From: Arthrobacter sp. SLBN-112
GTDB taxonomy: Bacteria > Actinomycetota > Actinomycetes > Actinomycetales > Micrococcaceae
NCBI RefSeq assembly: GCF_030944625.1
Contig: NZ_JAUSXY010000001.1
Location: forward strand, 3,286,001-3,350,000
Direction: 5' to 3'
Length of the DNA stretch: 64,000 nt
The position numbers and the translations under genes were made by a program. The notes beneath the pieces were generated by a model. That model was not told the DNA's origin, searched no databases, and saw only the letters and a program-made list of their open reading frames with translations. Below are positions 1 to 64,000 of this stretch, in pieces. The first letter of the stretch is position 1, and the number at the start of each line of letters is the position of its first letter.

Positions 1-540
1 GGCACGTTCATCAACGAGGGCATCCACGGTGAACCGGTCGGTCTCCGAGTCGTTGGCGACGTAATGCTTCGGGGTGGCCCCGACACCGTTGCGCTGGACT
101 CCTGCGACATAGGCTGCAGCCAGTTCCGCGGTGAGGACAGGGTCTTCGCTGAAAGCTTCGAAGTGGCGGCCTCCCAGGGGTGAGCGGTGGAGATTGATGG
201 TCGGGCCGAGGACGACGTCGACGCCTTTACACCGCGCCTCAACTGCGGAGGCAGCCCCCAGGCGGCCGGCGATGGCGGGGTCCCAGCTGGAGCTGATGGC
301 CGTCGCGGAGGGGAAATTGACGGATGGCTGGCGTTCGTCCCAGACCTCGCCGCGGACTCCGGTGGGACCGTCGGAGACCAGGATGCGGCGGAGCCCGATC
401 TTTTCCATGGGCCAGGTCGTCCAGAAATCGCGGCCGGTCAGCAACTGAACCTTTTCTTCGAGCGTCAATTGGTGCAGGAGGCTCTGGAGGCGCGTATCCG
501 TGGATGTTGGGGAGGTTTGCTGTGCGCTGAGTGTTGCCAT
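1..540 (-). CDS. Glycoside hydrolase family 3 beta-glucosidase (N-terminal part, runs off the window)
   Basis: The first 180 residues of a GH3 enzyme are present, starting at an ATG at 540; the gene continues beyond base 1. GH3 landmarks are clear: LTLEEKVQLLTG near residue 25, VSDGPTGVRGE, then GVDVVLGPTINLHRSPLGGRHFE and, near the window edge, PKHYVANDSE, the conserved KH substrate-binding segment. No signal peptide is visible, so it probably acts in the cytoplasm on an imported glycoside. It lies 56 bp downstream of the MFS transporter on the same strand and probably ends the sulfatase-transporter-glycosidase operon. The catalytic aspartate region is outside the window, so the exact specificity cannot be read. 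Confidence 0.9.
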   Translation of the reverse strand, partial: MATLSAQQTSPTSTDTRLQSLLHQLTLEEKVQLLTGRDFWTTWPMEKIGLRRILVSDGPTGVRGEVWDERQPSVNFPSATAISSSWDPAIAGRLGAASAVEARCKGVDVVLGPTINLHRSPLGGRHFEAFSEDPVLTAELAAAYVAGVQRNGVGATPKHYVANDSETDRFTVDALVDERA

Positions 541-596
541 GGGATTGGTGGTACTTCCTACGTGTTGGTGGACGGGTCCGTATTGATGCAGCGCGC

Positions 597-1958
597 TCAG
601 CCGAGGTGGAGTGCTTCCTGGCGGCGGTTTTCGAGGATGCCGCGCGCCCTCGCCACGTCCCGCGGATAGCAGGCGTAAAGGGCACTCAGCACTACGGCGT
701 TGATCAGCATCAGGATCACGAGGGTCCACAGGAACACGGTCTGGATACCCAGGGTCGCCGCCAGTGCACCGGCGCCGAGGGAGAAGACTGCCCAGCCGAT
801 TGTTTCGAAGACGGTCAGGAAGATCGCGAAGGCCTGGTTGCGCAGTTCCGGCACGACGACAGCGGCGACGATGGGGCGGTTCGCGGGCGGGTTCGCGCCT
901 TGAGCGAAGCCCATCAAGGCCCAGAAGATGCCGTAAATGCCGATGTTGTCGTAGTGAAACTGTGTGGCGAAAAAGGCAACGACCGCGAACAGAATCTGGG
1001 CACCTTGCAGGTAGGCAACCCGACCGCGGTCCGGGAGGACCCGATCGAGCAGGGCCATCAGCCAGCCGCCTCCTGCGGTGCCGGCGAAGTAGCCAAGCCC
1101 GAAGGGCAGGAGCACAACGGCGGCTACCGCGTTGGTGAAGCCGCGCTCAACCACGAGGAACTGGATACCGAAGATCACTAAGAGCAGGTGGCCCGAAAGG
1201 AGTCGGGACAGCATCATCACCGAGAACGTTGGAACTCGGAACAGGGAGAGCACCGATCGGACGGTGACTTTCGGGGCGAGCGCGTCGCGGCCTGCCAGGT
1301 CGGCGAGCTGCTTCTCGGAGGCGCCCACGCCGGGGTCCTTGAGAAAGAACGCGACGAGCAGCCCTGCTGCGATGCAGATGCCGCCTATGGCCCACATCCC
1401 GTACCGCCAGCCGTCCGACAATCCCGTGAAGAGTGCGATAAGGGGACCGATGAAGGAGCTGATGAGGCTGATGAAGCCGTAGAAGTAGCCCGCGGCTTTG
1501 CCCCTTTGGCTGTCATCGAAGGAGTCGGCAATGATCGCATTTGCGATGGGGCTGCCGCCGATGATGGCGGCCGACATCAGGGTGTTGAAGATCAACAGCT
1601 GGACGAAGCCCTGAGAGAAGCCTGCCGCGATGCCGAAAGCACCGCCCACGAAGGTTGTGGCAATCAGGGTCTTGCGACGCCCGACTTTGCCGGCCAGCCA
1701 CGCCCAGGCCGGGCCAGCGGGAACGGCGACGAGCTTGCCCAGGGCGGCCAGGAGTCCGAGGTGGCTGCTTTGCAGTTTCAGCGCCGCGGCGATGGTTGGG
1801 AAGAGGGTCGTGCTGAGGCCCGCCTCGGTGTTATCAACAACAGTCACCCCGGTGAGCACCGCAAGGTTGCGCCACCGGTGCGGAACGTGGCGGGCCTGTG
1901 CGGAGCCTTCGACGGCTTGGTTCGCGGCGGCCGTGGCGGGGTTGTGATGGGTGGTCAT
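597..1958 (-). CDS. MFS transporter
   Basis: A 453-residue, twelve-helix major facilitator protein. After a short hydrophilic start it has VTVVDNTEAGLSTTLFPTIA in helix 1 and the loop 2-3 signature ending LAGKVGRRK, where the GRR of motif A is conserved. An AGGA lies 8 bases before the ATG. It sits 41 bp after the sulfatase and 56 bp before the GH3 glucosidase, so it most likely imports the sulfated or desulfated glycoside that these enzymes process. The substrate is inferred only from the neighbours; the family is certain. Confidence 0.88.
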   Translation of the reverse strand: MTTHHNPATAAANQAVEGSAQARHVPHRWRNLAVLTGVTVVDNTEAGLSTTLFPTIAAALKLQSSHLGLLAALGKLVAVPAGPAWAWLAGKVGRRKTLIATTFVGGAFGIAAGFSQGFVQLLIFNTLMSAAIIGGSPIANAIIADSFDDSQRGKAAGYFYGFISLISSFIGPLIALFTGLSDGWRYGMWAIGGICIAAGLLVAFFLKDPGVGASEKQLADLAGRDALAPKVTVRSVLSLFRVPTFSVMMLSRLLSGHLLLVIFGIQFLVVERGFTNAVAAVVLLPFGLGYFAGTAGGGWLMALLDRVLPDRGRVAYLQGAQILFAVVAFFATQFHYDNIGIYGIFWALMGFAQGANPPANRPIVAAVVVPELRNQAFAIFLTVFETIGWAVFSLGAGALAATLGIQTVFLWTLVILMLINAVVLSALYACYPRDVARARGILENRRQEALHLG

Positions 1959-1999
1959 GGACTGGATCCTGTCTACATTGTCAGGGCGAAAGGGTGACG

Positions 2000-3769
2000 T
2001 CAGATTGTGGGAACGGACGTGAGGTCCTCGGCGATGGGGCCCAGGACGGCCGCCGGCACAGCGGCGACTGCGGCTAGCTGGTGGAGGGTGAGTTGCGCCG
2101 GAAGGTTGACGAGTTCGGTGCTGACGATTTCCGGCAGGTGCCTTTCCAGGACCTCACGTGCGTTGGGGTCTTGAAGGAGTTCCAGGACCGGGAAGGTTAG
2201 GACCTGTCCGCCGCCCGGGAGGGAATCGAGGGGAGGGAGGGGTTCCAGGGCGAGGCGGGCGCGTTCTGCCTGCTTCCGGACCAGCAGGTGTTCCTCGCTG
2301 GGTTCTCCATGGGCAGGAATGCCCAGGCGTTCAAACTGGCTGGTGGGTGCCTCACTGATGTGCATGTGCTTCGCGAGCAGGCGGAGCATCCGCAGTTCGA
2401 TCTCGTCGTCTGTCAGGGGGCTCTTCTGCTGAGGGTCTTTTTCGAGGTCGAAGAGCAGCGTTCCATGGGTCCAGGGGTTCATAAAGGACCTGGTCTGTAC
2501 GCACATCGTCCGAAGGCCCTTCGTGAACCCGAACGGCGCGGCGGGCTCCCAGCTGGCCAGTTCCGGCACGGCGAAGCGGTTGCGCATGTGGGTGGGCATC
2601 AGGGTGTAATCCTCAAGGGGCCCGTTGCCCGGGTTGGCAGCCGCGCGCATGTAGACGTATCGGCCATCGGTGATGTTGACGTGCCCGCCGTGAATGCCGA
2701 ACAGTGCCGCTTCGCGGATCGTGACCGTATCGTCTTCGGTGGTGAGGGCGAGGTCCTGGCCCTGCATGTCCGGGGTGGGTTCCAGGCCGAAGTACCGCAG
2801 CATTGTGGGGGCGATGTCGATGGTCTGAGCCAAGGCGGCCCTGCGGGTGTCGCGGCCCCCGGCGCGTGGGTCCCATAGGAACATCGGCAGGTGGACCAGC
2901 TCGTTGAACCAGGGCTGAACGGATTTTGCCCACCAACCGTGCTCACCGAGCAGGAACCCGTGGTCAGTGTTGACCAGCAGAAGGGTGTCTTCCCAGAGAT
3001 TATGCCGGTCCATGGCGTCCAGGACGCGCCCCAGGGACTTGTCGCACATGGATACAAGGGCGGCGTACTCATAGCGGGCGTGATCAACCTGGTCCTGGGA
3101 TTCACTGACCTTTTGGTAGCCCGGCCAGTCGAATTCAGGCCCGTTGTACTGGTGCGGGTACATCTTCTTGTAGGCGTCGTGCGTGAAGAATGGCTCGTGC
3201 GGGTCGAACAGTTCGATCTGAAGCATCCACTTATCCGCGTCCCGGTTCACATCGATGAAGTGCAGGCCGGCGTCGACGGTTTTCGTCTGGGAGTGGTCTG
3301 CCTCGGTAGTCATGTAGGAGCGATTGATCAGGTCCTGCCGCTTCATCTGCGACCGCCAGTCGTCCTCCTCTCCCCCGGGCCCAACCACGCCTTTCCACGG
3401 GTCGCCTTCCTGGCCGCGGAAGAATTCCCACGTACTGTAGCGGGGGTGATAGGTGGCGCCGCCGTCCTCCCAGTAGTGCGGGTGGTCTGAAACCAGGTGG
3501 GTGTGGACGCCGGCATGCTTCAGAAGCGCAGGCATGGAGTCGTCAAAAGGCTCCAGAGGTCCCCAGGAGCGGTGCAGGAAGTTATACCGGCCGGTGTGCA
3601 TCTCCCGTCTCGCGGGCATACACGGCATGGAACCGGCATAGAAGTTATCAAAGGTGGTGGACTTGGCCGCCAGCCGGGCGAAGTTGGGTGCCTGCACAAC
3701 AGTGTCAGCGGCGTAAGGGGAAAGCATGTGCCGGTTAAGGCTGTCGAACATAAGGATGATGGCCCGCAT
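2000..3769 (-). CDS. Type I sulfatase (formylglycine-dependent)
   Basis: A cytoplasmic-looking S1-type sulfatase of 589 residues. The motif CMPARRE near residue 50 is the C-x-P-x-R signal whose cysteine is converted to formylglycine. The N-terminal metal site IILMFDSLNRH and the downstream HDAYKK and NTDHGFLLGEHGWWAK segments are typical of alkaline-phosphatase-fold sulfatases. A start 21 bp upstream (3790) is possible, but the ATG at 3769 is preceded by AAAGG at good spacing and starts right at the conserved beta strand. No signal peptide is seen. The activating enzyme is encoded divergently at 4669. The substrate is unknown; the co-transcribed GH3 enzyme suggests a sulfated glycoside. Confidence 0.93.
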   Translation of the reverse strand: MRAIILMFDSLNRHMLSPYAADTVVQAPNFARLAAKSTTFDNFYAGSMPCMPARREMHTGRYNFLHRSWGPLEPFDDSMPALLKHAGVHTHLVSDHPHYWEDGGATYHPRYSTWEFFRGQEGDPWKGVVGPGGEEDDWRSQMKRQDLINRSYMTTEADHSQTKTVDAGLHFIDVNRDADKWMLQIELFDPHEPFFTHDAYKKMYPHQYNGPEFDWPGYQKVSESQDQVDHARYEYAALVSMCDKSLGRVLDAMDRHNLWEDTLLLVNTDHGFLLGEHGWWAKSVQPWFNELVHLPMFLWDPRAGGRDTRRAALAQTIDIAPTMLRYFGLEPTPDMQGQDLALTTEDDTVTIREAALFGIHGGHVNITDGRYVYMRAAANPGNGPLEDYTLMPTHMRNRFAVPELASWEPAAPFGFTKGLRTMCVQTRSFMNPWTHGTLLFDLEKDPQQKSPLTDDEIELRMLRLLAKHMHISEAPTSQFERLGIPAHGEPSEEHLLVRKQAERARLALEPLPPLDSLPGGGQVLTFPVLELLQDPNAREVLERHLPEIVSTELVNLPAQLTLHQLAAVAAVPAAVLGPIAEDLTSVPTI

Positions 3770-3874
3770 GGAGAAACCTTTCAAAGACAAAAGCCAAGTG
3801 TGTGGACGAGTACGCAGTTGAACAACCCGCTACGGTGCTGGCAACCGGTTACGAAGAGTGACCGGCGAAATGTG

Positions 3875-4490
3875 TCAGCGAGGTTCTGCCGGGAGTTCAT
3901 CCCCAGGCAGTGCGGTCAGGGACCGCGAAGACAGCTTCCCGTCCAGCAGATCGCGGCGGAGCCCGGTCATGGCAGCGACATGCGCGTCGATCGCGGCAGC
4001 TCCCATTAGGTGCATTCGCTCCCCCACCGATTCAGCAAGTTCAGCGTCAAACCGGGATGGTCGGCGCCCAAACCTGCCGCCGGTCACGATTGCGGTAGCG
4101 GGCAATTTCTGCCTGCCGGGTCTCAATTTCGGTATCGAGGATGTGCAGCAACTGTTCGGCACTCATGAATCCCGAGAACGTCAGCCGCACGCTCAGTTCA
4201 GGGTCCTGGAAGCGCGACGGCGGCTGGTAGGGTCCCGTGAGCCAGTCAAGGAAGACGGTGGCCCCCTCCTGCGTCACCCGGTAAGTCTTAGCGTCCTGGG
4301 CGCCGGGCCGGGGATCGAGCTCATGCATGACCCAGCCTTGCTTTTCCATGCTGTTCAGCGACCGGTACACCTGGCTCATCTGGGTGTTCGAGCGCAGGAA
4401 CCGCCCGTGCGTATCAAGGTACTTCTTGAGGTCATATCCGGTGCTGGGGTGCTCAAGGAGCACTCCAAGGAGGATGCTCTCCATCTTCAT
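3875..4490 (-). pseudogene. PadR-family transcriptional regulator, apparent frameshift
   Basis: The start at 4490 has GGAGG 6 bases upstream and gives MKMESILLGVLLEHPSTGYD, the classic PadR winged-helix N-terminus. The open frame stops at 4047 after 147 residues, inside the C-terminal dimerisation helices. A +1 shift at the CCGG near 4050 continues smoothly as FDAELAESVGERMHLMG and runs to 3875, giving about 204 residues, which is closer to the usual PadR length. It is therefore probably broken, unless there is a sequencing error or the shorter protein is functional. It lies between the sulfatase operon and the divergent sulfatase-activating operon, which it presumably controlled. Confidence 0.75.
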
Positions 4491-4551
4491 TGATGCCTCC
4501 GGAAGTTCTTCGGTCTCGTGAGCTGTATCACCCTGTCGCAATCGAGGATGA

Positions 4552-4584
4552 CACAAGTGGAATCATTCGTCAATAACACTTGTG
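4552..4584. promoter_or_regulatory. Inverted repeat in the divergent promoter, candidate PadR operator
   Basis: CACAAGTG (4552-4559) and CACTTGTG (4577-4584) are perfect inverted 8-mers separated by 17 bp. They lie in the short gap between the PadR start (4490) and the FGE start (4669). The position suits an operator controlling both directions. The assignment to PadR is inferred from position. Confidence 0.6.
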
Positions 4585-4668
4585 GAATGCTTCCGAAGGG
4601 ACCCATAGTGGATGGAGAACCGACCGGAGTTCCCGTCCAGGGGACCGCTTTCTCTTCCAGGAGGACTG

Positions 4669-5658
4669 ATGGACCGCTATGACCCTTCCGCCACGCCCGG
4701 ATGCTGCATGCCTTCGGGCGCACCAGTCGACGGCCAGCCCTTAGTGTCCCGCCAGCACTCGAAACAGTCCCCCGTCACTCTCTCGAATCCCGCCGCAGCC
4801 CGGATGCACGAGGATGTTCCCATCCCGGCCGGCTCATTCCTCATGGGTGACGCATTCGGTGAAGGCTACCCAGCAAACGGTGAGGCACCGGTCCACGAGG
4901 TCGATCTGGACAGGTTCAGGATCGATATGACGACGGTGACGAACGGGATGTTTGCCGCCTTTGTCGACGCAACCGATTACCGCACCGAGGCTGAGCAGTA
5001 CGGGAGTTCGGCCGTCTTTCACCTCCTGGTCACCGCACCGGAGGGCGATGTCCTTGGCCGTGCGGCAGGAGCGCCCTGGTGGATCAACGTCCGCGGCGCC
5101 GACTGGGCCCACCCCGGAGGGCGGTCATCGGACTGGAGGGAAAGCCCCGATCACCCCGTCGTACATGTTTCCTGGCACGACGCGCAGGCATACTGCCAAT
5201 GGGCCGGACGTCGGCTGCCTACCGAAGCGGAATGGGAATACGCCGCCCGTGGCGGACTCAAACAGAAGCGCTACGCGTGGGGTAACGAGTTGACCCCCGG
5301 CGGAGAACACCGCTGCAACAAATGGCAGGGCACGTTTCCAACGGTGAACAGCGAGGAAGACGGCTTCCTCGGCACAGCCCCAGTCAAGTCCTTCCCCGCC
5401 AACGGTTACGGGCTTTACGAGGTAGCCGGCAATGTGTGGGAATGGTGCAACGACTGGTTCCTTCCCAAGTACTACCGAACATCCCCCCGTCAGAACCCCC
5501 AAGGACCAACAATAGGCGCCGGCCGGGTCATGCGCGGCGGTTCCTACCTCTGCCACGAGTCGTACTGCAACCGCTACCGGGTTGCCGCCCGGACCTCGAA
5601 CACACCGGAATCCTCCAGCGGAAATTGCGGCTTCCGGACGGTGGCACTGAAATGGTGA
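4669..5658 (+). CDS. Formylglycine-generating enzyme (sulfatase-modifying factor)
   Basis: Oxidises the cysteine in the C-x-P-x-R motif of type I sulfatases to formylglycine. The FGE-sulfatase fold is clear: IPAGSFLMGD, EAPVHEVDLDRFRIDMTTVTN, HPVVHVSWHDAQAYCQWAG, LPTEAEWEYAARGG, and near the C-terminus RGGSYLCHESYCNRYR, which carries the paired catalytic cysteines (about C295 and C300). The start at 4669 gives 329 residues and has AGGAGGA just upstream; an upstream ATG at 4612 has no such site. The N-terminal 40 residues are unusually cysteine- and proline-rich (PGCCMPSG). It is divergent from its likely client sulfatase and overlaps the first DUF202 gene. Confidence 0.95.
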   Translation: MDRYDPSATPGCCMPSGAPVDGQPLVSRQHSKQSPVTLSNPAAARMHEDVPIPAGSFLMGDAFGEGYPANGEAPVHEVDLDRFRIDMTTVTNGMFAAFVDATDYRTEAEQYGSSAVFHLLVTAPEGDVLGRAAGAPWWINVRGADWAHPGGRSSDWRESPDHPVVHVSWHDAQAYCQWAGRRLPTEAEWEYAARGGLKQKRYAWGNELTPGGEHRCNKWQGTFPTVNSEEDGFLGTAPVKSFPANGYGLYEVAGNVWEWCNDWFLPKYYRTSPRQNPQGPTIGAGRVMRGGSYLCHESYCNRYRVAARTSNTPESSSGNCGFRTVALKW

Positions 5659-6017
5659 AGCTCAAAGAACCCCAATGGCGGCGCGGCGGCGAGATGCCCG
5701 ACTACCGCTTTTCACTCGCTAACGAGCGCACCTTCCTGGCCTGGATCCGAACCGCCATGGCCATCCTGGCCGGAGCTATCGCCGTCGACCAACTGACCCC
5801 GCAAATCGCCCCTACCCCGGTGCGGATCATCCTGTGCCTCGTGCTCGCAGTCATCGGCACAACACTGGCCATGGAAGCCTACCGCCGCTGGTCCCTGCAA
5901 GAACAAGCCATGCGCCAAAAACAGGAACTCCCCCACGCCTGGCTCCTGATCGCCATGACCGCCGTCGTCGCACTGATGGGCGCCATCGTGGCCATCCTCA
6001 TCCTTCTCGTCCGGTGA
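5652..6017 (+). CDS. DUF202 (YidH-type) membrane protein, first copy
   Basis: A 121-residue protein whose ATG at 5652 overlaps the end of the FGE gene. It contains the DUF202 core YRFSLANERTFLAWIRTAMA followed by three hydrophobic helices (about residues 30-55, 60-80 and 95-120). DUF202 proteins are small inner-membrane proteins of unclear role. The translational overlap on both sides (FGE before, second DUF202 after) shows a tight three-gene operon, so a membrane function connected with the sulfatase system is possible but unproven. Confidence 0.88.
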   Translation: MVKLKEPQWRRGGEMPDYRFSLANERTFLAWIRTAMAILAGAIAVDQLTPQIAPTPVRIILCLVLAVIGTTLAMEAYRRWSLQEQAMRQKQELPHAWLLIAMTAVVALMGAIVAILILLVR

Positions 6018-6349
6018 AGACCCGGGACCCAGGCCTCCAGCCCGAACGGACCACACTCGCCTGGAGACGCACCTTCCTGGCGATGCTCGTCTCCAACTTC
6101 TTCATCTGGCGCGCCTGGGCAACATCCCTCACCCACCACAATGGACACATCGAAGGCTCCTCACTCAGCCTGGGATTGGCGGCGGCCGTTGCTGCTGCCG
6201 CCACCGCAGTCCTCGGCGCATGCATTCTGCAACGAAATGCCAGCCTCCGTGATAGGAAAGCCCCCGAAACGCTTCTCCTGGGCACGGCAACGACTGCAAT
6301 CGTCGTGGTGGGCGTCACCACCATCACCTCCATCCTGCTGGGCGGCTAA
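6014..6349 (+). CDS. DUF202 membrane protein, second copy
   Basis: A 111-residue protein starting at a GTG (6014) that overlaps the previous stop as GTGA. It carries the shorter DUF202 signature LQPERTTLAWRRTFLAMLVSN and three hydrophobic stretches ending TSILLGG. Paired DUF202 genes of unequal type are a recurring arrangement, suggesting a hetero-oligomer. It is the last gene before the element end at 6.4-6.9 kb. Confidence 0.85.
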   Translation: MKTRDPGLQPERTTLAWRRTFLAMLVSNFFIWRAWATSLTHHNGHIEGSSLSLGLAAAVAAAATAVLGACILQRNASLRDRKAPETLLLGTATTAIVVVGVTTITSILLGG

Positions 6350-6502
6350 GGACACTCCGAAGGGCGAGCTGGAGCTTTAGCCGAATGGGTATCCGGCCTT
6401 CATCCTCGCCGGAACACTCCTTCCCGCGTACAGGGTACAGGCCACTGGTGATCCGAAATTAGCCTTCCGCATCTCCACGAGACGCAAATAAAGCAGACAT
6501 AA

Positions 6503-6521
6503 GTGTGGACACTGTCCACAC
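6503..6521. repeat. 19-bp palindrome at element end, outer copy 1
   Basis: GTGTGGACACTGTCCACAC, a perfect palindrome around one central base. It begins 369 bp left of the att core at 6872. A near-identical palindrome at 40399 begins 368 bp left of the second core. Confidence 0.8.
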
Positions 6522-6871
6522 CCCCTTTAGCCGGACAAACCGACCGCCTTCAACTTCCCCACCGGCTTGGAAGAGCGTTCAACGACTGTTTCGCACCCTA
6601 ATCAGCAAAGTCATGTTGTACCCGCGGTCCCTGACCATGAATGGGTGTAGGCCAGCCCGGGTCTACCCGACAGGACAGAAACGAGGACGCACTTAATCCC
6701 CACCACGGAAGGCGGAGTGCCCACCAGCCAGGGACTTGAACCCGCCACCCCACACACCTGAACAGGCCCCGCGGGGGCCAGGCCACAGCCCGCGACCCAA
6801 CCCGTCAGATGACGCGACCGCAAGCTTTGTCAACACGTCAAAGCAAAATCGCCCCTGACGAGGGAATACGT

Positions 6872-6894
6872 CGTGCCCGAGGTGGGACTCGAAC
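6872..6894. repeat. att-like core 1: copy of tRNA-Leu(CAA) 3' end
   Basis: These 23 bp (starting CGTGCCCGAGG, ending GACTCGAAC) are identical to the T-arm and acceptor 3' end of the tRNA-Leu gene at 55214-55236 and to 40767-40789. The rest of the tRNA is absent here. This is typical of an att site left by integration into a tRNA 3' end. Confidence 0.8.
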
Positions 6895-6986
6895 TGCATT
6901 CTAGGCCTTGCAAACATTGGGAACACAGTAGAACATCGGCAAACCAACCAGGTCCGAGCCATCTACGACGAGATCCGAAGCCAAAG

Positions 6987-7005
6987 GTGTTGACACTGTC
7001 AACAC
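6987..7005. repeat. 19-bp palindrome at element end, inner copy 1
   Basis: GTGTTGACACTGTCAACAC, 92 bp right of the att core. An identical 19-mer lies 92 bp right of the second core, at 40882. Confidence 0.8.
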
Positions 7006-7190
7006 CTTCCTTCTTGACTTTCCTGCAGTATCGTTGGCGTCGGCCCGGGAGCGCCAGATGACACCCTCCCCTTCACGATCAAGGCCCTACACGCGTGTTC
7101 GCCGCCAATACGTCAGTTGCCAGCAGTCAGCCACCGACAGCTCCAGCGCGAGACCACGTTCGGCCAACGGACACGGATTCGGTAGCGCCG

Positions 7191-7853
7191 TTACTGATCG
7201 CGGCTCGCCCACCGGAAGCCCCGCCTCATGAGCAGCTCGACTGGTGGTGCCGTGAGATCCTCAAGGTAGTGGCCAAGCGCGCTGTAGAAAACGCGACCTT
7301 CCCCCCACTTCTTGGTCCACGCCTGGGGCATGCGCTGCCCATCGAGCCAAGGCATATGCTCGCCGTCAAAAACGGTTTCCAGAAGCACGTGGTTGCCTGG
7401 GTCAACATTCATGTAGTACTGCTCGCTTGCCGCTCGGAAGTCGTTGATGCCTGCAGTAATTGGATGGTCCGGATCGACCACATATAGAGGGTACGGGTGC
7501 CGAACACCCTCCCCGGCGGGGTGGTAAAACACGTCGGCGCCGAGCATCATGTGATACATAACGCTGCCGCGAAACGCAGCGCCGCCGCCATGCCAGGAGA
7601 CAAATCCTGTACCGGACTGCACCGCACCGAGGAGTCTGGATTCCTGGGACGGGGTCAACGTTTCACTAAGCAGTGCGTTATTCCAATTATTGATGATGAG
7701 ATCGTAGCGGGTCAGGTCCTGATCAAGAACGAAAATGTCCGAGGATTCGTCTACCTCGAATGCAAGATCGTCCAGTACCTTACGGGCCCACTCCGCTACC
7801 CCATAGGGGTTATGGCCGGGCCAACCGCCGTAGAGATAGAGTGCCTTAGTCAT
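7191..7853 (-). CDS. ThuA-like domain protein
   Basis: A 220-residue protein of the ThuA (trehalose utilisation) family, which has a class I amidotransferase-like fold. The start at 7853 follows AGGAGG. Family features visible are MTKALYLYGGWPGHNPYG at the N-terminus, FVSWHGGGAAFRGSVMYHMMLG in the middle, and the C-terminal WGEGRVFYSALGH. ThuA proteins take part in metabolism of 3-keto sugars from disaccharides. It lies 75 bp downstream of an APC permease on the same strand, so the two probably form an operon. The 3-keto-sugar theme recurs in the GMC operon at 21-28 kb. Confidence 0.85.
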   Translation of the reverse strand: MTKALYLYGGWPGHNPYGVAEWARKVLDDLAFEVDESSDIFVLDQDLTRYDLIINNWNNALLSETLTPSQESRLLGAVQSGTGFVSWHGGGAAFRGSVMYHMMLGADVFYHPAGEGVRHPYPLYVVDPDHPITAGINDFRAASEQYYMNVDPGNHVLLETVFDGEHMPWLDGQRMPQAWTKKWGEGRVFYSALGHYLEDLTAPPVELLMRRGFRWASRDQ

Positions 7854-7928
7854 CGGGTTCCTCCTATGTTGGTTTTAGACCTCCGCAGGGCCGAGGGAAA
7901 GTGCGGTCGGCTACGAGAGCTTTATCAC

Positions 7929-9491
7929 TCATCGATCGGCGGCGATCCTCGTGGTTGCGGCCAGGGATGTCTTTGCCTTGCGGATGTTGTGGTGTTCGCC
8001 GGCGCCGCCGCCGATTTGGGTGTAGACGGTCGGTCTTGTCTTCCGCCACCTCAACCCCGTCAGGATCCCGGCGATCAGGATCGCGACGAGGAGGAGCTGT
8101 TCGCCGCTGGCTATCCACTGCGGCGCCCCGATCGACATTGAGAAGTGAATGGACGTCAGTGCGACGAGTAGGACGAGCCCGGCCAGGGCCAGGGATGGAG
8201 CAATGAGTGTGTTCCACATGCGTTCGGAATGGCGGATGATTCGGAAGTAACGCAGGGCCGAGATGGTCGTAAGAGTGAACAGGATCAGGAGAGCGAAGGT
8301 GCCGAGAGCGAACATCGACGAGTACATAGCGATAGCGTCAAGTCCAGTAAATAAAAAGGGCATAGTGACGAGGACTGCGGCCGCCGTCGCGGTCAGCGAT
8401 GCAAACGCGGGTGAACCGTGTTTACTGTGGGCTCTTCCAAGGGCAGACGGCAGGATTCGATCCTTTCCCAGTGAATAGAGGTAGCGGGAGAGCGAATTGT
8501 GCGTCGAGAGGGCCCCGGCGAAAACGCTGGTTACCACTAGAACAACCATGGCTTCGGTGAATGTGGCGCCCATGTAGTACTTGAATCCGCCATTGAAAAG
8601 GATCGTGGGGTTGGCGGCCCCCGCCGCTGCGACCTGATCCGGTCCCCAGAAAGTGACCAGGGCCCAGGACGTCAGGATGTAGAAGGCGCCAAGGCCGATA
8701 ATCGCGAGGTATGTTGCCCGGGGTATCGTCTTTTCGGGCTGTTTCACCTCGTCTCGATAAATAGCTGAAGACTCGAAACCCAGGAAGCAAGTAATCGCGA
8801 ACAATGTGGCAACTCCCAGTTCACCAGAAAAGACATGGGAGGGCTCAAAGGATTCGAACTGGTAACCCTTGGGCCCTCCTGACAGTAGGACCGGCATGTT
8901 GAAGAGCATGACCAAGGCGACTTCCATGACCATGAAAATGGCGAGGACCTTGCCGGATAGCTCCACATTGAAGTGTCCCAGGACAGTAATGATCATGCAG
9001 GCGATAGCACCCCAGACCCACCAGGGAATTTCGGGCCCTTGAAAGGCATCGAGAACGTTCCCGACGGAAACCCCGAAGAACGCGTAGCTGCCCACCATGT
9101 AAACGAGGTAAGTGACAGCGGCGAGAAACCCGGAGCCCAGTCCGATGGTTCGCGACAAACCTGCGGTGATGTACGTATAAAACGCACCAGGCTTAGGCAG
9201 GTTTCTTGTCATAGTTGTAAATCCGACAGCAAACAGCAGGAATATCAGTCCAACGAAGGCGTAGATCGCAGGGGTACCAATCCCGTTGCCCTGGGTGATG
9301 CCTAGGGGCAGCACTCCAGTCACGTTGCCGATAGGCGCAGACATGGCCAAAACAGTTAAGGCAAGCTGCAGGGTGCCCATGGTTCCCCGCAACCGTCCGG
9401 ATTCCGCGACCTGGTTAATGTACCTGCCCGTTCTCTCCCGGCCCAGCGTGTCCGTCCTTGGCGGTTGGAGATCCCTGCTCTCGATGCTCAT
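7929..9491 (-). CDS. APC-family amino acid or amine permease
   Basis: A 520-residue protein with about twelve transmembrane helices. The APC signature is plain: GTLQLALTVLAMSAPIGNVTG in helix 1, NLPKPGAFYTYITAGLSRTIG near helix 3, then CFLGFESSAIYRDEVKQPEKTIPRA in the middle, and SLGKDRILPSALGRAHSKHGSPAFA after helix 8. These match amino acid, polyamine and amine antiporters or symporters of the family. The substrate cannot be inferred. It is upstream of the ThuA-like gene on the same strand. Confidence 0.88.
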   Translation of the reverse strand: MSIESRDLQPPRTDTLGRERTGRYINQVAESGRLRGTMGTLQLALTVLAMSAPIGNVTGVLPLGITQGNGIGTPAIYAFVGLIFLLFAVGFTTMTRNLPKPGAFYTYITAGLSRTIGLGSGFLAAVTYLVYMVGSYAFFGVSVGNVLDAFQGPEIPWWVWGAIACMIITVLGHFNVELSGKVLAIFMVMEVALVMLFNMPVLLSGGPKGYQFESFEPSHVFSGELGVATLFAITCFLGFESSAIYRDEVKQPEKTIPRATYLAIIGLGAFYILTSWALVTFWGPDQVAAAGAANPTILFNGGFKYYMGATFTEAMVVLVVTSVFAGALSTHNSLSRYLYSLGKDRILPSALGRAHSKHGSPAFASLTATAAAVLVTMPFLFTGLDAIAMYSSMFALGTFALLILFTLTTISALRYFRIIRHSERMWNTLIAPSLALAGLVLLVALTSIHFSMSIGAPQWIASGEQLLLVAILIAGILTGLRWRKTRPTVYTQIGGGAGEHHNIRKAKTSLAATTRIAADR

Positions 9492-10187
9492 GGCGTCCTC
9501 TCAAATCAGTCAGTCGCAATGCACCCAACTTAGGGGCGCAGCAGCCGGTGACTCGCATCACTATAAGAAAGACTACAGACATTCTTCCTCTTATCAAACT
9601 TTCGCTTATGCGCGGTGCCTGATGGTGAACTTCAACTGAGTCAGCCTCGGTGCGCTCCATACTCAGATAGTTTCGGGGGTTCAACGGCCCAAGCAATACG
9701 ATGCGGTCCGGTAGCAACCCTCCGCCGCAGAAAGATCCACTTTCTCCTCGTCGACTTGGCCGCCCCTGGCAGAACAGGGGCGTTGGGAAGGGCACTGCGG
9801 GCGTCGTTGTTCACGTGCAATAGGAACAGTGCAAGCGGTTCAGAATTGTTCAATGTCTCTCCGACGTCGAGCCGCTGCGCGCAGTCTTAGCCGCAGCGGC
9901 ACTTCCAGGGTGTGCCGCCCAAGCCTTGAGGGCGTCCGATCGGCGCTCCGACAAGGAGCAAAGGAGTGAACGGGGCCGCTTGTGACCCGGGCCTTAGCAG
10001 CATAGATACTTTTAGCGTACGATCGTACACATAGGCTTCTGCCTTTGACGCCCGTAGCACGGGCCCCGTCTTCTACTCAGCCAAAAACCCCGCCCAGAAG
10101 GTTTCCCATGCACCATGGCCCCGGCCGATTTGCGAAACGCGTTTGGTCCCGTTCCAAAGCGGTAATGGATCACGCTGTATGCCGCCC
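9492..10187. other. Long intergenic region with no gene recognised
   Basis: No frame in these roughly 700 bp resembles a protein family. It contains the GTAC-type palindrome at 10017 and precedes a DeoR remnant, so it is probably promoter and decayed sequence. Confidence 0.55.
10017..10028. promoter_or_regulatory. GTACGATCGTAC palindrome, candidate TetR operator
   Basis: A perfect 12-bp palindrome identical to the one at 28518 in front of the TetR gene at 28629. It is in the gap between the divergent APC permease and MFS genes, suggesting that they share control with the GMC operon. Confidence 0.5.
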
Positions 10188-10403
10188 TCAGCCAATATGC
10201 ACAGTTACGCCATCAGAGAGCAGGTCATCTCTCAGCTGCGCACTGACGTTGTCGTCTGAGACGGGCTCGCCGATCTCACTCAAGCTGCCGACGCACGCGA
10301 TTCCAGAGCGGTCGAACTTGCTGCTGTGCAAGACCACGATCTTTCGTAGGGCCGAGGTGAGCATCCCGCTGTCCAACGCGCTGCGTCCTAAGTCGGCACC
10401 CAC
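10188..10403 (-). pseudogene. Remnant of a DeoR-family repressor (C-terminal piece)
   Basis: A 71-residue fragment ending in a stop at 10188. The segment ALRKIVVLHSSKFDRSGIACV followed by LSEIGEPVSDDNVSAQLRDDL matches the end of the DeoR effector domain (typically VVLADSSKFG and then a TD--S-L pattern). No helix-turn-helix or upstream effector-domain half is present; the MFS gene begins just to the right on the other strand. It is most likely what remains of the regulator of this transporter or of a lost sugar operon. Confidence 0.65.
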
Positions 10404-10451
10404 TTTTGCTTTCGTGTGAAACCCTCAGCAGCTATCTGGAAGGACAACCCC

Positions 10452-11702
10452 ATGCCTTACGACAAAGACTTAACCCAGCCGCCGCTTAAGCGCGCCAGGA
10501 TGGGTGCGTTCGGCGTATTTACGATCGTTGGTTCTCTCACGGCCGTCTGGCTGGTGAACATTCCGGATATCCAGGAGCGTACCGGGACCTCACATGCCGT
10601 TTTGGGTGGGCTAATCCTGCTCCTGGGACTGGGGGCGCTGGTGTCCATGCAGTTTGCGGGGTTGCTCATTAGAAAGTTCGGTAGCCGTAACTCCGTGCTC
10701 CTGGGACTCGTCTTACTCGTTTTGACCGTCAACCTTCCTGGTCTTGCCACCGATGCATTCTCATTGGGCGTAGCCTTGTTCGTTTTTGGCCTGGGCCATG
10801 GGATTACTGACGTGGCAATGAACCATCATGCGGTAGTCGTGGAGCGCAGTTACGGCAGACCCATTATGTCGGCGTTCCATGCTTTCTACTCCCTGGGTGG
10901 AGCATTGGGCGCTGTGGCTGCAGCCGGAGCACAAACACTTGAGGTCGGTCTCCAGGAAATCCTTCTGTCCGCGGGCATTCTCGGTGCTGTGGGCGCTGCA
11001 ATCTCTGTCCCGGCACTCCTTGGGGTCCGTAATGAAGTCAAACTTGACACGGCAGGTCACGGCAGCGAAGACACCTCCGGAACGGCGCCAGCTCCGAAGA
11101 AAGCCCGCAGGGGTCAGGTAGCCACGCTCGCGGTTTTGGCTTTCCTCATTCTGCTGTCGGAAGGGGCTGCAAATGACTGGAGCGCACTCCAGACAGTGGA
11201 GCACCTTAAACAGCCTGAATCGGCGGCCGCACTGGCCTATGGCGCTTTCGCTTCAGCCATGACCATCGGCCGGTTATTGGCGGACAAAGTTTCACACGCA
11301 GCCGGTCCAGTTCATGTGGTCCGCTACGGGTCCTTGATGGCCGCGGCCGGGATGCTGGCAGTTGTTTTGTCCTCGTCCTACCCCCTGTCGATTCTAGGAT
11401 GGGTGCTGTTTGGGCTGGGTTTGTCAGGCATCATTCCGCAGATCTACACAGCAGCCGGGGTAGCTGGACATTCGGATGCAGGCAAGACGCTGTCCAGGGT
11501 GGTGAGTTCCGGCTACGTGGGTTTGCTGGCAGGCCCTGCCTTGATCGGGTGGCTGGGCAGTCTCATGGGACTTACGGCAGCCTTTGTAGTGCCGCTGCTC
11601 TTCTGCGCAGTGGGGTTGGTTCTTGCCAAGGCCGTCGCCGCTGAAGCCGAAACAACTGACCAAAAGCCCGTTCCCGCCCTGCTTTCGGACGGGGACCGGT
11701 AG
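10452..11702 (+). CDS. MFS transporter, YbjJ/fucose-permease-like
   Basis: A 416-residue MFS protein. The start at 10452 is preceded by GGAAGGA; an earlier in-frame ATG at 10416 has no clear ribosome site. The N-terminus KRARMGAFGVFTIVGSLTAVW followed by NIPDIQERTG resembles the YbjJ-type branch. FGLGHGITDVAMNHHAVVVE in helix 4 is another hallmark of that group. A basic loop (KKARRGQ) separates the two six-helix halves. It faces a Gfo/Idh/MocA oxidoreductase convergently. The substrate is unknown; relatives include sugar and catabolite exporters and importers. Confidence 0.85.
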   Translation: MPYDKDLTQPPLKRARMGAFGVFTIVGSLTAVWLVNIPDIQERTGTSHAVLGGLILLLGLGALVSMQFAGLLIRKFGSRNSVLLGLVLLVLTVNLPGLATDAFSLGVALFVFGLGHGITDVAMNHHAVVVERSYGRPIMSAFHAFYSLGGALGAVAAAGAQTLEVGLQEILLSAGILGAVGAAISVPALLGVRNEVKLDTAGHGSEDTSGTAPAPKKARRGQVATLAVLAFLILLSEGAANDWSALQTVEHLKQPESAAALAYGAFASAMTIGRLLADKVSHAAGPVHVVRYGSLMAAAGMLAVVLSSSYPLSILGWVLFGLGLSGIIPQIYTAAGVAGHSDAGKTLSRVVSSGYVGLLAGPALIGWLGSLMGLTAAFVVPLLFCAVGLVLAKAVAAEAETTDQKPVPALLSDGDR

Positions 11703-11716
11703 CTGCCGACGGTGCG

Positions 11717-12742
11717 CTACCGTCGTACGTGGTTGACGGGCTGGCGCTTACCGCTGGACGCGGCTTCGAGGATGGAAAGGCAGATGGCCAAATTATTGGC
11801 TGCGTCCACTCCATCAACGATTGGACGTGCTCCCTCCTGGACGGCTTCGTGAAACCGTAAAAGGGTGATGTCGTAGGTGTGCCGCCTGTCTGAGACTGGC
11901 ACCTCACGGGTTCCCGTAGAGTCGCTGAGAACTACGGTGCCCAGGGGCTCCGGTGTCATCACGTCGTGGCCGAGGATGCTGCCCGCCTCACCATTGATGC
12001 GAAGGTACGACGGCGTAAACGGCATTGTGAAGGAATCCTGAAAGTCCACCAGCACTTCGCCCTCATAGTGGATCGACGAGCTGCACGCGTCCTCGATATC
12101 CGATGTACCCCAAGGACCATGCGATACCGCTGACGCGACGACATCAAGGGGCACCTGCCCTTCGAGCAGCGGGTTCACGACGGAGGCGTTATGGCAGGAC
12201 AGGTCCATCACTACTCCGGCGCCGGGGCTGTTGCTCAGCCGCCAACTCCTTAGCCGTTCCGGCAGAAGTGTGGAATGGCGGACGTTGATGCTCAAGGGCT
12301 TGCCGATCGATCCTGCCGTGACCATTTCGCGGATTTTGCGATGGGTCCCTGCCGCCGGCAGGTGGTGGTTGACGGCCAATACCAGGCCGCTGGCTTCCGC
12401 TGCTGCCTGCATCTCCAGGGCATCGCTGAGCACCGTAGCCACGGGCTTTTCGCAGAGAACGTGTTTTCCCGCGGCGAGTGATGACAACGTTTGGAAGTAA
12501 TGCTGGTCGTTGCGACTTGAGATGTACACCGCGTCGACTGCAGGATCGTCCAGTGCCGTCTGCAGGTCCCAGTGATGGCGAAGGATTCCGTTGCGGATGG
12601 CGTAGGTTTCGGCGTGTGACTTATCAGCACTGATTACGCTGGCGATGCTGTCCCCGACGCGGCGAATGGCTGGGACCATCCGTGTGGCCGCTATGTCGCT
12701 TGCCCCGATCAGGGCCCAGACAAGTGGCTTGACGCGGTTCAT
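11717..12742 (-). CDS. Gfo/Idh/MocA-family NAD(P)-dependent oxidoreductase
   Basis: A 341-residue dehydrogenase. The Rossmann start WALIGASDIAATRMVPAIRR, VDAVYISSRNDQHYFQTLSS, and the signature HVLCEKPVAT with the catalytic-site lysine are all present; VNHHLPAAGTHRKIREMV continues the fold. Such enzymes oxidise or reduce sugars, inositols and keto sugars. The ATG overlaps the stop of the small membrane protein upstream (ATGA), so they are translationally coupled. It ends the leftward dehydrogenase region that begins with the HisD-like gene, although a hairpin at 12989 separates it from mmsA. Confidence 0.9.
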   Translation of the reverse strand: MNRVKPLVWALIGASDIAATRMVPAIRRVGDSIASVISADKSHAETYAIRNGILRHHWDLQTALDDPAVDAVYISSRNDQHYFQTLSSLAAGKHVLCEKPVATVLSDALEMQAAAEASGLVLAVNHHLPAAGTHRKIREMVTAGSIGKPLSINVRHSTLLPERLRSWRLSNSPGAGVVMDLSCHNASVVNPLLEGQVPLDVVASAVSHGPWGTSDIEDACSSSIHYEGEVLVDFQDSFTMPFTPSYLRINGEAGSILGHDVMTPEPLGTVVLSDSTGTREVPVSDRRHTYDITLLRFHEAVQEGARPIVDGVDAANNLAICLSILEAASSGKRQPVNHVRR

Positions 12743-12942
12743 TTCTTCCCAGCCCGTCCTTTCTTGCCGGAATCAGGCGTCGGCCGCTCAAGGTGTGTCA
12801 TCGACACCGCTGTCAATCCCCCGGCACCGACCATGAGCATCAGTAGTCCGGCTGCCAAGGCAAGCGTTGCAGACGCCGTAACGCAAAGGACCAATCCGGC
12901 CGTTGCGGATGCCAGCATCAGTCCCGTGAAAAGTCTGACCAT
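12739..12942 (-). CDS. Small two-helix membrane protein, function unknown
   Basis: A 67-residue protein from the ATG at 12942, which has GGAGAG 4 bases upstream; longer starts at 12951 and 12981 are less well supported. It is almost entirely two hydrophobic helices (about residues 3-22 and 25-45) with a basic tail ending GKKGRAGKK. It overlaps the oxidoreductase start by 4 bp. I do not recognise the family. Confidence 0.6.
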   Translation of the reverse strand: MVRLFTGLMLASATAGLVLCVTASATLALAAGLLMLMVGAGGLTAVSMTHLERPTPDSGKKGRAGKK

Positions 12943-12988
12943 GGGGCTCTCCATTCTTGGTGAAGCTAAAAAGGGATACATGAAACGG

Positions 12989-13024
12989 CTTCAGGGTGGT
13001 CCGCCATGGCGGACCACCCTGAAG
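12989..13024 (-). terminator. Strong hairpin downstream of the mmsA-type gene
   Basis: A perfect 17-bp stem, CTTCAGGGTGGTCCGCC with its complement, around a 2-base loop. It lies just after the aldehyde dehydrogenase stop. There is no clear T-run, so it may terminate or may stabilise the upstream message. Confidence 0.6.
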
Positions 13025-13042
13025 ATCGGACCTGAAGTGGCG

Positions 13043-14551
13043 TCAGTTGGAGGGGAAGTTGTAGGAGGCGCCGGAGGCGTGGTGGGTTTCGGGCCAGCGG
13101 GAGGTGACGACTTTGCCGCGGGTGTAGAAGGAGACGCCTTCGGGGCCGTAGATGTGCTTGTCGCCGAAGAGTGAGGCTTTCCAGCCGCCGAAGGAGTGGT
13201 AGGCCACGGGGACGGGCAGGGGCACGTTGATGCCGATCATGCCGACGGTGACACCGCGCTGGAACGTGCGGGCGGCGGCGCCGGAGGAGGTGAAGATGGC
13301 GGTGCCGTTGCCGTAGGGGTTGGCGTTGATGAGCTTGATGCCCTCTTCCAGGGTGTCGACGCGGACCACGACGAGGACGGGTCCGAAGATTTCCTCCTGG
13401 TAGGCGGTCATTTCGGTCTTGACGTGGTCCAGGACGGTGGGACCCACCCAGAAGCCGTTTTCGTGGCCGGGGACCACGAGGTCGCGGCCGTCCACCACCA
13501 TGGCGGCGCCGGCGGTTTCGGCTTCGGTGACGATCCGGACGATGCGTTCCTTGGAGGCGGGGGTGATGACCGGGCCCATTTCGGCGCCGGGGGCGGTGCC
13601 GTTGTTGACCTTCACGGCCAGGGCGCGCTCTTCGACTTTCTTGACCAGCAGGTCGGCGGCGTCCCCGACGGCTACGGCGACGGAGATGGCCATGCAGCGT
13701 TCCCCGGCGGAGCCGAAGGCGGCGGCGGCGAGGTGGTCGGCGGCGTTGTCCAGGTCGGCGTCGGGCAGGATGATGGCGTGGTTCTTGGCCCCGCCCAGGG
13801 CCTGGACGCGTTTGCCGTGCTTGGTGGCGGTCTCGTGGACGTACTGTGCGATCGGGGTGGAGCCGACGAAGGAGATGCCGTCCACGTCCGGGTGGGTCAG
13901 CAGCCCGTCGACGGTTTCCTTGTCCCCGTGCAGTACCTGGAACACGCCGTCCGGCAGGCCGGCTTCCTTCCAGAGCTTGGCGAGCAGCAGCGAGGCGGAG
14001 GGGTCGCGCTCGGAGGGCTTGAGGATGAACGCGTTGCCGGTGGCAATCGCCATCGGCGCCATCCACAGCGGCACCATGACGGGGAAGTTGAACGGGGTGA
14101 TCCCGGCGACGACGCCGAGCGGCTCACGGAAGGAGAAGACGTCGATGCCGGTGGAGACCTGGTCCGAGTAGTCACCCTTGAGCAGGGTGGGGATGCCGCA
14201 GGCGTACTCGACGACTTCCAGGCCGCGGCCGATTTCGCCCTTGGCGTCGGAGAGGACCTTGCCGTGCTCGGCGGTAACCAGTTCCGCGAGTTCGTCAACG
14301 TGCGCGGCGACCAGTTCACGGAACTTGAACAGCACGGCGGTGCGCTTGGCCAGGGAGGTGTCACCCCAGGTGTCGGCGGCCTTGCGGGCCGCGGCGACGG
14401 CGGTATCCAGGTCGGCACGGTTGGCCAGCCGCAGCTCACCGGAGACAGCGCCGGTGGCCGGGTTGTACACGTTCGTGGTGCGGTCGCCCTCACCGGCAGT
14501 CCCGGCACCGTTGAGGAAATGGTTGATAGTGGTCAACGTTGTAGTGGTCAT
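13043..14551 (-). CDS. mmsA: CoA-acylating methylmalonate-semialdehyde dehydrogenase
   Basis: A 502-residue aldehyde dehydrogenase of the MmsA/IolA type, which converts malonate or methylmalonate semialdehyde to acetyl- or propionyl-CoA with NAD and CoA. Diagnostic segments are EHGKVLSDAKGEIGRGLEVVE, GITPFNFPVMVPLWMAPMAI, LKPSERDPSAS, LGGAKNHAIILPDADLDNA, and the catalytic cysteine in GSAGERCMAISV. The length is normal. It is downstream of the iron alcohol dehydrogenase, which could supply its aldehyde. Its unusually even GC-rich codon use differs from that of the upstream genes. Confidence 0.93.
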   Translation of the reverse strand: MTTTTLTTINHFLNGAGTAGEGDRTTNVYNPATGAVSGELRLANRADLDTAVAAARKAADTWGDTSLAKRTAVLFKFRELVAAHVDELAELVTAEHGKVLSDAKGEIGRGLEVVEYACGIPTLLKGDYSDQVSTGIDVFSFREPLGVVAGITPFNFPVMVPLWMAPMAIATGNAFILKPSERDPSASLLLAKLWKEAGLPDGVFQVLHGDKETVDGLLTHPDVDGISFVGSTPIAQYVHETATKHGKRVQALGGAKNHAIILPDADLDNAADHLAAAAFGSAGERCMAISVAVAVGDAADLLVKKVEERALAVKVNNGTAPGAEMGPVITPASKERIVRIVTEAETAGAAMVVDGRDLVVPGHENGFWVGPTVLDHVKTEMTAYQEEIFGPVLVVVRVDTLEEGIKLINANPYGNGTAIFTSSGAAARTFQRGVTVGMIGINVPLPVPVAYHSFGGWKASLFGDKHIYGPEGVSFYTRGKVVTSRWPETHHASGASYNFPSN

Positions 14552-14633
14552 GCTTGGTCCTTTGAAATTGGGTTTGTGGTCGGATACCGCGCCACGAAGG
14601 GAAAGGCTGTGTCGGAGCCACTAGGCATGGGGC

Positions 14634-15794
14634 TCAGGCGAAAATGTCTTTGTAGATCCCTTGGATTTGTTCGGCGTCGGGAACCAACGGGTTGTTGCCC
14701 GGCGACCCGGAGGAGAGTGCCTGCTCGGCCATAAGAGGGATCTTTTCTTCCCACGACGCCCGGTCGATGCCGAAGCCTTCGGGGGTCGGCACTTCCAAGT
14801 CGCGGTTTAGTGCATGCAGTTCAGCGACCAGGGCTCCGGCTGCGTACTGGTCTGAGACGCTGGGACTGACAATGCCAAGCGCCCGGGCACAATCCGCGTA
14901 CCTGTTTTCGGCACCTGAGATAGAGAATTCCGTGACGGAAGGGAACAACATGGCGTTGGCCAGTCCGTGGGCAACGTGGAAAAGAGCTCCAATTGGGCGG
15001 CTCATGCCATGAACAAGGGCGACGCTGGAGTTCGAGAACGCGATTCCTGCCTGTGTTGAGGCCAGCATCATGGCTTCGCGGGCGTCGGCGTTGGACCCGT
15101 CGGTATAAACACGACGGAGGTTTGTGCCGATGGTACGGATTGCTGAGAGGGCAAACCCGTCGGAGAAGGGGTTGGCCTTTCGGCTGACGTAGGCCTCGAT
15201 CGCATGGGTGAGCGCGTCAATTCCCGTATCTGCGGTTAGACGTGCGGGCATGGTCAGCGTGAGTTCGTAATCAATAACTGCTGCTACGGGCAGGAATGAG
15301 ATCCCCGCACACAGCATCTTTTCATGTGTCTCAGAGTCGCTGATTATGGAGAACTGAGTAGCTTCGGATCCGCTTCCGGCGGTTGTTGGTATCGCAACTA
15401 CTGGGACCGCCGGGCCGTTGTTGTTCCGGGGTGCCTTGAAGTCGCGCATTTGCCCGCCCTGTCGGCTAAGAATGCCGAGAGCCTTTGCGGTATCGATGGC
15501 GCTTCCTCCCCCGAGGCCGATAATGAGGTCAGCATCGTGGCGGCGGGCTGCTTCGATGCCTTCTTTCAAGGAGTCCGTGGTTGGGTCAGGAACCACGCCA
15601 GAGAAGACGGCGGCGGTGTGGCCATCGTGCTCGATGGCTTTAATAATCCTGTCGACATGGCCGGTCGTCAGCATGAAGGCATCAGTGACGATAAGCGGCC
15701 GGGCCGCTCCGAGCTCGTCGACCAAAGCACCGACTTCGTTGATTGCTCCACCTCCAACCTTCATGATCCTGGGGAGAGCGACGTTAGCGATCAT
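14634..15794 (-). CDS. Iron-containing alcohol dehydrogenase
   Basis: A 386-residue group III alcohol dehydrogenase. The ATG at 15794 has AGAGG upstream and overlaps the preceding small gene by 4 bp. Visible motifs are LIIGLGGGSAIDTAKALGIL (NAD binding), IPTTAGSGSEATQFSII, and the metal-ligand region TGIDALTHAIEAY followed by VHGMSRPIGALFHVAHG. Such enzymes interconvert diols or hydroxyacids and aldehydes. It lies between the small RTG-VDD protein and mmsA, suggesting an alcohol-to-semialdehyde-to-acyl-CoA sequence. Confidence 0.92.
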   Translation of the reverse strand: MIANVALPRIMKVGGGAINEVGALVDELGAARPLIVTDAFMLTTGHVDRIIKAIEHDGHTAAVFSGVVPDPTTDSLKEGIEAARRHDADLIIGLGGGSAIDTAKALGILSRQGGQMRDFKAPRNNNGPAVPVVAIPTTAGSGSEATQFSIISDSETHEKMLCAGISFLPVAAVIDYELTLTMPARLTADTGIDALTHAIEAYVSRKANPFSDGFALSAIRTIGTNLRRVYTDGSNADAREAMMLASTQAGIAFSNSSVALVHGMSRPIGALFHVAHGLANAMLFPSVTEFSISGAENRYADCARALGIVSPSVSDQYAAGALVAELHALNRDLEVPTPEGFGIDRASWEEKIPLMAEQALSSGSPGNNPLVPDAEQIQGIYKDIFA

Positions 15795-16108
15795 TGGGCA
15801 CCTCTGTATGTTGGCGGCGCAGCCAGAGGCTGCGGGGTTGCTCCGTGGGTTTTTTCGTATGTGGACCAGATTTCGTATCCGTCTGACTTGTCGATCATGT
15901 GCCGGGTGAGGGCACCATCGGCTGCCAGCCAAAGGATTGAACCGTCTGGTGTCACGTCGTCGACCAGCCCTGTTCGGGCGAGATGGTGGCGATGCCGGGC
16001 TTCAACGAGCGTCCCTTTGGTCAGGAGCCAGTCCTGTTGGAGGACCGGGGATGTCCCCTCGGTGGTACTGAAGTTATTGGAGTCCTTGGGCATGGCTAAT
16101 CGGTCCAT
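15791..16108 (-). CDS. Small RTG-VDD-LW protein, uncharacterised, copy 1
   Basis: A 105-residue soluble protein of unknown function. The central part reads GTLVEARHRHHLARTGLVDD and then GSILWLAADG, ending DGYEIW. The same pattern occurs in the unrelated operon at 38060 (LIRTGIVDD, ALWIAGD, HGIEVW), so this is a real family. Its predicted short beta strands resemble a small barrel, which is inference. It overlaps the start of the iron alcohol dehydrogenase by 4 bp (ATGA), implying coupled translation. An alternative start at 16093 is possible. Confidence 0.7.
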   Translation of the reverse strand: MDRLAMPKDSNNFSTTEGTSPVLQQDWLLTKGTLVEARHRHHLARTGLVDDVTPDGSILWLAADGALTRHMIDKSDGYEIWSTYEKTHGATPQPLAAPPTYRGAQ

Positions 16109-16176
16109 TGGTGTGGGTCGGTCCGTAATGGCTGTCGGTGCGGCTGCGAAGGCTGAGCGTTCGCGGCTTTATGCGT

Positions 16177-16392
16177 TTACTCACGCTGTGGGGGGATGCG
16201 GTCCAGCGGGTGACTCCCGGCATAGAGGGTGCTGAAGAGGCTGCCGCTGGGAAGCATGGTCTGTTGTCCGGCGGAGGCTTCCTTTGCCCGGTAGTCTTCG
16301 GCAATGATGCTGGAAAGGAGTTGCCGGACTCTTTCGAGCCATCGGCTGGTCCGTCCTCTTCTGTATCGGCGATGCTTGGAAGTGGTACTCAT
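16177..16392 (-). CDS. Small basic protein, function unknown
   Basis: A 71-residue predicted protein starting at 16392 with GAGGAG 7 bases upstream. The N-terminus is strongly basic (TSKHRRYRRGRTSRWLERVR), followed by a short amphipathic helix and a neutral tail ending LDRIPPQRE. It lies 97 bp after the HisD-like gene and before the RTG-VDD protein in the same direction. I recognise no family; a good ribosome site is the main support. Confidence 0.5.
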   Translation of the reverse strand: MSTTSKHRRYRRGRTSRWLERVRQLLSSIIAEDYRAKEASAGQQTMLPSGSLFSTLYAGSHPLDRIPPQRE

Positions 16393-16489
16393 GTCATGCT
16401 CCTCATATCAGGCCGGGCAGCGCTGCCCTGCTAGGGAACCTCCGGTGGAGCGGCCCCCACTAGGGCGCTCCACCGAAGCCGATTAGGAC

Positions 16490-17788
16490 TTACGAAGCCC
16501 AGGCCGGTCGCTCTCCGGTGGCCCGGGCAGCCCGGATATCTCCGGAGCGGGCATGTCCTTCGAAGTTTTCAGCGCGTGCGGCCCGTCCGAGCAGCTCTCC
16601 CAGCTCGGCGCTTGCCGCTGCTGAGGTCACTTCCTGGTAGGTCACCGTCTTGATGTATTTGCCTACCCAGAGTCCACCGGTGTAGCGGGCTGCGTGACGT
16701 GTGGGAAGCACGTGGTTTGTTCCGATGACTTTGTCGCCGAACGATACGCAGGTGTTTTCGCCCAGGAACAACGACCCGTAGTTGATCATGTTGTCCAAGG
16801 CTGCGCGGGGATGGCGGGTGAGGATTTGGACATGTTCGCTGGCGAATTCGTCGGACACCGTGTAGGCCTCTTGAAGGTCATCGACGAGGATCACCTGGCC
16901 ATGGTCGCGCCAAGCTACTTCGGCGACAGCGCGGGTGGACAGGCCCGCGAGTTGCCGCTTGATTTCCTCGAGGACCTGCTCGCCAACCTCCCGTGACGTG
17001 GTGACCAGGATGGCCGGCGAGTCCGGGCCGTGTTCAGCCTGGCTCAGCAGGTCCACGGCAGTCAGGAAGGGGTCGGCGGTTTCGTCGGCGACGATCAGAA
17101 CTTCGGTGGGACCTGCAAACAGGTCGATGCCGACCTCGCCGAAGAGCTGCCGTTTGGCCTCTGCCACGTATGCGTTTCCGGGGCCCGCGAGGAAGTCGAC
17201 CGGTGCAATGGTCTCGGTGCCGACGGCTAAGGCCGCTACTGCCTGAACTCCGCCCAGCAGGTAGATCTCATCGGCGCCGGCAAAATGCATGGCTGCAATC
17301 GAAGCGTCGGGAAGGACCCCTCCGGCTGCGGGTGTAGCGGCCGCAACACGTCGGACGCCGGCAACTTTTGCGGTCACGATGGTCATGTGGGCAGAAGCCA
17401 GGAGGGGATAGCGCCCACCGGGGACGTACGCGCCGACTGCATCGATCGGAATGTTTTTCTGCCCCAGGATCACCCCGGGTTCCACCTCGGCCTCAAACTC
17501 GGTCAGGGACTTGAGCTGGAGCTGGGCAAACCGCTTGACGTTGCGCTGCACCGTCTTGATGTCCTCCACTGTCTGCTCCGGGAGTCGTGCGATGGCAGCG
17601 TCGATCTCTTCCTGGGACAGGCGGAACGACTGAGGGGACCAGTTGTCGAATTTCTCGGAGTAGGCACGGACTGCTTCGTCGCCCCGGGCACGGACATCGG
17701 CGATGACAGCTTCGACGGTCTCCCTTACGCCGGGAGGGGATGTGGGGTCAGAGAGGGTGACTTCAGCGTTCTTGAGGGAAGTGCGCAA
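16490..17788 (-). CDS. HisD-family dehydrogenase, similar to sulfopropanediol 3-dehydrogenase
   Basis: A 432-residue NAD- and zinc-dependent dehydrogenase of the histidinol dehydrogenase fold, encoded away from any histidine gene. Zinc and catalytic residues are kept: LLSQAEHGPDSPA, SEHVQ, GDKVIGTNHVLPT and a late FEGHARSGD. The stretch NHVLPTRHAARYTGGLWVGK and the later KTVTYQEVTS resemble the HpsN branch, which oxidises 2,3-dihydroxypropane-1-sulfonate, more than biosynthetic HisD. A sulfonate substrate is therefore plausible, but no sulfolyase is present nearby and other polyol substrates are possible. It is first in a leftward operon and divergent from aspartase. Confidence 0.8.
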   Translation of the reverse strand: MRTSLKNAEVTLSDPTSPPGVRETVEAVIADVRARGDEAVRAYSEKFDNWSPQSFRLSQEEIDAAIARLPEQTVEDIKTVQRNVKRFAQLQLKSLTEFEAEVEPGVILGQKNIPIDAVGAYVPGGRYPLLASAHMTIVTAKVAGVRRVAAATPAAGGVLPDASIAAMHFAGADEIYLLGGVQAVAALAVGTETIAPVDFLAGPGNAYVAEAKRQLFGEVGIDLFAGPTEVLIVADETADPFLTAVDLLSQAEHGPDSPAILVTTSREVGEQVLEEIKRQLAGLSTRAVAEVAWRDHGQVILVDDLQEAYTVSDEFASEHVQILTRHPRAALDNMINYGSLFLGENTCVSFGDKVIGTNHVLPTRHAARYTGGLWVGKYIKTVTYQEVTSAAASAELGELLGRAARAENFEGHARSGDIRAARATGERPAWAS

Positions 17789-17860
17789 TGGTTTTCTCTT
17801 TCGTTTCTGGAGCCAGAGCGCTGGTAGTGCGTGTGCTCCGCGTTACATTGGAAACCACTC

Positions 17861-17956
17861 AAGCATAGCATTTCCTTTGTACTTACAACAGATATAAAGC
17901 TTTTACTTATCTAAGCAAGTAGGTTCAAGCCGCGCTTACAAGTAAATGCTATGCTT
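17861..17956. promoter_or_regulatory. Long-range inverted repeat in the HisD-like/aspartase divergent promoter
   Basis: AAGCATAGCATTT (17861-17873) and AAATGCTATGCTT (17944-17956) are perfect 13-bp inverted copies 70 bp apart. ACTTAC/ACTTAT-like hexamers lie between them. The region is AT-rich and probably holds both promoters. A looping regulator, perhaps the LysR protein encoded at 19509, could bind here. Confidence 0.6.
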
Positions 17957-18071
17957 ATGTGTGATATCAGAAGGTTATCTTATGTCGTTTGGATTGGGAA
18001 GTCATGCGTTCTTGCGTGTGGCCGTCGACGGGAATCAAAGTGCGAGGTGGAACGTGGCTGAAGGAGCCGTA

Positions 18072-19499
18072 GTGCGCGTGGAAGCAGATCTCCTGGGGAC
18101 CCGGGAGGTCCCCTCGGAGGCCTATTGGGGTGTCCACACCTTGAGGGCGTGTGAGAACTTCCGTGTGGGCGGTGAAACCGTGGGCGCGGCACCGGGACTA
18201 GTGTTCGCATTGGCTGCTGTCAAAGAAGCAGCGGCGGAGGCGAATGTTGAGCTAGGCCTTCTTGAGCCGCGCCTCGGCAAGGCGATCGTGGCAGCGTGCC
18301 AGGACCTGCGCAGGGGCCAGCTGGCCGACCAATTTCCTATCTCCCTGATTCAGGGGGGTGCTGGCACTTCAACCAACATGAACGCCAACGAAGTGATTGC
18401 CAATCGGGCACTGGAACTTCTGGGGGAATCCAAGGGGTGCTACGGCCTGATCAGCCCGAATGAGCACGTGAACCTCGGGCAATCCACCAACGATGTCTAC
18501 CCCACTGCACTGAAACTGGCAACGATCTACAACTGCCGTGCTCTTGTTGCCGCCCTAGAGGTCTTCCAGCGGGCTTGTGAGCGGAAGGCCCTGGAGTTCG
18601 ACCACATCGTGAAGATGGGCAGGACTCAGTTACAGGATGCCGTGCCCATGACCCTGGGCCAGGAGTTCAGAAGCTTTGCCGTCACGATTGGCGAAGATGT
18701 CGAGCGACTCACGGAGGCCATGGGTCATCTTCACGAGATCAACCTCGGTGCAACGGCGATCGGCACCGGATTGAACACCCACCCCCTTTATGCGGCCCTC
18801 GTGCGGGAAAAGCTTGAAAACGTGACGGGATTGCCTGTGACCACCAGTCCCGATTTGGTCGAGGCAACACAGGACTGCGGGGTTTTTGTTCTAGTATCTG
18901 CTGCCGTGAAGAGGGCCGCCATCAAGCTGTCCAAGATCAGCAGTGATCTACGGCTTCTTTCCTCCGGACCTCGGGCAGGATTCGCAGAGATCAATCTGCC
19001 CGCCCGGCAGGCAGGATCCAGCATCATGCCGGGAAAGGTGAATCCGGTGATTCCGGAACTGGTCAATCAGGTGGCCTTCGAGATCATGGGGGCCGACGTG
19101 ACCATCTCGTTGGCAGCAGAAGCGGGCCAACTGCAGCTCAACGCCTTCGAACCCATCATCGCCGCGTCCCTTTTCAGAGGCATCGAGCACCTGCGCGCTG
19201 CGGTCCTCACCCTGAGCGAAACCTGTATTGACGGAATTACCGCCAACGAGCGGACGCTCGAGGACCACATGGCCCGCAGTATTGGCCTGGTTACGGCGTT
19301 GAGCCCGTACCTGGGGTACCACCTGTCCGGCGAAATAGCCGCCGAGGCTCTCCTGACCGGAACGCCGGTAGTGGATCTGGTCCGCCAAAGGCAACTGCTG
19401 GACCCGAACTTGTTGGAGCACCTCCTCCAACCTCATGTGATCGCCGGCGGCGGACAACTGCCTTCCGTGGTCCAAACACCATTCCCGCGCGAGCTATAG
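18072..19499 (+). CDS. aspA: Aspartate ammonia-lyase
   Basis: A class II fumarase/aspartase-fold enzyme that deaminates aspartate to fumarate. Hallmarks are EADLLGTREVPSEAYWGVHT at the start, IQGGAGTSTNMNANEVIANRA, HVNLGQSTNDVYPTALKLA, VGRTQLQDAVPMTLGQE-like substrate loop, and the signature GSSIMPGKVNPVIPELVNQV, where the PVIPE form points to aspartase rather than fumarase. The GTG at 18072 has AAGGAG 5 bases upstream and gives 475 residues, the normal length; earlier ATGs add an unrelated extension. It is followed 9 bp later by a LysR gene. Confidence 0.87.
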   Translation: MRVEADLLGTREVPSEAYWGVHTLRACENFRVGGETVGAAPGLVFALAAVKEAAAEANVELGLLEPRLGKAIVAACQDLRRGQLADQFPISLIQGGAGTSTNMNANEVIANRALELLGESKGCYGLISPNEHVNLGQSTNDVYPTALKLATIYNCRALVAALEVFQRACERKALEFDHIVKMGRTQLQDAVPMTLGQEFRSFAVTIGEDVERLTEAMGHLHEINLGATAIGTGLNTHPLYAALVREKLENVTGLPVTTSPDLVEATQDCGVFVLVSAAVKRAAIKLSKISSDLRLLSSGPRAGFAEINLPARQAGSSIMPGKVNPVIPELVNQVAFEIMGADVTISLAAEAGQLQLNAFEPIIAASLFRGIEHLRAAVLTLSETCIDGITANERTLEDHMARSIGLVTALSPYLGYHLSGEIAAEALLTGTPVVDLVRQRQLLDPNLLEHLLQPHVIAGGGQLPSVVQTPFPREL

Positions 19500-19508
19500 G
19501 ATTGCCTT

Positions 19509-20468
19509 ATGACTTTGGCCCAACTTGAAGCTTTTGTGGCAGCTGCCACTGGACAGACATTCACCGCAGCGGCTGTGGAGTTGGGCATGAGCCAGCCCGC
19601 CGTGTCAGACCTCATCCGCCGCCTTGAGGGCGAACTCGGGGCGCCGCTTTTCAGCCGCAGCGGCCGCGCGCTCGTGCTGACCGCAGCTGGTGAAGAGCTG
19701 CTGCCCTACGCGGAACAAACGGTGAACGCCGCCAGGCAGGGCACGGAGGCCGTAAGTGCGCTTCTTTCCCTTGGCGGCGGCACTGCCACCTTTGGGCTGC
19801 TGCGCAACGCCGAGTTTTATATACGACAGGACCTGGCCAAACGCTTCAGGCAGAAGCACCCCAATGTCCGAATCCGGCTGGTGGGCCAGAACAGCGCTGA
19901 GACAGTGAGCGACGTTGTCGCTGGCTATTTGGAGGCCGGACTAGTGACGTTGCCGATCGAGGACGACCATCTGGACGTTTTGCCGTTGGCCCGGGACGAA
20001 GTGGTCTATGTCAGCGCTGTCCCGGACCGTGTGCAGACCCCGCCTGATATCGACGCGATCTGTGAGGCTCCGCTCATCCTTTACGACGCCCACTACGCAC
20101 TCACTGACCCTGCCCGAAAGCAGCTGTCGTCCAGGGCACGGCTGAGGGGGAAATCCGTGAGCGCTGGAATTGAAGTGGAGTATCTTTCCGCAGCATTGTC
20201 TTTGGCAGCAGATGGTTTCGGCGACACGATCGCTTGCCGGGCTTCACTTGAGTCAGAGGTCTATCCCCTCGGGCTGCACGCAATTTCGATGGCAGAGCCG
20301 ATGTTTGACACACTGGCGCTGATCAAACGGCATGGGCAACTGCTCTCGCCTGCTACCAAGGAAATGGCCCGACTGGCGCACTCGGCACTCATCGATCATC
20401 AGACCTCCGACCACGGCACGGCCGAAATCCTCACCGGGGCCCACGACATCGAGGCGTTTCTGAGTTGA
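19509..20468 (+). CDS. LysR-family transcriptional regulator
   Basis: A 319-residue LysR regulator. The N-terminal helix-turn-helix TFTAAAVELGMSQPAVSDLIRRLEGELGAPLFSR is textbook, followed by the effector domain (FGLLRNAEFYIRQDLAKRF, then VGQNSAETVSDVVAGYLEAGLV). It starts 9 bp after aspA, so the two are one transcript. It could control aspA and the divergent HisD-like operon through the inverted repeat between them. Confidence 0.9.
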   Translation: MTLAQLEAFVAAATGQTFTAAAVELGMSQPAVSDLIRRLEGELGAPLFSRSGRALVLTAAGEELLPYAEQTVNAARQGTEAVSALLSLGGGTATFGLLRNAEFYIRQDLAKRFRQKHPNVRIRLVGQNSAETVSDVVAGYLEAGLVTLPIEDDHLDVLPLARDEVVYVSAVPDRVQTPPDIDAICEAPLILYDAHYALTDPARKQLSSRARLRGKSVSAGIEVEYLSAALSLAADGFGDTIACRASLESEVYPLGLHAISMAEPMFDTLALIKRHGQLLSPATKEMARLAHSALIDHQTSDHGTAEILTGAHDIEAFLS

Positions 20469-20469
20469 T

Positions 20470-20526
20470 GGCAGGGACGGTAATGGGGCGCCACCTCCTC
20501 AGGTGCCGCCCCTTTACCGTCCTGCC
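20470..20526 (+). terminator. Terminator-like hairpin after the LysR gene
   Basis: A long, slightly bulged stem (GGCAGG...CCTGCC, with GGGGCG pairing CGCCCC) starts 2 bp after the LysR stop. The rest of the gap to 20838 holds no gene I can support. Confidence 0.6.
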
Positions 20527-20838
20527 GGGCAGAGCACAACGCCCCCTGCGCTGCAGGAGCCCTAGGGACACCATCGACGAAAAACGGGTAAGGAGCGCGT
20601 CCACCGCGATATTCTTGTGCCTCGCTGCTGATCCCCTTCTGCATGGATGTAGAGTCCGGGTCGGTTGCAACAAGGGCAGGTACTTATCGTCGCTGTCCAA
20701 AAGTTGATGCATAGCAATTTTTGTTGGTGTCCAAGGTTCGCTCCTCCCTTTCTCGATTGTGAGTTGAACAGGCCGGGTTTCCCTGCCGGGTTTTGGCTCC
20801 ACGGATACACGGCGAGAGGTCCGAAGGCTCCGCTGATC

Positions 20839-20868
20839 AGGTCCGGCCATGAAGCCATGGCCGGACCT
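20839..20868 (-). terminator. Terminator hairpin of the sugar ABC operon
   Basis: AGGTCCGGCCAT and ATGGCCGGACCT form a perfect 12-bp stem with a 6-base loop, 10 bp beyond the stop of the last permease gene. Confidence 0.75.
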
Positions 20869-20878
20869 GCAGAGCCCC

Positions 20879-21739
20879 CTACCTGCCGGCCAAGGAGCCA
20901 GCCACGCCGCCAACGCTGAAGTACTTGTTCATGGTTGCAAACACGAGGGCCGGTGGAAGCATCATGATCACGGCTACCGCCATCACAGATCCCCAGTCGG
21001 TGGAGTGCTGTTGGAAGAATGTCTGAACGCCGATTGGCAGGGTGAAGGTTCCGGAGGACCGGAGGAAGATGCTGGCCACAAGGTAGTCGTTCCAGGCCAT
21101 GAGGAAGGTGAAGATGGCCGTGGACAGAATACCGGGCAGAGAGTTCCTGAGAACGATGTGCCAGAAGCTGCCAAACACGGATGCACCGTCGATCCAGGAA
21201 GCTTCTTCCAGGCTTCCTGGAATGCCGTCCATGTAGGAGGCCATCATCCACGTCGCCACCGACATGGAGCTGCCCACGTACAGGACGGTGATGCCGATCA
21301 GGTTGTCGGCAAGGCCCATGCCCGAGAAGAGGATAAACAGCGGAATAACCGAGGTAATGACCGGCAGGGATTGGATAACAAACAAGAGCAACGAGTAGCC
21401 TTCGACAAGCCGGCTGCGGCCCCGCGAAAGCACATATCCTGCCGGGGCGGCGACCAGAACAGATACCACGACTGTTGCAAGGGTTACCTGAAGGCTGTTC
21501 AGGAGCCACGCCACCACCTGGGTGTCAACGATGACGTGGACGAAGTTCTCCAGGGTGAAGTCACCTGTACCGTTGTTGCCTCGCAGCGACAACACAAACG
21601 TGCCGGCAATGGGTACGAGGGCAACTGCTGCGATCGCGATCAGAAGCCAAAATCGCTTCCATTTTCCACGGTCGGCCGGATCGAGGTTCCGACGTATCGG
21701 CGCGCTTCCGAGCTTTCGGTTGAGCTGGGTGGTGGTCAT
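20879..21739 (-). CDS. Carbohydrate ABC transporter permease (MalG type)
   Basis: A 286-residue inner-membrane permease with six predicted helices. The EAA loop reads EEASWIDGASVFGSFWHIVLR, where it would contact the ATPase, and the end DYLVASIFLRSSGTFTLPIG is typical of MalG/CUT1 proteins. Its start overlaps the end of the MalF-type gene by 4 bp. No ATPase gene is in the operon; actinobacterial CUT1 systems often share an MsmK-like ATPase encoded elsewhere. Confidence 0.92.
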   Translation of the reverse strand: MTTTQLNRKLGSAPIRRNLDPADRGKWKRFWLLIAIAAVALVPIAGTFVLSLRGNNGTGDFTLENFVHVIVDTQVVAWLLNSLQVTLATVVVSVLVAAPAGYVLSRGRSRLVEGYSLLLFVIQSLPVITSVIPLFILFSGMGLADNLIGITVLYVGSSMSVATWMMASYMDGIPGSLEEASWIDGASVFGSFWHIVLRNSLPGILSTAIFTFLMAWNDYLVASIFLRSSGTFTLPIGVQTFFQQHSTDWGSVMAVAVIMMLPPALVFATMNKYFSVGGVAGSLAGR

Positions 21740-22707
21740 TCGACTCTCGACTTTCGGATCTGCCTAAACAGGAAGGTAGCGACAGTGGCCAGGGCGATGG
21801 TCATAATGAAGGCGATGGCCACACCAGGTCCGGTCTGGAAGTTTTGGAAGACGGTCCGGTACGCCAACACAACCAACGTGCTGGTGGATCCCACCGGGCC
21901 GCCATGGGTCAGCAGGTAGATCGCAGGGAATTCGTTGACGCAGAAAATCGTCATCAGCACCCACGAGATGTAGGTCGGCTTAGCAATAATCGGAAGAGTC
22001 ATGTACATGAACTGCTGACGCGGAGAGGCGCCATCAATCTTTGCTGCCTCGTAGACACTTTCGTCCACTGAAGTAAGTGCGGCGCTCATCATGAGCATCA
22101 TGAAGGGGAAGTTCAGCCACACAATAAACAAGCAAACAGTGACCTGGGCAAGGAAAGGATCCGAAAGGAACCTTACTTCGCCCAGCCCCAGGGAGCGGAA
22201 CAGGGTAGGGATGGGGCTTGAGTCTGTGCTCAGAAGCCAGTTCCACGAGGTGGATGAGACAACCACCGGGACTACCCAGGGCAGTAGCAGTAAGGTCTTG
22301 ATCAGTCCGCGCGCCGGAACTTTTTGTTGCAGGACAAGTGCAATTCCCAGGCCTGCAAGCCAACTGCCGAAGACCCCGGTGATGGTGAAGACCAGGGTAA
22401 AACCGGCGGCTTTCCAAAAGGCCTCACCGCTGAGGACGCGGGCAAAGTTATCCAAACCAACGAAGTCGCCGGCATTGATCAGCGAACCGTCGTGGACGGA
22501 CTGGAAGGCAGCGTAGACAATCGGGTACGCGTTGGTCAGCAAAAGGAGGATGACGGACGGGGCGATCAGAACCGCCAAAGTCGTTCGCGATTGTCCGGCG
22601 ACGTGCCGGCGCCGGATGGTTCGACGGGCTGAGTGTTGGGTCTTCGCACGCTGGGCGGCTTGGGACCGCCCAACGGGTGTATCGACTAGCGAAGTTTGGG
22701 GAGTCAT
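21736..22707 (-). CDS. Carbohydrate ABC transporter permease (MalF type)
   Basis: A 323-residue partner permease. After a basic cytoplasmic N-terminus it has six helices and the EAA loop YEAAKIDGASPRQQFMYMTLP. It overlaps the substrate-binding protein gene by 4 bp upstream and the MalG-type gene downstream. The two permeases would form the heterodimeric channel of a CUT1 importer. Confidence 0.92.
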   Translation of the reverse strand: MTPQTSLVDTPVGRSQAAQRAKTQHSARRTIRRRHVAGQSRTTLAVLIAPSVILLLLTNAYPIVYAAFQSVHDGSLINAGDFVGLDNFARVLSGEAFWKAAGFTLVFTITGVFGSWLAGLGIALVLQQKVPARGLIKTLLLLPWVVPVVVSSTSWNWLLSTDSSPIPTLFRSLGLGEVRFLSDPFLAQVTVCLFIVWLNFPFMMLMMSAALTSVDESVYEAAKIDGASPRQQFMYMTLPIIAKPTYISWVLMTIFCVNEFPAIYLLTHGGPVGSTSTLVVLAYRTVFQNFQTGPGVAIAFIMTIALATVATFLFRQIRKSRVE

Positions 22708-24011
22708 GACGAGACAACAGCCTTGATATCGCTTTCGAGCTTCGTGAGGGCCGACTTGGCATCGGTCTTGCCTCCGAGCAGGGTCTGACAGAAATCGGCC
22801 ATTGCCTGTCCGCCGTCGATAGCTGCGAGCTTGGCAGATGACTGGGTTCCCTTAGTGGCAAGCGTCTTCGCGATCGGCTGCCATTTGTTGACGATCGCAA
22901 CGTTGGACTGGCTTCCGGTGAAGCTGGAGGCTCCAGCAATCGACTTCAGTGCCGGCAGTTGTGAGACCAACTTCTTTTCCCACAGCACCTTCATGTTCTG
23001 CAGGTAATGGGTGACGAATGCCTCCGAAGCTTCCTGGGACGGGGTGTTCTTGTACATCATGATGTTGTTGACGTACTGGATGGTGCCCGTGTCTCCGTGA
23101 GGTCCCTTAAGCGGATCCATAACGACGACGTCGTTGTCACCTATGGCTTCGTCCAGGCCTACGTAGTAGAAGCCCATACCGATCTTCTTGTTGGTCCATT
23201 GCGTGACGAGGTCGTCGTCTTTCAGACTGACGGCCCCGGGGTCGGTCAAGCCTGCCTTGACCGCCTCAATGACGAATTCTGAGGTCTCGGTGTTACGGTC
23301 CGTCACGATGTCGAGATCGCCGCCATCGTTGAACAGGCCGCCGCCGTTGTTGATCATCAGGCTCAGAATGGCCATGGGCCCGAAGTTTCCACTGCCGCCG
23401 CTGATGCCCCAGGCGTAGTAGCCCTTGGCCGCGATCTTCTTTCCGGCCTCAATGAATTCGGTCCACGTCGTCGGAGCGGCGACGTCGGCGGCCTCAAGTA
23501 CGGATTTCCGGTACCAGAGGGTCTGGATGTCAACGGCCCAAGGAACGGCGACTGAACCTTGCGGCGTCTTCATCGCATCAAGCACGTTGGGCAGGAAGTC
23601 ATCGTAAAGGCCATTGGACTTGAAGGATTCGATGAGCTTGTCGGCATACTCTACGGCGCCCTGTGCTGCGAACTGAAAAGCCTGGAAGCCGCCACCGGTG
23701 GATACGGCCGGGCCGGTCTTTGACGCGATGGCTGATGAGTAGGTCTCGTTGAAGCCATTCCACAGAACCTGCTGGTAGGAGACGTCCTTGACGTTGCCGG
23801 CCCCGGTGAAGGACTTCGCGAGCTTTTCGGCCTCCGTGGCGTACACGGAGGTACCCCAGGGCATGTCCCAGAACTTCAATGTTCCGGAACTTGCGGAGCT
23901 TCCGCCGCCTGCGGCGCATGCGGAGAGCGAGGCTGTCAGCGCGGCTGCCCCGGCAAGGGAGAGAAAGCCACGCCGGGACACATTAGAGACCAGCGATGAG
24001 TTGTTGTTCAT
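22704..24011 (-). CDS. Carbohydrate ABC transporter substrate-binding lipoprotein
   Basis: A 435-residue extracytoplasmic solute-binding protein. The ATG at 24011 has GAGGAA upstream. The N-terminus carries a twin arginine (SRRGFLSLAG) and a lipobox LSAC with the modified cysteine at about residue 32, then a glycine/serine linker. The body is family 1-like (LKFWDMPWGTS, AVPWAVDIQTLWYRKSVLE). It delivers the ligand to the two downstream permeases. Tryptophan- and aromatic-rich segments suit a sugar or glycoside ligand. Confidence 0.92.
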   Translation of the reverse strand: MNNNSSLVSNVSRRGFLSLAGAAALTASLSACAAGGGSSASSGTLKFWDMPWGTSVYATEAEKLAKSFTGAGNVKDVSYQQVLWNGFNETYSSAIASKTGPAVSTGGGFQAFQFAAQGAVEYADKLIESFKSNGLYDDFLPNVLDAMKTPQGSVAVPWAVDIQTLWYRKSVLEAADVAAPTTWTEFIEAGKKIAAKGYYAWGISGGSGNFGPMAILSLMINNGGGLFNDGGDLDIVTDRNTETSEFVIEAVKAGLTDPGAVSLKDDDLVTQWTNKKIGMGFYYVGLDEAIGDNDVVVMDPLKGPHGDTGTIQYVNNIMMYKNTPSQEASEAFVTHYLQNMKVLWEKKLVSQLPALKSIAGASSFTGSQSNVAIVNKWQPIAKTLATKGTQSSAKLAAIDGGQAMADFCQTLLGGKTDAKSALTKLESDIKAVVSS

Positions 24012-24025
24012 TACTATTCCTCTGA

Positions 24026-24883
24026 TTAGCTGATGGGTTGGGGAGATTGTTGGCTTACACGCCTGACGACGTCGTTCAGGTAGTGGAAGCTCTTGGTTGC
24101 GGCATCCAGTGACCCGCACTCAACGGAGAGAACGGTGTCGTGGTCAGCGGATGTCAGGGTGCGAATGATGCGTTCCCAGTCAATGACACCTTCGCCGCAG
24201 GCGCAGCCAAGCATCCCGCGGACTTTTCCGCGGTATCTTCGGGCGTCCTCGACGGAGATATCTTTGGCGTGCAGATGGGTGACGTTGGAGATGATGTCGT
24301 CCAGCCAAGCGTGAGGATCGTTCTCACTCAGGTAGCTGTTTCCGGTGTCCAGGTTGATAGTCAGGACAGGGCTATCGACAAGCTTCATTAGCCGGTCCAG
24401 CCCTTGAGGTGTTGCCGTGAAGGGGCCGTGGGTCTCGATGGCGATGGCGATGCCGCGAGGTTCTGCGACCATGACGGCTTCTTGGAGGGTGTACTTCATC
24501 AAGGTGAAGTTCTCCTCCTCGGTGGTCCATCCGGATACGGGACCGTCGTCGACCATGATCATTGGCGAGCCACACTCAGCTGCGTAGCGGATGGCCTGTT
24601 TGAGGTAGTCCACCGCGATATCTGGTTTGGCCAGCGGCGCATGGCTGGAGATCGACGAGATCCGCAGGCTGCGGCTTTCCGCTGCATGCTTGAGCTTCAG
24701 CGGGTCATCCAGCATAGACCTGCTGTGGAAGTAGCCGGCCTCGCTCAGGAGTTCACGGCCCCAGTGGACCATGGGCTCCACGTATCGGTAGCCGATTTCC
24801 GCCGCTCGATCCATGGCCCAGTCGAATGACCCATTTTCGTAGCGTGCAAACTCGAGATTGAGACCAAGGCTGATATTTCCCAT
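24026..24883 (-). CDS. Sugar phosphate isomerase/epimerase-like TIM-barrel protein
   Basis: A 285-residue xylose isomerase-like barrel from the ATG at 24883. The metal-site residues of this family are visible: IAIETHGP (Glu), INLDTGNSYL (Asp), THLHAKDI (His, Asp) and LSVECGS (Glu). Family members epimerise free or keto sugars and some act in deglycosylation of 3-keto glycosides. It lies between the TPP enzyme and the importer genes in one operon, so it probably acts on the imported substrate or its oxidised form. Confidence 0.87.
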   Translation of the reverse strand: MGNISLGLNLEFARYENGSFDWAMDRAAEIGYRYVEPMVHWGRELLSEAGYFHSRSMLDDPLKLKHAAESRSLRISSISSHAPLAKPDIAVDYLKQAIRYAAECGSPMIMVDDGPVSGWTTEEENFTLMKYTLQEAVMVAEPRGIAIAIETHGPFTATPQGLDRLMKLVDSPVLTINLDTGNSYLSENDPHAWLDDIISNVTHLHAKDISVEDARRYRGKVRGMLGCACGEGVIDWERIIRTLTSADHDTVLSVECGSLDAATKSFHYLNDVVRRVSQQSPQPIS

Positions 24884-24896
24884 GGCATTTACCCCG

Positions 24897-26690
24897 CTAG
24901 AATCCGCGCTGGGCGACGTACTCGTCGCGGGTCTCACCGTGGTAGGCAGGAACAGCGATGTCCCACCAACCGGTCGGGTGCATCTCACTCCAGGGCAGCT
25001 CGTGGGCGCTCATGGCTTCGATGACGACGGGGCCCTCGGTGGCGAAACCACGTTCTATCGCTTCCGCTAAGCGGGCGGGATCTTCGACCCGTTCGGCAGT
25101 GCATCCGAGGGAACGGGCAAATTCGGCGATGTTGGCAAAGTAGGGCTTCCCATCGGGAGTGCACCAGTTCGTGATGAGCCTCCGGTCGGCACCGAACAGG
25201 CTGATCTGGAGGTCCTTGATTGCCTCCCAGCCGCCGTTGTTCAAAACAACGACGACGAGAGGGGTTCCCAGCATCACAGCGGTTGAAAGCTCGGTTCCGG
25301 TCTGCAGGAAACTGCCGTCACCCACCATGGCGAGGACGGGGGTCCCCGGGGCGGCGATCTGGGCGCCGATGGCCGCCGGGAGACCGAAACCAATACCAGA
25401 CATACCGCCGGCAACGATGTTGGTCTTCGGCCCGTAGATCGGAAATTCATTGAAGGCTTGGTTGGCGGGGTTGCTTGAGTCCGTGACCAGGATGCCCTCG
25501 CGCGGGAGTGCTTTACGGATCTCAACCATGGCACGGGAGTTGGTCATAGGGAGGTAGTCAGTCTCCCGCATGGGTGCGAGGTGATTTTCCCAGCGCTGCT
25601 TGTAGTCCTGGAGTTCTTCAAAGTACTCCGTGCCGTGGTAATCACGGCCGTCGCCCAGTTGCTCACGCAGCAGGGCCAGAGAGCTCTTTGCGTCACCGAC
25701 GATGCCGACCTCGACAGGGTAGTTGCGTCCAATCTCAAAGCCATCGATGTCGATCTGGACGAGCTTGGTCTTGGCAGGGATGTTGAAGGTGATCCCCTCT
25801 TTGTAGGAAGAGGTGATGCGGTCGCTAAAGCGGCATCCGACGGCGAGGACGACGTCGGCCTGGGTGGTCATTCGGTTGCCCGGGATAGACCCCATGTCCC
25901 CGCAGGGCCACGCGTAGAGATCGTGGTCGGCGGGCAACGCGCCCTTACCCATGAAGGAGTGCGTCACAGGCGCGCCCAGCCGTTCGGCGACCGAGCGCAG
26001 TTCCTCACTCGCTTCGGCTGCAATGACGCCACCGCCGGCAAGAATGACGGGGCGCTTGGCCGACGCCAACAGGGCCGCTGCTTCAGCAATGGTCCTGGCA
26101 TCACCTGTAGGCCGAGTGCGGGGACGCCGGTGACCAGGAACGTGCACGTATGTGCCGAACTCGGCCTGCAGGTCCTGGGGGACATCAACCAGAACAGGTC
26201 CCTTTCGGCCCTCATTCATGGTGTTGAACGCCTGAGCCATGACCGTGGGGATCTGCTCGAGGCGGCTTGGCTGCCACCAGCGCTTGACGACAGGTTCGGC
26301 CATGCGAGGGAAGTTGTTGCCATGGGGTCGGTCGATTTCCTGGAGCACGCCGCGGTTTTCCATGTAGGTGTGGACGGCGCCGGTGATGAGGATGAACGGC
26401 TGGGAGTCGGCGAAGGCCGTTACCAGGCCGGTCAGCGTATTCGTGGCGCCGGGGCCGATAGAGGTGCACACGGCTGCAATTTTGCCCGAGGCCCTGTAGT
26501 AACCGTCGGCCATGTGCGCAGCACCCTGCTCGTGCATTGCAGGTATCACCTGGATTTCGTCTGAACGGTCGACGAAGGCGTCCAGAAGGGCGGTGTTGCC
26601 GTGGCCGGGCACCGCGAAGACTCGATCAACGCCTTCGCGGATAAGGCAGTCGACAATCATCTGTCCGCCGGTCAGCTGCTTCTCAGTCAT
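24897..26690 (-). CDS. Thiamine-diphosphate-dependent enzyme, acetolactate synthase-like
   Basis: A 597-residue three-domain ThDP enzyme. The activating glutamate lies in IPAMHEQGAAHMADGY (E54). The central domain includes LAVGCRFSDRI, and the ThDP-magnesium motif is MVGDGSFLQTG followed by NNGGWEAIKD. Overall it resembles the large subunit of acetohydroxyacid synthase, but its setting is a sugar-import operon with no small subunit, so it is likely to cleave or ligate a keto or dicarbonyl intermediate. It overlaps the GMC gene end by 8 bp. The specific reaction cannot be read from sequence. Confidence 0.85.
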   Translation of the reverse strand: MTEKQLTGGQMIVDCLIREGVDRVFAVPGHGNTALLDAFVDRSDEIQVIPAMHEQGAAHMADGYYRASGKIAAVCTSIGPGATNTLTGLVTAFADSQPFILITGAVHTYMENRGVLQEIDRPHGNNFPRMAEPVVKRWWQPSRLEQIPTVMAQAFNTMNEGRKGPVLVDVPQDLQAEFGTYVHVPGHRRPRTRPTGDARTIAEAAALLASAKRPVILAGGGVIAAEASEELRSVAERLGAPVTHSFMGKGALPADHDLYAWPCGDMGSIPGNRMTTQADVVLAVGCRFSDRITSSYKEGITFNIPAKTKLVQIDIDGFEIGRNYPVEVGIVGDAKSSLALLREQLGDGRDYHGTEYFEELQDYKQRWENHLAPMRETDYLPMTNSRAMVEIRKALPREGILVTDSSNPANQAFNEFPIYGPKTNIVAGGMSGIGFGLPAAIGAQIAAPGTPVLAMVGDGSFLQTGTELSTAVMLGTPLVVVVLNNGGWEAIKDLQISLFGADRRLITNWCTPDGKPYFANIAEFARSLGCTAERVEDPARLAEAIERGFATEGPVVIEAMSAHELPWSEMHPTGWWDIAVPAYHGETRDEYVAQRGF

Positions 26691-28299
26691 TGTGGTTGCT
26701 TCCTGTAAGTACGGGTGTTATCGGTAGAAATTGGTTCTGACGTACCGCGGCCCAGTGCTGGCTTGCCCCAGGCACGATGTGCTCAGCAACGCGGAAGGCG
26801 TTTGCTGCGATCGTCAGGGCCGGGTTCATCACGGGTAGCGATGGGAAGAAGGACGAGTCAACGACGAAGAGGTTGTCGACATCGTGGGTGCGGCAGGTCG
26901 AATCGAGCACCGAGGTCCGGGGGTCTTCCCCAGCCTTGATGGTTCCTGCCTGATGGGAGTTCACGGCGATCCCCGTGGTCTCGCTGAAGATCATCGGGTA
27001 GCCCATCTTGTGCAGAATCCGTTTAACCTCCTTTACGAGAAGCTGATGGGCACGGACGTTGTTCGGTGTCCAGTTGATCTGGATTCCCTTGTCGTCTCGG
27101 AGGGTTACACGGTTCTCAGGGTCCGGCAGGTCTTCAGTGAACAGCCACCAGTCGAGGCTGTGCCCGGCGGCGATGTCCAACGCCCATTTGGGGATGAGGG
27201 GTTTTTGCCCAACCAGCATGGCACCTTGGAGTTTGCCGATGAGCTGAACGTGGCCGAGAGGATAGGGAAAGTCTTGGGTGCCCTTAAGCAGGTAGTCATT
27301 GAAGTAGAGCGTTTTTTGGAACTCAACTTTGTTACGCTGCGGGTGGAATGCCACCATGATGCTGTTGTTGTGCACCATGTAGTTTCGCCCGACCATTCCC
27401 GAAGAATTGGCAAGCCCGTTGGGGTGTTTATCATTCGCCGACCTCAGCAGCAGGGCCGCTGAGTTCACCGCACCACACGAAACCACGACCTTGCCGGCTT
27501 CGATGACGATGCTCTTCCCGCCGACAGTGACCTGCACGCCGGTAGCCGTCTGCCCCGAACTCTCCGTCAAGACCTTCTCGGCGTAGGCCCCGGTGAGAAT
27601 CTCGACCGTGCCGCTTTCAAGAGCTGGCCGGACGCAAGCGATGTCGGCGTCCATTTTTGCAAGGACCCGGCAAGGGAATCCGTCGCAGGTGCGGCAACGA
27701 ATGCAGGTGCCGCCCTGCCTCAAGTCGATGCCCAGGGGAATATTGGACGGAGTCAGTCCCTGCCGGCGCAAGCCATCCGCAACTTTTTGAATTTCGGGTT
27801 CGTGCCCAATCGCGGGGTACGGGAACGGTTCATCCCTAGGCAAAGTGGGATCGTCAGTGTGATCACCGTGGACTCTGTAGACATGCTCCGCCCGTGAATA
27901 GTAAGGGGAAAGGTCGTTGTAGCCGAAAGGCCACTGAGGGGATATGCCTTCCTCGTGCTCGGAGGCGGCAAAGTCTTCACGGCGGAAACGGACCAACGAC
28001 GAACCGTAGAACTTGGTATTGCCTCCCACGTAGTAGTACGTCCCGGGACTGAAGGCCTCCCCAGACGAGGAGTACCACTTCTCAGCGTTCTTGTACCGGC
28101 CCTGCTCAAAGACGGCGTCCGGATTCCAGTTCTGCGGCTCCTGCGGTACGAATCCTCCGCGTTCGATAAGCAAAATGCTGGCCCCGCTGTCCTTCAATGC
28201 ATAGGCGAGGGTGCCTCCACCCATGCCACTGCCGACGATGACAACGTCATAGCTCGACTTCGTGGGAGCATGCGCCTGCAAAGGAGTCTGAACAGTCAT
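26683..28299 (-). CDS. GMC-family FAD oxidoreductase, pyranose/glycoside oxidase-like
   Basis: A 538-residue flavoprotein that probably oxidises a sugar or glycoside hydroxyl. The FAD motif VVIVGSGMGGGTLAYAL starts near residue 19 and the expected C-terminal active-site pair is H449 (VNSHQAGT) and N492 (PVMNPALTI). A cysteine cluster GTCIRCRTCDGFPC sits mid-protein. Relatives include bacterial pyranose 2-oxidases and C-glycoside 3-oxidases. It is the first gene of a leftward operon with the TPP enzyme, epimerase and sugar importer, with TetR-type palindromes just upstream. The substrate is unproven. Confidence 0.88.
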   Translation of the reverse strand: MTVQTPLQAHAPTKSSYDVVIVGSGMGGGTLAYALKDSGASILLIERGGFVPQEPQNWNPDAVFEQGRYKNAEKWYSSSGEAFSPGTYYYVGGNTKFYGSSLVRFRREDFAASEHEEGISPQWPFGYNDLSPYYSRAEHVYRVHGDHTDDPTLPRDEPFPYPAIGHEPEIQKVADGLRRQGLTPSNIPLGIDLRQGGTCIRCRTCDGFPCRVLAKMDADIACVRPALESGTVEILTGAYAEKVLTESSGQTATGVQVTVGGKSIVIEAGKVVVSCGAVNSAALLLRSANDKHPNGLANSSGMVGRNYMVHNNSIMVAFHPQRNKVEFQKTLYFNDYLLKGTQDFPYPLGHVQLIGKLQGAMLVGQKPLIPKWALDIAAGHSLDWWLFTEDLPDPENRVTLRDDKGIQINWTPNNVRAHQLLVKEVKRILHKMGYPMIFSETTGIAVNSHQAGTIKAGEDPRTSVLDSTCRTHDVDNLFVVDSSFFPSLPVMNPALTIAANAFRVAEHIVPGASQHWAAVRQNQFLPITPVLTGSNHND

Positions 28300-28517
28300 T
28301 ATCTTTTGAACCTCTCGATTTTCTAGCCGGTTGATGCGCGTATAAGCGGTATCTGCTCGATGCCTTCGTGCTGCTCATGCTGCCGCGAGCCCCATCACCT
28401 ATAAGCAAGAGTACAGGGAATATTCAATTACTCAAGCCTACCCTTGTGCTCGGACACTCAAAGAGTCCAACATAACCATCATTTGGTGATCACCATCACA
28501 TCCAATGTGGATCTAGT

Positions 28518-28560
28518 GTACGATCGTACTTATTAGTTGTCTAGTGTACGTACGTACGTA
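28518..28560. promoter_or_regulatory. Tandem GTAC palindromes, candidate TetR operators
   Basis: GTACGATCGTAC (28518-28529) and the run GTACGTACGTACGTA (28546-28560), each preceded by CTAGT. They lie between the divergent GMC operon and the TetR gene at 28629, 28 bp apart start to start. The first is identical to the site at 10017. Confidence 0.7.
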
Positions 28561-28628
28561 TCGTGGACTTGGCGAGAATTTAGTTCCGTATAGAAGCTGC
28601 AGGAGTTATGGACTAGAAGGGCCCTTCA

Positions 28629-29249
28629 ATGAGCGATGAAGAACATCTGGAACCGCCCACGCCCCTTATTCGCCACTCCGGCCCAAGAAAACGGAGGTTT
28701 GACCCGAGACGAAAAGACCGAATAGTAGACGCTGCCCTCGTTGTCCTCACAGCAAACGGCGTGGTAGGAACTACCCTGCGAGGCATCGCTGTTGAGGCCG
28801 ATGTCCCGTTGGGGTCCTTGACCTATCACTTCTCTGGAATGCAGGATTTGCTCAAGGCCGTGTTCAGGAAGTTTGTCGCGGTCAAGCTCGAACGCCTGGA
28901 GCGCCATCTCGCCAACTGCCGCAGTCGAGCCGAGGCGACCCGCCAAATAATGGCAATGATCAACGAAGACGCCTCCCGGCCGGAGGCCGGACTGGCCCTT
29001 TCAAGCGAGTTCCAGGCTATGGTTCTGCGTGACTCCGACTTCTTAGCATTGGCCAGCGAGTGGATTGAAGGTAGCTCCCGAATCCTTGAACCCCATTTTG
29101 GCCCGGAGGCGGCTCAACTTCTGGAATCACTGATGGTCGGCCTGGCATTCCGAAAATACACATCACCGGAAGATTGGCCGGAAGGCCTTCTGGGTATATG
29201 TACTCAGCTCGGAACCTTTGGTCCCGGAACGCCCACTCCATGGGCGTAA
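28629..29249 (+). CDS. TetR-family transcriptional regulator
   Basis: A 206-residue TetR protein. The DNA-binding domain follows a basic arm (RKRRFDPRRKDRIVDAALVV) and contains TTLRGIAVEADVPLGSLTYHFSGMQDLLKAVF. It is divergent from the GMC operon across an intergenic region with two GTAC-type palindromes, so autoregulation and control of that operon are likely. It resembles the TetR at 29403, with the shared PLGS-TYHF recognition helix, so the pair may be paralogues. Confidence 0.9.
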   Translation: MSDEEHLEPPTPLIRHSGPRKRRFDPRRKDRIVDAALVVLTANGVVGTTLRGIAVEADVPLGSLTYHFSGMQDLLKAVFRKFVAVKLERLERHLANCRSRAEATRQIMAMINEDASRPEAGLALSSEFQAMVLRDSDFLALASEWIEGSSRILEPHFGPEAAQLLESLMVGLAFRKYTSPEDWPEGLLGICTQLGTFGPGTPTPWA

Positions 29250-29402
29250 GGCGGCCGCCCAGACCTCACGCCCGCCGAGTAGTTACCTTCAATTACTCTC
29301 ACATCGGCAACGGGCAGACAGACTGCGCTCCGGCTAAGCAAACCCGTTCGTCTCAACCGGAAACCAAAGGGAGCCCACGGCCAAGGCCATCCAGCATCTG
29401 GC

Positions 29403-30014
29403 TTAGCGAGGATTCGCGCCGTCGGAGAAAAACAAGCCGAGTCCCTGAGGTTCCACGGCGAAATTCTCCGGTTCGACGCCGTCCAGCAGCTTGTCGACTG
29501 CGTCGGCGACCATCGTGCGGTCGTAGTCTTGGGGCTCGAAGGCTCGATGTATCGATAGCCCCTCGACGAGGGCATCGAGCTGCCGGGCCACCGTTGAATC
29601 GAAGTGCCGTTCAAAGGCCGTCCTGCTGCGCATCATCCAGTCATGCGTTAGATGCCGGAACTCCTGCTTGCGCGCTGCAAGAGTGTATAGCTCAAGCGTC
29701 AACACCAATGCGTCGCGGTCTCCATAGGTGTCCTGCACGATCATCTCTACCACGGCCTTCTTGACATCATCTGCGGACGAGGCCTCGTTCATTCTCCGCT
29801 CGAACCTGTCACTGATCCTGGTGGCGAACAGGGTCAGCGCTTCATGGAGAAGCTCGTCTATTCCGGCGAAATGGTAGGTCATGGAACCCAACGGCACGTT
29901 CGCCAAGGCAGCAATCTTCCGGTGCGATGTACCGGCGACCCCTTCGGCAGCTATCAATTCCAAAGTAGCTTCGAGGATGCGATTCCGGCGTTCCGGATCA
30001 AACCTTCGAGTCAT
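29403..30014 (-). CDS. TetR-family transcriptional regulator
   Basis: A 203-residue regulator starting at 30014 with GGAGG 9 bases upstream, inside the end of the acetyltransferase gene, so the two are coupled. The N-terminus RRFDPERRNRILEATLELIA and the recognition helix VPLGSMTYHFAGIDELLHEAL closely follow the TetR at 28629. It likely represses its own operon through the GTACAACTGTAC site at 30609. Confidence 0.88.
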   Translation of the reverse strand: MTRRFDPERRNRILEATLELIAAEGVAGTSHRKIAALANVPLGSMTYHFAGIDELLHEALTLFATRISDRFERRMNEASSADDVKKAVVEMIVQDTYGDRDALVLTLELYTLAARKQEFRHLTHDWMMRSRTAFERHFDSTVARQLDALVEGLSIHRAFEPQDYDRTMVADAVDKLLDGVEPENFAVEPQGLGLFFSDGANPR

Positions 30015-30606
30015 TGACCCATTCCTCCACAGATCGGACGGGTTTTGCCGGCACACCAAGAGCAACAACTCCTGCAGGAATGTCATGGGTGACCACCGAA
30101 CCGGCACCTACAACACTATCTTCTCCGATGGTGACCCCTGGGAGGACGATAACTCCGGCGCCCAACCACACATTGTCACCAATGACGATCGGTTTGGCCG
30201 CCTCAAGTTTGTCCCGCCGAGGTCCCGCAGCCACAGGGTGTGTAGGAGTCAGCAGTTGGACGTTAGGGCCAATCTGACAATCCTTCCCGATGCTGATGGA
30301 AGCTACATCCAGCGCCGTCAGGTTGTAGTTAATGAACGTGCCGTCACCTATCGAGATATTGGCTCCATAGTCGACATAGATAGGCGCGCGAACATGGACG
30401 TCCCCGCCCACGTGACCCAAAAGCTCCCTCATAACCGCTTGGGCCCCTTCTGCATCCTCGAGAAAAGCCGCTTGGAACTTCCCCGCCAAGCTGATGGCCC
30501 GCTGCTGTCGTTTGGAAATCTCAGGGTCATCAGACATGTACAGATCACCGGCAGCCATACGTTCGTAATTCGTTCTCGGATCGCCGGAGAAGTAGTCGTG
30601 GGCCAT
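29998..30606 (-). CDS. Maltose/galactoside O-acetyltransferase (hexapeptide repeat)
   Basis: A 202-residue acetyltransferase of the Maa/LacA family that transfers acetyl from acetyl-CoA to sugars. It starts MAHDYFSGDPRTNYERMAAGDLY at 30606, then has the left-handed beta-helix with the catalytic histidine in LLTPTHPVAAGPRRD and the closing GAGSVVTHDIPAGVVALGVPA. The ATG comes directly after the GTACAACTGTAC palindrome with no ribosome site between, which suggests a leaderless message. It is co-transcribed with the TetR gene downstream. Confidence 0.9.
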   Translation of the reverse strand: MAHDYFSGDPRTNYERMAAGDLYMSDDPEISKRQQRAISLAGKFQAAFLEDAEGAQAVMRELLGHVGGDVHVRAPIYVDYGANISIGDGTFINYNLTALDVASISIGKDCQIGPNVQLLTPTHPVAAGPRRDKLEAAKPIVIGDNVWLGAGVIVLPGVTIGEDSVVGAGSVVTHDIPAGVVALGVPAKPVRSVEEWVNDSKV

Positions 30607-30608
30607 GT

Positions 30609-30620
30609 GTACAACTGTAC
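30609..30620. promoter_or_regulatory. GTACAACTGTAC palindrome at the acetyltransferase start
   Basis: A GTACA/TGTAC inverted repeat two bases upstream of the start codon, similar to the sites at 28518 and 28546. It is a candidate operator for the TetR at 29403. Confidence 0.55.
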
Positions 30621-30873
30621 TAAAAGCCGTCTGGTTCGTCCTCGGCACGACCACGAATTCACGGGTGCGGAGGCGGCCAAAGGCTGCATCACCATGGCGA
30701 CAGCGCAACACATGCGGACTACCAGCAGTTCGGGCACTCCTAGACCGCCTCCCGTATCGCTGACCGGTTCGATGTGGGTGCCGCGTGTCCGCGCGCGGCA
30801 GGCCGTCGACTATGGACCCTGACGGGATCGGAAGCGCCTTACGCCCCGTACCAAGCACGGATGCAGGTCACTG

Positions 30874-31506
30874 TCACAAGAGCAGCGCCACGAGCTCTCC
30901 AAGTCGCCCGAACAGGTCGGGGAGGCCGCGCACACCGTTGCGTACGGACTCGTGCGAGAGCGCGAGGTCAGGGCCGGTGCTCGACTCGACACCGGCGAGG
31001 CACCGGAGGATGTTCCACCTCGTGTGCCCCAACCAGCCGCCGATCATAAAGACAAACCAGCCTGGACCTGGCGGCGGCAGCACTCCGCCTCCCGCGACAT
31101 AGCCGTCGAGAACGGAGCGGAAAATGGCGGGCTCGATGTCCTCCAAGCCGGGTCCCTTTGCCAGGCTCAGCGCGGTCGAGCCGAGTTCACTGGACAAATC
31201 GAGCATCCCCGAGAGCTCCCAGTCGAGCACCACCGGCCGCCCCTCTCGAGCGAGCAGATTCCACGGTTGGATGTCCCTGCGGGTCAGCACGACGGGGCCA
31301 CGCCGTTCGCAGGCTTCGACGAAGTGGGCAATCGCGAGGAACGTCTCGACTTGAGAGGCAAGCTCACCGGCCCACGGCTGTCCGGTTGCCGTCGCCCGCG
31401 CGGCGAGCTCGGACCAGTCTTGTGACGCCGGGTCCTCGATCGATACATTCGTCCACGGGACGTCGAGCGCATGGATGCGAGCGAGGGGGCGAGGCCCGTT
31501 CGACAT
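30874..31506 (-). pseudogene. APH-type phosphotransferase, N-terminally truncated
   Basis: A 210-residue piece of the aminoglycoside/choline phosphotransferase fold. The catalytic loop reads VVLTRRDIQPWNLLAREGRPVVLDWELSG, with RRD where most members have HGD or HRD, and the metal-binding DWE follows. It starts at LARIHALDVPW, which is normally about residue 100, so the entire N-lobe for ATP binding is missing; the DNA upstream does not supply it. It adjoins a decayed resolvase, consistent with a recombination endpoint. Confidence 0.65.
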
Positions 31507-31736
31507 CTTCGTATTGCTCGCGCCCGAGCTAAAACATTTCAGTCCGCCCCAGCAAGAGGAACTGGCAGGACCAACTGAGCCATGGCGTCTTGAAAAGCAA
31601 CAGTTTTTCGAGACAAGGACGTGGTGTCGATGAGGATCGAAGGAACCGGCGGCCTGCCGGTCCGCCGCGTGTCTTGAAAAGATGTATCACCGCGAATCGT
31701 CTCAGATGGGTGCTGACTGGGGGCTTCTGAGGCAAA

Positions 31737-32195
31737 ATGGGCCGATTGAGACAACTTGGGTATACGCGTGTGAGTAAGTCGGGTCAGGACGCGAAGCTGC
31801 AGCTCGACGCGCTTGTCGATGCCGGAGTGCAGAAGCGTGATGTTTTCGCTGACGTCACGTCCGGAACCAAGGCAGAACACGGTGAACCTGCTGCGGGAAC
31901 GCGGTGTGTACCTGAGATCCACTTCGGACGGTATTGACCCCACAACAGCGTCGGGCGAGCTGATGCTGAACATGCTTGCGACTTTGGCCGAGTACGAGCG
32001 GGAGCTGATCGTCGAACGCGTGAACGCGTGAACGCGGGCATTGCCGCGGCGCGGCAGGGCGGAACCCGGTTCGGCCAGCCACTCTCCGACCCGGTCGTGA
32101 TAGCCGACAAACTTCGGATCGTGACCGACGCGCGGGGCAAGGGGGACCTGCTCCGAAATCAACGAACATCCGACTGCATGTCTCAACTATGGATC
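31737..32195 (+). pseudogene. Serine resolvase remnant, frameshifted and internally deleted
   Basis: The first frame gives LGYTRVSKSGQDAKLQLDALV and continues to a SGTKA segment. A different frame continues NTVNLLRERGVYLRSTSDGID and ASGELMLNMLATLAEYERELIVERV, and a third gives NAGIAAARQGGTRFGQPL. These are consecutive parts of a resolvase/invertase, but the LDRLGRS block is missing and at least two frameshifts are needed. It cannot encode an active recombinase. Confidence 0.8.
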
Positions 32196-32333
32196 CTTTA
32201 TGGAGACAGTCGGTTTGTTGCGCCTATGGCTTGTGGTTCACGGCGCTCTGTGACGGCGTTTTGGCGGCGCTAAATGTCGCGCCTCCTGACGCTAGTAAGC
32301 AGAAGAGATCAGATCTAGGAGCAGACAGGGGCT

Positions 32334-33032
32334 CTAAGCGGTTCTTTCGAGGTCGGGTGATGATGCGTTCTCCCGCTCCTCCAACGCCCCAGTTACCGAT
32401 GCGGTGAGGCTGTTGGCGATGTGGGTGCGGGCCAGTTCTGCTGCGCCGGGTCCGTCTCCGGCGGTGACGAGTTCCAGGATCTGGTGGTGCTGGTTCAGGT
32501 CGATGGTGCGGGGCTCATCACCGGAAGGCAGTTCCAAGCCGATGCGCCGGTAGCGGTCCGACTTGTCCCACAGATCGTCCAGGAGCTTGATGAGGGTGGC
32601 GTTGTGCGAAGCGGTGTAAACGGCGCGGTGGAACTCACGGTGGGCGATGATGGCATCCTCGCCCCACACTTTAGTGACGGGCAACAGCTTCTCGGCGGCA
32701 GCGCGCATCATGGCAACATCGTCGTCGGTCCGGCGGTAGGCGGCCAGTTCGGTTGCTGACGGCTCCAAGGAGAGGCGGACTTCCAGGAGCTCGCGGGCTT
32801 CGGCGGCGCTCATGTCGGCCACCTTGGAGTCGCGGTGGGTGTCCATAGTGATCAGGCCCTCGCTTGAGAGCCGGCGGATCGCTTCACGCAGGGGGGTGAT
32901 GCTCATCTGCATGTTCTCGGCCAACTCGTACTGGGAAATGCGCGAGCCAGGGGCTAAGGCGCCGGAGAGGATCATCTGGCGCAATTCGCTGTACGCGAGG
33001 CTGCCCTTGCTCGAAAAGACGTTGGTACTCAT
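32334..33032 (-). CDS. GntR (FadR subfamily) transcriptional regulator
   Basis: A 232-residue regulator. The ATG at 33032 has GGAG 6 bases upstream; a TTG at 33044 is an alternative. The winged-helix part reads LRQMILSGALAPGSRISQYELAENMQMSITPLREAIRRLSSEGLI, and the all-helical FCD effector domain has the metal/ligand-type AHREFHRAVY and NQHHQILELVTAGD. It is divergent from the tartrate operon across 232 bp containing three TCTTATAAGA sites, so it very likely controls that operon and itself. Confidence 0.92.
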   Translation of the reverse strand: MSTNVFSSKGSLAYSELRQMILSGALAPGSRISQYELAENMQMSITPLREAIRRLSSEGLITMDTHRDSKVADMSAAEARELLEVRLSLEPSATELAAYRRTDDDVAMMRAAAEKLLPVTKVWGEDAIIAHREFHRAVYTASHNATLIKLLDDLWDKSDRYRRIGLELPSGDEPRTIDLNQHHQILELVTAGDGPGAAELARTHIANSLTASVTGALEERENASSPDLERTA

Positions 33033-33093
33033 CTGTCGCTCCAAATCTGCCGGGAGTCGCCCGTTCCCCTTAGTATAGCCCCGTCAGGAAACA

Positions 33094-33235
33094 TCTTATA
33101 AGAAATCTGCTCGCTGGGCTTGTGCTCCCGGTCACGGGCAAGCTAACCTCGATTCAACGTCTTATAAGATATTTGATACCAGCTGCTGCAGGTGATGAGA
33201 CCCTCGGGCAAGTTCCGAGCATCCATCTTATAAGA
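33094..33235. promoter_or_regulatory. Three TCTTATAAGA palindromes at exact 66-bp intervals
   Basis: Identical 10-bp palindromes start at 33094, 33160 and 33226, so the spacing is 66 bp twice. They fill the divergent region between the GntR gene and the tartrate operon and are candidate GntR operators. Confidence 0.75.
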
Positions 33236-33264
33236 AATAAGATCCGACCAAGAGAGATTCAAAG

Positions 33265-34431
33265 ATGAAAATCGTTTCCGCCCACGTAGGCACCATCCCC
33301 ATCAGTTCCTCCATCCGGAACGCGTTCATTGACTTCACCAAGATGGACTGCACAATCATCGCGCTCGTCTCCGATGTCTTCGTTGACGGCAACCCGCTGG
33401 TCGGCTACGGGTTCAACTCCAACGGCCGCTACAACGCGACGGGCATCTTGCAGGACCGCATCCTGCCGCGCCTGATGGATGCTCCTGCCGAGGATCTCAT
33501 GGATGAGAACGGCGAACTGTCACCGGAAAAGGCATGGGACATCATGATGTCCAACGAAAAGCCCGGTGGCCACGGCGAACGGTCGGTCGCCGTCGGCGTG
33601 GCCGACATGGCCCTGCACGACCTCGCCGCAAAGATCGCCGGTGTCCCCTTGTACCGCTGGATCTCGGACCACTACGGTGACGGCAATCCGGACAAGGACG
33701 TCTTCGTTTATGCCGCCGGCGGCTACTACGCCCCCGGCAAGACCTTGGAAGACCTGCAGAACGAAATGCGCGGCTTCCTTGACCAGGGCTACAACATTGT
33801 CAAGATGAAGATCGGCGGCGCCGACCTGGCAGAGGACCTTCGCCGCATCGAGGCCGTGATCGAGGTCCTCGACGGCGATGCGTCCCGCCTGATGGTGGAC
33901 GTCAACGGCAAGTTCGACCTGGACACCGCCCTGGAATATGGAAAAGCCATCGATAAGTACGGACTGTTCTGGTACGAAGAAGTCGGCGACCCGCTGGACT
34001 ACGCCCTGAACGCCACCCTTTCCGAGCACTACCGGAACAGCATCGCCACGGGAGAGAACCTGTTCTCCCTCCAGGACGCACGGAACCTGGTCCGCTACGG
34101 CGGCATGCGCCCGGACCGGGACTTCATCCAGGTCGACCCGGCCCTGAGCTACGGCCTCACCGAATACCGCCGGATCCAGGACATGCTTGCCCAGCACGGC
34201 TGGTCCTCCCGCCGCTGCATCCCCCACGGCGGACACCAGTTCTCCCTGCACATCGCCGCAGCCCTCAAGCTCGGCGGCAACGAGTCCTACCCCGGCGAAT
34301 TCCAGCCCACCGGCGGCTTCACCGACGACGCAGTCGTCGTCAACAGCCGCGTAGCCCCCGGCGACCTGCCCGGCATTGGCCTGGAAGGCAAGGCCGAGTT
34401 CTACAAGGTCCTGCGCGGCCTGCACGAGTAA
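33265..34431 (+). CDS. tarD: D(-)-tartrate dehydratase, enolase superfamily
   Basis: A 388-residue enolase-superfamily enzyme that dehydrates D-tartrate to oxaloacetate. It matches the tartrate dehydratase branch closely: YNIVKMKIGG with the catalytic KxK lysine (about K182), metal ligands in LMVDVNGKFD (D212), GLFWYEEVGDPLDY (E238/E239) and SIATGENLF (E264), and the acid/base histidine in CIPHGGHQFSLHIAAAL (H321). Length and residue positions agree within one or two with the Bradyrhizobium TarD. It is the first gene of the operon behind the TCTTATAAGA sites. Confidence 0.9.
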   Translation: MKIVSAHVGTIPISSSIRNAFIDFTKMDCTIIALVSDVFVDGNPLVGYGFNSNGRYNATGILQDRILPRLMDAPAEDLMDENGELSPEKAWDIMMSNEKPGGHGERSVAVGVADMALHDLAAKIAGVPLYRWISDHYGDGNPDKDVFVYAAGGYYAPGKTLEDLQNEMRGFLDQGYNIVKMKIGGADLAEDLRRIEAVIEVLDGDASRLMVDVNGKFDLDTALEYGKAIDKYGLFWYEEVGDPLDYALNATLSEHYRNSIATGENLFSLQDARNLVRYGGMRPDRDFIQVDPALSYGLTEYRRIQDMLAQHGWSSRRCIPHGGHQFSLHIAAALKLGGNESYPGEFQPTGGFTDDAVVVNSRVAPGDLPGIGLEGKAEFYKVLRGLHE

Positions 34432-34526
34432 ACCACCCACACCTGTCTGGTCCCGGGCAGCAGAACTGCCCGGGACCAGGCAACCACCCCAAACTTCTCT
34501 GTCTGACGTGCAAAGGAGCACCCAAG

Positions 34527-35900
34527 ATGTCTTCCCACACTGTGCAGGACCACCAGCATTCCCCACACCCGCCCAAACAGTCGTCCCGGTTCGGGCGTCT
34601 GATCCGTGAACTCTGGTTCCAGGTACTCCTCGGAGGAGTCCTCGGCATCCTCGTAGGCATGTTCATCCCGCAGGTCGGCTCGCAGCTGACCCCTCTCAGC
34701 GACTGGTTCATCGCCCTGGTCAAGATGATCATCATCCCGGTCGTCTTCTGCGTCGTCACCCTCGGCGTTGCGTCCATGGACAGCCTCCGCAAAGCAGGAC
34801 GAATCGGCATCAAGGCCCTTGGTTACTTCATCGTCCTCTCCCTCATCTCGATGCTCATCGGCCTGCTCGTCGCCAACATCTTCCACCCCGGCGACGGCAT
34901 GAACATCGACGTGTCCAAGCTGAACGCCGACAAGATCCCCGGCGCCGGCAAGAGCTTTGACGGCATCGAGTTCGTCAACAGCCTGATCCCCACGTCATTC
35001 TTCGGCGCCCTCACCAGCAGCGCCATCCCGGCCGCCCTCCTGGTCTCCATCGTCTTCGGCGCAGCACTGAACCTCTCGGGCGAATCCGGTGTCCTGCTCA
35101 CCGGCGGCATCCGCGCCCTATCCACCGTTATTTTCCGGATCGTTGGCTGGCTCATGCGCCTGGCACCCATCGGCACCTTCGGCGCCCTCGCCGCTACCGT
35201 GGCCAAGTACGGGGCTACCAGCCTTCAGCAGCTCGGCTTCCTCATCCTGCTCTTCACCGCCACCTGCATCGTTTACGTCCTCGTCGTCCTCGGCATCATC
35301 GCCCGGACCTGCGGCCTGAACATCTTCACCGTCATGCGCTACTTCAAAGACGAGCTCCTGATCGCCTTGGCAACATGCTCAAGCGAGGCCGTGCTCCCGC
35401 AGGTCATGAAGAAGCTCGAAAACATGGGCGTCGGCAAGCCGACCGTCGGCATCGTCATTCCGTCCGCGTTCTCCTTCAACCTCGACGGATCCGCGATCTA
35501 CCTGACCATGGCATCCGTCTTCCTGGCCCAGGCCGTCGGGATCCACCTCTCCTGGGAACAGCAGCTGGCCATGGTCGGCATCATGATGATTTCCAGCAAG
35601 GGAACAGCCGGCGTCGCCGGCGGAGCCTTCATCGTGCTCGCCGGCTCCCTGGGAGCCGTCAGCGCGATCCCCACCGCGGCCCTCGCGCTCATCGTCGGCG
35701 TTGACCGCCTCCTGAACGAAGGCCGCGTCTTCATCAACGTCATCGGCAACGTGCTGGCAACAGTCGTCGTCGGCAAATGGGAGAAAGACTTCGACCTGGA
35801 ACAGGCCCGCAACGTGATACACGCATCGGGTCGAAAGAAAAACGAACTTCCGGCAAGGACGGCCGACCACGTCGAGACCGAGACGGTCGACGCCCACTAA
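34527..35900 (+). CDS. C4-dicarboxylate:cation symporter (DctA/DAACS family)
   Basis: A 457-residue symporter of the glutamate/C4-dicarboxylate family. Transport motifs are SAFSFNLDGSAIYLTMASVF in the first re-entrant region and MMISSKGTAGVAGGAFIVLAG in the second. An extended histidine- and proline-rich N-terminus precedes the first helix. Being second in the tartrate operon, it most likely imports tartrate, with sodium or protons. A terminator-like hairpin follows, so distal genes may be expressed at a lower level. Confidence 0.92.
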   Translation: MSSHTVQDHQHSPHPPKQSSRFGRLIRELWFQVLLGGVLGILVGMFIPQVGSQLTPLSDWFIALVKMIIIPVVFCVVTLGVASMDSLRKAGRIGIKALGYFIVLSLISMLIGLLVANIFHPGDGMNIDVSKLNADKIPGAGKSFDGIEFVNSLIPTSFFGALTSSAIPAALLVSIVFGAALNLSGESGVLLTGGIRALSTVIFRIVGWLMRLAPIGTFGALAATVAKYGATSLQQLGFLILLFTATCIVYVLVVLGIIARTCGLNIFTVMRYFKDELLIALATCSSEAVLPQVMKKLENMGVGKPTVGIVIPSAFSFNLDGSAIYLTMASVFLAQAVGIHLSWEQQLAMVGIMMISSKGTAGVAGGAFIVLAGSLGAVSAIPTAALALIVGVDRLLNEGRVFINVIGNVLATVVVGKWEKDFDLEQARNVIHASGRKKNELPARTADHVETETVDAH

Positions 35901-35907
35901 ACCCTGT

Positions 35908-35940
35908 CAGGGCCGCCTCTCTCCCCGGGGGGCGGCCCTG
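35908..35940 (+). terminator. Hairpin after the dicarboxylate symporter
   Basis: CAGGGCCGCC and GGCGGCCCTG form a perfect 10-bp stem around a 13-base loop, 7 bp past the stop. No T-run follows, so read-through into the next gene is likely. Confidence 0.6.
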
Positions 35941-35999
35941 CCCAGTGTGCACTTCACCCAGCACCAGCCCACCGCTATACCGACGAGGAACACCACACC

Positions 36000-36947
36000 A
36001 TGGCCCGGCGCATACTCATCACTACCGACTACCTGCACGCCGGAGATGCCGTCTACGACCTCCTCTGCGACCATGGCCTGGAACCCGTCTACGCACCGTC
36101 CAAAGGCTCACGGACACTGGAGGAACGCCGCTCGTTGTTCGGGGGCATATCCGGCGCGATCCTCGCCAGCGAACCGGTCACAGCGGACATGCTCTCCGCC
36201 GCCGCATCCCTGAAAGTCATCGCCCGCAGCGGCGTGGGCTACGACTCCATCGACGTCCAGGCCGCGGCCGCACAAGGAATCAGGGTCTGCAACGCCCCCG
36301 GAACAAACCACCACTCGGTCGCCGAATTGGCCATCGGACTGATCATCATGTCCGCACGCCATCTCGCGGACGTTACCACCGCTGTCCGCCAGGGCGGCTG
36401 GCCCCGGGAAGCCGGCCACGAACTGCGCGCATCCACTCTCGGCATCATCGGCTTCGGTCCCAGCGGACGCGCCACCGCGAACCTGGGCGCAGCCCTGGGC
36501 ATGAACGTCCTGGTCAGCACCGCCCACCCGGACCCAGCAAACACCACGTTCCAGTTCACGGATCTTGACACCGTCATCGCCGGCGCGGACTACCTCTCCC
36601 TGCATACCCGCGGAAGCCAAAGCACCGGCAAACTCATCGACGCGCCCCGGCTGCAAACAATGAAACCCACCGCCGTCCTTATCAACACCGGCCGCGGCTC
36701 CCTCGTGGACGAAGAGGCCCTGGCCGAGGCACTCTCCGTCGGCACCATCGGCGGCGCCGCGCTGGACGTACTCGAGAGCGAACCCCTACCCGACGACAGC
36801 CCCCTACGCGGCCTGGAGAATGTGCTCATCACCTCCCACCTCGCCGGACAAACGATCGAGGCACGGGCACGGGCCGGCCTGGCTGCCGCACACGCCGTCA
36901 TAGACGTCCTCGAAAACCGCGAACCGGCCCACCCGGTCGACCGCTAA
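36000..36947 (+). CDS. D-2-hydroxyacid dehydrogenase
   Basis: A 315-residue NAD-dependent dehydrogenase of the phosphoglycerate/glycerate dehydrogenase family. The order is normal: LKVIARSGVGYDSIDVQAA, the VAELAIGLIIMSAR helix, the NAD motif STLGIIGFGPSGRATANLGA, LINTGRGSLVDEEALAEAL with the catalytic arginine, GAALDVLESEPLP, and the catalytic histidine in ITSHLAGQT. In this operon it could interconvert hydroxypyruvate or tartronate-type intermediates with glycerate. The precise substrate is uncertain. Confidence 0.9.
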   Translation: MARRILITTDYLHAGDAVYDLLCDHGLEPVYAPSKGSRTLEERRSLFGGISGAILASEPVTADMLSAAASLKVIARSGVGYDSIDVQAAAAQGIRVCNAPGTNHHSVAELAIGLIIMSARHLADVTTAVRQGGWPREAGHELRASTLGIIGFGPSGRATANLGAALGMNVLVSTAHPDPANTTFQFTDLDTVIAGADYLSLHTRGSQSTGKLIDAPRLQTMKPTAVLINTGRGSLVDEEALAEALSVGTIGGAALDVLESEPLPDDSPLRGLENVLITSHLAGQTIEARARAGLAAAHAVIDVLENREPAHPVDR

Positions 36948-36983
36948 CCCCAAACACCCGACAAAGACGAAGAAGGTTCCCTG

Positions 36984-38063
36984 ATGTCGAAACCCCACCG
37001 CATCGCAGTCATTCCCGGCGACGGAATCGGCACCGAAGTCGTGCCCGAAGGCCTGCGCGTCCTGGACGCCGCAGCCTCAGCCTTCGACCTGAACCTCAAA
37101 TACGAGCACTTCGACTACGCCTCGGCTGACTACTACACCCGGCACGGCAAAATGCTGCCCGACGGGTGGTTTGAGGAACTGAACCAGTTCGACTCCATCT
37201 TCTTCGGCGCCGTCGGCTGGCCCGACGTCGTCCCTGACCACGTATCGCTGTGGGGAAGCCTGCTGCAGTTCCGCCGCCATTTCGACCAGTACGTCAGCCT
37301 GCGCCCGGTCAAGCTCCTTCCCGGGGTGCCCAGCCCCCTCACCGGGCGTGCCCCTGGCGACGTGGACTTCTACGTCGTGCGCGAAAACACCGAAGGCGAA
37401 TACTCCAGCATCGGTGGGAAAATCTTCGAAGGCACCGACCGCGAAACCGTGGTCCAGGAAACCGTCATGACCCGCACCGGCGTGGACCGGATCCTCAAGT
37501 ACGCCTTCGACCTCGCCCAAAGCCGGCCCAGGAAGCACCTGACCTCCGCCACGAAGAGCAACGGCATCTCCATCACCATGCCCTACTGGGACGAGCGCGT
37601 GGAAGCCATGGCGAAGGGTTTCACGGACCTGAAGGTGGACAAATACCACATCGACATCCTCGCGGCGAACTTCGTCATGCACCCGGACTGGTTCGACGTC
37701 GTCGTCGCCAGCAACCTCTTCGGCGACATCCTTTCCGACCTGGGCCCGGCGTGCACAGGGACCATCGGCATCGCCCCCAGCGGCAACATCAACCCAGAAC
37801 GCCGGTTCCCCAGCCTCTTCGAGCCCGTCCACGGCTCCGCGCCGGACATTGCCGGCAAGGGCATCGCCAACCCCATCGGCCAGATCTGGTGCGCCGCAAT
37901 GATGCTGGACCACCTGAGGGAACCCGAGGCCGCTGCCGCCATCACCACCGCCATGGAAACCGTGCTCGCCGATGGACTTCAGGCACTCACACCGGACATG
38001 GGCGGCAATGCCACCACAAAGGAACTGGGCGAAGCCGTGGCATCGGCCCTGACTGCATCATGA
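36984..38063 (+). CDS. ttuC: Tartrate dehydrogenase/decarboxylase
   Basis: A 359-residue isocitrate/isopropylmalate dehydrogenase-family protein of the tartrate dehydrogenase type. Diagnostic features are IAVIPGDGIGTEVVPEG, SLWGSLLQFRRHFDQYVSLRP, YVVRENTEGEYSSIGG, the lysine-containing SATKSNGI and the magnesium aspartates in VVASNLFGDILSDLGPA. Such enzymes convert tartrate or malate with NAD and divalent metal. It is preceded by the hydroxyacid dehydrogenase and overlaps the small RTG-VDD gene by 4 bp. Confidence 0.9.
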   Translation: MSKPHRIAVIPGDGIGTEVVPEGLRVLDAAASAFDLNLKYEHFDYASADYYTRHGKMLPDGWFEELNQFDSIFFGAVGWPDVVPDHVSLWGSLLQFRRHFDQYVSLRPVKLLPGVPSPLTGRAPGDVDFYVVRENTEGEYSSIGGKIFEGTDRETVVQETVMTRTGVDRILKYAFDLAQSRPRKHLTSATKSNGISITMPYWDERVEAMAKGFTDLKVDKYHIDILAANFVMHPDWFDVVVASNLFGDILSDLGPACTGTIGIAPSGNINPERRFPSLFEPVHGSAPDIAGKGIANPIGQIWCAAMMLDHLREPEAAAAITTAMETVLADGLQALTPDMGGNATTKELGEAVASALTAS

Positions 38064-38371
38064 CCCCCTCGACCGGCCCCAGCAACGGGCGCCCACCCGC
38101 CGTCGGAGAGCGGATCATGCTCCGACAGCACCTCCACTGGCGACGGCTCATAGGAGCGACCGTTCAGATCCGCCAGCACGGCCAACTCATCCGCACCGGA
38201 ATCGTGGATGACGCGATGTCAGACTCCACAGCGCTCTGGATCGCAGGCGACGCCACCCAACCACGCACCACGTACGAAGCCGCGCACGGGATCGAGGTGT
38301 GGGCCCACCCGGAAGAAGCCGAAGACGGGATCTGCTACCGGACGACATCGACAGCACCATCACATGACTGA
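38060..38371 (+). CDS. Small RTG-VDD-LW protein, uncharacterised, copy 2
   Basis: A 103-residue protein whose ATG (38060) overlaps the tartrate dehydrogenase stop. The core reads GATVQIRQHGQLIRTGIVDD, then ALWIAGD and HGIEVWAHPEE, which lines up with the protein at 15791 (LARTGLVDD, LWLAADG, DGYEIW). Both sit at a dehydrogenase gene with ATGA-type overlap. I know of no assigned function. A small accessory or cofactor-related role for the neighbouring dehydrogenase is a guess. Confidence 0.75.
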   Translation: MTPSTGPSNGRPPAVGERIMLRQHLHWRRLIGATVQIRQHGQLIRTGIVDDAMSDSTALWIAGDATQPRTTYEAAHGIEVWAHPEEAEDGICYRTTSTAPSHD

Positions 38372-38387
38372 CCTAGCACGGAGACCC

Positions 38388-39305
38388 ATGACCCAGCCCA
38401 CCTACATGCCCCAAAGCACCGACGACACCTCCTACTCCACCCCGGTCCTGAGGAATGTGCTCCCGGGCTTCGTCCTTGAACGCAATATCCCCGCAGAGAT
38501 CGCCCGTTCCTGGCTGCTGGTCAATGCCATGAAGCCGGAACTCTTTGACCAGTCGGCCGTGTCCCGGGCTGACTCGATCATCCTGGATATTGAAGACGCG
38601 GTGGACCCGTCGCAGAAGGACCAGGCCCGGAACAACGTCATCGACTGGCTGACCGCCGGCGGCCAGGCCTGGGTCCGGATCAACGATGCCACCAGCCCGT
38701 TCTGGGCTGACGACCTCGCGGGCCTGCGCGGCACCCCGGGCCTGCTCGGTGTCATGCTCGCCAAGACCGAATCGGCTGACCAGGTGACCGAGAGCTTCCA
38801 CCGCATGGACGGCAACACCCCCGTCATCCCCCTGGTGGAATCCGCCATCGGCATCGAGGAAGCCAACCACATCGCCAAGGCCCAGGGCGCGTTCCGTTTG
38901 GCCTTCGGTTCCGGCGACTTCCGCCGCGATACCGGCATGGCCGCCACCCCGGAAGCGATGGCCTACCCGCGCGCCAAGCTGGTCGTCGCCAGCCGCGTGG
39001 GCAACCTGCCCGGCCCCATCGACGGCCCCACCGTCGGCACCAACCACCCCATCCTGCGCGAGCAGACCGGCATCACGGTGATGATGGGCATGACCGGCAA
39101 GCTTTGCCTGGCCATTGACCAGACCCCGGTGATCAACGAGGTCATCAGCCCCACGCCGTCCGACGTCGCGTGGGCCACCGACTTCATGAACGACTTCGAG
39201 GCCAACGGCCGCGTTATCCGTGACGGCTCCGACCTGCCCCGCCTGGGCCGCGCCGAGAAGATCATGAAACTCGCCGTCGCCTTTGGGGTGCAGCCTGCCC
39301 ACTAA
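38388..39305 (+). CDS. CitE-like / HpcH-HpaI family lyase
   Basis: A 305-residue TIM-barrel lyase. WLLVNAMKPELFD and SRADSIILDIEDAVDPSQKDQAR carry the family's metal-binding aspartate/glutamate region, VRINDATSPFWADDL the substrate arginine, IPLVESAIGIEEANHIAKA the second acidic ligand, and AFGSGDFRRDTGM follows. CitE-like enzymes cleave or hydrolyse acyl-CoA or hydroxyacid substrates. The start at 38388 has GGAG upstream; ATG 38364 is possible. Its role in tartrate breakdown is not obvious. Confidence 0.85.
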   Translation: MTQPTYMPQSTDDTSYSTPVLRNVLPGFVLERNIPAEIARSWLLVNAMKPELFDQSAVSRADSIILDIEDAVDPSQKDQARNNVIDWLTAGGQAWVRINDATSPFWADDLAGLRGTPGLLGVMLAKTESADQVTESFHRMDGNTPVIPLVESAIGIEEANHIAKAQGAFRLAFGSGDFRRDTGMAATPEAMAYPRAKLVVASRVGNLPGPIDGPTVGTNHPILREQTGITVMMGMTGKLCLAIDQTPVINEVISPTPSDVAWATDFMNDFEANGRVIRDGSDLPRLGRAEKIMKLAVAFGVQPAH

Positions 39306-39402
39306 CGCCCCGGCCGGCGTGGTCGGCCAAGGCGACCAAAGACGCCCCTCGCAGTACGTAAGCGCACTGCCGTCAGCAGCCAAGATCATGAAGAGAGAAC
39401 GA

Positions 39403-40224
39403 ATGGCTTACGCAAACTACCGATACAAGGGTCGCCACTACCTTGGTGAAGTTCACGGCGGCCACGTCATCCCGCTGGCCGGGCTTACCGACGTCGGACC
39501 GGAAACATCCGCCGATCTCCTTGCCAGTGCCGCCCGTCTGGGGGAATCACGGGTTCCCCTATCCGAGGTCACCCTGCGCGCGGCGTCACCCAGGGCCGGG
39601 AAAATCCTCTGCGTGGGCCAGAACTACAAAGCCCACACCGACGACACCAGCACAGCCACCTTTCCCGTGCTCTTCCCCAAGTACACATCCACCCTCATCG
39701 GACCGAACGACGACATTATCCTGCCCCCGGAATCCAGCCAGATCGACTTCGAGGGCGAACTCGCAGTTATTATCGGGAAGCCGGGCCGCCGCATCGCCGA
39801 ACAGAACGCCCTGGATCACATTCTGGGATATTGCGTTTCCAACGACGTCACCATGCGCGACTACCAGAACAAGGCCCACCAATGGCTGCAGGGCAAGATC
39901 TGGGACAACACCACCCCGCTCGGCCCCTTCATCGTCACCCCAGCAGAAACCGACATCAGCAACGCCGGCATCAGCACCACCCTGAACGGGGAAGTCGTCC
40001 AAAAATCGGATCTCTCACACCTGATCTTCAGCATCCCCACACTCATCGCCACCATCTCCGAATTCACCACCCTGGAGGCCGGGGACGTCATCCTCACCGG
40101 CACACCAGCCGGAGTCGGATACCGCAGAGACCCCCAACTGTTCCTCAAAGACGGTGACGTCATCACCGTGACAGTGACAGGGATCGGCAGCATCACCAAC
40201 ACCGTCAGGGCGGAAGCCACCTGA
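39403..40224 (+). CDS. Fumarylacetoacetate hydrolase family protein
   Basis: A 273-residue FAH-fold enzyme. The lid and active-site order is present: GKILCVGQNYKAHTDDT, IDFEGELAVIIGKPGRRI (metal-binding EGE), SNDVTMRDYQNK, and GDVILTGTPAGVGYRRDPQLFLKDGD. Members hydrolyse or decarboxylate oxaloacetate-type or acylpyruvate compounds. After TarD generates oxaloacetate, an oxaloacetate decarboxylase activity would fit, but this is inference. It is the last gene of the operon, before the element junction. Confidence 0.88.
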   Translation: MAYANYRYKGRHYLGEVHGGHVIPLAGLTDVGPETSADLLASAARLGESRVPLSEVTLRAASPRAGKILCVGQNYKAHTDDTSTATFPVLFPKYTSTLIGPNDDIILPPESSQIDFEGELAVIIGKPGRRIAEQNALDHILGYCVSNDVTMRDYQNKAHQWLQGKIWDNTTPLGPFIVTPAETDISNAGISTTLNGEVVQKSDLSHLIFSIPTLIATISEFTTLEAGDVILTGTPAGVGYRRDPQLFLKDGDVITVTVTGIGSITNTVRAEAT

Positions 40225-40398
40225 CGCATACCCTGTGGAATTTGCCGATAAGTGCGGCGTTCTATGTTTAGTCGGCGTCGATAGTTCCTTCTGACAAAGA
40301 TGCCGGGGCAGAGCTGACGCACGGACGTTAGGTGCCCCGCGTTACCTAGATATTCGTCGGCCCGGCACCATAAGGCCCCACTTATAAAGCAGACATAG

Positions 40399-40417
40399 GT
40401 GTGGACACTGTCGACAC
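40399..40417. repeat. 19-bp palindrome at element end, outer copy 2
   Basis: GTGTGGACACTGTCGACAC, one mismatch from perfect, beginning 368 bp left of the att core at 40767, matching the copy at 6503. Confidence 0.8.
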
Positions 40418-40766
40418 CCAATTTGGCAGGACAAACCTCGGGGCACGACTCTCGCACGCACGCCCTAAGACCGCCCCCAGGGGCGTTCTTTAGCGAGATC
40501 GCCGAAGTCATGTCGTCCCCACTCCCCTGAGCCATGAATGAGTGTCGGACAACCACGCCCAACCAGACAGAACCCGAACGAGGAACCATATAACCCACTT
40601 CAGCAGGCGGAAGGCCCACCAGCCAGGGACTTGAACCCGCCACCCACACACCTGAACAAGGCTTCGCGGCGGCCAGGCCATAGCCCGCGACCCAACCCGT
40701 CAGAGGACGCGACCGCAAGCTTTGTCAACACGTCAAAGCAAAATCGCCTCTGACGAGGGGATACGT

Positions 40767-40789
40767 CGTGCCCGAGGTGGGACTCGAAC
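40767..40789. repeat. att-like core 2: copy of tRNA-Leu(CAA) 3' end
   Basis: The same 23 bp as at 6872 and in the tRNA-Leu gene at 55214. Only the tRNA 3' end is present. Confidence 0.8.
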
Positions 40790-40881
40790 TACATTCCAGC
40801 CGTTGAAAAGGCTGGGAACCCGCGAAAACATGCGGAATCCTAGCCAGTCCGCGGGCTGTAAGTCCCAAAGCGACGGGAAGA

Positions 40882-40900
40882 GTGTTGACACTGTCAACAC
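40882..40900. repeat. 19-bp palindrome at element end, inner copy 2
   Basis: GTGTTGACACTGTCAACAC, identical to 6987-7005 and also 92 bp right of its att core. Confidence 0.8.
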
Positions 40901-40961
40901 ACTCATTTCCGCCCGTAAGACTCCTGAACCCCAGCAAGCTTCCGAAGCAAGAGCTGCAGCG

Positions 40962-41426
40962 ATGGCATCAATGCTGGCGCTATCCGTCCTCTTCGCTGCA
41001 CCAAGCTACGCGAACCCTACTAGTGTGCAGGTCAGCACCTCATCTCCAGAAACTAAGCCAACCTGCTACGGGGACTACTGCAGCGGGGAGGACCCGGTTG
41101 CCTCAGGGTGCTCTGAGGGGGCGGTGACCCTCGACTCGCATGTTCAGGAGCTAGGCGGGGGCATCGTAGAGCTTCGTTACTCTCCGAAGTGCGGGACAAA
41201 CTGGGCCAAATGGACGAAATACCCGACAGGTTGGAGCATGAACTGCGGAATCGTTGGTTTGCGTGCCGTCCAGGACACGGGCTACACCCAAGCAATCGAT
41301 CTGACCAACAAGACAATCAAGGACGGGGAAAGCCTATGGTCGCCGATGATCTACAGCCCTGTGAAGAAGGTCAAGGCGGAGATGATATATCTACGACGAT
41401 GCCGGAATGGTGGCGGCCGCGGTTGA
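40962..41426 (+). CDS. Secreted small cysteine-containing protein, DUF2690/YjfA-like
   Basis: A short hydrophobic leader MASMLALSVLFAAPSYA with an AxA-type cleavage site precedes a mature domain of about 135 residues. TCYGDYCSGEDPVASGCSEGA followed by VELRYSPKCGTNWAKWT is the pattern of the YjfA-type secreted family, and WSPMIYSPVKKVKAEM near the end fits too. The start is uncertain: the frame is open further upstream and a more basic N-region from a non-ATG start would make a better signal peptide. It is the first gene of element B. Confidence 0.68.
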   Translation: MASMLALSVLFAAPSYANPTSVQVSTSSPETKPTCYGDYCSGEDPVASGCSEGAVTLDSHVQELGGGIVELRYSPKCGTNWAKWTKYPTGWSMNCGIVGLRAVQDTGYTQAIDLTNKTIKDGESLWSPMIYSPVKKVKAEMIYLRRCRNGGGRG

Positions 41427-41481
41427 CTGCGCACTGAACGGCCTAGAGTCGACTCGGTCCTTATAGCTAATTCCAACCGCA

Positions 41482-41526
41482 AGAAGATCAGCCCCAGGCA
41501 GTTTCGCGCTGGGGCTGGTCTTCTTT
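41482..41526 (+). terminator. Terminator after the secreted protein gene
   Basis: AGAAGATCAGCCCCAG pairs with CTGGGGCTGGTCTTCT (one mismatch), followed by TTTC. The remaining bases to 41781 hold no gene I can support. Confidence 0.7.
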
Positions 41527-41781
41527 CACGTTCCTACACAACTTCCCGAGTCGGATCACAAGTTACGAGACACAAAGCCCCGTGTGGCAACCACCATCCT
41601 TGTCCCACTTTTTTGAAACCGGGTCGGTGAGTATCTAAGCTCTCTGGCGGCTGTCACTTTTCGAAGTCGACTGCACGGAATATCCAAAGTCGTCTGCACA
41701 GCCGGCCCGTTGAGGGATCCTTCACTGGGGCATGTCTGAAGGGGGAAGGGCGCGAGCGGCTAGAGCCGCTTTGCCACTCGA

Positions 41782-42921
41782 TCAACCCTCAACGACTGTA
41801 CCTGTCCACTTCGCGTCAAAATTGATGTCCAAAGGGAGAAAAGCCTCATGGAAAGCTATGCCCGCCTTTCGTTCCGTTTCGCCTCCACCGGGTGGTGTAG
41901 TGACAACTTGGCGCGTTCCCACCACTGAATTCGCTAAGACTTGGTCGGGGGTCGGGCCTAGCGGCAACCGCGGGTAGGGCGATAGCTCGGCCTGCCGGCC
42001 GCAAAAGTGACGATCTGCAGCGACGCGGAACATTGCTCCGTAAGTTATGGAAATCATCCAGGCTTCCGCCAGAAGCGTCGCGGCGGATAGCCGCAGAGTC
42101 GACATCTCTAGACCCTGCCTGTGACCCCTTTGTTTTGGGGGACGAGCCAGACAGTCAAGGGTGACCGTGTCAAACAAGTCGATTGCATCTGGTCCTGTGA
42201 GACCGCTCAGCGGAACCGTACCGTCGTCGTTCGGCGGTGTTGTCGTCAGCGTCAGGCGCAGATTATTCCGGGACCGCACTGCGAGTCCGTGCTTGACTTT
42301 GTTATGGGCAGCGTTGATATTCACGTCATCCCGCACAAGTAAGTTCATGGCATGCTGGAGCCATGATCCCATGACGTTCAATGCGGTGACAGTATCTGGG
42401 CCTGGTTCCGCTTCAGCGGCGCTCGGCGGAAGTACAAGACTCCAAAAGGTTTCGGCACCCTCCTGGCTGGACAAGTGCGCCGACACCCTGTTGACCAAGA
42501 GGATTGTCTTGTCAGGTCCGTCTGCAATTGACGCCCATACCGACTTGGGAACCCCACCTGGTTCGTACGTCGTCAGTAGACCTTCATAAAGGCGCACAAG
42601 CGCTTCAGCGACATGATGCCTAAGGGCAAAAGAATCTGTAGCAACCTGCAATTCTCGATCGGAAGCGTCGAAGGACAGCACTCCGCTAGCCCCTGCTAGC
42701 CCGAGAGTTGACGCAAAATCCAGTCCCAGTGCTTCAGAGGTACTGGCTGCCCGTGCCGAAGCAGATGAAATGAGAGCCGAAATTCGCGCCTGAAAGTATT
42801 CAAAAGGGCGGGATTCGAAGAAGCTATCGTCCAACTCCTGGACTTGCTCGGACGTTAGCTGGGCTCCGTGCGAGCGTTTAAACACAGCGTTCCCCTCATC
42901 GCTACGATGCCGAATGTTCAC
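41782..42921 (-). CDS. Uncharacterised protein with an HNKVKHG motif
   Basis: A 379-residue soluble, mainly helical protein that I cannot place in a named family. NINAAHNKVKHGLAVRSRNN near residue 205 contains an N-x-x-KHG pattern that recurs in several uncharacterised helical families. There are no membrane segments or signal peptide. It follows the 42970 gene by 48 bp on the same strand, so the two probably work together. The position in a mobile element next to a recombinase makes a defence or element-maintenance role worth testing, without direct evidence. Confidence 0.75.
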   Translation of the reverse strand: MNIRHRSDEGNAVFKRSHGAQLTSEQVQELDDSFFESRPFEYFQARISALISSASARAASTSEALGLDFASTLGLAGASGVLSFDASDRELQVATDSFALRHHVAEALVRLYEGLLTTYEPGGVPKSVWASIADGPDKTILLVNRVSAHLSSQEGAETFWSLVLPPSAAEAEPGPDTVTALNVMGSWLQHAMNLLVRDDVNINAAHNKVKHGLAVRSRNNLRLTLTTTPPNDDGTVPLSGLTGPDAIDLFDTVTLDCLARPPKQRGHRQGLEMSTLRLSAATLLAEAWMISITYGAMFRVAADRHFCGRQAELSPYPRLPLGPTPDQVLANSVVGTRQVVTTPPGGGETERKAGIAFHEAFLPLDINFDAKWTGTVVEG

Positions 42922-42969
42922 GTCAAGGATACGACCAGGTCCACGAGAGCTGCTGGGCCGTAGATCCGA

Positions 42970-43773
42970 TCAGCTGAAAATGGCCAGGTAATCGAGCACT
43001 AGCAGAGGACCTTGAACGAATTGGTTTTCCTGACTTGCGTCCTTCGGTCCTTCACGTTCCATCCGACGACGTTCATCTCTGTTTACGAGGTTCATGCCAG
43101 CCAGGGAAACCATCGGATACCAACGATCGTGGAGCACACGTTTCTTGACCTTGCCCACGATGCGTGCGCAACCGTCAAACGACGCGCTCGGGGAAATCCA
43201 CTGCTTGTTAAGCGAACCGACGACCTTCCAGTCCGTGTCACTGTCATCGCCGATGATGACGGGAGCGATATCGAGTTGATCTAGGAATGCCGCCATAGCA
43301 TCCATCTCCTTTGTATCTGGGATGCCATCCATACTCAGGCCAAGCGCTTTGGCTGAGGGCATCAAGGCCTTCATCGTGCTCAGCGTGCTGCTTAATCCCT
43401 CGTGGTTTGCCATGGCGGCGATGGCTTCCGGTACATAAATGTCACATTCCCAATCAATGAACGCCCCAGTTCCCGCCTCGGCAAAATCTATGTCCGGCTG
43501 AGTTGTTTCGATCCATCCGACCTTCTCCGGGTTCTCGCGGCCAGCGTCTATAAGGCGCTGTAGACGGGATGCATTGTGATCCTTCAAGTTCAGCGTGTTC
43601 TCGGTCTCGGCGTCGCTCTTGCCTTCGATTTTCGTCCCACCCCAGCCGAGCGAGCCCCCGAATCCGTGGCTTCCCTTAGAGCGTGATGTACCTGACTCTC
43701 GCAACCCACCTTCAAGGGCAGCGATATAGTTTGCCAATGCATCTTCGTCCAAGTAAAGCGCGTTGAAAAGCAT
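42970..43773 (-). CDS. Uncharacterised protein, DUF6414-like N-terminus
   Basis: A 267-residue protein. The N-terminus LYLDEDALANYIAALEGGLRESG, then a glycine-rich stretch (SHGFGGSLGWGGTKIEGKS) and NASRLQRLIDAG, resembles proteins grouped as DUF6414, though I am not certain. A central INCDIYVPEA-like strand region and a C-terminal VKKRVLHDRWYPMVSL follow. No transmembrane helix is seen. It is encoded immediately upstream of the HNKVKHG protein. Function is unknown. Confidence 0.7.
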   Translation of the reverse strand: MLFNALYLDEDALANYIAALEGGLRESGTSRSKGSHGFGGSLGWGGTKIEGKSDAETENTLNLKDHNASRLQRLIDAGRENPEKVGWIETTQPDIDFAEAGTGAFIDWECDIYVPEAIAAMANHEGLSSTLSTMKALMPSAKALGLSMDGIPDTKEMDAMAAFLDQLDIAPVIIGDDSDTDWKVVGSLNKQWISPSASFDGCARIVGKVKKRVLHDRWYPMVSLAGMNLVNRDERRRMEREGPKDASQENQFVQGPLLVLDYLAIFS

Positions 43774-43992
43774 GGAAACATTCTCCTATGGGGCGTCGTC
43801 AGGGGCTGGTAGGACATACCTGCTGCATTCCTTGAAGCGGTCCTCGGTCGCCAAACTTTCGAGGTCGACCGGGCGGCGAATTCCCCACGACCGGGGTCCA
43901 GTTCCTGCACGGCATCACCTTAGTTAGGACTGCAGAGGCCGGCCGCAAGGGTGGACAGTGAATGGCTCGGAACCACATGAGTCGAGCCTTCT

Positions 43993-44343
43993 TTAGAGCA
44001 AGCCCTGGTGCTTGGCAGAGGTTCTTCGATCGATGAAGTTTAGGGTGCCCATAAGTATCCTTTCGGGGCTGCTGATGATTCCGTGAACAAACTTGAGGAT
44101 GAGGCGTGGCAGAGAAAGTACTACAGCAACGATGACACCCGTGAGGACGCCAACGCCCAGCGGAGAAGCAGACCATACGAGAAGTAGTGCCGTTACTGAA
44201 TCTATAGTCATGAACAGAGCATAATCTGACCGTGCGACATTCAAGCGGAATGCCGCGCCTGAGGGATCCTCATCCTGACTCCTCTCAATAACGAAGGATT
44301 CAGAGAAAACGGCGTATCGAGAATCCCGGTGCCGGCGGTTCAT
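43993..44343 (-). CDS. Hypothetical two-helix membrane protein
   Basis: About 116 residues from the ATG at 44343; an upstream in-frame start at 44400 exists. A polar N-terminal half (SRYAVFSESFVIERSQDEDP) is followed by two hydrophobic helices (SVTALLLVWSASPLGVG and VLTGVIVAVVLSLPRLILKF) and a basic tail. No family recognised. It stands alone between the DUF6414-like gene and the recombinase region. Confidence 0.5.
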   Translation of the reverse strand: MNRRHRDSRYAVFSESFVIERSQDEDPSGAAFRLNVARSDYALFMTIDSVTALLLVWSASPLGVGVLTGVIVAVVLSLPRLILKFVHGIISSPERILMGTLNFIDRRTSAKHQGLL

Positions 44344-44487
44344 GGAAGTGGCGCGAGGTCCGGCCGCGGAAATTGGTCTCCATGACGAAAAGCTGCCCAC
44401 CCGTCGCGGTTCTCACAAATAATTCTCGAATCTTTATAGTCGAACTAACACCCCGACCCGATTTTTGGGAAGATGAAAATTCATCAC

Positions 44488-44590
44488 TTCGCACCGCATC
44501 GGCTACGCCGGGTTCCACCCGGGCGTATAACCTGGACCTGCAGCGCGACACTCTGCAGAAGGCCAGATGCGACAAGATCTACATGACACC
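44488..44590 (+). pseudogene. Tiny remnant of a serine resolvase N-terminus
   Basis: One frame reads RIGYAGFHPG and the next continues YNLDLQRDTLQKARCDKIYMT. Together they follow the start of resolvases (IGYARVST-x-Q-NLDLQRDAL-x-AGCDKIY). A frameshift and loss of everything downstream leave only this fossil, 46 bp from the end of a complete resolvase on the opposite strand. Confidence 0.65.
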
Positions 44591-44635
44591 TCTGTGAACC
44601 GATGTCCAGCAAGCTATCTCAAAAACAAGGGCGTG

Positions 44636-45226
44636 CTAGGCAGCTTCCGACGCGACCTCTGGGACGTCCCTCCTGCTAAGAGCCCAAGTCAGTGATGAAA
44701 CGCTGACGCTCAGCCGCTCAGCCGTTTCCTTCAGAGTCTTTCCCTCGCTGCGCAGCTGCCGCGCCGTTTCCAGTTTTCCTGGCGTCATGGACCGCGGGCG
44801 GCCGCCGAGCCGGCCTCGCGCTTTCGCTGCGACCAGCCCATCCTTGGTTCTTTCCGACAGCCGTGATCGTTTGTATTCTGCCAGGGAAGCGAACATGTCA
44901 AAGATGAGTTTGCCGTGGGCGCTGCTCGTGTCCAACCAGGGTTCAGCCAGGGAACGGAAGCCTATCCCCCGCTGACCCAGCACTGTAACGATGTCAGCAA
45001 GGTCGGAGGTACTACGGCCTAGCCTGGTCAGGTCTGCGACCAAAAGCACGTTGCCCGGCTGAAGATAGTCCAGGCAGTCCTTCCACCATAGCCGTGCCTG
45101 GGTAGCACCGGACGCGTACTCCTGGAAGACGCGGACTGCTCCTGCCGCTACCAACGCGTCCACCTGTGAATCGAGCGATTGGCCACGAGTACTGACCCTT
45201 GCATAGCCGACCACGTTCCCGAACAC
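44636..45226 (-). CDS. Serine recombinase (resolvase/invertase family)
   Basis: A complete 196-residue small serine recombinase. The catalytic serine is in VVGYARVSTRGQSLDSQVDAL (about S12), with the conserved DLTRLGRSTSDLADI and FDMFASLAEYKRSRLSERT segments and a long E helix. The C-terminal helix-turn-helix is TPGKLETARQLRSEGKTLKETAERLSVSVSSL. It would act on a site probably located upstream, at 45227-45480. This is the type found in transposons and plasmids, not the kind that targets tRNA genes. Confidence 0.93.
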   Translation of the reverse strand: MFGNVVGYARVSTRGQSLDSQVDALVAAGAVRVFQEYASGATQARLWWKDCLDYLQPGNVLLVADLTRLGRSTSDLADIVTVLGQRGIGFRSLAEPWLDTSSAHGKLIFDMFASLAEYKRSRLSERTKDGLVAAKARGRLGGRPRSMTPGKLETARQLRSEGKTLKETAERLSVSVSSLTWALSRRDVPEVASEAA

Positions 45227-45628
45227 GTCAAAAACCCTCCTATCAACCTTTTGACTGCTCTTTTCGGCAACCAGTTTTGACTACAGTAAGGGCGGTTTTT
45301 CGGCATTTTTGTAGGCTTGCCGTCGGCAGGTCAGAAACGGTCGTTTTTGCGGACTCCTCACAGAAGAACCCATCGCTCCGTGTTCACCGCCAGTGGCCGT
45401 TCGGCGTCCGGACAGTGGCCTCTCCGAACAAAGAATTTCTTCCCACCAGCCATCCCAAGCCTTAGAATTAATGATTACCCCCTTCTCACGAAGGGACTTG
45501 AGATGAAGACCTTTCCGAGGTCCTCATCATTGAGAAAGTCGCAGGACCAGGCGAACTAACCCTGATCCTAATGACGTCATATGGTTCAGGCGCCCGTTCG
45601 GCAGGTTCTTCGCTAGGAAGGACCCGTC
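45227..45628. other. Non-coding region upstream of the recombinase, possible res site
   Basis: No convincing gene in these 400 bp. It contains the 12-mer CGGTCGTTTTTG at 45338 that recurs at 47612 and 48340, and nearby T-rich repeats such as GGTTTTTCGGCATTTTTG. The position matches where resolvases have their recombination site. Confidence 0.4.
45338..45349 (+). repeat. CGGTCGTTTTTG repeat, copy 1
   Basis: First of three identical, same-orientation 12-mers (45338, 47612, 48340), each followed by a GTCC-like or GGAC sequence within 6 bases and each in a gap between small genes. Confidence 0.6.
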
Positions 45629-45847
45629 ATGTCGATGAAGAAGTCAAAACGGGAGATACAGCGGTTGCAGCGGGAGCTGCTTCAGGCTGTTGTTACAGCT
45701 GGTGTTATTTGTCTCCAGCTGGTTGGTGCGTGCGCAGGTGCGCACATCGAAAGCGGCGAGATAACGAGGAAGATCGTTCGCGGCGTTTTCAAGATTACTA
45801 TCGCAATCCTCGCGGGGATTGCGACGCAGTACCTGATGGTGAAGTAG
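45629..45847 (+). CDS. Small membrane protein, unknown
   Basis: A 72-residue protein starting at 45629 after AGGAAGGA. It has a charged amphipathic N-terminus (SKREIQRLQRELLQAVV), a hydrophobic helix (TAGVICLQLVGACAGAH), a short polar link and a second helix (ITIAILAGIATQYLM). Small size and two helices suit a holin-like or toxin-like membrane peptide, but there is no family evidence. Followed by strong terminators. Confidence 0.6.
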   Translation: MSMKKSKREIQRLQRELLQAVVTAGVICLQLVGACAGAHIESGEITRKIVRGVFKITIAILAGIATQYLMVK

Positions 45848-45976
45848 CGACCCCGGACTTTTAGCTTGCATCCTGCATTCGGCAGGATGAATCCAAACTC
45901 CGTAGGACCCCCAGCGAGTCGAGATCCAGGTCCGGATCCCTCGATCGAGCTGGTGCGGAGTGATGGAGAACTACCT

Positions 45977-46053
45977 AGCGGGAGGGAGCTCATGACTCCC
46001 TCCCGCTCGTACAAATATCCACAGCTCCGGCTTTCTTGCCGGGGCTATTTTTT
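45977..46053 (+). terminator. Two successive terminator hairpins
   Basis: AGCGGGAGGGAG pairs perfectly with CTCCCTCCCGCT (45977-46007). A second stem AGCTCCGG/CCGGGGCT (46022-46045) is followed by a run of T. Strong insulation on the right of the small membrane protein gene. Confidence 0.75.
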
Positions 46054-46232
46054 TGCCCTTTTCCTGGCCGCCCAGGCCGGGGGGGTGACCCCCCCACCGC
46101 GCCCACGGCTGCCTCCAGAAACGGTTGTTTATGACACGCGGGGCGGTGGGTCTTTGGCCTGCAATGGGGAGGGGGCAAGGGGACGCGGCCTGCAGTTTCT
46201 GAGAATCAGCTAACCGCGTTTGGGTCCGGACC

Positions 46233-47057
46233 CTACAGCCCTGCCTGGGTTACAGCGTACTCGGCCTGCTGACGAGTGAATCCGTTGAATACGAGCTGGT
46301 CAATCAGACCTTCACGGGAGAACGCCTGATTTTCCAGGTAGGACTTTCCCTTCTTCGCAGCCTGTTCATTCCAGTCCACAGTGACGTGGTCAACGGCCCA
46401 GGTCGCGTCCTCAGCCGGGAACTTGTTGAAGACGAGCTGGTCAATCAGACCCTGACGTGAAAACGCCTGATTTTCCAGGTAGGACTGTGCTTTCCTGGTT
46501 GCCTGATCCCGCCAGTCCACGGTGAGGTGGTCAACGGCCCACGTTGCATCCTCGGGAGAAAACTTGTTGAACTCCAGCTGCTCGACCAAGCCCTGGCGTG
46601 AGAACGCCTGGAATTCGATATAGCTTTCGGCTTTCCGAAGCGCGTTCTTCTGTCCAGGGGTGGCGTTGTCTAACGGGTTCGGGGTCAGGACCGTTGTTTC
46701 TGGTGCTGGAGACGTGGCCACAGGAGGGTTGCTCGGCGCAGGGGGATTCGTCGCGGACTTAATTCCGGAAGCGATAGATGTGATGACGATACTTGCAATG
46801 ATTAGGGCTAGCACTCCTAGAACCAGCCCTGCCAATGCAGTACCACGCTTTCGGAATTTCAGCCGAAGGCCGATGATTCCGAGGATTACTGCCACTGGGC
46901 CTAAGAGGAATGCCACAACCCCGAGAAACGGGATGATAGCCAGGACCGCGGCTACGATGCCGATCACAAGGGCAGCGACACCCACGCCGTTGCTGGACGG
47001 TTCAGGACCGCTAGGAGGAGTTTGGGGCTGAGCTGGAGGGGGTGACTGTGTCGACAC
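46233..47057 (-). CDS. Membrane protein with three Ltp (host cell surface lipoprotein) repeats
   Basis: About 274 residues from the GTG at 47057 (GAGG 9 bases upstream; an ATG at 47078 is an alternative). A proline-rich N-terminus precedes hydrophobic helices (VGVAALVIGIVAAVLAIIPF and following, DUF4190-like), then a linker and three tandem Ltp repeats, each with SYxExQAFSRxGLxxQLxFNxF followed in the first two by a P/AEDATWAVDHxTVDW segment. Ltp domains occur in surface proteins, one of which in Streptococcus phage TP-J34 blocks superinfection. Here anchoring would be by helices, as no lipobox is seen. Confidence 0.85.
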   Translation of the reverse strand: MSTQSPPPAQPQTPPSGPEPSSNGVGVAALVIGIVAAVLAIIPFLGVVAFLLGPVAVILGIIGLRLKFRKRGTALAGLVLGVLALIIASIVITSIASGIKSATNPPAPSNPPVATSPAPETTVLTPNPLDNATPGQKNALRKAESYIEFQAFSRQGLVEQLEFNKFSPEDATWAVDHLTVDWRDQATRKAQSYLENQAFSRQGLIDQLVFNKFPAEDATWAVDHVTVDWNEQAAKKGKSYLENQAFSREGLIDQLVFNGFTRQQAEYAVTQAGL

Positions 47058-47246
47058 GACAAAAAACCTCGCAATCATCGAGCAAGCTGCCATCTGCTAG
47101 ACAATTGGGTCGCTGCTACTTTCCCTTGAAGGAGACCTACGAAAGGTCCCCTCCCATCGAGGATATGCCTGGGAATGACAGTGCGAAAGGCCAGCTACTG
47201 AGTGACATACCAAGTGGGAAAAGGGTGGGAGTGCTCTAATACTCCT

Positions 47247-47573
47247 ATGGCGAACATATTCAGGGGTCCCAGCACACCCGCTATGAGGTTGACGCTATTT
47301 CTGATCGGGACAGCTGCCCTTGCGGCTGGAATATTCACGGCCACTGTACGGGTCAAAGCTAGCGCGGCAAATAAGTACGGTGTCGTTGACACGTACTGTG
47401 GGACGGCATTCGACCCCATGCCAAGGCGGAGCTTCTTCCCAGCCCTTGCAGACGCCTGCGAAAACGCCATCTCGGGTTACCCACAAACTGCAACCGTCAT
47501 GTTCGCCATCGCGGCGATATTCTTGGTCCGCTTCCTTTATATGATGGTAGGCCCGAAGGCGGCACCCAAGTAA
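47247..47573 (+). CDS. Hypothetical membrane protein with two helices
   Basis: About 108 residues from ATG 47247; starts at 47202 and 47283 are also possible and none has a strong ribosome site. Hydrophobic segments LTLFLIGTAALAAGIF and ATVMFAIAAIFLVRFLYMM flank an outer loop with two cysteines (TYCGTAFDP and ADACENA), which could form a disulfide. No family is recognised. Confidence 0.5.
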   Translation: MANIFRGPSTPAMRLTLFLIGTAALAAGIFTATVRVKASAANKYGVVDTYCGTAFDPMPRRSFFPALADACENAISGYPQTATVMFAIAAIFLVRFLYMMVGPKAAPK

Positions 47574-47611
47574 GCAGCCCGCCAGAACTGCGCCTATAAA
47601 GGCCCAACAAG

Positions 47612-47623
47612 CGGTCGTTTTTG
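47612..47623 (+). repeat. CGGTCGTTTTTG repeat, copy 2
   Basis: Identical to 45338 and 48340; followed by ATGTCC. Nearby CCAGAACTGCGCCTAT shares its two halves, in reverse order, with the sequence just after copy 3. Confidence 0.6.
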
Positions 47624-47737
47624 ATGTCCGCAAAGGCTGTGCGCAGGCTCCCCATGAATCCGTCATTTTCAACCCTTTAGTTCGTGATTGGGATTTCATT
47701 GCTCCCTCGGAAAGAGCAGAGAACGTATTGTCAGCAC

Positions 47738-48301
47738 GTGAGCAACTTAAATATCGAGAGTCCAGGAGTCGGCGCAGCGAAGGACGTGGCGAGTAATCGG
47801 CGCATAAAGTACGCACGTCCACTAGTTGAGAAAGGATTCACCTTCGGCCCGCTGACTCGCGAGGATTGGCCCGCAGTCAATGGTCTCGTCAGAAAATACA
47901 TCAGTGTGCCTGCCGACTGGAGGCTGACGCCGAACAGCCTCGGGATCGTCGTCAAGAATTCCAAAGGCGCTCTTGTAGCCGCCGTCGTAACTCAGGTCAT
48001 GACCATAGACGGCAAGACGCTGCTGATAGTGAGCCACCTGGTAACCGACCCTCTACACCGCGGCAGAGGTATGGCAACAATCCTTCTCGGCATGCTCGAC
48101 AACATCACGGGTACCGCCGGCGCTCCTGCCCCAGCTATGACGGTTGGCTTCTGCGCTCATGCCGGCATTAAGCTCTACCGACGAGCGGGTTTCGTCGTAG
48201 GCGACGCCAACAGCTACACCGAACCAGATCCGGAGCTTCCGTTCCCACGCATGGTCACAGAGAACTCGAACTACCCCTATCCGTTCTACCGCGCCTGGTA
48301 G
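47738..48301 (+). CDS. GNAT-family N-acetyltransferase
   Basis: About 187 residues from a GTG at 47738; an upstream GTG at 47684 keeps the frame and neither has a clear ribosome site. The acetyl-CoA site is in SHLVTDPLHRGRGMATILLGML, with the R-G-x-G-M-A pattern of motif A, and CAHAGIKLYRRAGF is the usual motif B end. TREDWPAVNGLVRKY marks the N-terminal strand and helix. The substrate is unknown; it may be a resistance or toxin-type acetyltransferase given the mobile setting. Confidence 0.75.
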   Translation: MSNLNIESPGVGAAKDVASNRRIKYARPLVEKGFTFGPLTREDWPAVNGLVRKYISVPADWRLTPNSLGIVVKNSKGALVAAVVTQVMTIDGKTLLIVSHLVTDPLHRGRGMATILLGMLDNITGTAGAPAPAMTVGFCAHAGIKLYRRAGFVVGDANSYTEPDPELPFPRMVTENSNYPYPFYRAW

Positions 48302-48339
48302 CGCTCTAGGTACGACAGAACGGGGAGTTGTCCCAGAAC

Positions 48340-48351
48340 CGGTCGTTTTTG
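48340..48351 (+). repeat. CGGTCGTTTTTG repeat, copy 3
   Basis: Identical to 45338 and 47612; followed by ACGTCC. It lies in the short gap after the GNAT gene. Confidence 0.6.
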
Positions 48352-48383
48352 ACGTCCCTTGAGTCTCTCGTGTCGGGCGCCTA

Positions 48384-48647
48384 TCAGAACTGCTTGTGGA
48401 TGGCTGATCCGTCGCCGTGAAAGATCAGGATGCGGCTTTGGCCGTCGATCCAGACCCAGAAGTAGCTGGCATCTTCGCTGATTTCGTCCACGGTGCCTTG
48501 TTCGGCCGCGAATCCGTGTCGTTTCACAATCACGCGGTCGCCGGGGTTGAGGTGGACCCAGTTGTGATAGCTCAGTGGCTGGGCTCCCACTGTCACCGTT
48601 GGCCGGTCAGCCATTTGTGCGCCTGCAATCATTGCTATTCCTTTCAT
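48384..48647 (-). CDS. Small hypothetical protein with a beta-barrel-like core
   Basis: About 87 residues from ATG 48647 (GGAAG 7 bases upstream) or slightly shorter from 48632. The body HNWVHLNPGDRVIVKRHGFAA, then GTVDEISEDASYFWVWIDGQ, has the alternating pattern of small SH3-like barrels and is reminiscent of translation- or cell-wall-type KOW/SH3 modules. No membrane segment. Function is unknown. Confidence 0.55.
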   Translation of the reverse strand: MKGIAMIAGAQMADRPTVTVGAQPLSYHNWVHLNPGDRVIVKRHGFAAEQGTVDEISEDASYFWVWIDGQSRILIFHGDGSAIHKQF

Positions 48648-48748
48648 ACTGGTCTTCCGCACGTCGCTCAGCTTCAGTAGGGACGCTTCGCATTTCCCGG
48701 TTACCACCTTGCCTGGGCGGCATTGCTGACAAACGTGGATATAAGGAA

Positions 48749-48775
48749 GCGGGGCGTGCATTGTGCACGCCCCGC
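48749..48775 (-). terminator. Hairpin downstream of the kdgT-type gene
   Basis: GCGGGGCGTGCA and TGCACGCCCCGC form a perfect 12-bp stem with a 3-base loop, 18 bp beyond the permease stop. Confidence 0.75.
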
Positions 48776-48793
48776 CCACTTCCTTTAGTACTG

Positions 48794-49831
48794 CTAGGTC
48801 AGTTCCGGGGTACTACCTACATGCTTGGGGGCTGGCGCCTCCTGCTGGGGGGAGTTCTCTTCGATGTCCTGGAGACGGTCCTTTTTCTGCACCCTCTTTG
48901 CCCATGCTGAGGTCACGAGCGGGCAGAGGACCGCGGAGACGACGACCGAGGCTGCGACGAGGACGGTGGCGTGTTCTGCTGCCGGGGCGTAGACGGGGTT
49001 GGCGGTGGCGATGATTGCGGGAACGAGTGCGGCGTTGCCGGCTGTGGTTGCTGCCGCGAGGCCGGCTACGCCGTCGCCGCCGGTGAGTTTGTCGGCGAGG
49101 AGGAGCACGGCGCCGCCGACGAAGACCACGAACAGGCCGAGTGCGATGCCGAGCAGGCCTGCTTCGACGACGGCGTTGAGGTTGATGGTCAGGCCGAGGG
49201 CCAGGCCCAGGAACGGCACCATGGCCGGTACCAGTGGGGCCAAGAGATGCCGCATGTTTTTATCGAGGTTCCCGAGGAGCATGCCCAGGGCCAGCGGGAG
49301 AATGGCGCCGACGAGTGCCTGCCAAGGGAAGGCCGACAGGCCGGCGATGCCGAGGGTGACCATGGTCAGGAAGGGGCCTGATTCCAGGGACAGGATGGAG
49401 TAGGCGCCGGCGTCGCGTTTGCGGCCGAACTGCCCCATCAGTGAGATGTAAAGCCCGCCGTTGGTGTCGTTCAGGGCGGCAACCAACGCGAGGGTCGACA
49501 GGCCGGCCAGGATTCCGGAGTCGATGGGGGCCTCGCCGAGGAACCGCCCGGCGATGACGCCGATGAGGATCGCGAAGAGAATTTTGGAACCGAGGAGCAC
49601 CCCGCCCTTCTTGAGGATGTAGGGCGTTGATTTGACCTCGAGTGTCGCGCCGAGGCAGACGAAGAACACGGCCAGCAGCGGCGCCAGGCCGGTGAAGAAG
49701 GCACCTGTGAAGGAACCGAAGAACTTACCGGCGTCCGGGGCCAGGGTGTGGATGACGGCACCGATGCCCAGGGGCACCAGCATCATGCCGCCGGGGACCT
49801 TCTCCAGAGCTTTCTTGATGGGAATCGACAT
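48794..49831 (-). CDS. kdgT: 2-keto-3-deoxygluconate permease family transporter
   Basis: A 345-residue KdgT-family proton symporter with ten predicted helices. The start [39 protein letters not shown] and the late [21 protein letters not shown] are characteristic. Family members import 2-keto-3-deoxygluconate or related aldonates. It is the last gene of a leftward operon with a zinc dehydrogenase, acid-sugar kinase and RuBisCO-like protein, so the true substrate is more likely an apionate, threonate or similar branched or four-carbon acid. Confidence 0.9.
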
Positions 49832-49902
49832 TGATTTCTCCTAGTGAATAGCTGATTGGTTGGGAACTGCGGTTCGGACCGTCAGTTCCGTTGCTTGTGG
49901 GG

Positions 49903-50946
49903 TTAGCCGAGGCCTGGGATGAGCAGGACTTTGCAGGCATCGCCGGTGAGAAGCTCCACGGCGTCGTCGATCTCGCTGAGCTTCTTGCGGTGGGTGATGA
50001 GCCAGTCGAGCTCCAGCTTTCCGGAGTCAAGCAGCAGCAGGCTCTGTTCCCAGGTTTCCCAGAGCCGGCGGCCGAAGATCCCGCGAAGGGTGATGCCCTT
50101 TTTGTTGATGTAGGCGGCGATGTCGACCTCTGCGGGGCGGCTGGGGTGTCCGACGGTGATGACGGTCGCTTCGCGGCGGACGGCGTCGAAGAGAGTGGTC
50201 AGCGTGCCGGGGGCTCCGGAGCATTCGAAGGCGACGTCGAAGCCGCCGCGCCGGCCGGTGAGTTCGCGGCAGCGTTCGACAATGCCGTCGCTGGGGTGCA
50301 GTGCGGTCGCGCCGAGTTTTTCGGCTTGGGCGCGGCGGTAGGGGTTGGGATCGACGGCGATGACATGGGAGGCGCCCATGAGCAGTGCCAGGTTCACGAC
50401 CACGAGCCCGACTGGGCCCGCGCCGCTGACGAGCACCGCCCTGCCCGCGACGGAGTAGTTGGCGCGCTGGATGGCGTGGACGGCGACGCCTGCGGCTTCG
50501 AGCAGTGCACCGGATTCGAGGGACAGGCCGGTGGGGAGCTTGACGCAGATGTCCTGGGGGACGGCCGCGTATTCGGCGAAAACACCGTCGATGTGCATGC
50601 CGAGGATGCCGGTTCGTTCGCAGGTGTGGGCGTCACCGGTGCGGCAGGGAAAGCACTGGCCGCAGGTCAGGTGGCTTTCAAGGGCGACCTGGTCGCCCAC
50701 CTTCAGGCCGGTGACCCCGGGGGCGACCTCGACGATGGTTCCTGCGCCTTCGTGGCCGAGGATGACCGGGAGGTTGAGGTTGAAGGCCTGGGCCGACGGG
50801 GTCCATTCGTAGAGTTCACGGTCCGTGCCGCACAGGGAGGCCGCGCCGACTTCAATGACGACATTGCCTTCCGTTGCCTTGGGATCGCCGGCGTCGGTGA
50901 CGTACGTGACGCCTCGTTCGGCTGCGTTTTTGACTACTGCCCGCAT
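49903..50946 (-). CDS. Zinc-dependent alcohol dehydrogenase (MDR family)
   Basis: A 347-residue medium-chain dehydrogenase. The catalytic zinc cysteine is in ASLCGTDRELYEW and the histidine-glutamate pair in ILGHEGAGTIVEV; the structural zinc is bound by CGQCFPCRTGDAHTC; the Rossmann motif is VSGAGPVGLVVV. It lies 51 bp downstream of the kinase gene. In this operon it probably oxidises the imported polyol acid to the 3-oxo acid that the kinase then phosphorylates. Confidence 0.92.
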   Translation of the reverse strand: MRAVVKNAAERGVTYVTDAGDPKATEGNVVIEVGAASLCGTDRELYEWTPSAQAFNLNLPVILGHEGAGTIVEVAPGVTGLKVGDQVALESHLTCGQCFPCRTGDAHTCERTGILGMHIDGVFAEYAAVPQDICVKLPTGLSLESGALLEAAGVAVHAIQRANYSVAGRAVLVSGAGPVGLVVVNLALLMGASHVIAVDPNPYRRAQAEKLGATALHPSDGIVERCRELTGRRGGFDVAFECSGAPGTLTTLFDAVRREATVITVGHPSRPAEVDIAAYINKKGITLRGIFGRRLWETWEQSLLLLDSGKLELDWLITHRKKLSEIDDAVELLTGDACKVLLIPGLG

Positions 50947-50997
50947 GGGGGCCGCCTTTCGTTGGTTCTTGATGCGTGGAGGAAATTGTGTGGAGTG

Positions 50998-52296
50998 TTA
51001 GGCGGGGAGCTGGCCGGCGAAGCGGCGCAGGATGTCGGTCGGTCCGACCTGTCCGCCCTTGAGCAGCAGCCGGCACCCGCCGACGGCGGAGGCGCCATCG
51101 GCGCGGAGAATGGGGCCGGCGGTGACGAACTGGTCCGATACCCGCAGTTGGCGCACGCCCATGGCGATAAGTGCGTGGCTGGAGGTATCGCCGCCACAGA
51201 CGGCGATGTCCCGGGTAAGCCCGGCATCGGCCATGCGGGCAGCAATGCCGCCAATCAACGTGCCGACGTACCCGGCGTCCACTGGTGTGCTTGCCCCGTA
51301 GCGTGGGTCAGCTGCGCCGCGGGTGGTGTGAACGACGACGTTGCGCCCTGCCCGGAGCGCGGCGGAAACGCGTTCATCCAGGGCGGCGACCAGGGCCGGG
51401 TCGTCGCTCTGCAGCAGCTCGGCAGGGACCGGGACGTCCTCCCAGCCATGGGAGGTTGCGTCGTTGATCTGCTCCGCTGTGGTGCTGGAGGCTGAGGCGC
51501 TGACGGCCAGCACCGGCCCGGAGGGCTTCTGCCGGCCGGGGGTGCGTGCAGCTTGGTCCGAGATGGACCTGGCCAGCGCGGCCATGATGCCGCCGGATCC
51601 GACCACGATCGAGGGACCGTGACCGTGCTCTTCCCGGGTGAGTGCTTCTGCGACCGCGTCCATGTGGTGTTCGTCGACGGCGTCAACCACGAAGGCCTTC
51701 GCCCCGGGTTCCCGCCTCCGGTCCGCCCAGGCATCCTTGAAGGTTCCGTCGTCATAAGCCGGCAGATGGATGGCCCCCGGTACCTGGTCGTCACCGAGCT
51801 GTTCGGTCAGGACCTGACGCAGGTCCGCTTCGGACATGGGTGTTGAAGGGTGGCGGGACATGACCGGGTGGCGGTCCAGCCGGTAAATCTGGCCGGCGTA
51901 GGTTGCGTAGTGGTTGCTGAAGGCGGTGTAGCGGCCGAAAGCGGGTTGGGCCGGGACGACCGGGATGGGTCCGTGCAGCGGGAACTGTTCGTGGAGCAGC
52001 TGGATACCGCGGCCGATGCTGCCGATGGTGGTGGAACTGTCGAAGGTGGAGCAGACCTTGTAGAGCAGGACCTCCAGGTTCAGCGTGGCGATGCCTGCAA
52101 GGTCACGGGTGACCAGGTTGTCGAAGGCCGTGCCGGACAGGGAACGGGCAGGCCCGGCGAACCCGACGACGTCGGTGTCCGTGGGCAGTGGGGCGTCCCC
52201 GATGACCAGGGCGGCTTCGAGCCCGTAGCGGTGGGCTTGGGCGAGGACGTCGGCGGCTCCGGTGAGGTCGTCGGCGACGAAACCGAAAGCGGGCAT
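50998..52296 (-). CDS. Four-carbon/branched acid sugar kinase (DUF1537 family, OiaK-like)
   Basis: A 432-residue kinase with the two DUF1537 domains. The N-terminal substrate domain begins PAFGFVADDLTGAADVLAQA, with the conserved ADDLTGA, and contains KVCSTFDSSTTIGSIGRGI. The C-terminal nucleotide domain has VVVHTTRGAADPR and VCGGDTSSHALIAMGVRQL. The start at 52296 overlaps the RuBisCO-like gene by 3 bp, with AAAGG upstream. Family members phosphorylate 3-oxo-isoapionate, threonate, erythronate or similar acids; its neighbour favours 3-oxo-isoapionate. Confidence 0.9.
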   Translation of the reverse strand: MPAFGFVADDLTGAADVLAQAHRYGLEAALVIGDAPLPTDTDVVGFAGPARSLSGTAFDNLVTRDLAGIATLNLEVLLYKVCSTFDSSTTIGSIGRGIQLLHEQFPLHGPIPVVPAQPAFGRYTAFSNHYATYAGQIYRLDRHPVMSRHPSTPMSEADLRQVLTEQLGDDQVPGAIHLPAYDDGTFKDAWADRRREPGAKAFVVDAVDEHHMDAVAEALTREEHGHGPSIVVGSGGIMAALARSISDQAARTPGRQKPSGPVLAVSASASSTTAEQINDATSHGWEDVPVPAELLQSDDPALVAALDERVSAALRAGRNVVVHTTRGAADPRYGASTPVDAGYVGTLIGGIAARMADAGLTRDIAVCGGDTSSHALIAMGVRQLRVSDQFVTAGPILRADGASAVGGCRLLLKGGQVGPTDILRRFAGQLPA

Positions 52297-52297
52297 G

Positions 52298-53545
52298 TCA
52301 GGCACCTTTCGCGAATGTCTGGACTGCGTGCAGGAGAGCATCGTCCCCGGTGTGGGCGAGCGTGTCCGCTGCGCTCTGCAGCGGCACTCCGTCGACGGCC
52401 GCTTCCCAAGCCTGGCGGAGGCTGCGCACTCCGGCTCCGGGTCCGTCCGGGTGGGCGGCGACTCCGCCTCCGGCGAGCATCATCAGGTCTGTGGAGCGTA
52501 CGGCCTCGAAGGTGGGGCCCGGGGTGGTGACGTTCTGCCCGGACGACAACACGGGAAGCGGTGCGATGGTCTGTCCGAGAGGTGCGAGCAGGCTTCGGAT
52601 GTTAGAGGCCACTTCTTCGTCGAGTTCGTAGAACTTGCTGCCCAGCCCGCTGGCGTGCAGGTGGTCGGCGCCGGCCAGGCGGGCCATCTGCTGCCAGACC
52701 CGGTAATCCATGCCCAGGGCCTTGGACCTCATGGAGGCCGCGAGACCGGCCCGGTGGCCGTGGATAGGAACCTCGGCGAAGCTGCGCAGCAACGCCAGGG
52801 CAGGCAGCCCCATCACGGGAATGTTCAGCATCACGCAGCGGCCGCCGGCCTCGACGACCAGGTCGTGGCGCTTTTGCAGGCCTGCGAGGTCGCCGGTGAT
52901 GTTGAAGGCGTACATGGTCGAGTGGCCGGTGACCTGCTCGGCTGCCCGGATCTCTTCGGTGGCGACTGCGACCCTGCGTTCCAGCGGCAGATAGGCCGGG
53001 TCAGTCATGAGTTCATCGTCCTTGATCAGGTCAATGGACGCCATCGCCAGATCCCGGACCACCAGTCGGAATTCATCTTCGGAAAGCCCGACGTTGGGCT
53101 TAACGATGGTGCCGACCATCACGCCCTGGACGTCGCTGATGAGCTTACGGGTCCCCTCGATACCGAAGGCCGGACCCGGGTGGGCGGCGACGAAGTCCTC
53201 CGGCAACTGAATGTCCTGAAGACGACAGGCGTAAAGATCGCCCAACTCGAAAAGATTGCCTGCAATCGCTGTCTGCAGCGTTGCCAGGTCGGTGCCGACG
53301 TTCTCCATCGGGAAGTCCACGGTCACCAGTGCAGCCCGGACCTTTTCCGGGTTCGCCCGTGATGGCAGAGAAGGGCGGCAAAAGCCCAGTTCCTGCACAT
53401 CCGAGATCCGGGCCGCGTGCCGCTCCCGGATCCGGGCGGATTCACCCGGCACCGGCAGGAAGGTGCCGCTGGACTGTTCGCCGGCCATGATGGCGGCGGC
53501 CTTTTCCGGGTCAATTTCAGATTCTAGGTAGTAGGTGCAACGCAC
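52298..53545 (-). CDS. RuBisCO-like protein (form IV), OiaX-like
   Basis: A RuBisCO-fold protein of about 415 residues. ESEIDPEKAAAIMAGEQSSG and the later FPMENVGTDLATLQTAIAGN form the N-terminal domain; IVKPNVGLSEDEFRLVVRDL and IDLIKDDELMTDPAYLPLE give the barrel's lysine and acidic ligands (KDDE replaces the KxDE of true RuBisCO); IHGHRAG follows. Together with a DUF1537 kinase this fits OiaX, which acts on 3-oxo-isoapionate 4-phosphate. The start is unclear: a GTG at 53545 gives the usual length, whereas the ATG with the best ribosome site (53574) is out of frame. Confidence 0.87.
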   Translation of the reverse strand: MRCTYYLESEIDPEKAAAIMAGEQSSGTFLPVPGESARIRERHAARISDVQELGFCRPSLPSRANPEKVRAALVTVDFPMENVGTDLATLQTAIAGNLFELGDLYACRLQDIQLPEDFVAAHPGPAFGIEGTRKLISDVQGVMVGTIVKPNVGLSEDEFRLVVRDLAMASIDLIKDDELMTDPAYLPLERRVAVATEEIRAAEQVTGHSTMYAFNITGDLAGLQKRHDLVVEAGGRCVMLNIPVMGLPALALLRSFAEVPIHGHRAGLAASMRSKALGMDYRVWQQMARLAGADHLHASGLGSKFYELDEEVASNIRSLLAPLGQTIAPLPVLSSGQNVTTPGPTFEAVRSTDLMMLAGGGVAAHPDGPGAGVRSLRQAWEAAVDGVPLQSAADTLAHTGDDALLHAVQTFAKGA

Positions 53546-53709
53546 CGAGCGCGGGGTCGCGCATGGAACTCTCCAATGTGGGGGCTTGAAACTTACGTAT
53601 CCGACTTTCACCTGCAGGTACTTTCACTTCGCTCACGCGCCGATGCGGGCTCAAGCAGGTGACTCGGGACTTCGCGTTCACGGCATCCTCTGTGACCCGG
53701 GAACCAAAG

Positions 53710-53734
53710 TTGTCCGTACCTTTGATACGTACAA
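53710..53734. promoter_or_regulatory. Inverted repeat in the RLP/GntR divergent promoter
   Basis: TTGTCCGTA (53710-53718) and TACGTACAA (53726-53734) are inverted with one mismatch and a 7-bp spacer. The position between the divergent RuBisCO-like and GntR genes suits a GntR operator. Confidence 0.5.
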
Positions 53735-53834
53735 TAGTAGGTGGTGCGGATCACGTCAAGACCGCCCCACGACACTGAATCCGCCGCGTGACCAACCTGA
53801 GGGCTAAGATGTGCACAGCGACAGAGGAGTCAAT

Positions 53835-54701
53835 GTGAGCGTGGAATCAACAGAGTCAGCGGCGGAGCAGGCGGGACGCAGCAGCCCTCTGAACCGGGAA
53901 GGCGGGGGCCCTCTCCACGCCCAAATCCGGGACATCCTGCACCGGCAAATCGTCGACATGGGACTTTCCCCAGGCTCTTCGCTACCCACCGAAGAGGAAC
54001 TGCAAAGACAGTTCGGCGTCTCCCGCAGCGTGGTACGCCAGGCGTTGTCCGGCCTCGCTGACCTGGGCCTGATTCGCCGCCAGCGCGGCCGCGGCAGCGT
54101 CGTAGCCGCTACACCAGTCCTCCGCCGGCATGTCCAGCGCGCGGGCGGCCTGGACGAACAGGCCGCAGCACACGGCCAGCGCCTCCGCACCCACGTCCTC
54201 ACCGTGGAACCGGCCGAGCCTCCCCTGGCCGGCATCGAGGCCCTCAACACCACCAACACCTGGAAGATCGAGCGGGTTCGCTACCTCGACGACCTTCCTG
54301 TGGCATTCATGCGGACCTGGGTCCCTCGCGACTTCTTCCCGCACTTCACCGTCGAACTGCTGGAAGATGCGTCCCTGTTGAGCCTGATGCGGGACCACGG
54401 CTACCACCCCGCCGGCGGCCCCCGCCAAGTACAGGCAGTCTCATCGGATCCCGACCTAGCCGGGAAGCTCAACATCAACACGCGCGAACCGCTGCTGCTG
54501 CTTCAAGGAGTTACCCGCGACGCTCTCGGCCATGGCCTCGAGTGGTTCAACGTCTGGCACAGCCCCAACACCGTTTTCGATGTCGACGCACAAGTTACAA
54601 CCCAGCCCGGAGGCGTCTCCCAAGAGCACATCCGCCGCCTTCGGACCCTGACCCAGCAACTGGAATCTGAACTATCAGATCTTGAGCGAGGGGCACACTA
54701 A
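53835..54701 (+). CDS. GntR-family regulator with UTRA domain (HutC subfamily)
   Basis: A 288-residue regulator from the GTG at 53835, which follows GAGGAG; a start at 53811 is less likely. The winged helix reads GPLHAQIRDILHRQIVDMGLSPGSSLPTEEELQRQFGVSRSVVRQAL, and the UTRA effector domain runs from about residue 110 (WKIERVRYLDDLPVAFMRTWVP) to the end. It is divergent from the RuBisCO-like operon and presumably responds to an acid-sugar intermediate. Confidence 0.92.
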   Translation: MSVESTESAAEQAGRSSPLNREGGGPLHAQIRDILHRQIVDMGLSPGSSLPTEEELQRQFGVSRSVVRQALSGLADLGLIRRQRGRGSVVAATPVLRRHVQRAGGLDEQAAAHGQRLRTHVLTVEPAEPPLAGIEALNTTNTWKIERVRYLDDLPVAFMRTWVPRDFFPHFTVELLEDASLLSLMRDHGYHPAGGPRQVQAVSSDPDLAGKLNINTREPLLLLQGVTRDALGHGLEWFNVWHSPNTVFDVDAQVTTQPGGVSQEHIRRLRTLTQQLESELSDLERGAH

Positions 54702-55213
54702 AGGCTGCGATGCCGCCGCACAGAGTCACCTCTTGACGGAAACGTTGAATCCCGACACCCCGCGGGAGCGCAACTGCCGAACAAACAAAGTTGCGGGATA
54801 CTTGCCGCGCCTCGCGCCCGTGTGTACCAATTCCCGCGGTTTCGAGACTCTTGGGGCGCGGGCTTCACCGGGCGCTTCATTCTCCGTGCCAGTCTTCTGC
54901 GTGTCGTCGACGCGACGCTCCGGTGCACCTGGAACCGAATGCAGCTCAAACTTAACGACGGTCTGCGCATGAGGTGCCTGAAACCGTGTCACATCATGAC
55001 GCTAATTCCGGCGACCTCCAGGAAAGGCCTAGTCAGGCACCATCGGACCGGCAGCCAGAGAACTATGGCACGTTGCAGAGTCGGCGGCAGCATGCAGCCC
55101 TCTGCGGGGCGGCCGGAAGCTACTTATTAAGGACTGGAGAACACCCGAAGCGGGAAAGTGTCAAGCTTTGTCAACACTACTCAGCTTAAAAAGCTTCTGA
55201 CCTGCGGAAACAC
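54702..55213. other. Gene-free right end of element B
   Basis: About 500 bp without a recognisable gene. It carries the end repeat AAGCTTTGTCAACAC (55163-55177), 36 bp before the tRNA-derived core, as at the other two junctions. I do not see the outer palindrome here. Confidence 0.55.
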
Positions 55214-55215
55214 CG

Positions 55216-55297
55216 TGCCCGAGGTGGGACTCGAACCCACACACCTTTCGATACCGCATTTTGAGTGCGGCGCGTCTGCCAATTCCGCCACTCGGGC
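55216..55297 (-). tRNA. tRNA-Leu (anticodon CAA)
   Basis: A complete class II tRNA on the minus strand. Acceptor GCCCGAG (at 55297) pairs with CTCGGGC, followed by discriminator A; CCA is not encoded. The anticodon stem CCGCA/TGCGG encloses CTCAAAA, giving CAA. A long variable arm is present, and the T-arm contains GTTCGAGTCCC. Its 3' 23 bp (55214-55236) recur at 6872 and 40767, marking it as the insertion target of the elements to its left. Confidence 0.95.
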
Positions 55298-55500
55298 GCG
55301 GAATACATGGAGCAAACCGCTACGCCCACAGCTGACTGTGAGCAACGCGATCGCTTCACGTACGCGGAATTACTCTACATGCAGATAGGCTGAATTCCAG
55401 AATCGCGCCGCCGTCGCCGCAAACAAACCCTGCAAGCCAAGTACAGCCGCGGTGGCACCTAAGATAGTGATGTCCCGCCGTACCTTTTCAAGGAGATCCC

Positions 55501-56106
55501 GTGACTGAACAGACGGAGTCCAAGTCCACGTCCCAGCCGGCGCGCCGCGTCATTGTGGCAGAGGATGAAACCCTCATCCGCCTCGACATCATCGAGATCC
55601 TGCGCGGCGAAGGCTACGACGTCGTGGGTGAGGCGGACAACGGCGAGAAGGCCGTCCAGCTCGCCGAGGAACTGAAGCCGGATCTGGTCCTCATGGACGT
55701 CAAGATGCCCGTCATGGACGGCATTTCCGCAGCCGAGAAGATCGTCAAGGCCCGCATCGCGCCCGTGGTGCTGCTGACCGCGTTCAGCCAGAAGGAACTG
55801 GTGGAACGCGCCCGCGACGCCGGCGCCATGGCGTACGTGGTCAAGCCGTTCACACCCGCAGACCTCATCCCGGCCCTGGAGATCGCCCTCTCCCGCCATG
55901 AGGAGATCAAGGCCCTCGAGAGCGAGGTCTCCGACCTGCAGGAACAGTTCGCCACCCGCAAACTCGTTGAACGCGCCAAGAGCCTGCTGACCACCAAAAT
56001 GGGCCTGACGGAACCGGAAGCCTTCCGCTGGATCCAGAAGACCTCCATGGACCGCCGCCTCAGCATGCGCGAGGTCGCCGAAACCATCATCAACCAGGTC
56101 AACTAG
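55501..56106 (+). CDS. pdtaR: ANTAR-type response regulator (PdtaR-like)
   Basis: A 201-residue response regulator with an RNA-binding output. The receiver domain has the acidic pair in VIVAEDETLIRLDI, the phosphorylated aspartate D66 in DLVLMDVKMPVMDG, the threonine in PVVLLTAFS and the lysine in AYVVKPFTP. A coiled-coil linker (residues 125-150) leads to the ANTAR domain, AKSLLTTKMGLTEPEAFRWIQKTSMDRRLSMREVAETII, which binds dual-hexaloop RNA to prevent termination. The GTG start follows AAGGAGA. It is part of the conserved actinobacterial chromosome. Confidence 0.92.
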   Translation: MTEQTESKSTSQPARRVIVAEDETLIRLDIIEILRGEGYDVVGEADNGEKAVQLAEELKPDLVLMDVKMPVMDGISAAEKIVKARIAPVVLLTAFSQKELVERARDAGAMAYVVKPFTPADLIPALEIALSRHEEIKALESEVSDLQEQFATRKLVERAKSLLTTKMGLTEPEAFRWIQKTSMDRRLSMREVAETIINQVN

Positions 56107-56183
56107 GCCGCGGGCCGGGCCGGCCGGGACCATCAGGGATTTCGACAGGCTCAATCACCGGACGGTCTACACGCCGGAGCACT

Positions 56184-56227
56184 AAAAAGGGAGGATCCCC
56201 GCCAAGCGGCGGGGATCCTCCCTTTTT
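56184..56227. terminator. Bidirectional terminator between pdtaR and pyk
   Basis: A perfect 20-bp stem from AAAAAGGGAGGATCCCCGCC with a 4-base loop, having A-run and T-run on its two sides, so it serves both converging genes. Confidence 0.9.
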
Positions 56228-56238
56228 GGTTCGAAAGC

Positions 56239-57729
56239 CTAGGCCTTCTTCTTCTTTTCCGGCCAGGGGCCGAGCTTTTCCTTGTTGCTGCTGACTTCAC
56301 CGGCGCGCGTGGAGTCGGCGAGGTCGCCTACCTTGTGCACCTTCAGCGAGTTGGTGGAACCGGCTTTTCCGGGAGGGGAACCGGCAGCGATGACCACCAG
56401 GTCACCGTCCTGCACCAGGCCCATTTCCTCGAGGCTGCGGTCCACCTGTGCGGTCATGGCGTCGGTGTGGTCCACCATCTGCACCAGCACCGGCTGGATG
56501 CCCCAGGTCAGCGCCATCTGGTTCCAGACCTGCTCCACCGGGGTGAACGCGAAGACCGGCTTGATGGGGCGCAGGCGGGACAGGCGTCGGGCGGAGTCAC
56601 CGGACTGGGTGAACGCACAGATGTACTTGGCGTCCAGCTGGTCGGCGATTTCGACGGCGGCACGGGTGATGGCGCCACCACGGGTCTTGGGCTTGGTCCC
56701 CAGCGGGGGGACGCGCTCCAGGCCGTGGACCTCGGTGGATTCGATGATCCGGGCCATGGTCTTGACCGTTTCGATCGGGTACTTGCCCACGCTGGTCTCA
56801 CCGGAAAGCATGACGGCGTCGGCACCATCGAGGACGGCGTTGGCGCAGTCGGATGCCTCTGCACGGGTCGGGCGCGGGTTGTCGATCATGGACTCAAGCA
56901 CCTGGGTGGCCACGATGACCGGCTTCGCCCAGCGGCGGGCCAGCTCGATGGCGCGCTTCTGCACGATCGGCACTTCCTCCAACGGAAGCTCCACGCCGAG
57001 GTCGCCACGGGCCACCATGATCGCGTCGAACGCGTCGATGATCTCCGGCAGCTGTTCAACAGCCTGCGGCTTCTCGATCTTGGCGATGACCGGCACGCGG
57101 CGGCCTTCTTCATCCATGATCTCGTGCACACGGACGATGTCCGATGCATCACGGACGAACGAGAGAGCCACCAGGTCCACGCCGCGGCGCATCGCCCAGC
57201 GGAGGTCGTCCTCATCCTTCTCGCTCAGGGCGGGAACGTTGACGGCCACGCCCGGAAGGTTGATGCCCTTGTTGTTGGACACCATGCCGCCGACGGTCAC
57301 CTCGGCAACGACTTTGACGTCGTCGACCTCAATGGCGCGCAACGCCACCTTGCCGTCGTCGATCAGCAACGCATCCCCCACGTTGACGTCCTCGGTGAGG
57401 CTCTTCAGGGTGGTGGAGCAAATCTCCTTGGTGCCGGGAACGTCCTCGGTGGTGATGGTGAAGATGTCACCCACGGCCAGGGCGTGCGGACCGTCAACGA
57501 AACGGCCCAGGCGGATCTTTGGGCCCTGCAGGTCGGCCATGATCGCCACGGCCTTGCCCAGGTCCGCTGCCGCCTTGCGGACGTTTTCGTAGGTGTTGTC
57601 GTGCACGGTGTAATCGCCGTGGCTCATGTTCATGCGGGCGACGTCAACGCCGGCCTCCAGCACAGCCAGGGTGTTCTCGTAGCTGGCAATTGCCGGGCCA
57701 AACGTAGCCACAATTTTTGCGCGTCTCAT
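56239..57729 (-). CDS. pyk: Pyruvate kinase
   Basis: A 496-residue glycolytic enzyme that transfers phosphate from phosphoenolpyruvate to ADP. It has AKIVATFGPAIASYENTLAVL at the start, MNMSHGDYTVHDNTYENVRK, LQGPKIRLGRF, the catalytic-lysine signature VIAKIEKPQAVEQL with the metal-binding glutamate, MVARGDLGVELPLEEVP, and the allosteric C-terminal domain from about residue 355. The length and fold are normal. It faces pdtaR across a bidirectional terminator and has gltD upstream in the same direction. Confidence 0.97.
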   Translation of the reverse strand: MRRAKIVATFGPAIASYENTLAVLEAGVDVARMNMSHGDYTVHDNTYENVRKAAADLGKAVAIMADLQGPKIRLGRFVDGPHALAVGDIFTITTEDVPGTKEICSTTLKSLTEDVNVGDALLIDDGKVALRAIEVDDVKVVAEVTVGGMVSNNKGINLPGVAVNVPALSEKDEDDLRWAMRRGVDLVALSFVRDASDIVRVHEIMDEEGRRVPVIAKIEKPQAVEQLPEIIDAFDAIMVARGDLGVELPLEEVPIVQKRAIELARRWAKPVIVATQVLESMIDNPRPTRAEASDCANAVLDGADAVMLSGETSVGKYPIETVKTMARIIESTEVHGLERVPPLGTKPKTRGGAITRAAVEIADQLDAKYICAFTQSGDSARRLSRLRPIKPVFAFTPVEQVWNQMALTWGIQPVLVQMVDHTDAMTAQVDRSLEEMGLVQDGDLVVIAAGSPPGKAGSTNSLKVHKVGDLADSTRAGEVSSNKEKLGPWPEKKKKA

Positions 57730-57793
57730 ATACCTACCCTATTGGTCACTTGCATTGGTTAAGTTGTCGGCGAGGTGAACCCTCGATGCACCC

Positions 57794-59243
<1,450 letters not shown>

Positions 59244-59251
<8 letters not shown>

Positions 59252-62200
59252 CGGTCACCTCCAGGATTCGAGACCATACTTCTTCGCCGTCAGGGTCAAG
59301 GCCCTCTTCGATGGCGTCAAGACGGGTTTGCAGCACGGCCGCGTAGTCGCGCGGCAGCACCTTGGTAATGCGGGCAGCGGTGTCGTCGAAGTTCTCGAGG
59401 AGCCGCGCCGCCAACTGGGAGTCGGTTTCCTCGATGTGCTTCACCAGCAGCCCATGGACAATGTCGCGGTCCTCGGCGTCGAGCTCGCGCAGCTGCAGCT
59501 CGCCGGATTCGAGGGCCTGCTTGTTGACGCGGGTGGTCCGCAGGTCCAGCACGTAGGCGGTGCCGCCGGACATGCCCGCGCCGAAGTTGCGCCCGGTGCG
59601 CCCCAGGATCAGCGTCTGGCCGCCGGTCATGTACTCGCAGCCGTGGTCGCCAATACCTTCGACGACGGCCGTGGCACCGGAGTTGCGGACCAGGAAGCGT
59701 TCGCCCACCTGGCCGCGCAGGAACATCTCACCACTGGTGGCGCCGTAGCCGATAACGTTGCCGGCGATGACGTTGGTCTCCGCCTTGAAGACGTTGGTGC
59801 GGTCCGGTCGGACGATGATCCGGCCGCCGGAGAGGCCCTTGCCCACGTAGTCGTTCGAGTCGCCGAACAGCCGCAGGGTAATGCCCGCCGGCAGGAAGGC
59901 GCCCAGCGACTGACCGGCAGTGCCGTTCAGCGTGATGTCGATCGTGTCCGTGGCCAGCACATCGGTGCTATAGGTCTTGGTGACGACGTGGCCGAGCATG
60001 GTGCCAACGGAACGGTCGGTGTTGATGACGTCCACGTTGATCTTCACGGGGCTGCGGTCCGTCAGCGCCTCGGTGGCCATGGTGATCAGCCGCTGGTCGA
60101 AGTGCTTGTCCAGCTCGTGGTTCTGGCCGGTCATGTTCCGCAGCGGCGCGTCGTCGTCGAACTCCAGGCCGTGCAGGATCGGGTCCAGGTCCAGGCCGTC
60201 GGCCTTCCAGTGGTTGACCGCGTCGCGGGCGTCCAGGACCTCGGCGTGGCCTATGGCCTCTTCGAGGCTCCGGAAACCAAGCTCGGCGAGGATTTCGCGG
60301 ACTTCCTCGGCCAGGAACTCGAAGAAGTTGACCACGAACTCCGGCTTGCCGCTGAAGCGGGCACGAAGCTCGGGGTTTTGGGTGGCAACGCCCACCGGGC
60401 AGGTGTCCAGGTGGCAGACGCGCATCATGATGCAGCCTTCCACCACGAGCGGTGCGGTGGCGAAGCCGAATTCCTCGCCGCCCAGCAGCGCGGCGATGAC
60501 AACGTCGCGTCCGGTCTTGAGCTGGCCGTCAACCTGCACCACCACGCGGTCGCGCAGGCCGTTGAGCATCAGTGTCTGCTGGGTCTCGGCCAGGCCAAGC
60601 TCCCAGGGAACACCGGCGTGCTTGAGCGAGTTGAGCGGCGAGGCGCCGGTTCCGCCGTCGTGGCCGGAAACCAGTACGACGTCGGCCTTCGCCTTGGTCA
60701 CGCCGGACGCCACTGTGCCGATCCCCACTTCGGAGACGAGCTTCACGTGCACCCGTGCGGACGGGTTGGCGCGCTTGGCATCGTAGATGAGCTGCGCCAG
60801 GTCCTCGATCGAGTAGATGTCGTGGTGCGGGGGCGGGGAGATGAGTCCGACGCCGGGGGTCGAGTGGCGCGTGCGGGCCACCCAGGGGTAGACCTTCTGC
60901 GCCATCAGCTGGCCGCCTTCGCCGGGCTTGGCACCCTGGGCCATCTTGATCTGGATGTCGTCGGCGTTGGTCAGGTACAGGCTGGTCACGCCAAACCGGC
61001 CGGACGCGATCTGCTTGACGGCAGAGCGGCGCTTGGGGTCGAGCAGGCGGTCCACGTCCTCGCCGCCTTCACCGGTATTGGACTTGCCGCCCAACTGGTT
61101 CATGGCGATGGCCAGCGTCTCGTGGGCCTCCTGGGAGATGGAGCCGTAGCTCATGGCTCCGGTGGAGAACCGCTTGACGATGCTGGAGACGGGCTCCACT
61201 TCCTCAAGCGGAACCGAGGGGCGCTCGTTCTTGAACTTGAGCAGCCCGCGCAGGGTCATCAGGTTGGTGGATTGATCGTCCACGCCCTTGGTGTAGGCCT
61301 TGAAGATGTCGTACCGGCGCTCACGCGTGGCGTGCTGCAGCCGGAAGACGGTCTCCGGGTTGAACAGGTGCGGTTCGCCGTCGCGGCGCCACTGGTACTC
61401 GCCGCCGCCCAGCAGGGGCCGGTGCGGCTGCTCGATGCCACCTTCCGGGTATGCCATCTGGTGGCGTGCGGAAACCTCGGCTGCGATGACGTCCAGCCCC
61501 ACGCCGCCCAGCTGGGAGTGCGTGCCGGCGAAGAATTCGTCCACCAGTTCCTGGCCCAAGCCCAATGCCTCGAACGTCTGGGCGCCCGTGTAGGAGGCCA
61601 CAGTGGAGATGCCCATCTTGGACATGATCTTCAGGACACCCTTGCCAAGGCCCTTGATCAGGTTGTAGACGCCGTCCTGCGGGGTCACGCCCGTCACGTC
61701 GCCTGCCGCGATGAGCTGCTCCACGGATTCCATGGCCAGGTACGGGTTGACGGCGGACGCGCCGTAGCCGATCAGGACGGCCACGTGGTGTGTCTCGCGG
61801 ACGTCGCCGGCCTCGACCACCAGGGCGGTCTTGGTGCGGTTGGCGCTGCGCAGCAGGTGGTGGTGCACGGCGCTGACCAGCAGCAGGGACGGGATCGGCG
61901 CCCACTGGGCATTGGAGTCACGGTCGGAGAGCACGATGTACTGGACACCGCGGTTGATGGCACCGGAGACCTGCTCGCAGATTTCGGTGAGCCGGGCACG
62001 CAGTGCGTTCTCGCCGCCTTCAGGGCGGTACAGGCCGCGGACCTTCATGGCCACGCGGTTGCCATCGGCATCCTCGATGTTGGCGATCTTGGCGAGCTGG
62101 TCGTTGTTGATCACCGGGAACGGCAGCTGGACCTGCGGCTGGCGCACCTGCTTGGTGTCCAGCAGGTTGCCGTTGGGTCCGATGGCGCACGTCAGGGACG

Positions 62201-63857
62201 TGACCAGTTCCTCGCGGATGGCGTCCAGCGGCGGGTTGGTCACCTGCGCGAAGGACTGCACGAAGTAGTCGAAGAGCAGCCGGGGGCGCTTGGACAGGAC
62301 CGCCACCGGGGTGTCGGAACCCATGGCGCCCAGCGGCTCGGCACCGGTGCGGGCCATCGGGCCCAGCAGGATCTTCAGTTCCTCGGTGGTGTACCCGAAG
62401 GTGCGCTGGCGGATGTTCACGGACGCGGCGGTGTGGACCACGTGCTCACGCTCGGGCAGCTCGTTGAGGTCGATCAGGTTGTCCTTGACCCACTCGGCCC
62501 ACGGGTTGGCCGCGGCGACTTCGGCCTTGACCTCTTCGTCGTCGATGATGCGGCCGGCCTCGGTGTCCACCAGGAACATTTTGCCCGGGGACACGCGGCC
62601 CTTCTTGACCACTTTGGAGGGCTCGACGTCGATCACGCCCACCTCGGAAGCGAAGACGATCAGGCCGTCTTCGGTGATCCAGAAGCGGCCGGGGCGCAGG
62701 CCGTTGCGGTCCAGGGTGGCGCCCACCAGGTTGCCGTCGGTGAAGGAGACGGCGGCAGGGCCGTCCCACGGTTCCATCAGCAGCGAGTGGTACTCGTAGA
62801 ACGCGCGCCGTGCAGGATCCATGGTGGCGTGGTTTTCCCAGGCCTCGGGGATCATCATCATGATCGAGTGCGTAATGGGGCGGCCGGAGAGCCAGAGCAG
62901 CTCGGCTACCTCGTCGAAGGACGCGGAGTCCGACGCACCGGGGGTGCAGATGGGGTACAGCTCTTCGGGAGAGTCGCCCAGCAGCGGGTTGGCCAGCTGT
63001 GACTGGCGGGCACGCATCCAGTTCCGGTTGCCCTTGACGGTGTTGATTTCACCGTTGTGGGCGATGGTGCGGAACGGCTGGGCCAGCGGCCAGGACGGGA
63101 ACGTGTTGGTGGAGAAGCGCGAGTGGACGATCGCCAGCTTGGTCTTGAAGCGCTTGTCCGAAAGGTCCGGGTAGAAGGGCTCCAGCTGGGCGGTGGTCAG
63201 CATGCCCTTGTAGACGATGGTCCGCGAGGACAGCGAGGGGAAGTACACGCCGAACTTGTTCTGGGCGCGCTTGCGGATCCGCCAGGCACGGGAGTCGAGT
63301 TCGTTGCGGTCCAGTTCCTCGCCGCTGGCCGAGGCCAGGAAAGGCTGGGAGAAGTAGGGCATGCAGGCGCGGGCCATGGCGCCCACGAGATCGGCGACAA
63401 CCGGCACCTCGCGCCAGCCAAGGACCTTCAGGCCCTCGTCGGCGGCCAGGCCCTCGATGCCTGCCTTGGCTGCGTTGGCTTCCCGCTGCTCTGCAGGCAG
63501 GAACGCCGTGCCGGCCACGTACTGGCCGGGCGCGGGCAGCTCGAACTCGGTGACTGCCCGGAAGAACTCGTCGGGGATCTGCATGAGCAGCCCTGCGCCG
63601 TCGCCCGTTCCCTCGTCGGCGCCCACGGCGCCGCGGTGTTCAAGGTTGCGCAGGGCAGTCAGGGCAGCATCGACGATGTCGTACCCGGGCTCCCCGCGCA
63701 GGGTCGCGATGATGGCAAGGCCGCACGCGTCCTTCTCCTGCTCCGGGTTGTACAGCCCGGCAGCCTCCGGCATGGCGGCGAAGCGCTTGAACGGCGACAG
63801 TGCAGTCTCAGGCTGTTCCGGTTCGGACCAGCTGGGAGTGTTAAGAGTTTGGGTCAT
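59244..63857 (-). CDS. gltB: Glutamate synthase large subunit
   Basis: A 1537-residue enzyme that makes two glutamates from glutamine and 2-oxoglutarate. The class II amidotransferase cysteine is C45 in [13 protein letters not shown], so a propeptide of about 44 residues is removed. The central and FMN domains follow ([41 protein letters not shown]), with the [3Fe-4S] cysteines in [15 protein letters not shown] and a C-terminal beta-helix domain (GASGTAYV-like repeats). The ATG at 63857, with AGGAGGAAGGA upstream, is preferred over an in-frame start at 63935. Confidence 0.97.
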
Positions 63858-64000
63858 GGGAGACGTCCTTCCTCCTGATCGTGCGTATGGAAGGGACACC
63901 GTTGGCCCCACTCGTCGGCGCCGTTGCAAGGGCACAACAAAGTGTTGATTACTGGAAATTGTAGGTCAGCGCAGCCTGCTGAACTAACGGTTACGCAGGT

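Follow-up and report, generated by a model that had tools for sequence, protein, structure and literature searches.

The integrase-less elements stacked at the tRNA-Leu(CAA) gene of Arthrobacter sp. SLBN-112 have probably accumulated through recurrent site-specific recombination at this gene's 3′ end, carried out by a tyrosine integrase that would be borne by an integrative conjugative element (ICE) and on which the stacked elements would depend. On the best reading of the sequence, the stack is a tandem accretion of elements resembling cis-mobilizable elements (CIMEs) that rely on the ICE integrase.

The 23-bp core CGTGCCCGAGGTGGGACTCGAAC is present in three exact copies, all on the same strand, in the 64,000-nucleotide stretch that we analyzed (the window). 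Thus, the original prediction that the tRNA 3′ end recurs identically and in one orientation at 6872 and 40767 holds, and no further copy was found in the window even when 4 mismatches were allowed. A genome-wide search with up to 2 mismatches added a single core, on the same strand and with 1 mismatch, 36 kb to the left of core 1 (genome 3256620–3256642, window coordinate −29380). This genome therefore contains at least four cores, and of the predicted stack of three elements the stacking stands and the number does not. Profile searches covering 136 kb around the window further detected part of a left arm at −28844 and, at −48721, the start of a right arm that is interrupted soon after. Malate synthase was rejected as the left chromosomal border because it is present in just 2 of 20 genomes. 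Insertion at the tRNA 3′ end appears site-specific, as had been proposed; the cores are not dispersed repeats, exact 19-bp cores being confined to a single strand within each of 18/18 genomes and bounding elements of differing content.

Table 1. Features of the stack, in window coordinates.
Feature	Position	Strand	Remarks
tRNA-Leu(CAA), intact	55215..55297	-	attachment target at 3′ end; ARAGORN
Core copy 1	6872..6894	+	equals tRNA 3′ end; sequence search
Core copy 2	40767..40789	+	sequence search
Core copy 3	55214..55236	+	overlaps 3′ end of intact tRNA gene; ARAGORN and sequence search
Attachment-like module 1	6488..7012		right arm 6488-6871 (element to left), core, left arm 6895-7012 (element to right)
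Attachment-like module 2	40384..40907		right arm 40384-40766, core, left arm 40790-40907
Short right arm of element B	55161..55213		beside tRNA
Palindromic pair TGTGGACA/TGTCCACA	6504..6520		-368/-359 from core 1
Arm site TGTCAACA	6828..6835		-44 from core 1
Palindromic pair TGTTGACA/TGTCAACA	6988..7004		+116/+125 from core 1
Palindromic pair TGTGGACA/TGTCGACA	40400..40416		-367/-358 from core 2
Arm site TGTCAACA	40723..40730		-44 from core 2
Palindromic pair TGTTGACA/TGTCAACA	40883..40899		+116/+125 from core 2
Arm site TGTCAACA	55169..55176		-45 from tRNA core
Right part of an element	1..6871		left core outside window (-29380)
Segment A	6895..40766		between cores 1 and 2; possibly composite
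Degenerate serine recombinase	31755..32058	+	matched in two pieces, left of shared cluster of A
Gene cluster at right end of A	32231..40295		
Segment B	40790..55213		core 2 to tRNA; DUF6414, resolvase, Ltp-repeat lipoprotein, weak GNAT match, GntR/UTRA, others
Small serine resolvase	44636..45226	-	PF00239, 196 aa, in B; not a large serine integrase

Away from the tRNA, each core copy is embedded in a module of about 0.5 kb without called genes, which reaches about 115 bp rightward past the core in addition to the sequence on its left; a third copy of about 520 bp lies at genome 3256236–3256760. Related sequence had been predicted to the left of every core. This is the case at 6872 and 40767, where it forms modules of about 520 bp; at the tRNA core (55214), only about 75 bp are related. 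Element B therefore ends differently, with a right arm of another type that groups with a distal arm of genome G026. Putative arm-site variants include TGTACACA, TGTCAACA and TGTCCACA (Table 1). The module contains a tRNA-like stretch, GCCAGGGACTTGAACCC, which was discarded as a second core or RNA gene, ARAGORN giving one tRNA in the window, and an Rfam search over 40300–41000 returned one match far under the cut-off (18.9 versus 73.5 bits).

For most of its length, the cluster at the right end of A is homologous to cargo found in G163, G114 and G026, three congeners in which this cargo lies in a core-to-core element of 9.4–15.4 kb. The 34-kb segment may be composite, by fusion or by added cargo. 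The left edge of this cluster is identical in array and non-array copies (G006); thus, cargo moves by other routes too. As predicted, no integrase is visible in the stack: a PF00589 profile search of the genome gave two tyrosine recombinases, both elsewhere, and no large serine integrase was found among the PF00239 matches. The two proteins are apparently XerC and XerD, since all 19 genomes compared contain two such high-scoring matches. No homologue of the ICE relaxase was found in this genome, segment A included.

Where could a recombinase come from? Among 150 congeners, 62 matched the integrase at E≤1e-60 and 43 carry a full-length, unbroken member of one tyrosine integrase family (identity to the query of at least 72%). 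In all 34 loci examined of these 43, the integrase gene lies 88–90 bp from the core at the tRNA (30 at 88–89 bp from the core of a tRNA-Leu(CAA) found intact by ARAGORN, 4 at about 88–90 bp by coordinates), which likely explains a stack that has no integrase of its own. The integrase-bearing neighbor is itself probably an ICE because a MobF relaxase is encoded 18–104 kb from the tRNA, on the array side, in 17 of the 19 integrase-positive genomes tested (none near the tRNA in G017 and G139). In G131, this neighbor measures 97.7 kb core to core, has a truncated integrase at the distal core and contains TrwC, TraG/TraD and TrbL domains (Pfam); the coupling protein and TrbL/VirB6 have homologues in G026, and VirB4-like ATPase matches were all under the cut-off. 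Such elements thus combine an integrase at the attachment site (34/34 loci) with a relaxase (17/19) and, judging from G131 and G026, type IV secretion genes. Pfam recognized the catalytic domain of the integrase and no arm-binding domain at its N-terminus; 12 sequences with solved structures matched it, the best being 3nkh (2.7e-12, catalytic part). Five plasmid integrases are 62–64% identical (four from Paenarthrobacter, one from Arthrobacter), and in the stretches of three plasmids inspected no core lay near them within 3 mismatches.

The module is found across the genus, with matches in 143/150 congeners at E≤0.001 and in 117/150 at 1e-20; the 26 weaker ones may reflect the tRNA end with a short arm alone. 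No PLSDB plasmid matched it. At least two exact cores occur in 118 of 141 good-quality genomes; the prediction had called an integrase-less tandem stack unusual, and stacking is in fact ordinary in the genus. Exact cores span up to 548 kb (G066), ten of them cover 387 kb in a single-contig genome (G098), and up to 16 cores were counted in a draft (G019). Two features of the 83 distal cores examined stand out: (i) a TGTNNACA site lies at −47 to −42 in 66 of them (mean 0.06 in plain shuffles); and (ii) such a site lies at +115 to +117 or +124 to +126 in 77 (mean 0.1 in plain shuffles).

Module and integrase arms have in common a TGTNNACA site roughly 44 bp from the core; integrase arms have it at −44/−45 and another at −66, and the left-arm site was present at the next core in 9 of 10 integrase-bearing segments inspected. 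Three arm variants occur (TACA, CAAC and CCAC). Integrase residues 14 and 19 distinguish all three in 30/30 cases, and residues 5, 6 and 28 distinguish TACA from CAAC in 28/28. One of the two CCAC-type integrases (L115), left out of one of these comparisons, is of the CAAC type at residues 5 and 6, and its residue 28 occurs also in a TACA type. On a tree of the C-terminal part of the integrase, the variant changes 9 times, at least 4 of them forced by well supported branches. Since the arm sites and the integrase start are less than 100 bp apart, linkage alone could hold them together. Tuning of the modules to the resident integrase was not supported, as the distal arm variant does not track integrase type: in genomes with an integrase (57 distal cores), TACA integrases coexist with 12 TACA and 12 CAAC modules, CAAC integrases with 10 CAAC and 10 TACA modules, and 13 cores have another or no variant. 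An origin of transfer shared by the module right arm and the ICE was rejected on similarity to three integrase-bearing regions: among the first 60 matches listed, the recurrent ones were arm palindromes and the rest were short and scattered, and the middle of the right arm had no clear match in these regions.

What is the mechanism of stacking? The integrase would be carried by the ICE next to the tRNA and not by the stacked elements, which would retain attachment-site ends (the core and fixed arm sites on either side), so that the integrase could excise, insert or co-move them. Acting in trans, it would excise integrase-less elements and integrate them either at the tRNA or at a core already present; elements could also move joined to the ICE, by accretion-mobilization. 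In this genome, the stack would have been kept and the ICE lost. We infer the mobility of the stacked elements, as well as the action of the integrase on them, their excision and transfer and the loss of the ICE here, from sequence comparisons. A bolder proposal, which we advance tentatively as a real possibility short of an even chance, is that module-type elements form an integrase-free lineage of their own rather than decayed ICEs, with a selected module and with ICEs supplying the recombinase in trans genus-wide, cassette-like but with cargo ranging from kilobases to tens of kilobases.

Alternatively, the stacked elements could be passive remnants of old ICEs, classical CIMEs that arose by decay, inherited their att ends and move only upon insertion of an ICE next to them. 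In published descriptions, CIMEs are decayed ICEs or IMEs whose att sites persist, and they often lie distal to an ICE (PMC5704250, PMC7563491). Consistent with decay, displaced broken integrases adjoin distal cores in two congeners (G131 and G100), and this genome has neither a relaxase homologue nor a third tyrosine recombinase. However, the main right-arm family, common to 53/83 distal cores, bears no resemblance to the right arm of the ICE except close to the core, and none of the 30 integrase loci examined has it. Moreover, the 52 modules compared combine near-invariant blocks with variable spacers, which suggests selection. Passive decay seems somewhat unlikely to us. Against our preferred reading, the right arms of the other 30 distal cores fall outside the main family, and 16 of these resemble no other.

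The elements might also be moved by XerC/XerD, the only tyrosine recombinases of this genome by PF00589, or by the small serine resolvases of the stack, one in B and a broken one in A. This is very unlikely: the fixed distances of the arm sites suit a tyrosine integrase that binds arms, and the site variants correspond to the N-terminus of the ICE integrase; in a weak test, visual inspection of the 25 gene clusters most widely shared among 22 elements revealed no resolvase-like protein. Equally improbable is growth of the stack by homologous recombination or duplication between modules rather than by site-specific insertion. The directly repeated modules of about 0.5 kb would permit unequal exchange, but the 22 core-to-core elements (3.4–36 kb) differ in content and length, and the modules of this genome are 76–77% identical, yet their cores are exact or nearly so, equal to the tRNA 3′ end. 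We give the least credence to satellites packaged by phages in place of conjugation: Arthrobacter phages do encode integrases about 41% identical, but a 22-bp module pattern had no exact match in IMG/VR (a narrow test), element sizes vary widely and the integrase-bearing neighbor has conjugation genes. We also discarded an integron-like fixed integrase gene, given the broken integrases that adjoin distal cores (G131 and G100) and the conjugation genes of the neighbor.

Recombination by the ICE integrase, our preferred reading, suggests that cargo islands can spread by borrowing the enzyme of another element. The genus offers a widespread and readily testable case of islands that apparently depend on a foreign integrase, a case relevant to the spread of islands that lack any recombinase. 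Within the integrase family, the three arm variants with their matching N-terminal residues constitute a natural experiment on arm-site specificity, and the cores mark exact element boundaries in a region rich in metabolic cargo of these soil bacteria.

How does the stack compare with known systems? The attP of arm-binding tyrosine integrases of the lambda type consists of a core with arm sites at fixed distances on both sides. A putative organization of this kind is apparent here, with its own sequence and spacing. A has cores with arms on both sides and B has cores at both ends with a short right arm; PF00589 revealed no tyrosine integrase in them and a homology search no relaxase of the ICE type, in keeping with CIMEs, which lack integrase, relaxase and conjugation genes. 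Neither segment has the tyrosine integrase gene of a mobile island with its own integrase. Regarding a CIME origin by deletion from an ICE or IME, left-arm sites are common with integrase-bearing elements and the main right-arm family is not. No description of such a system in Arthrobacter or Pseudarthrobacter was apparent among the matches listed in the open-licence literature.

By analogy only, integrons and the integrase-free cassette arrays called CALINs (PMC11389934) also contain integrase-less cassettes in one orientation; the sites here are instead tRNA cores with arms, and the cargo spans kilobases to tens of kilobases. In Dehalococcoides, many islands lie in tandem at the small-RNA gene ssrA with a 20-bp repeat, 16 carrying a serine recombinase and 15, without an integration module, being proposed as possible cis-mobilizable elements (PMC3146451). 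Tandem islands at a small-RNA gene, some lacking an integration module, are common to both systems; here, in contrast, a tyrosine integrase resides on a conjugative neighbor and the modules have no called genes. ICE-CIME accretion is already known from Streptococcus (ICESt1/ICESt3 type), where elements without integrase and transfer genes retain att sites and are stacked distal to an ICE or IME (PMC5704250, PMC7563491). The Arthrobacter stacks are similar in that integrase-less elements with att sites pile up at the target gene, but they are deeper and present in most genomes of the genus, and their main right-arm lineage does not resemble the end of the resident ICE. It is this genus-wide scale, together with a module lineage not seen beside the integrase, that looks new.

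The original prediction had placed copies of the 3′ 23 bp of tRNA-Leu(CAA) at two positions of the window, and a window search found exact copies at both. A search of the whole SLBN-112 genome (4,386,623 bp, single contig) revealed one further core only, left of the window. A module of ~520 bp surrounds each of these three cores, with 76–77% identity to the copy at core 2, and joins the right arm of the left element, the core and the left arm of the right element; related sequence at the tRNA-side core is limited to ~75 bp. Gene calling placed no gene inside the module copies of the window, and Rfam returned nothing near a cut-off for the copy at 40384. A stretch resembling a tRNA T-arm ranks among the best-conserved parts of the module.

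Features of the tRNA-Leu(CAA) stack and related elements (negative coordinates lie left of the window)
Feature	Position	Size	Strand	Remark
tRNA-Leu(CAA)	55215-55297		minus	ARAGORN
Core 1	6872	23 bp		exact
Core 2	40767	23 bp		exact
Fourth core	-29380			1 mismatch
T-arm-like stretches	6720-6765, 40615-40660
Cluster at right end of A	32231-40295
G163 core-to-core element		9.5 kb		91% to A cluster
G114 core-to-core element		9.4 kb		84% to A cluster
G026 core-to-core element		15.4 kb		85-94% to A cluster
Toxin-antitoxin-like pair	-30441 to -29870			immediately left of fourth core
Tandem repeats in B	46284-46565	141-bp units		inside gene with Ltp-type lipoprotein repeats
Two genes of the island region	-52715 to -51684, -18088 to -17087		opposite	first 30 residues identical

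A module query run against 150 congeneric genomes matched 143 of them at E≤0.001; since 26 of these matches were weaker than 1e-20 and may be just the tRNA end and a short arm, 117/150 is the safer count. An exact 22-bp module pattern occurred in 15 stretches of GTDB contigs, every record being named Arthrobacter or Pseudarthrobacter, and was absent from IMG/VR; PLSDB gave no match to the module. Exact 19-bp cores numbered at least two in 118 and at least four in 69 of 141 good-quality genomes (counts transcribed manually). In 18/18 genomes checked, the exact cores all lay on one strand, and their span reached 387 kb in one congener (G098) and 548 kb in another (G066), measured core to core and not as island length.

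As predicted, no integrase was visible in the stack: neither of the two tyrosine recombinases (PF00589) of the genome lies within it, and SLBN-112 gave no match in the search for the integrase described below. Because 19/19 genomes each have two such high-scoring PF00589 matches, we take the SLBN-112 pair to be putative XerC and XerD. Integrase matches at E≤1e-60 were found in 62 of the 150 genomes, 43 of which encode a full-length, unbroken protein with at least 72% identity to the query, the remaining matches being partial or broken copies, or proteins more distantly related. The start codon lies 88–89 bp from the 19-bp core of an ARAGORN-intact tRNA-Leu(CAA) in all 30 fetched loci, and coordinates place the integrase ~88–90 bp from a core in G145, G129, G116 and G020, which covers 34 of the 43. 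Exact cores were more numerous in integrase-positive genomes (mean 5.1, n = 42) than in negative ones (3.4, n = 92; Mann-Whitney p = 2e-5, uncorrected for kinship or assembly, with 7 genomes carrying broken copies left out). Large plasmids of Paenarthrobacter and Arthrobacter carry integrases 62–64% identical to this one (e.g., CP000476.1 276443-277567); for three that were fetched, the stretch read held no tRNA-Leu core.

In the congener G131, the integrase-bearing element measures 97.7 kb core to core and encodes a TrwC-type relaxase-helicase, a TraG/TraD coupling protein and TrbL/VirB6. This relaxase was found on the array side, 18–104 kb from the tRNA, in 17/19 integrase-positive genomes (elsewhere in G017, none in G139). 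Thus, the element is probably an integrative conjugative element (ICE). Among 14 other genomes tested, 12 lacked this relaxase; G077 has it elsewhere and G163, which was outside the integrase search, has it at 1251767. By eye, a gene cluster carried by the G131 element ~55–81 kb from the tRNA (contig C108, L203-L205) resembles a contractile phage-tail-like machine.

The arm site TGTNNACA recurs at fixed distances from the core in both integrase-type and module-type arms: at -44/-45 in right arms of either type and additionally at -66 in integrase-type arms. Module right arms also contain it as a palindromic pair near -368/-359, and left arms have it paired at +116/+125. Scoring covered 83 de-duplicated distal cores (those away from the tRNA) from 26 genomes, a non-random sample picked because fetched: the -47..-42 site was present in 66 and a left-arm site in 77, and 200 plain shuffles averaged 0.06 and 0.1. 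The core-proximal variant in the 30 integrase loci was CAAC (18), TACA (10) or CCAC (2). Integrase residues 14 (S/A; K/Q; T) and 19 (L/V; R; C) tell the three apart in 30/30, and residues 5, 6 and 28 tell TACA from CAAC in 28/28; L115, one of two CCAC types, combines R5 and K6 as in CAAC with S28 as in one TACA type. On the integrase C-terminal tree the variant needs 9 changes, at least 4 of them forced by well supported branches, and its labels barely cluster (equally low in 39/200 shuffles). The match between arm site and N-terminal residues could reflect linkage, both lying within ~100 bp; Pfam did not find an N-terminal arm-binding domain in the integrase. Distal-module variants showed no correspondence with the resident integrase type (57 cores), and the stacks therefore seem to have built up from several sources.

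The right arms of the 83 distal cores fell into one main family (53) and a second (7), the others being integrase-type (2, in G131 and G100), members of three small pairings (5) or singletons (16). The main module right arm occurred in none of the 30 integrase loci, and 52 modules compared consist of near-invariant blocks and variable spacers. In SLBN-112, a right arm begins at L005 5296-5319 (window ~-48704), first half-palindrome included, and is then interrupted; the ORF that follows resembles, by eye, an IS110-type transposase.

The cluster at the right end of A, the segment between cores 1 and 2, is homologous to the cargo of core-to-core elements in three congeners (see table), and G006 has an A-type cluster with the same left edge and without any core in the 20 kb read. 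A may therefore be a fusion that has lost a core, or else an element that acquired extra cargo. Compared with G026, 4.9 kb of the cluster are 94% identical and 2.9 kb past the tRNA 89%, which hints at exchange between species. A few integrase-less elements (G163, G069, G077) carry, close to their left ends, a gene pair that by eye resembles a Doc/Fic toxin and a small RHH-like antitoxin.

How would the stacked elements have been inserted? The best reading of these sequences is that the integrase of an ICE inserted them and can mobilize them, and movement would occur either in trans or with the elements attached to the ICE; SLBN-112 has the stack and lacks the ICE. Among the matches listed (best 15 of 78 in one listing), the Arthrobacter and Pseudarthrobacter literature seemed to hold no description of such a system. 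Other passages used for comparison concern Dehalococcoides ssrA islands (PMC3146451) and CALINs (PMC11389934). Like cis-mobilizable elements (CIMEs), the stacked elements retain att ends and lack the mobility genes searched for. They may or may not descend from an ICE, since their main right arm is unlike the right arms of the ICEs seen. The proposed mechanism resembles ICE-CIME accretion, as presented in passages of PMC5704250 and PMC7563491.
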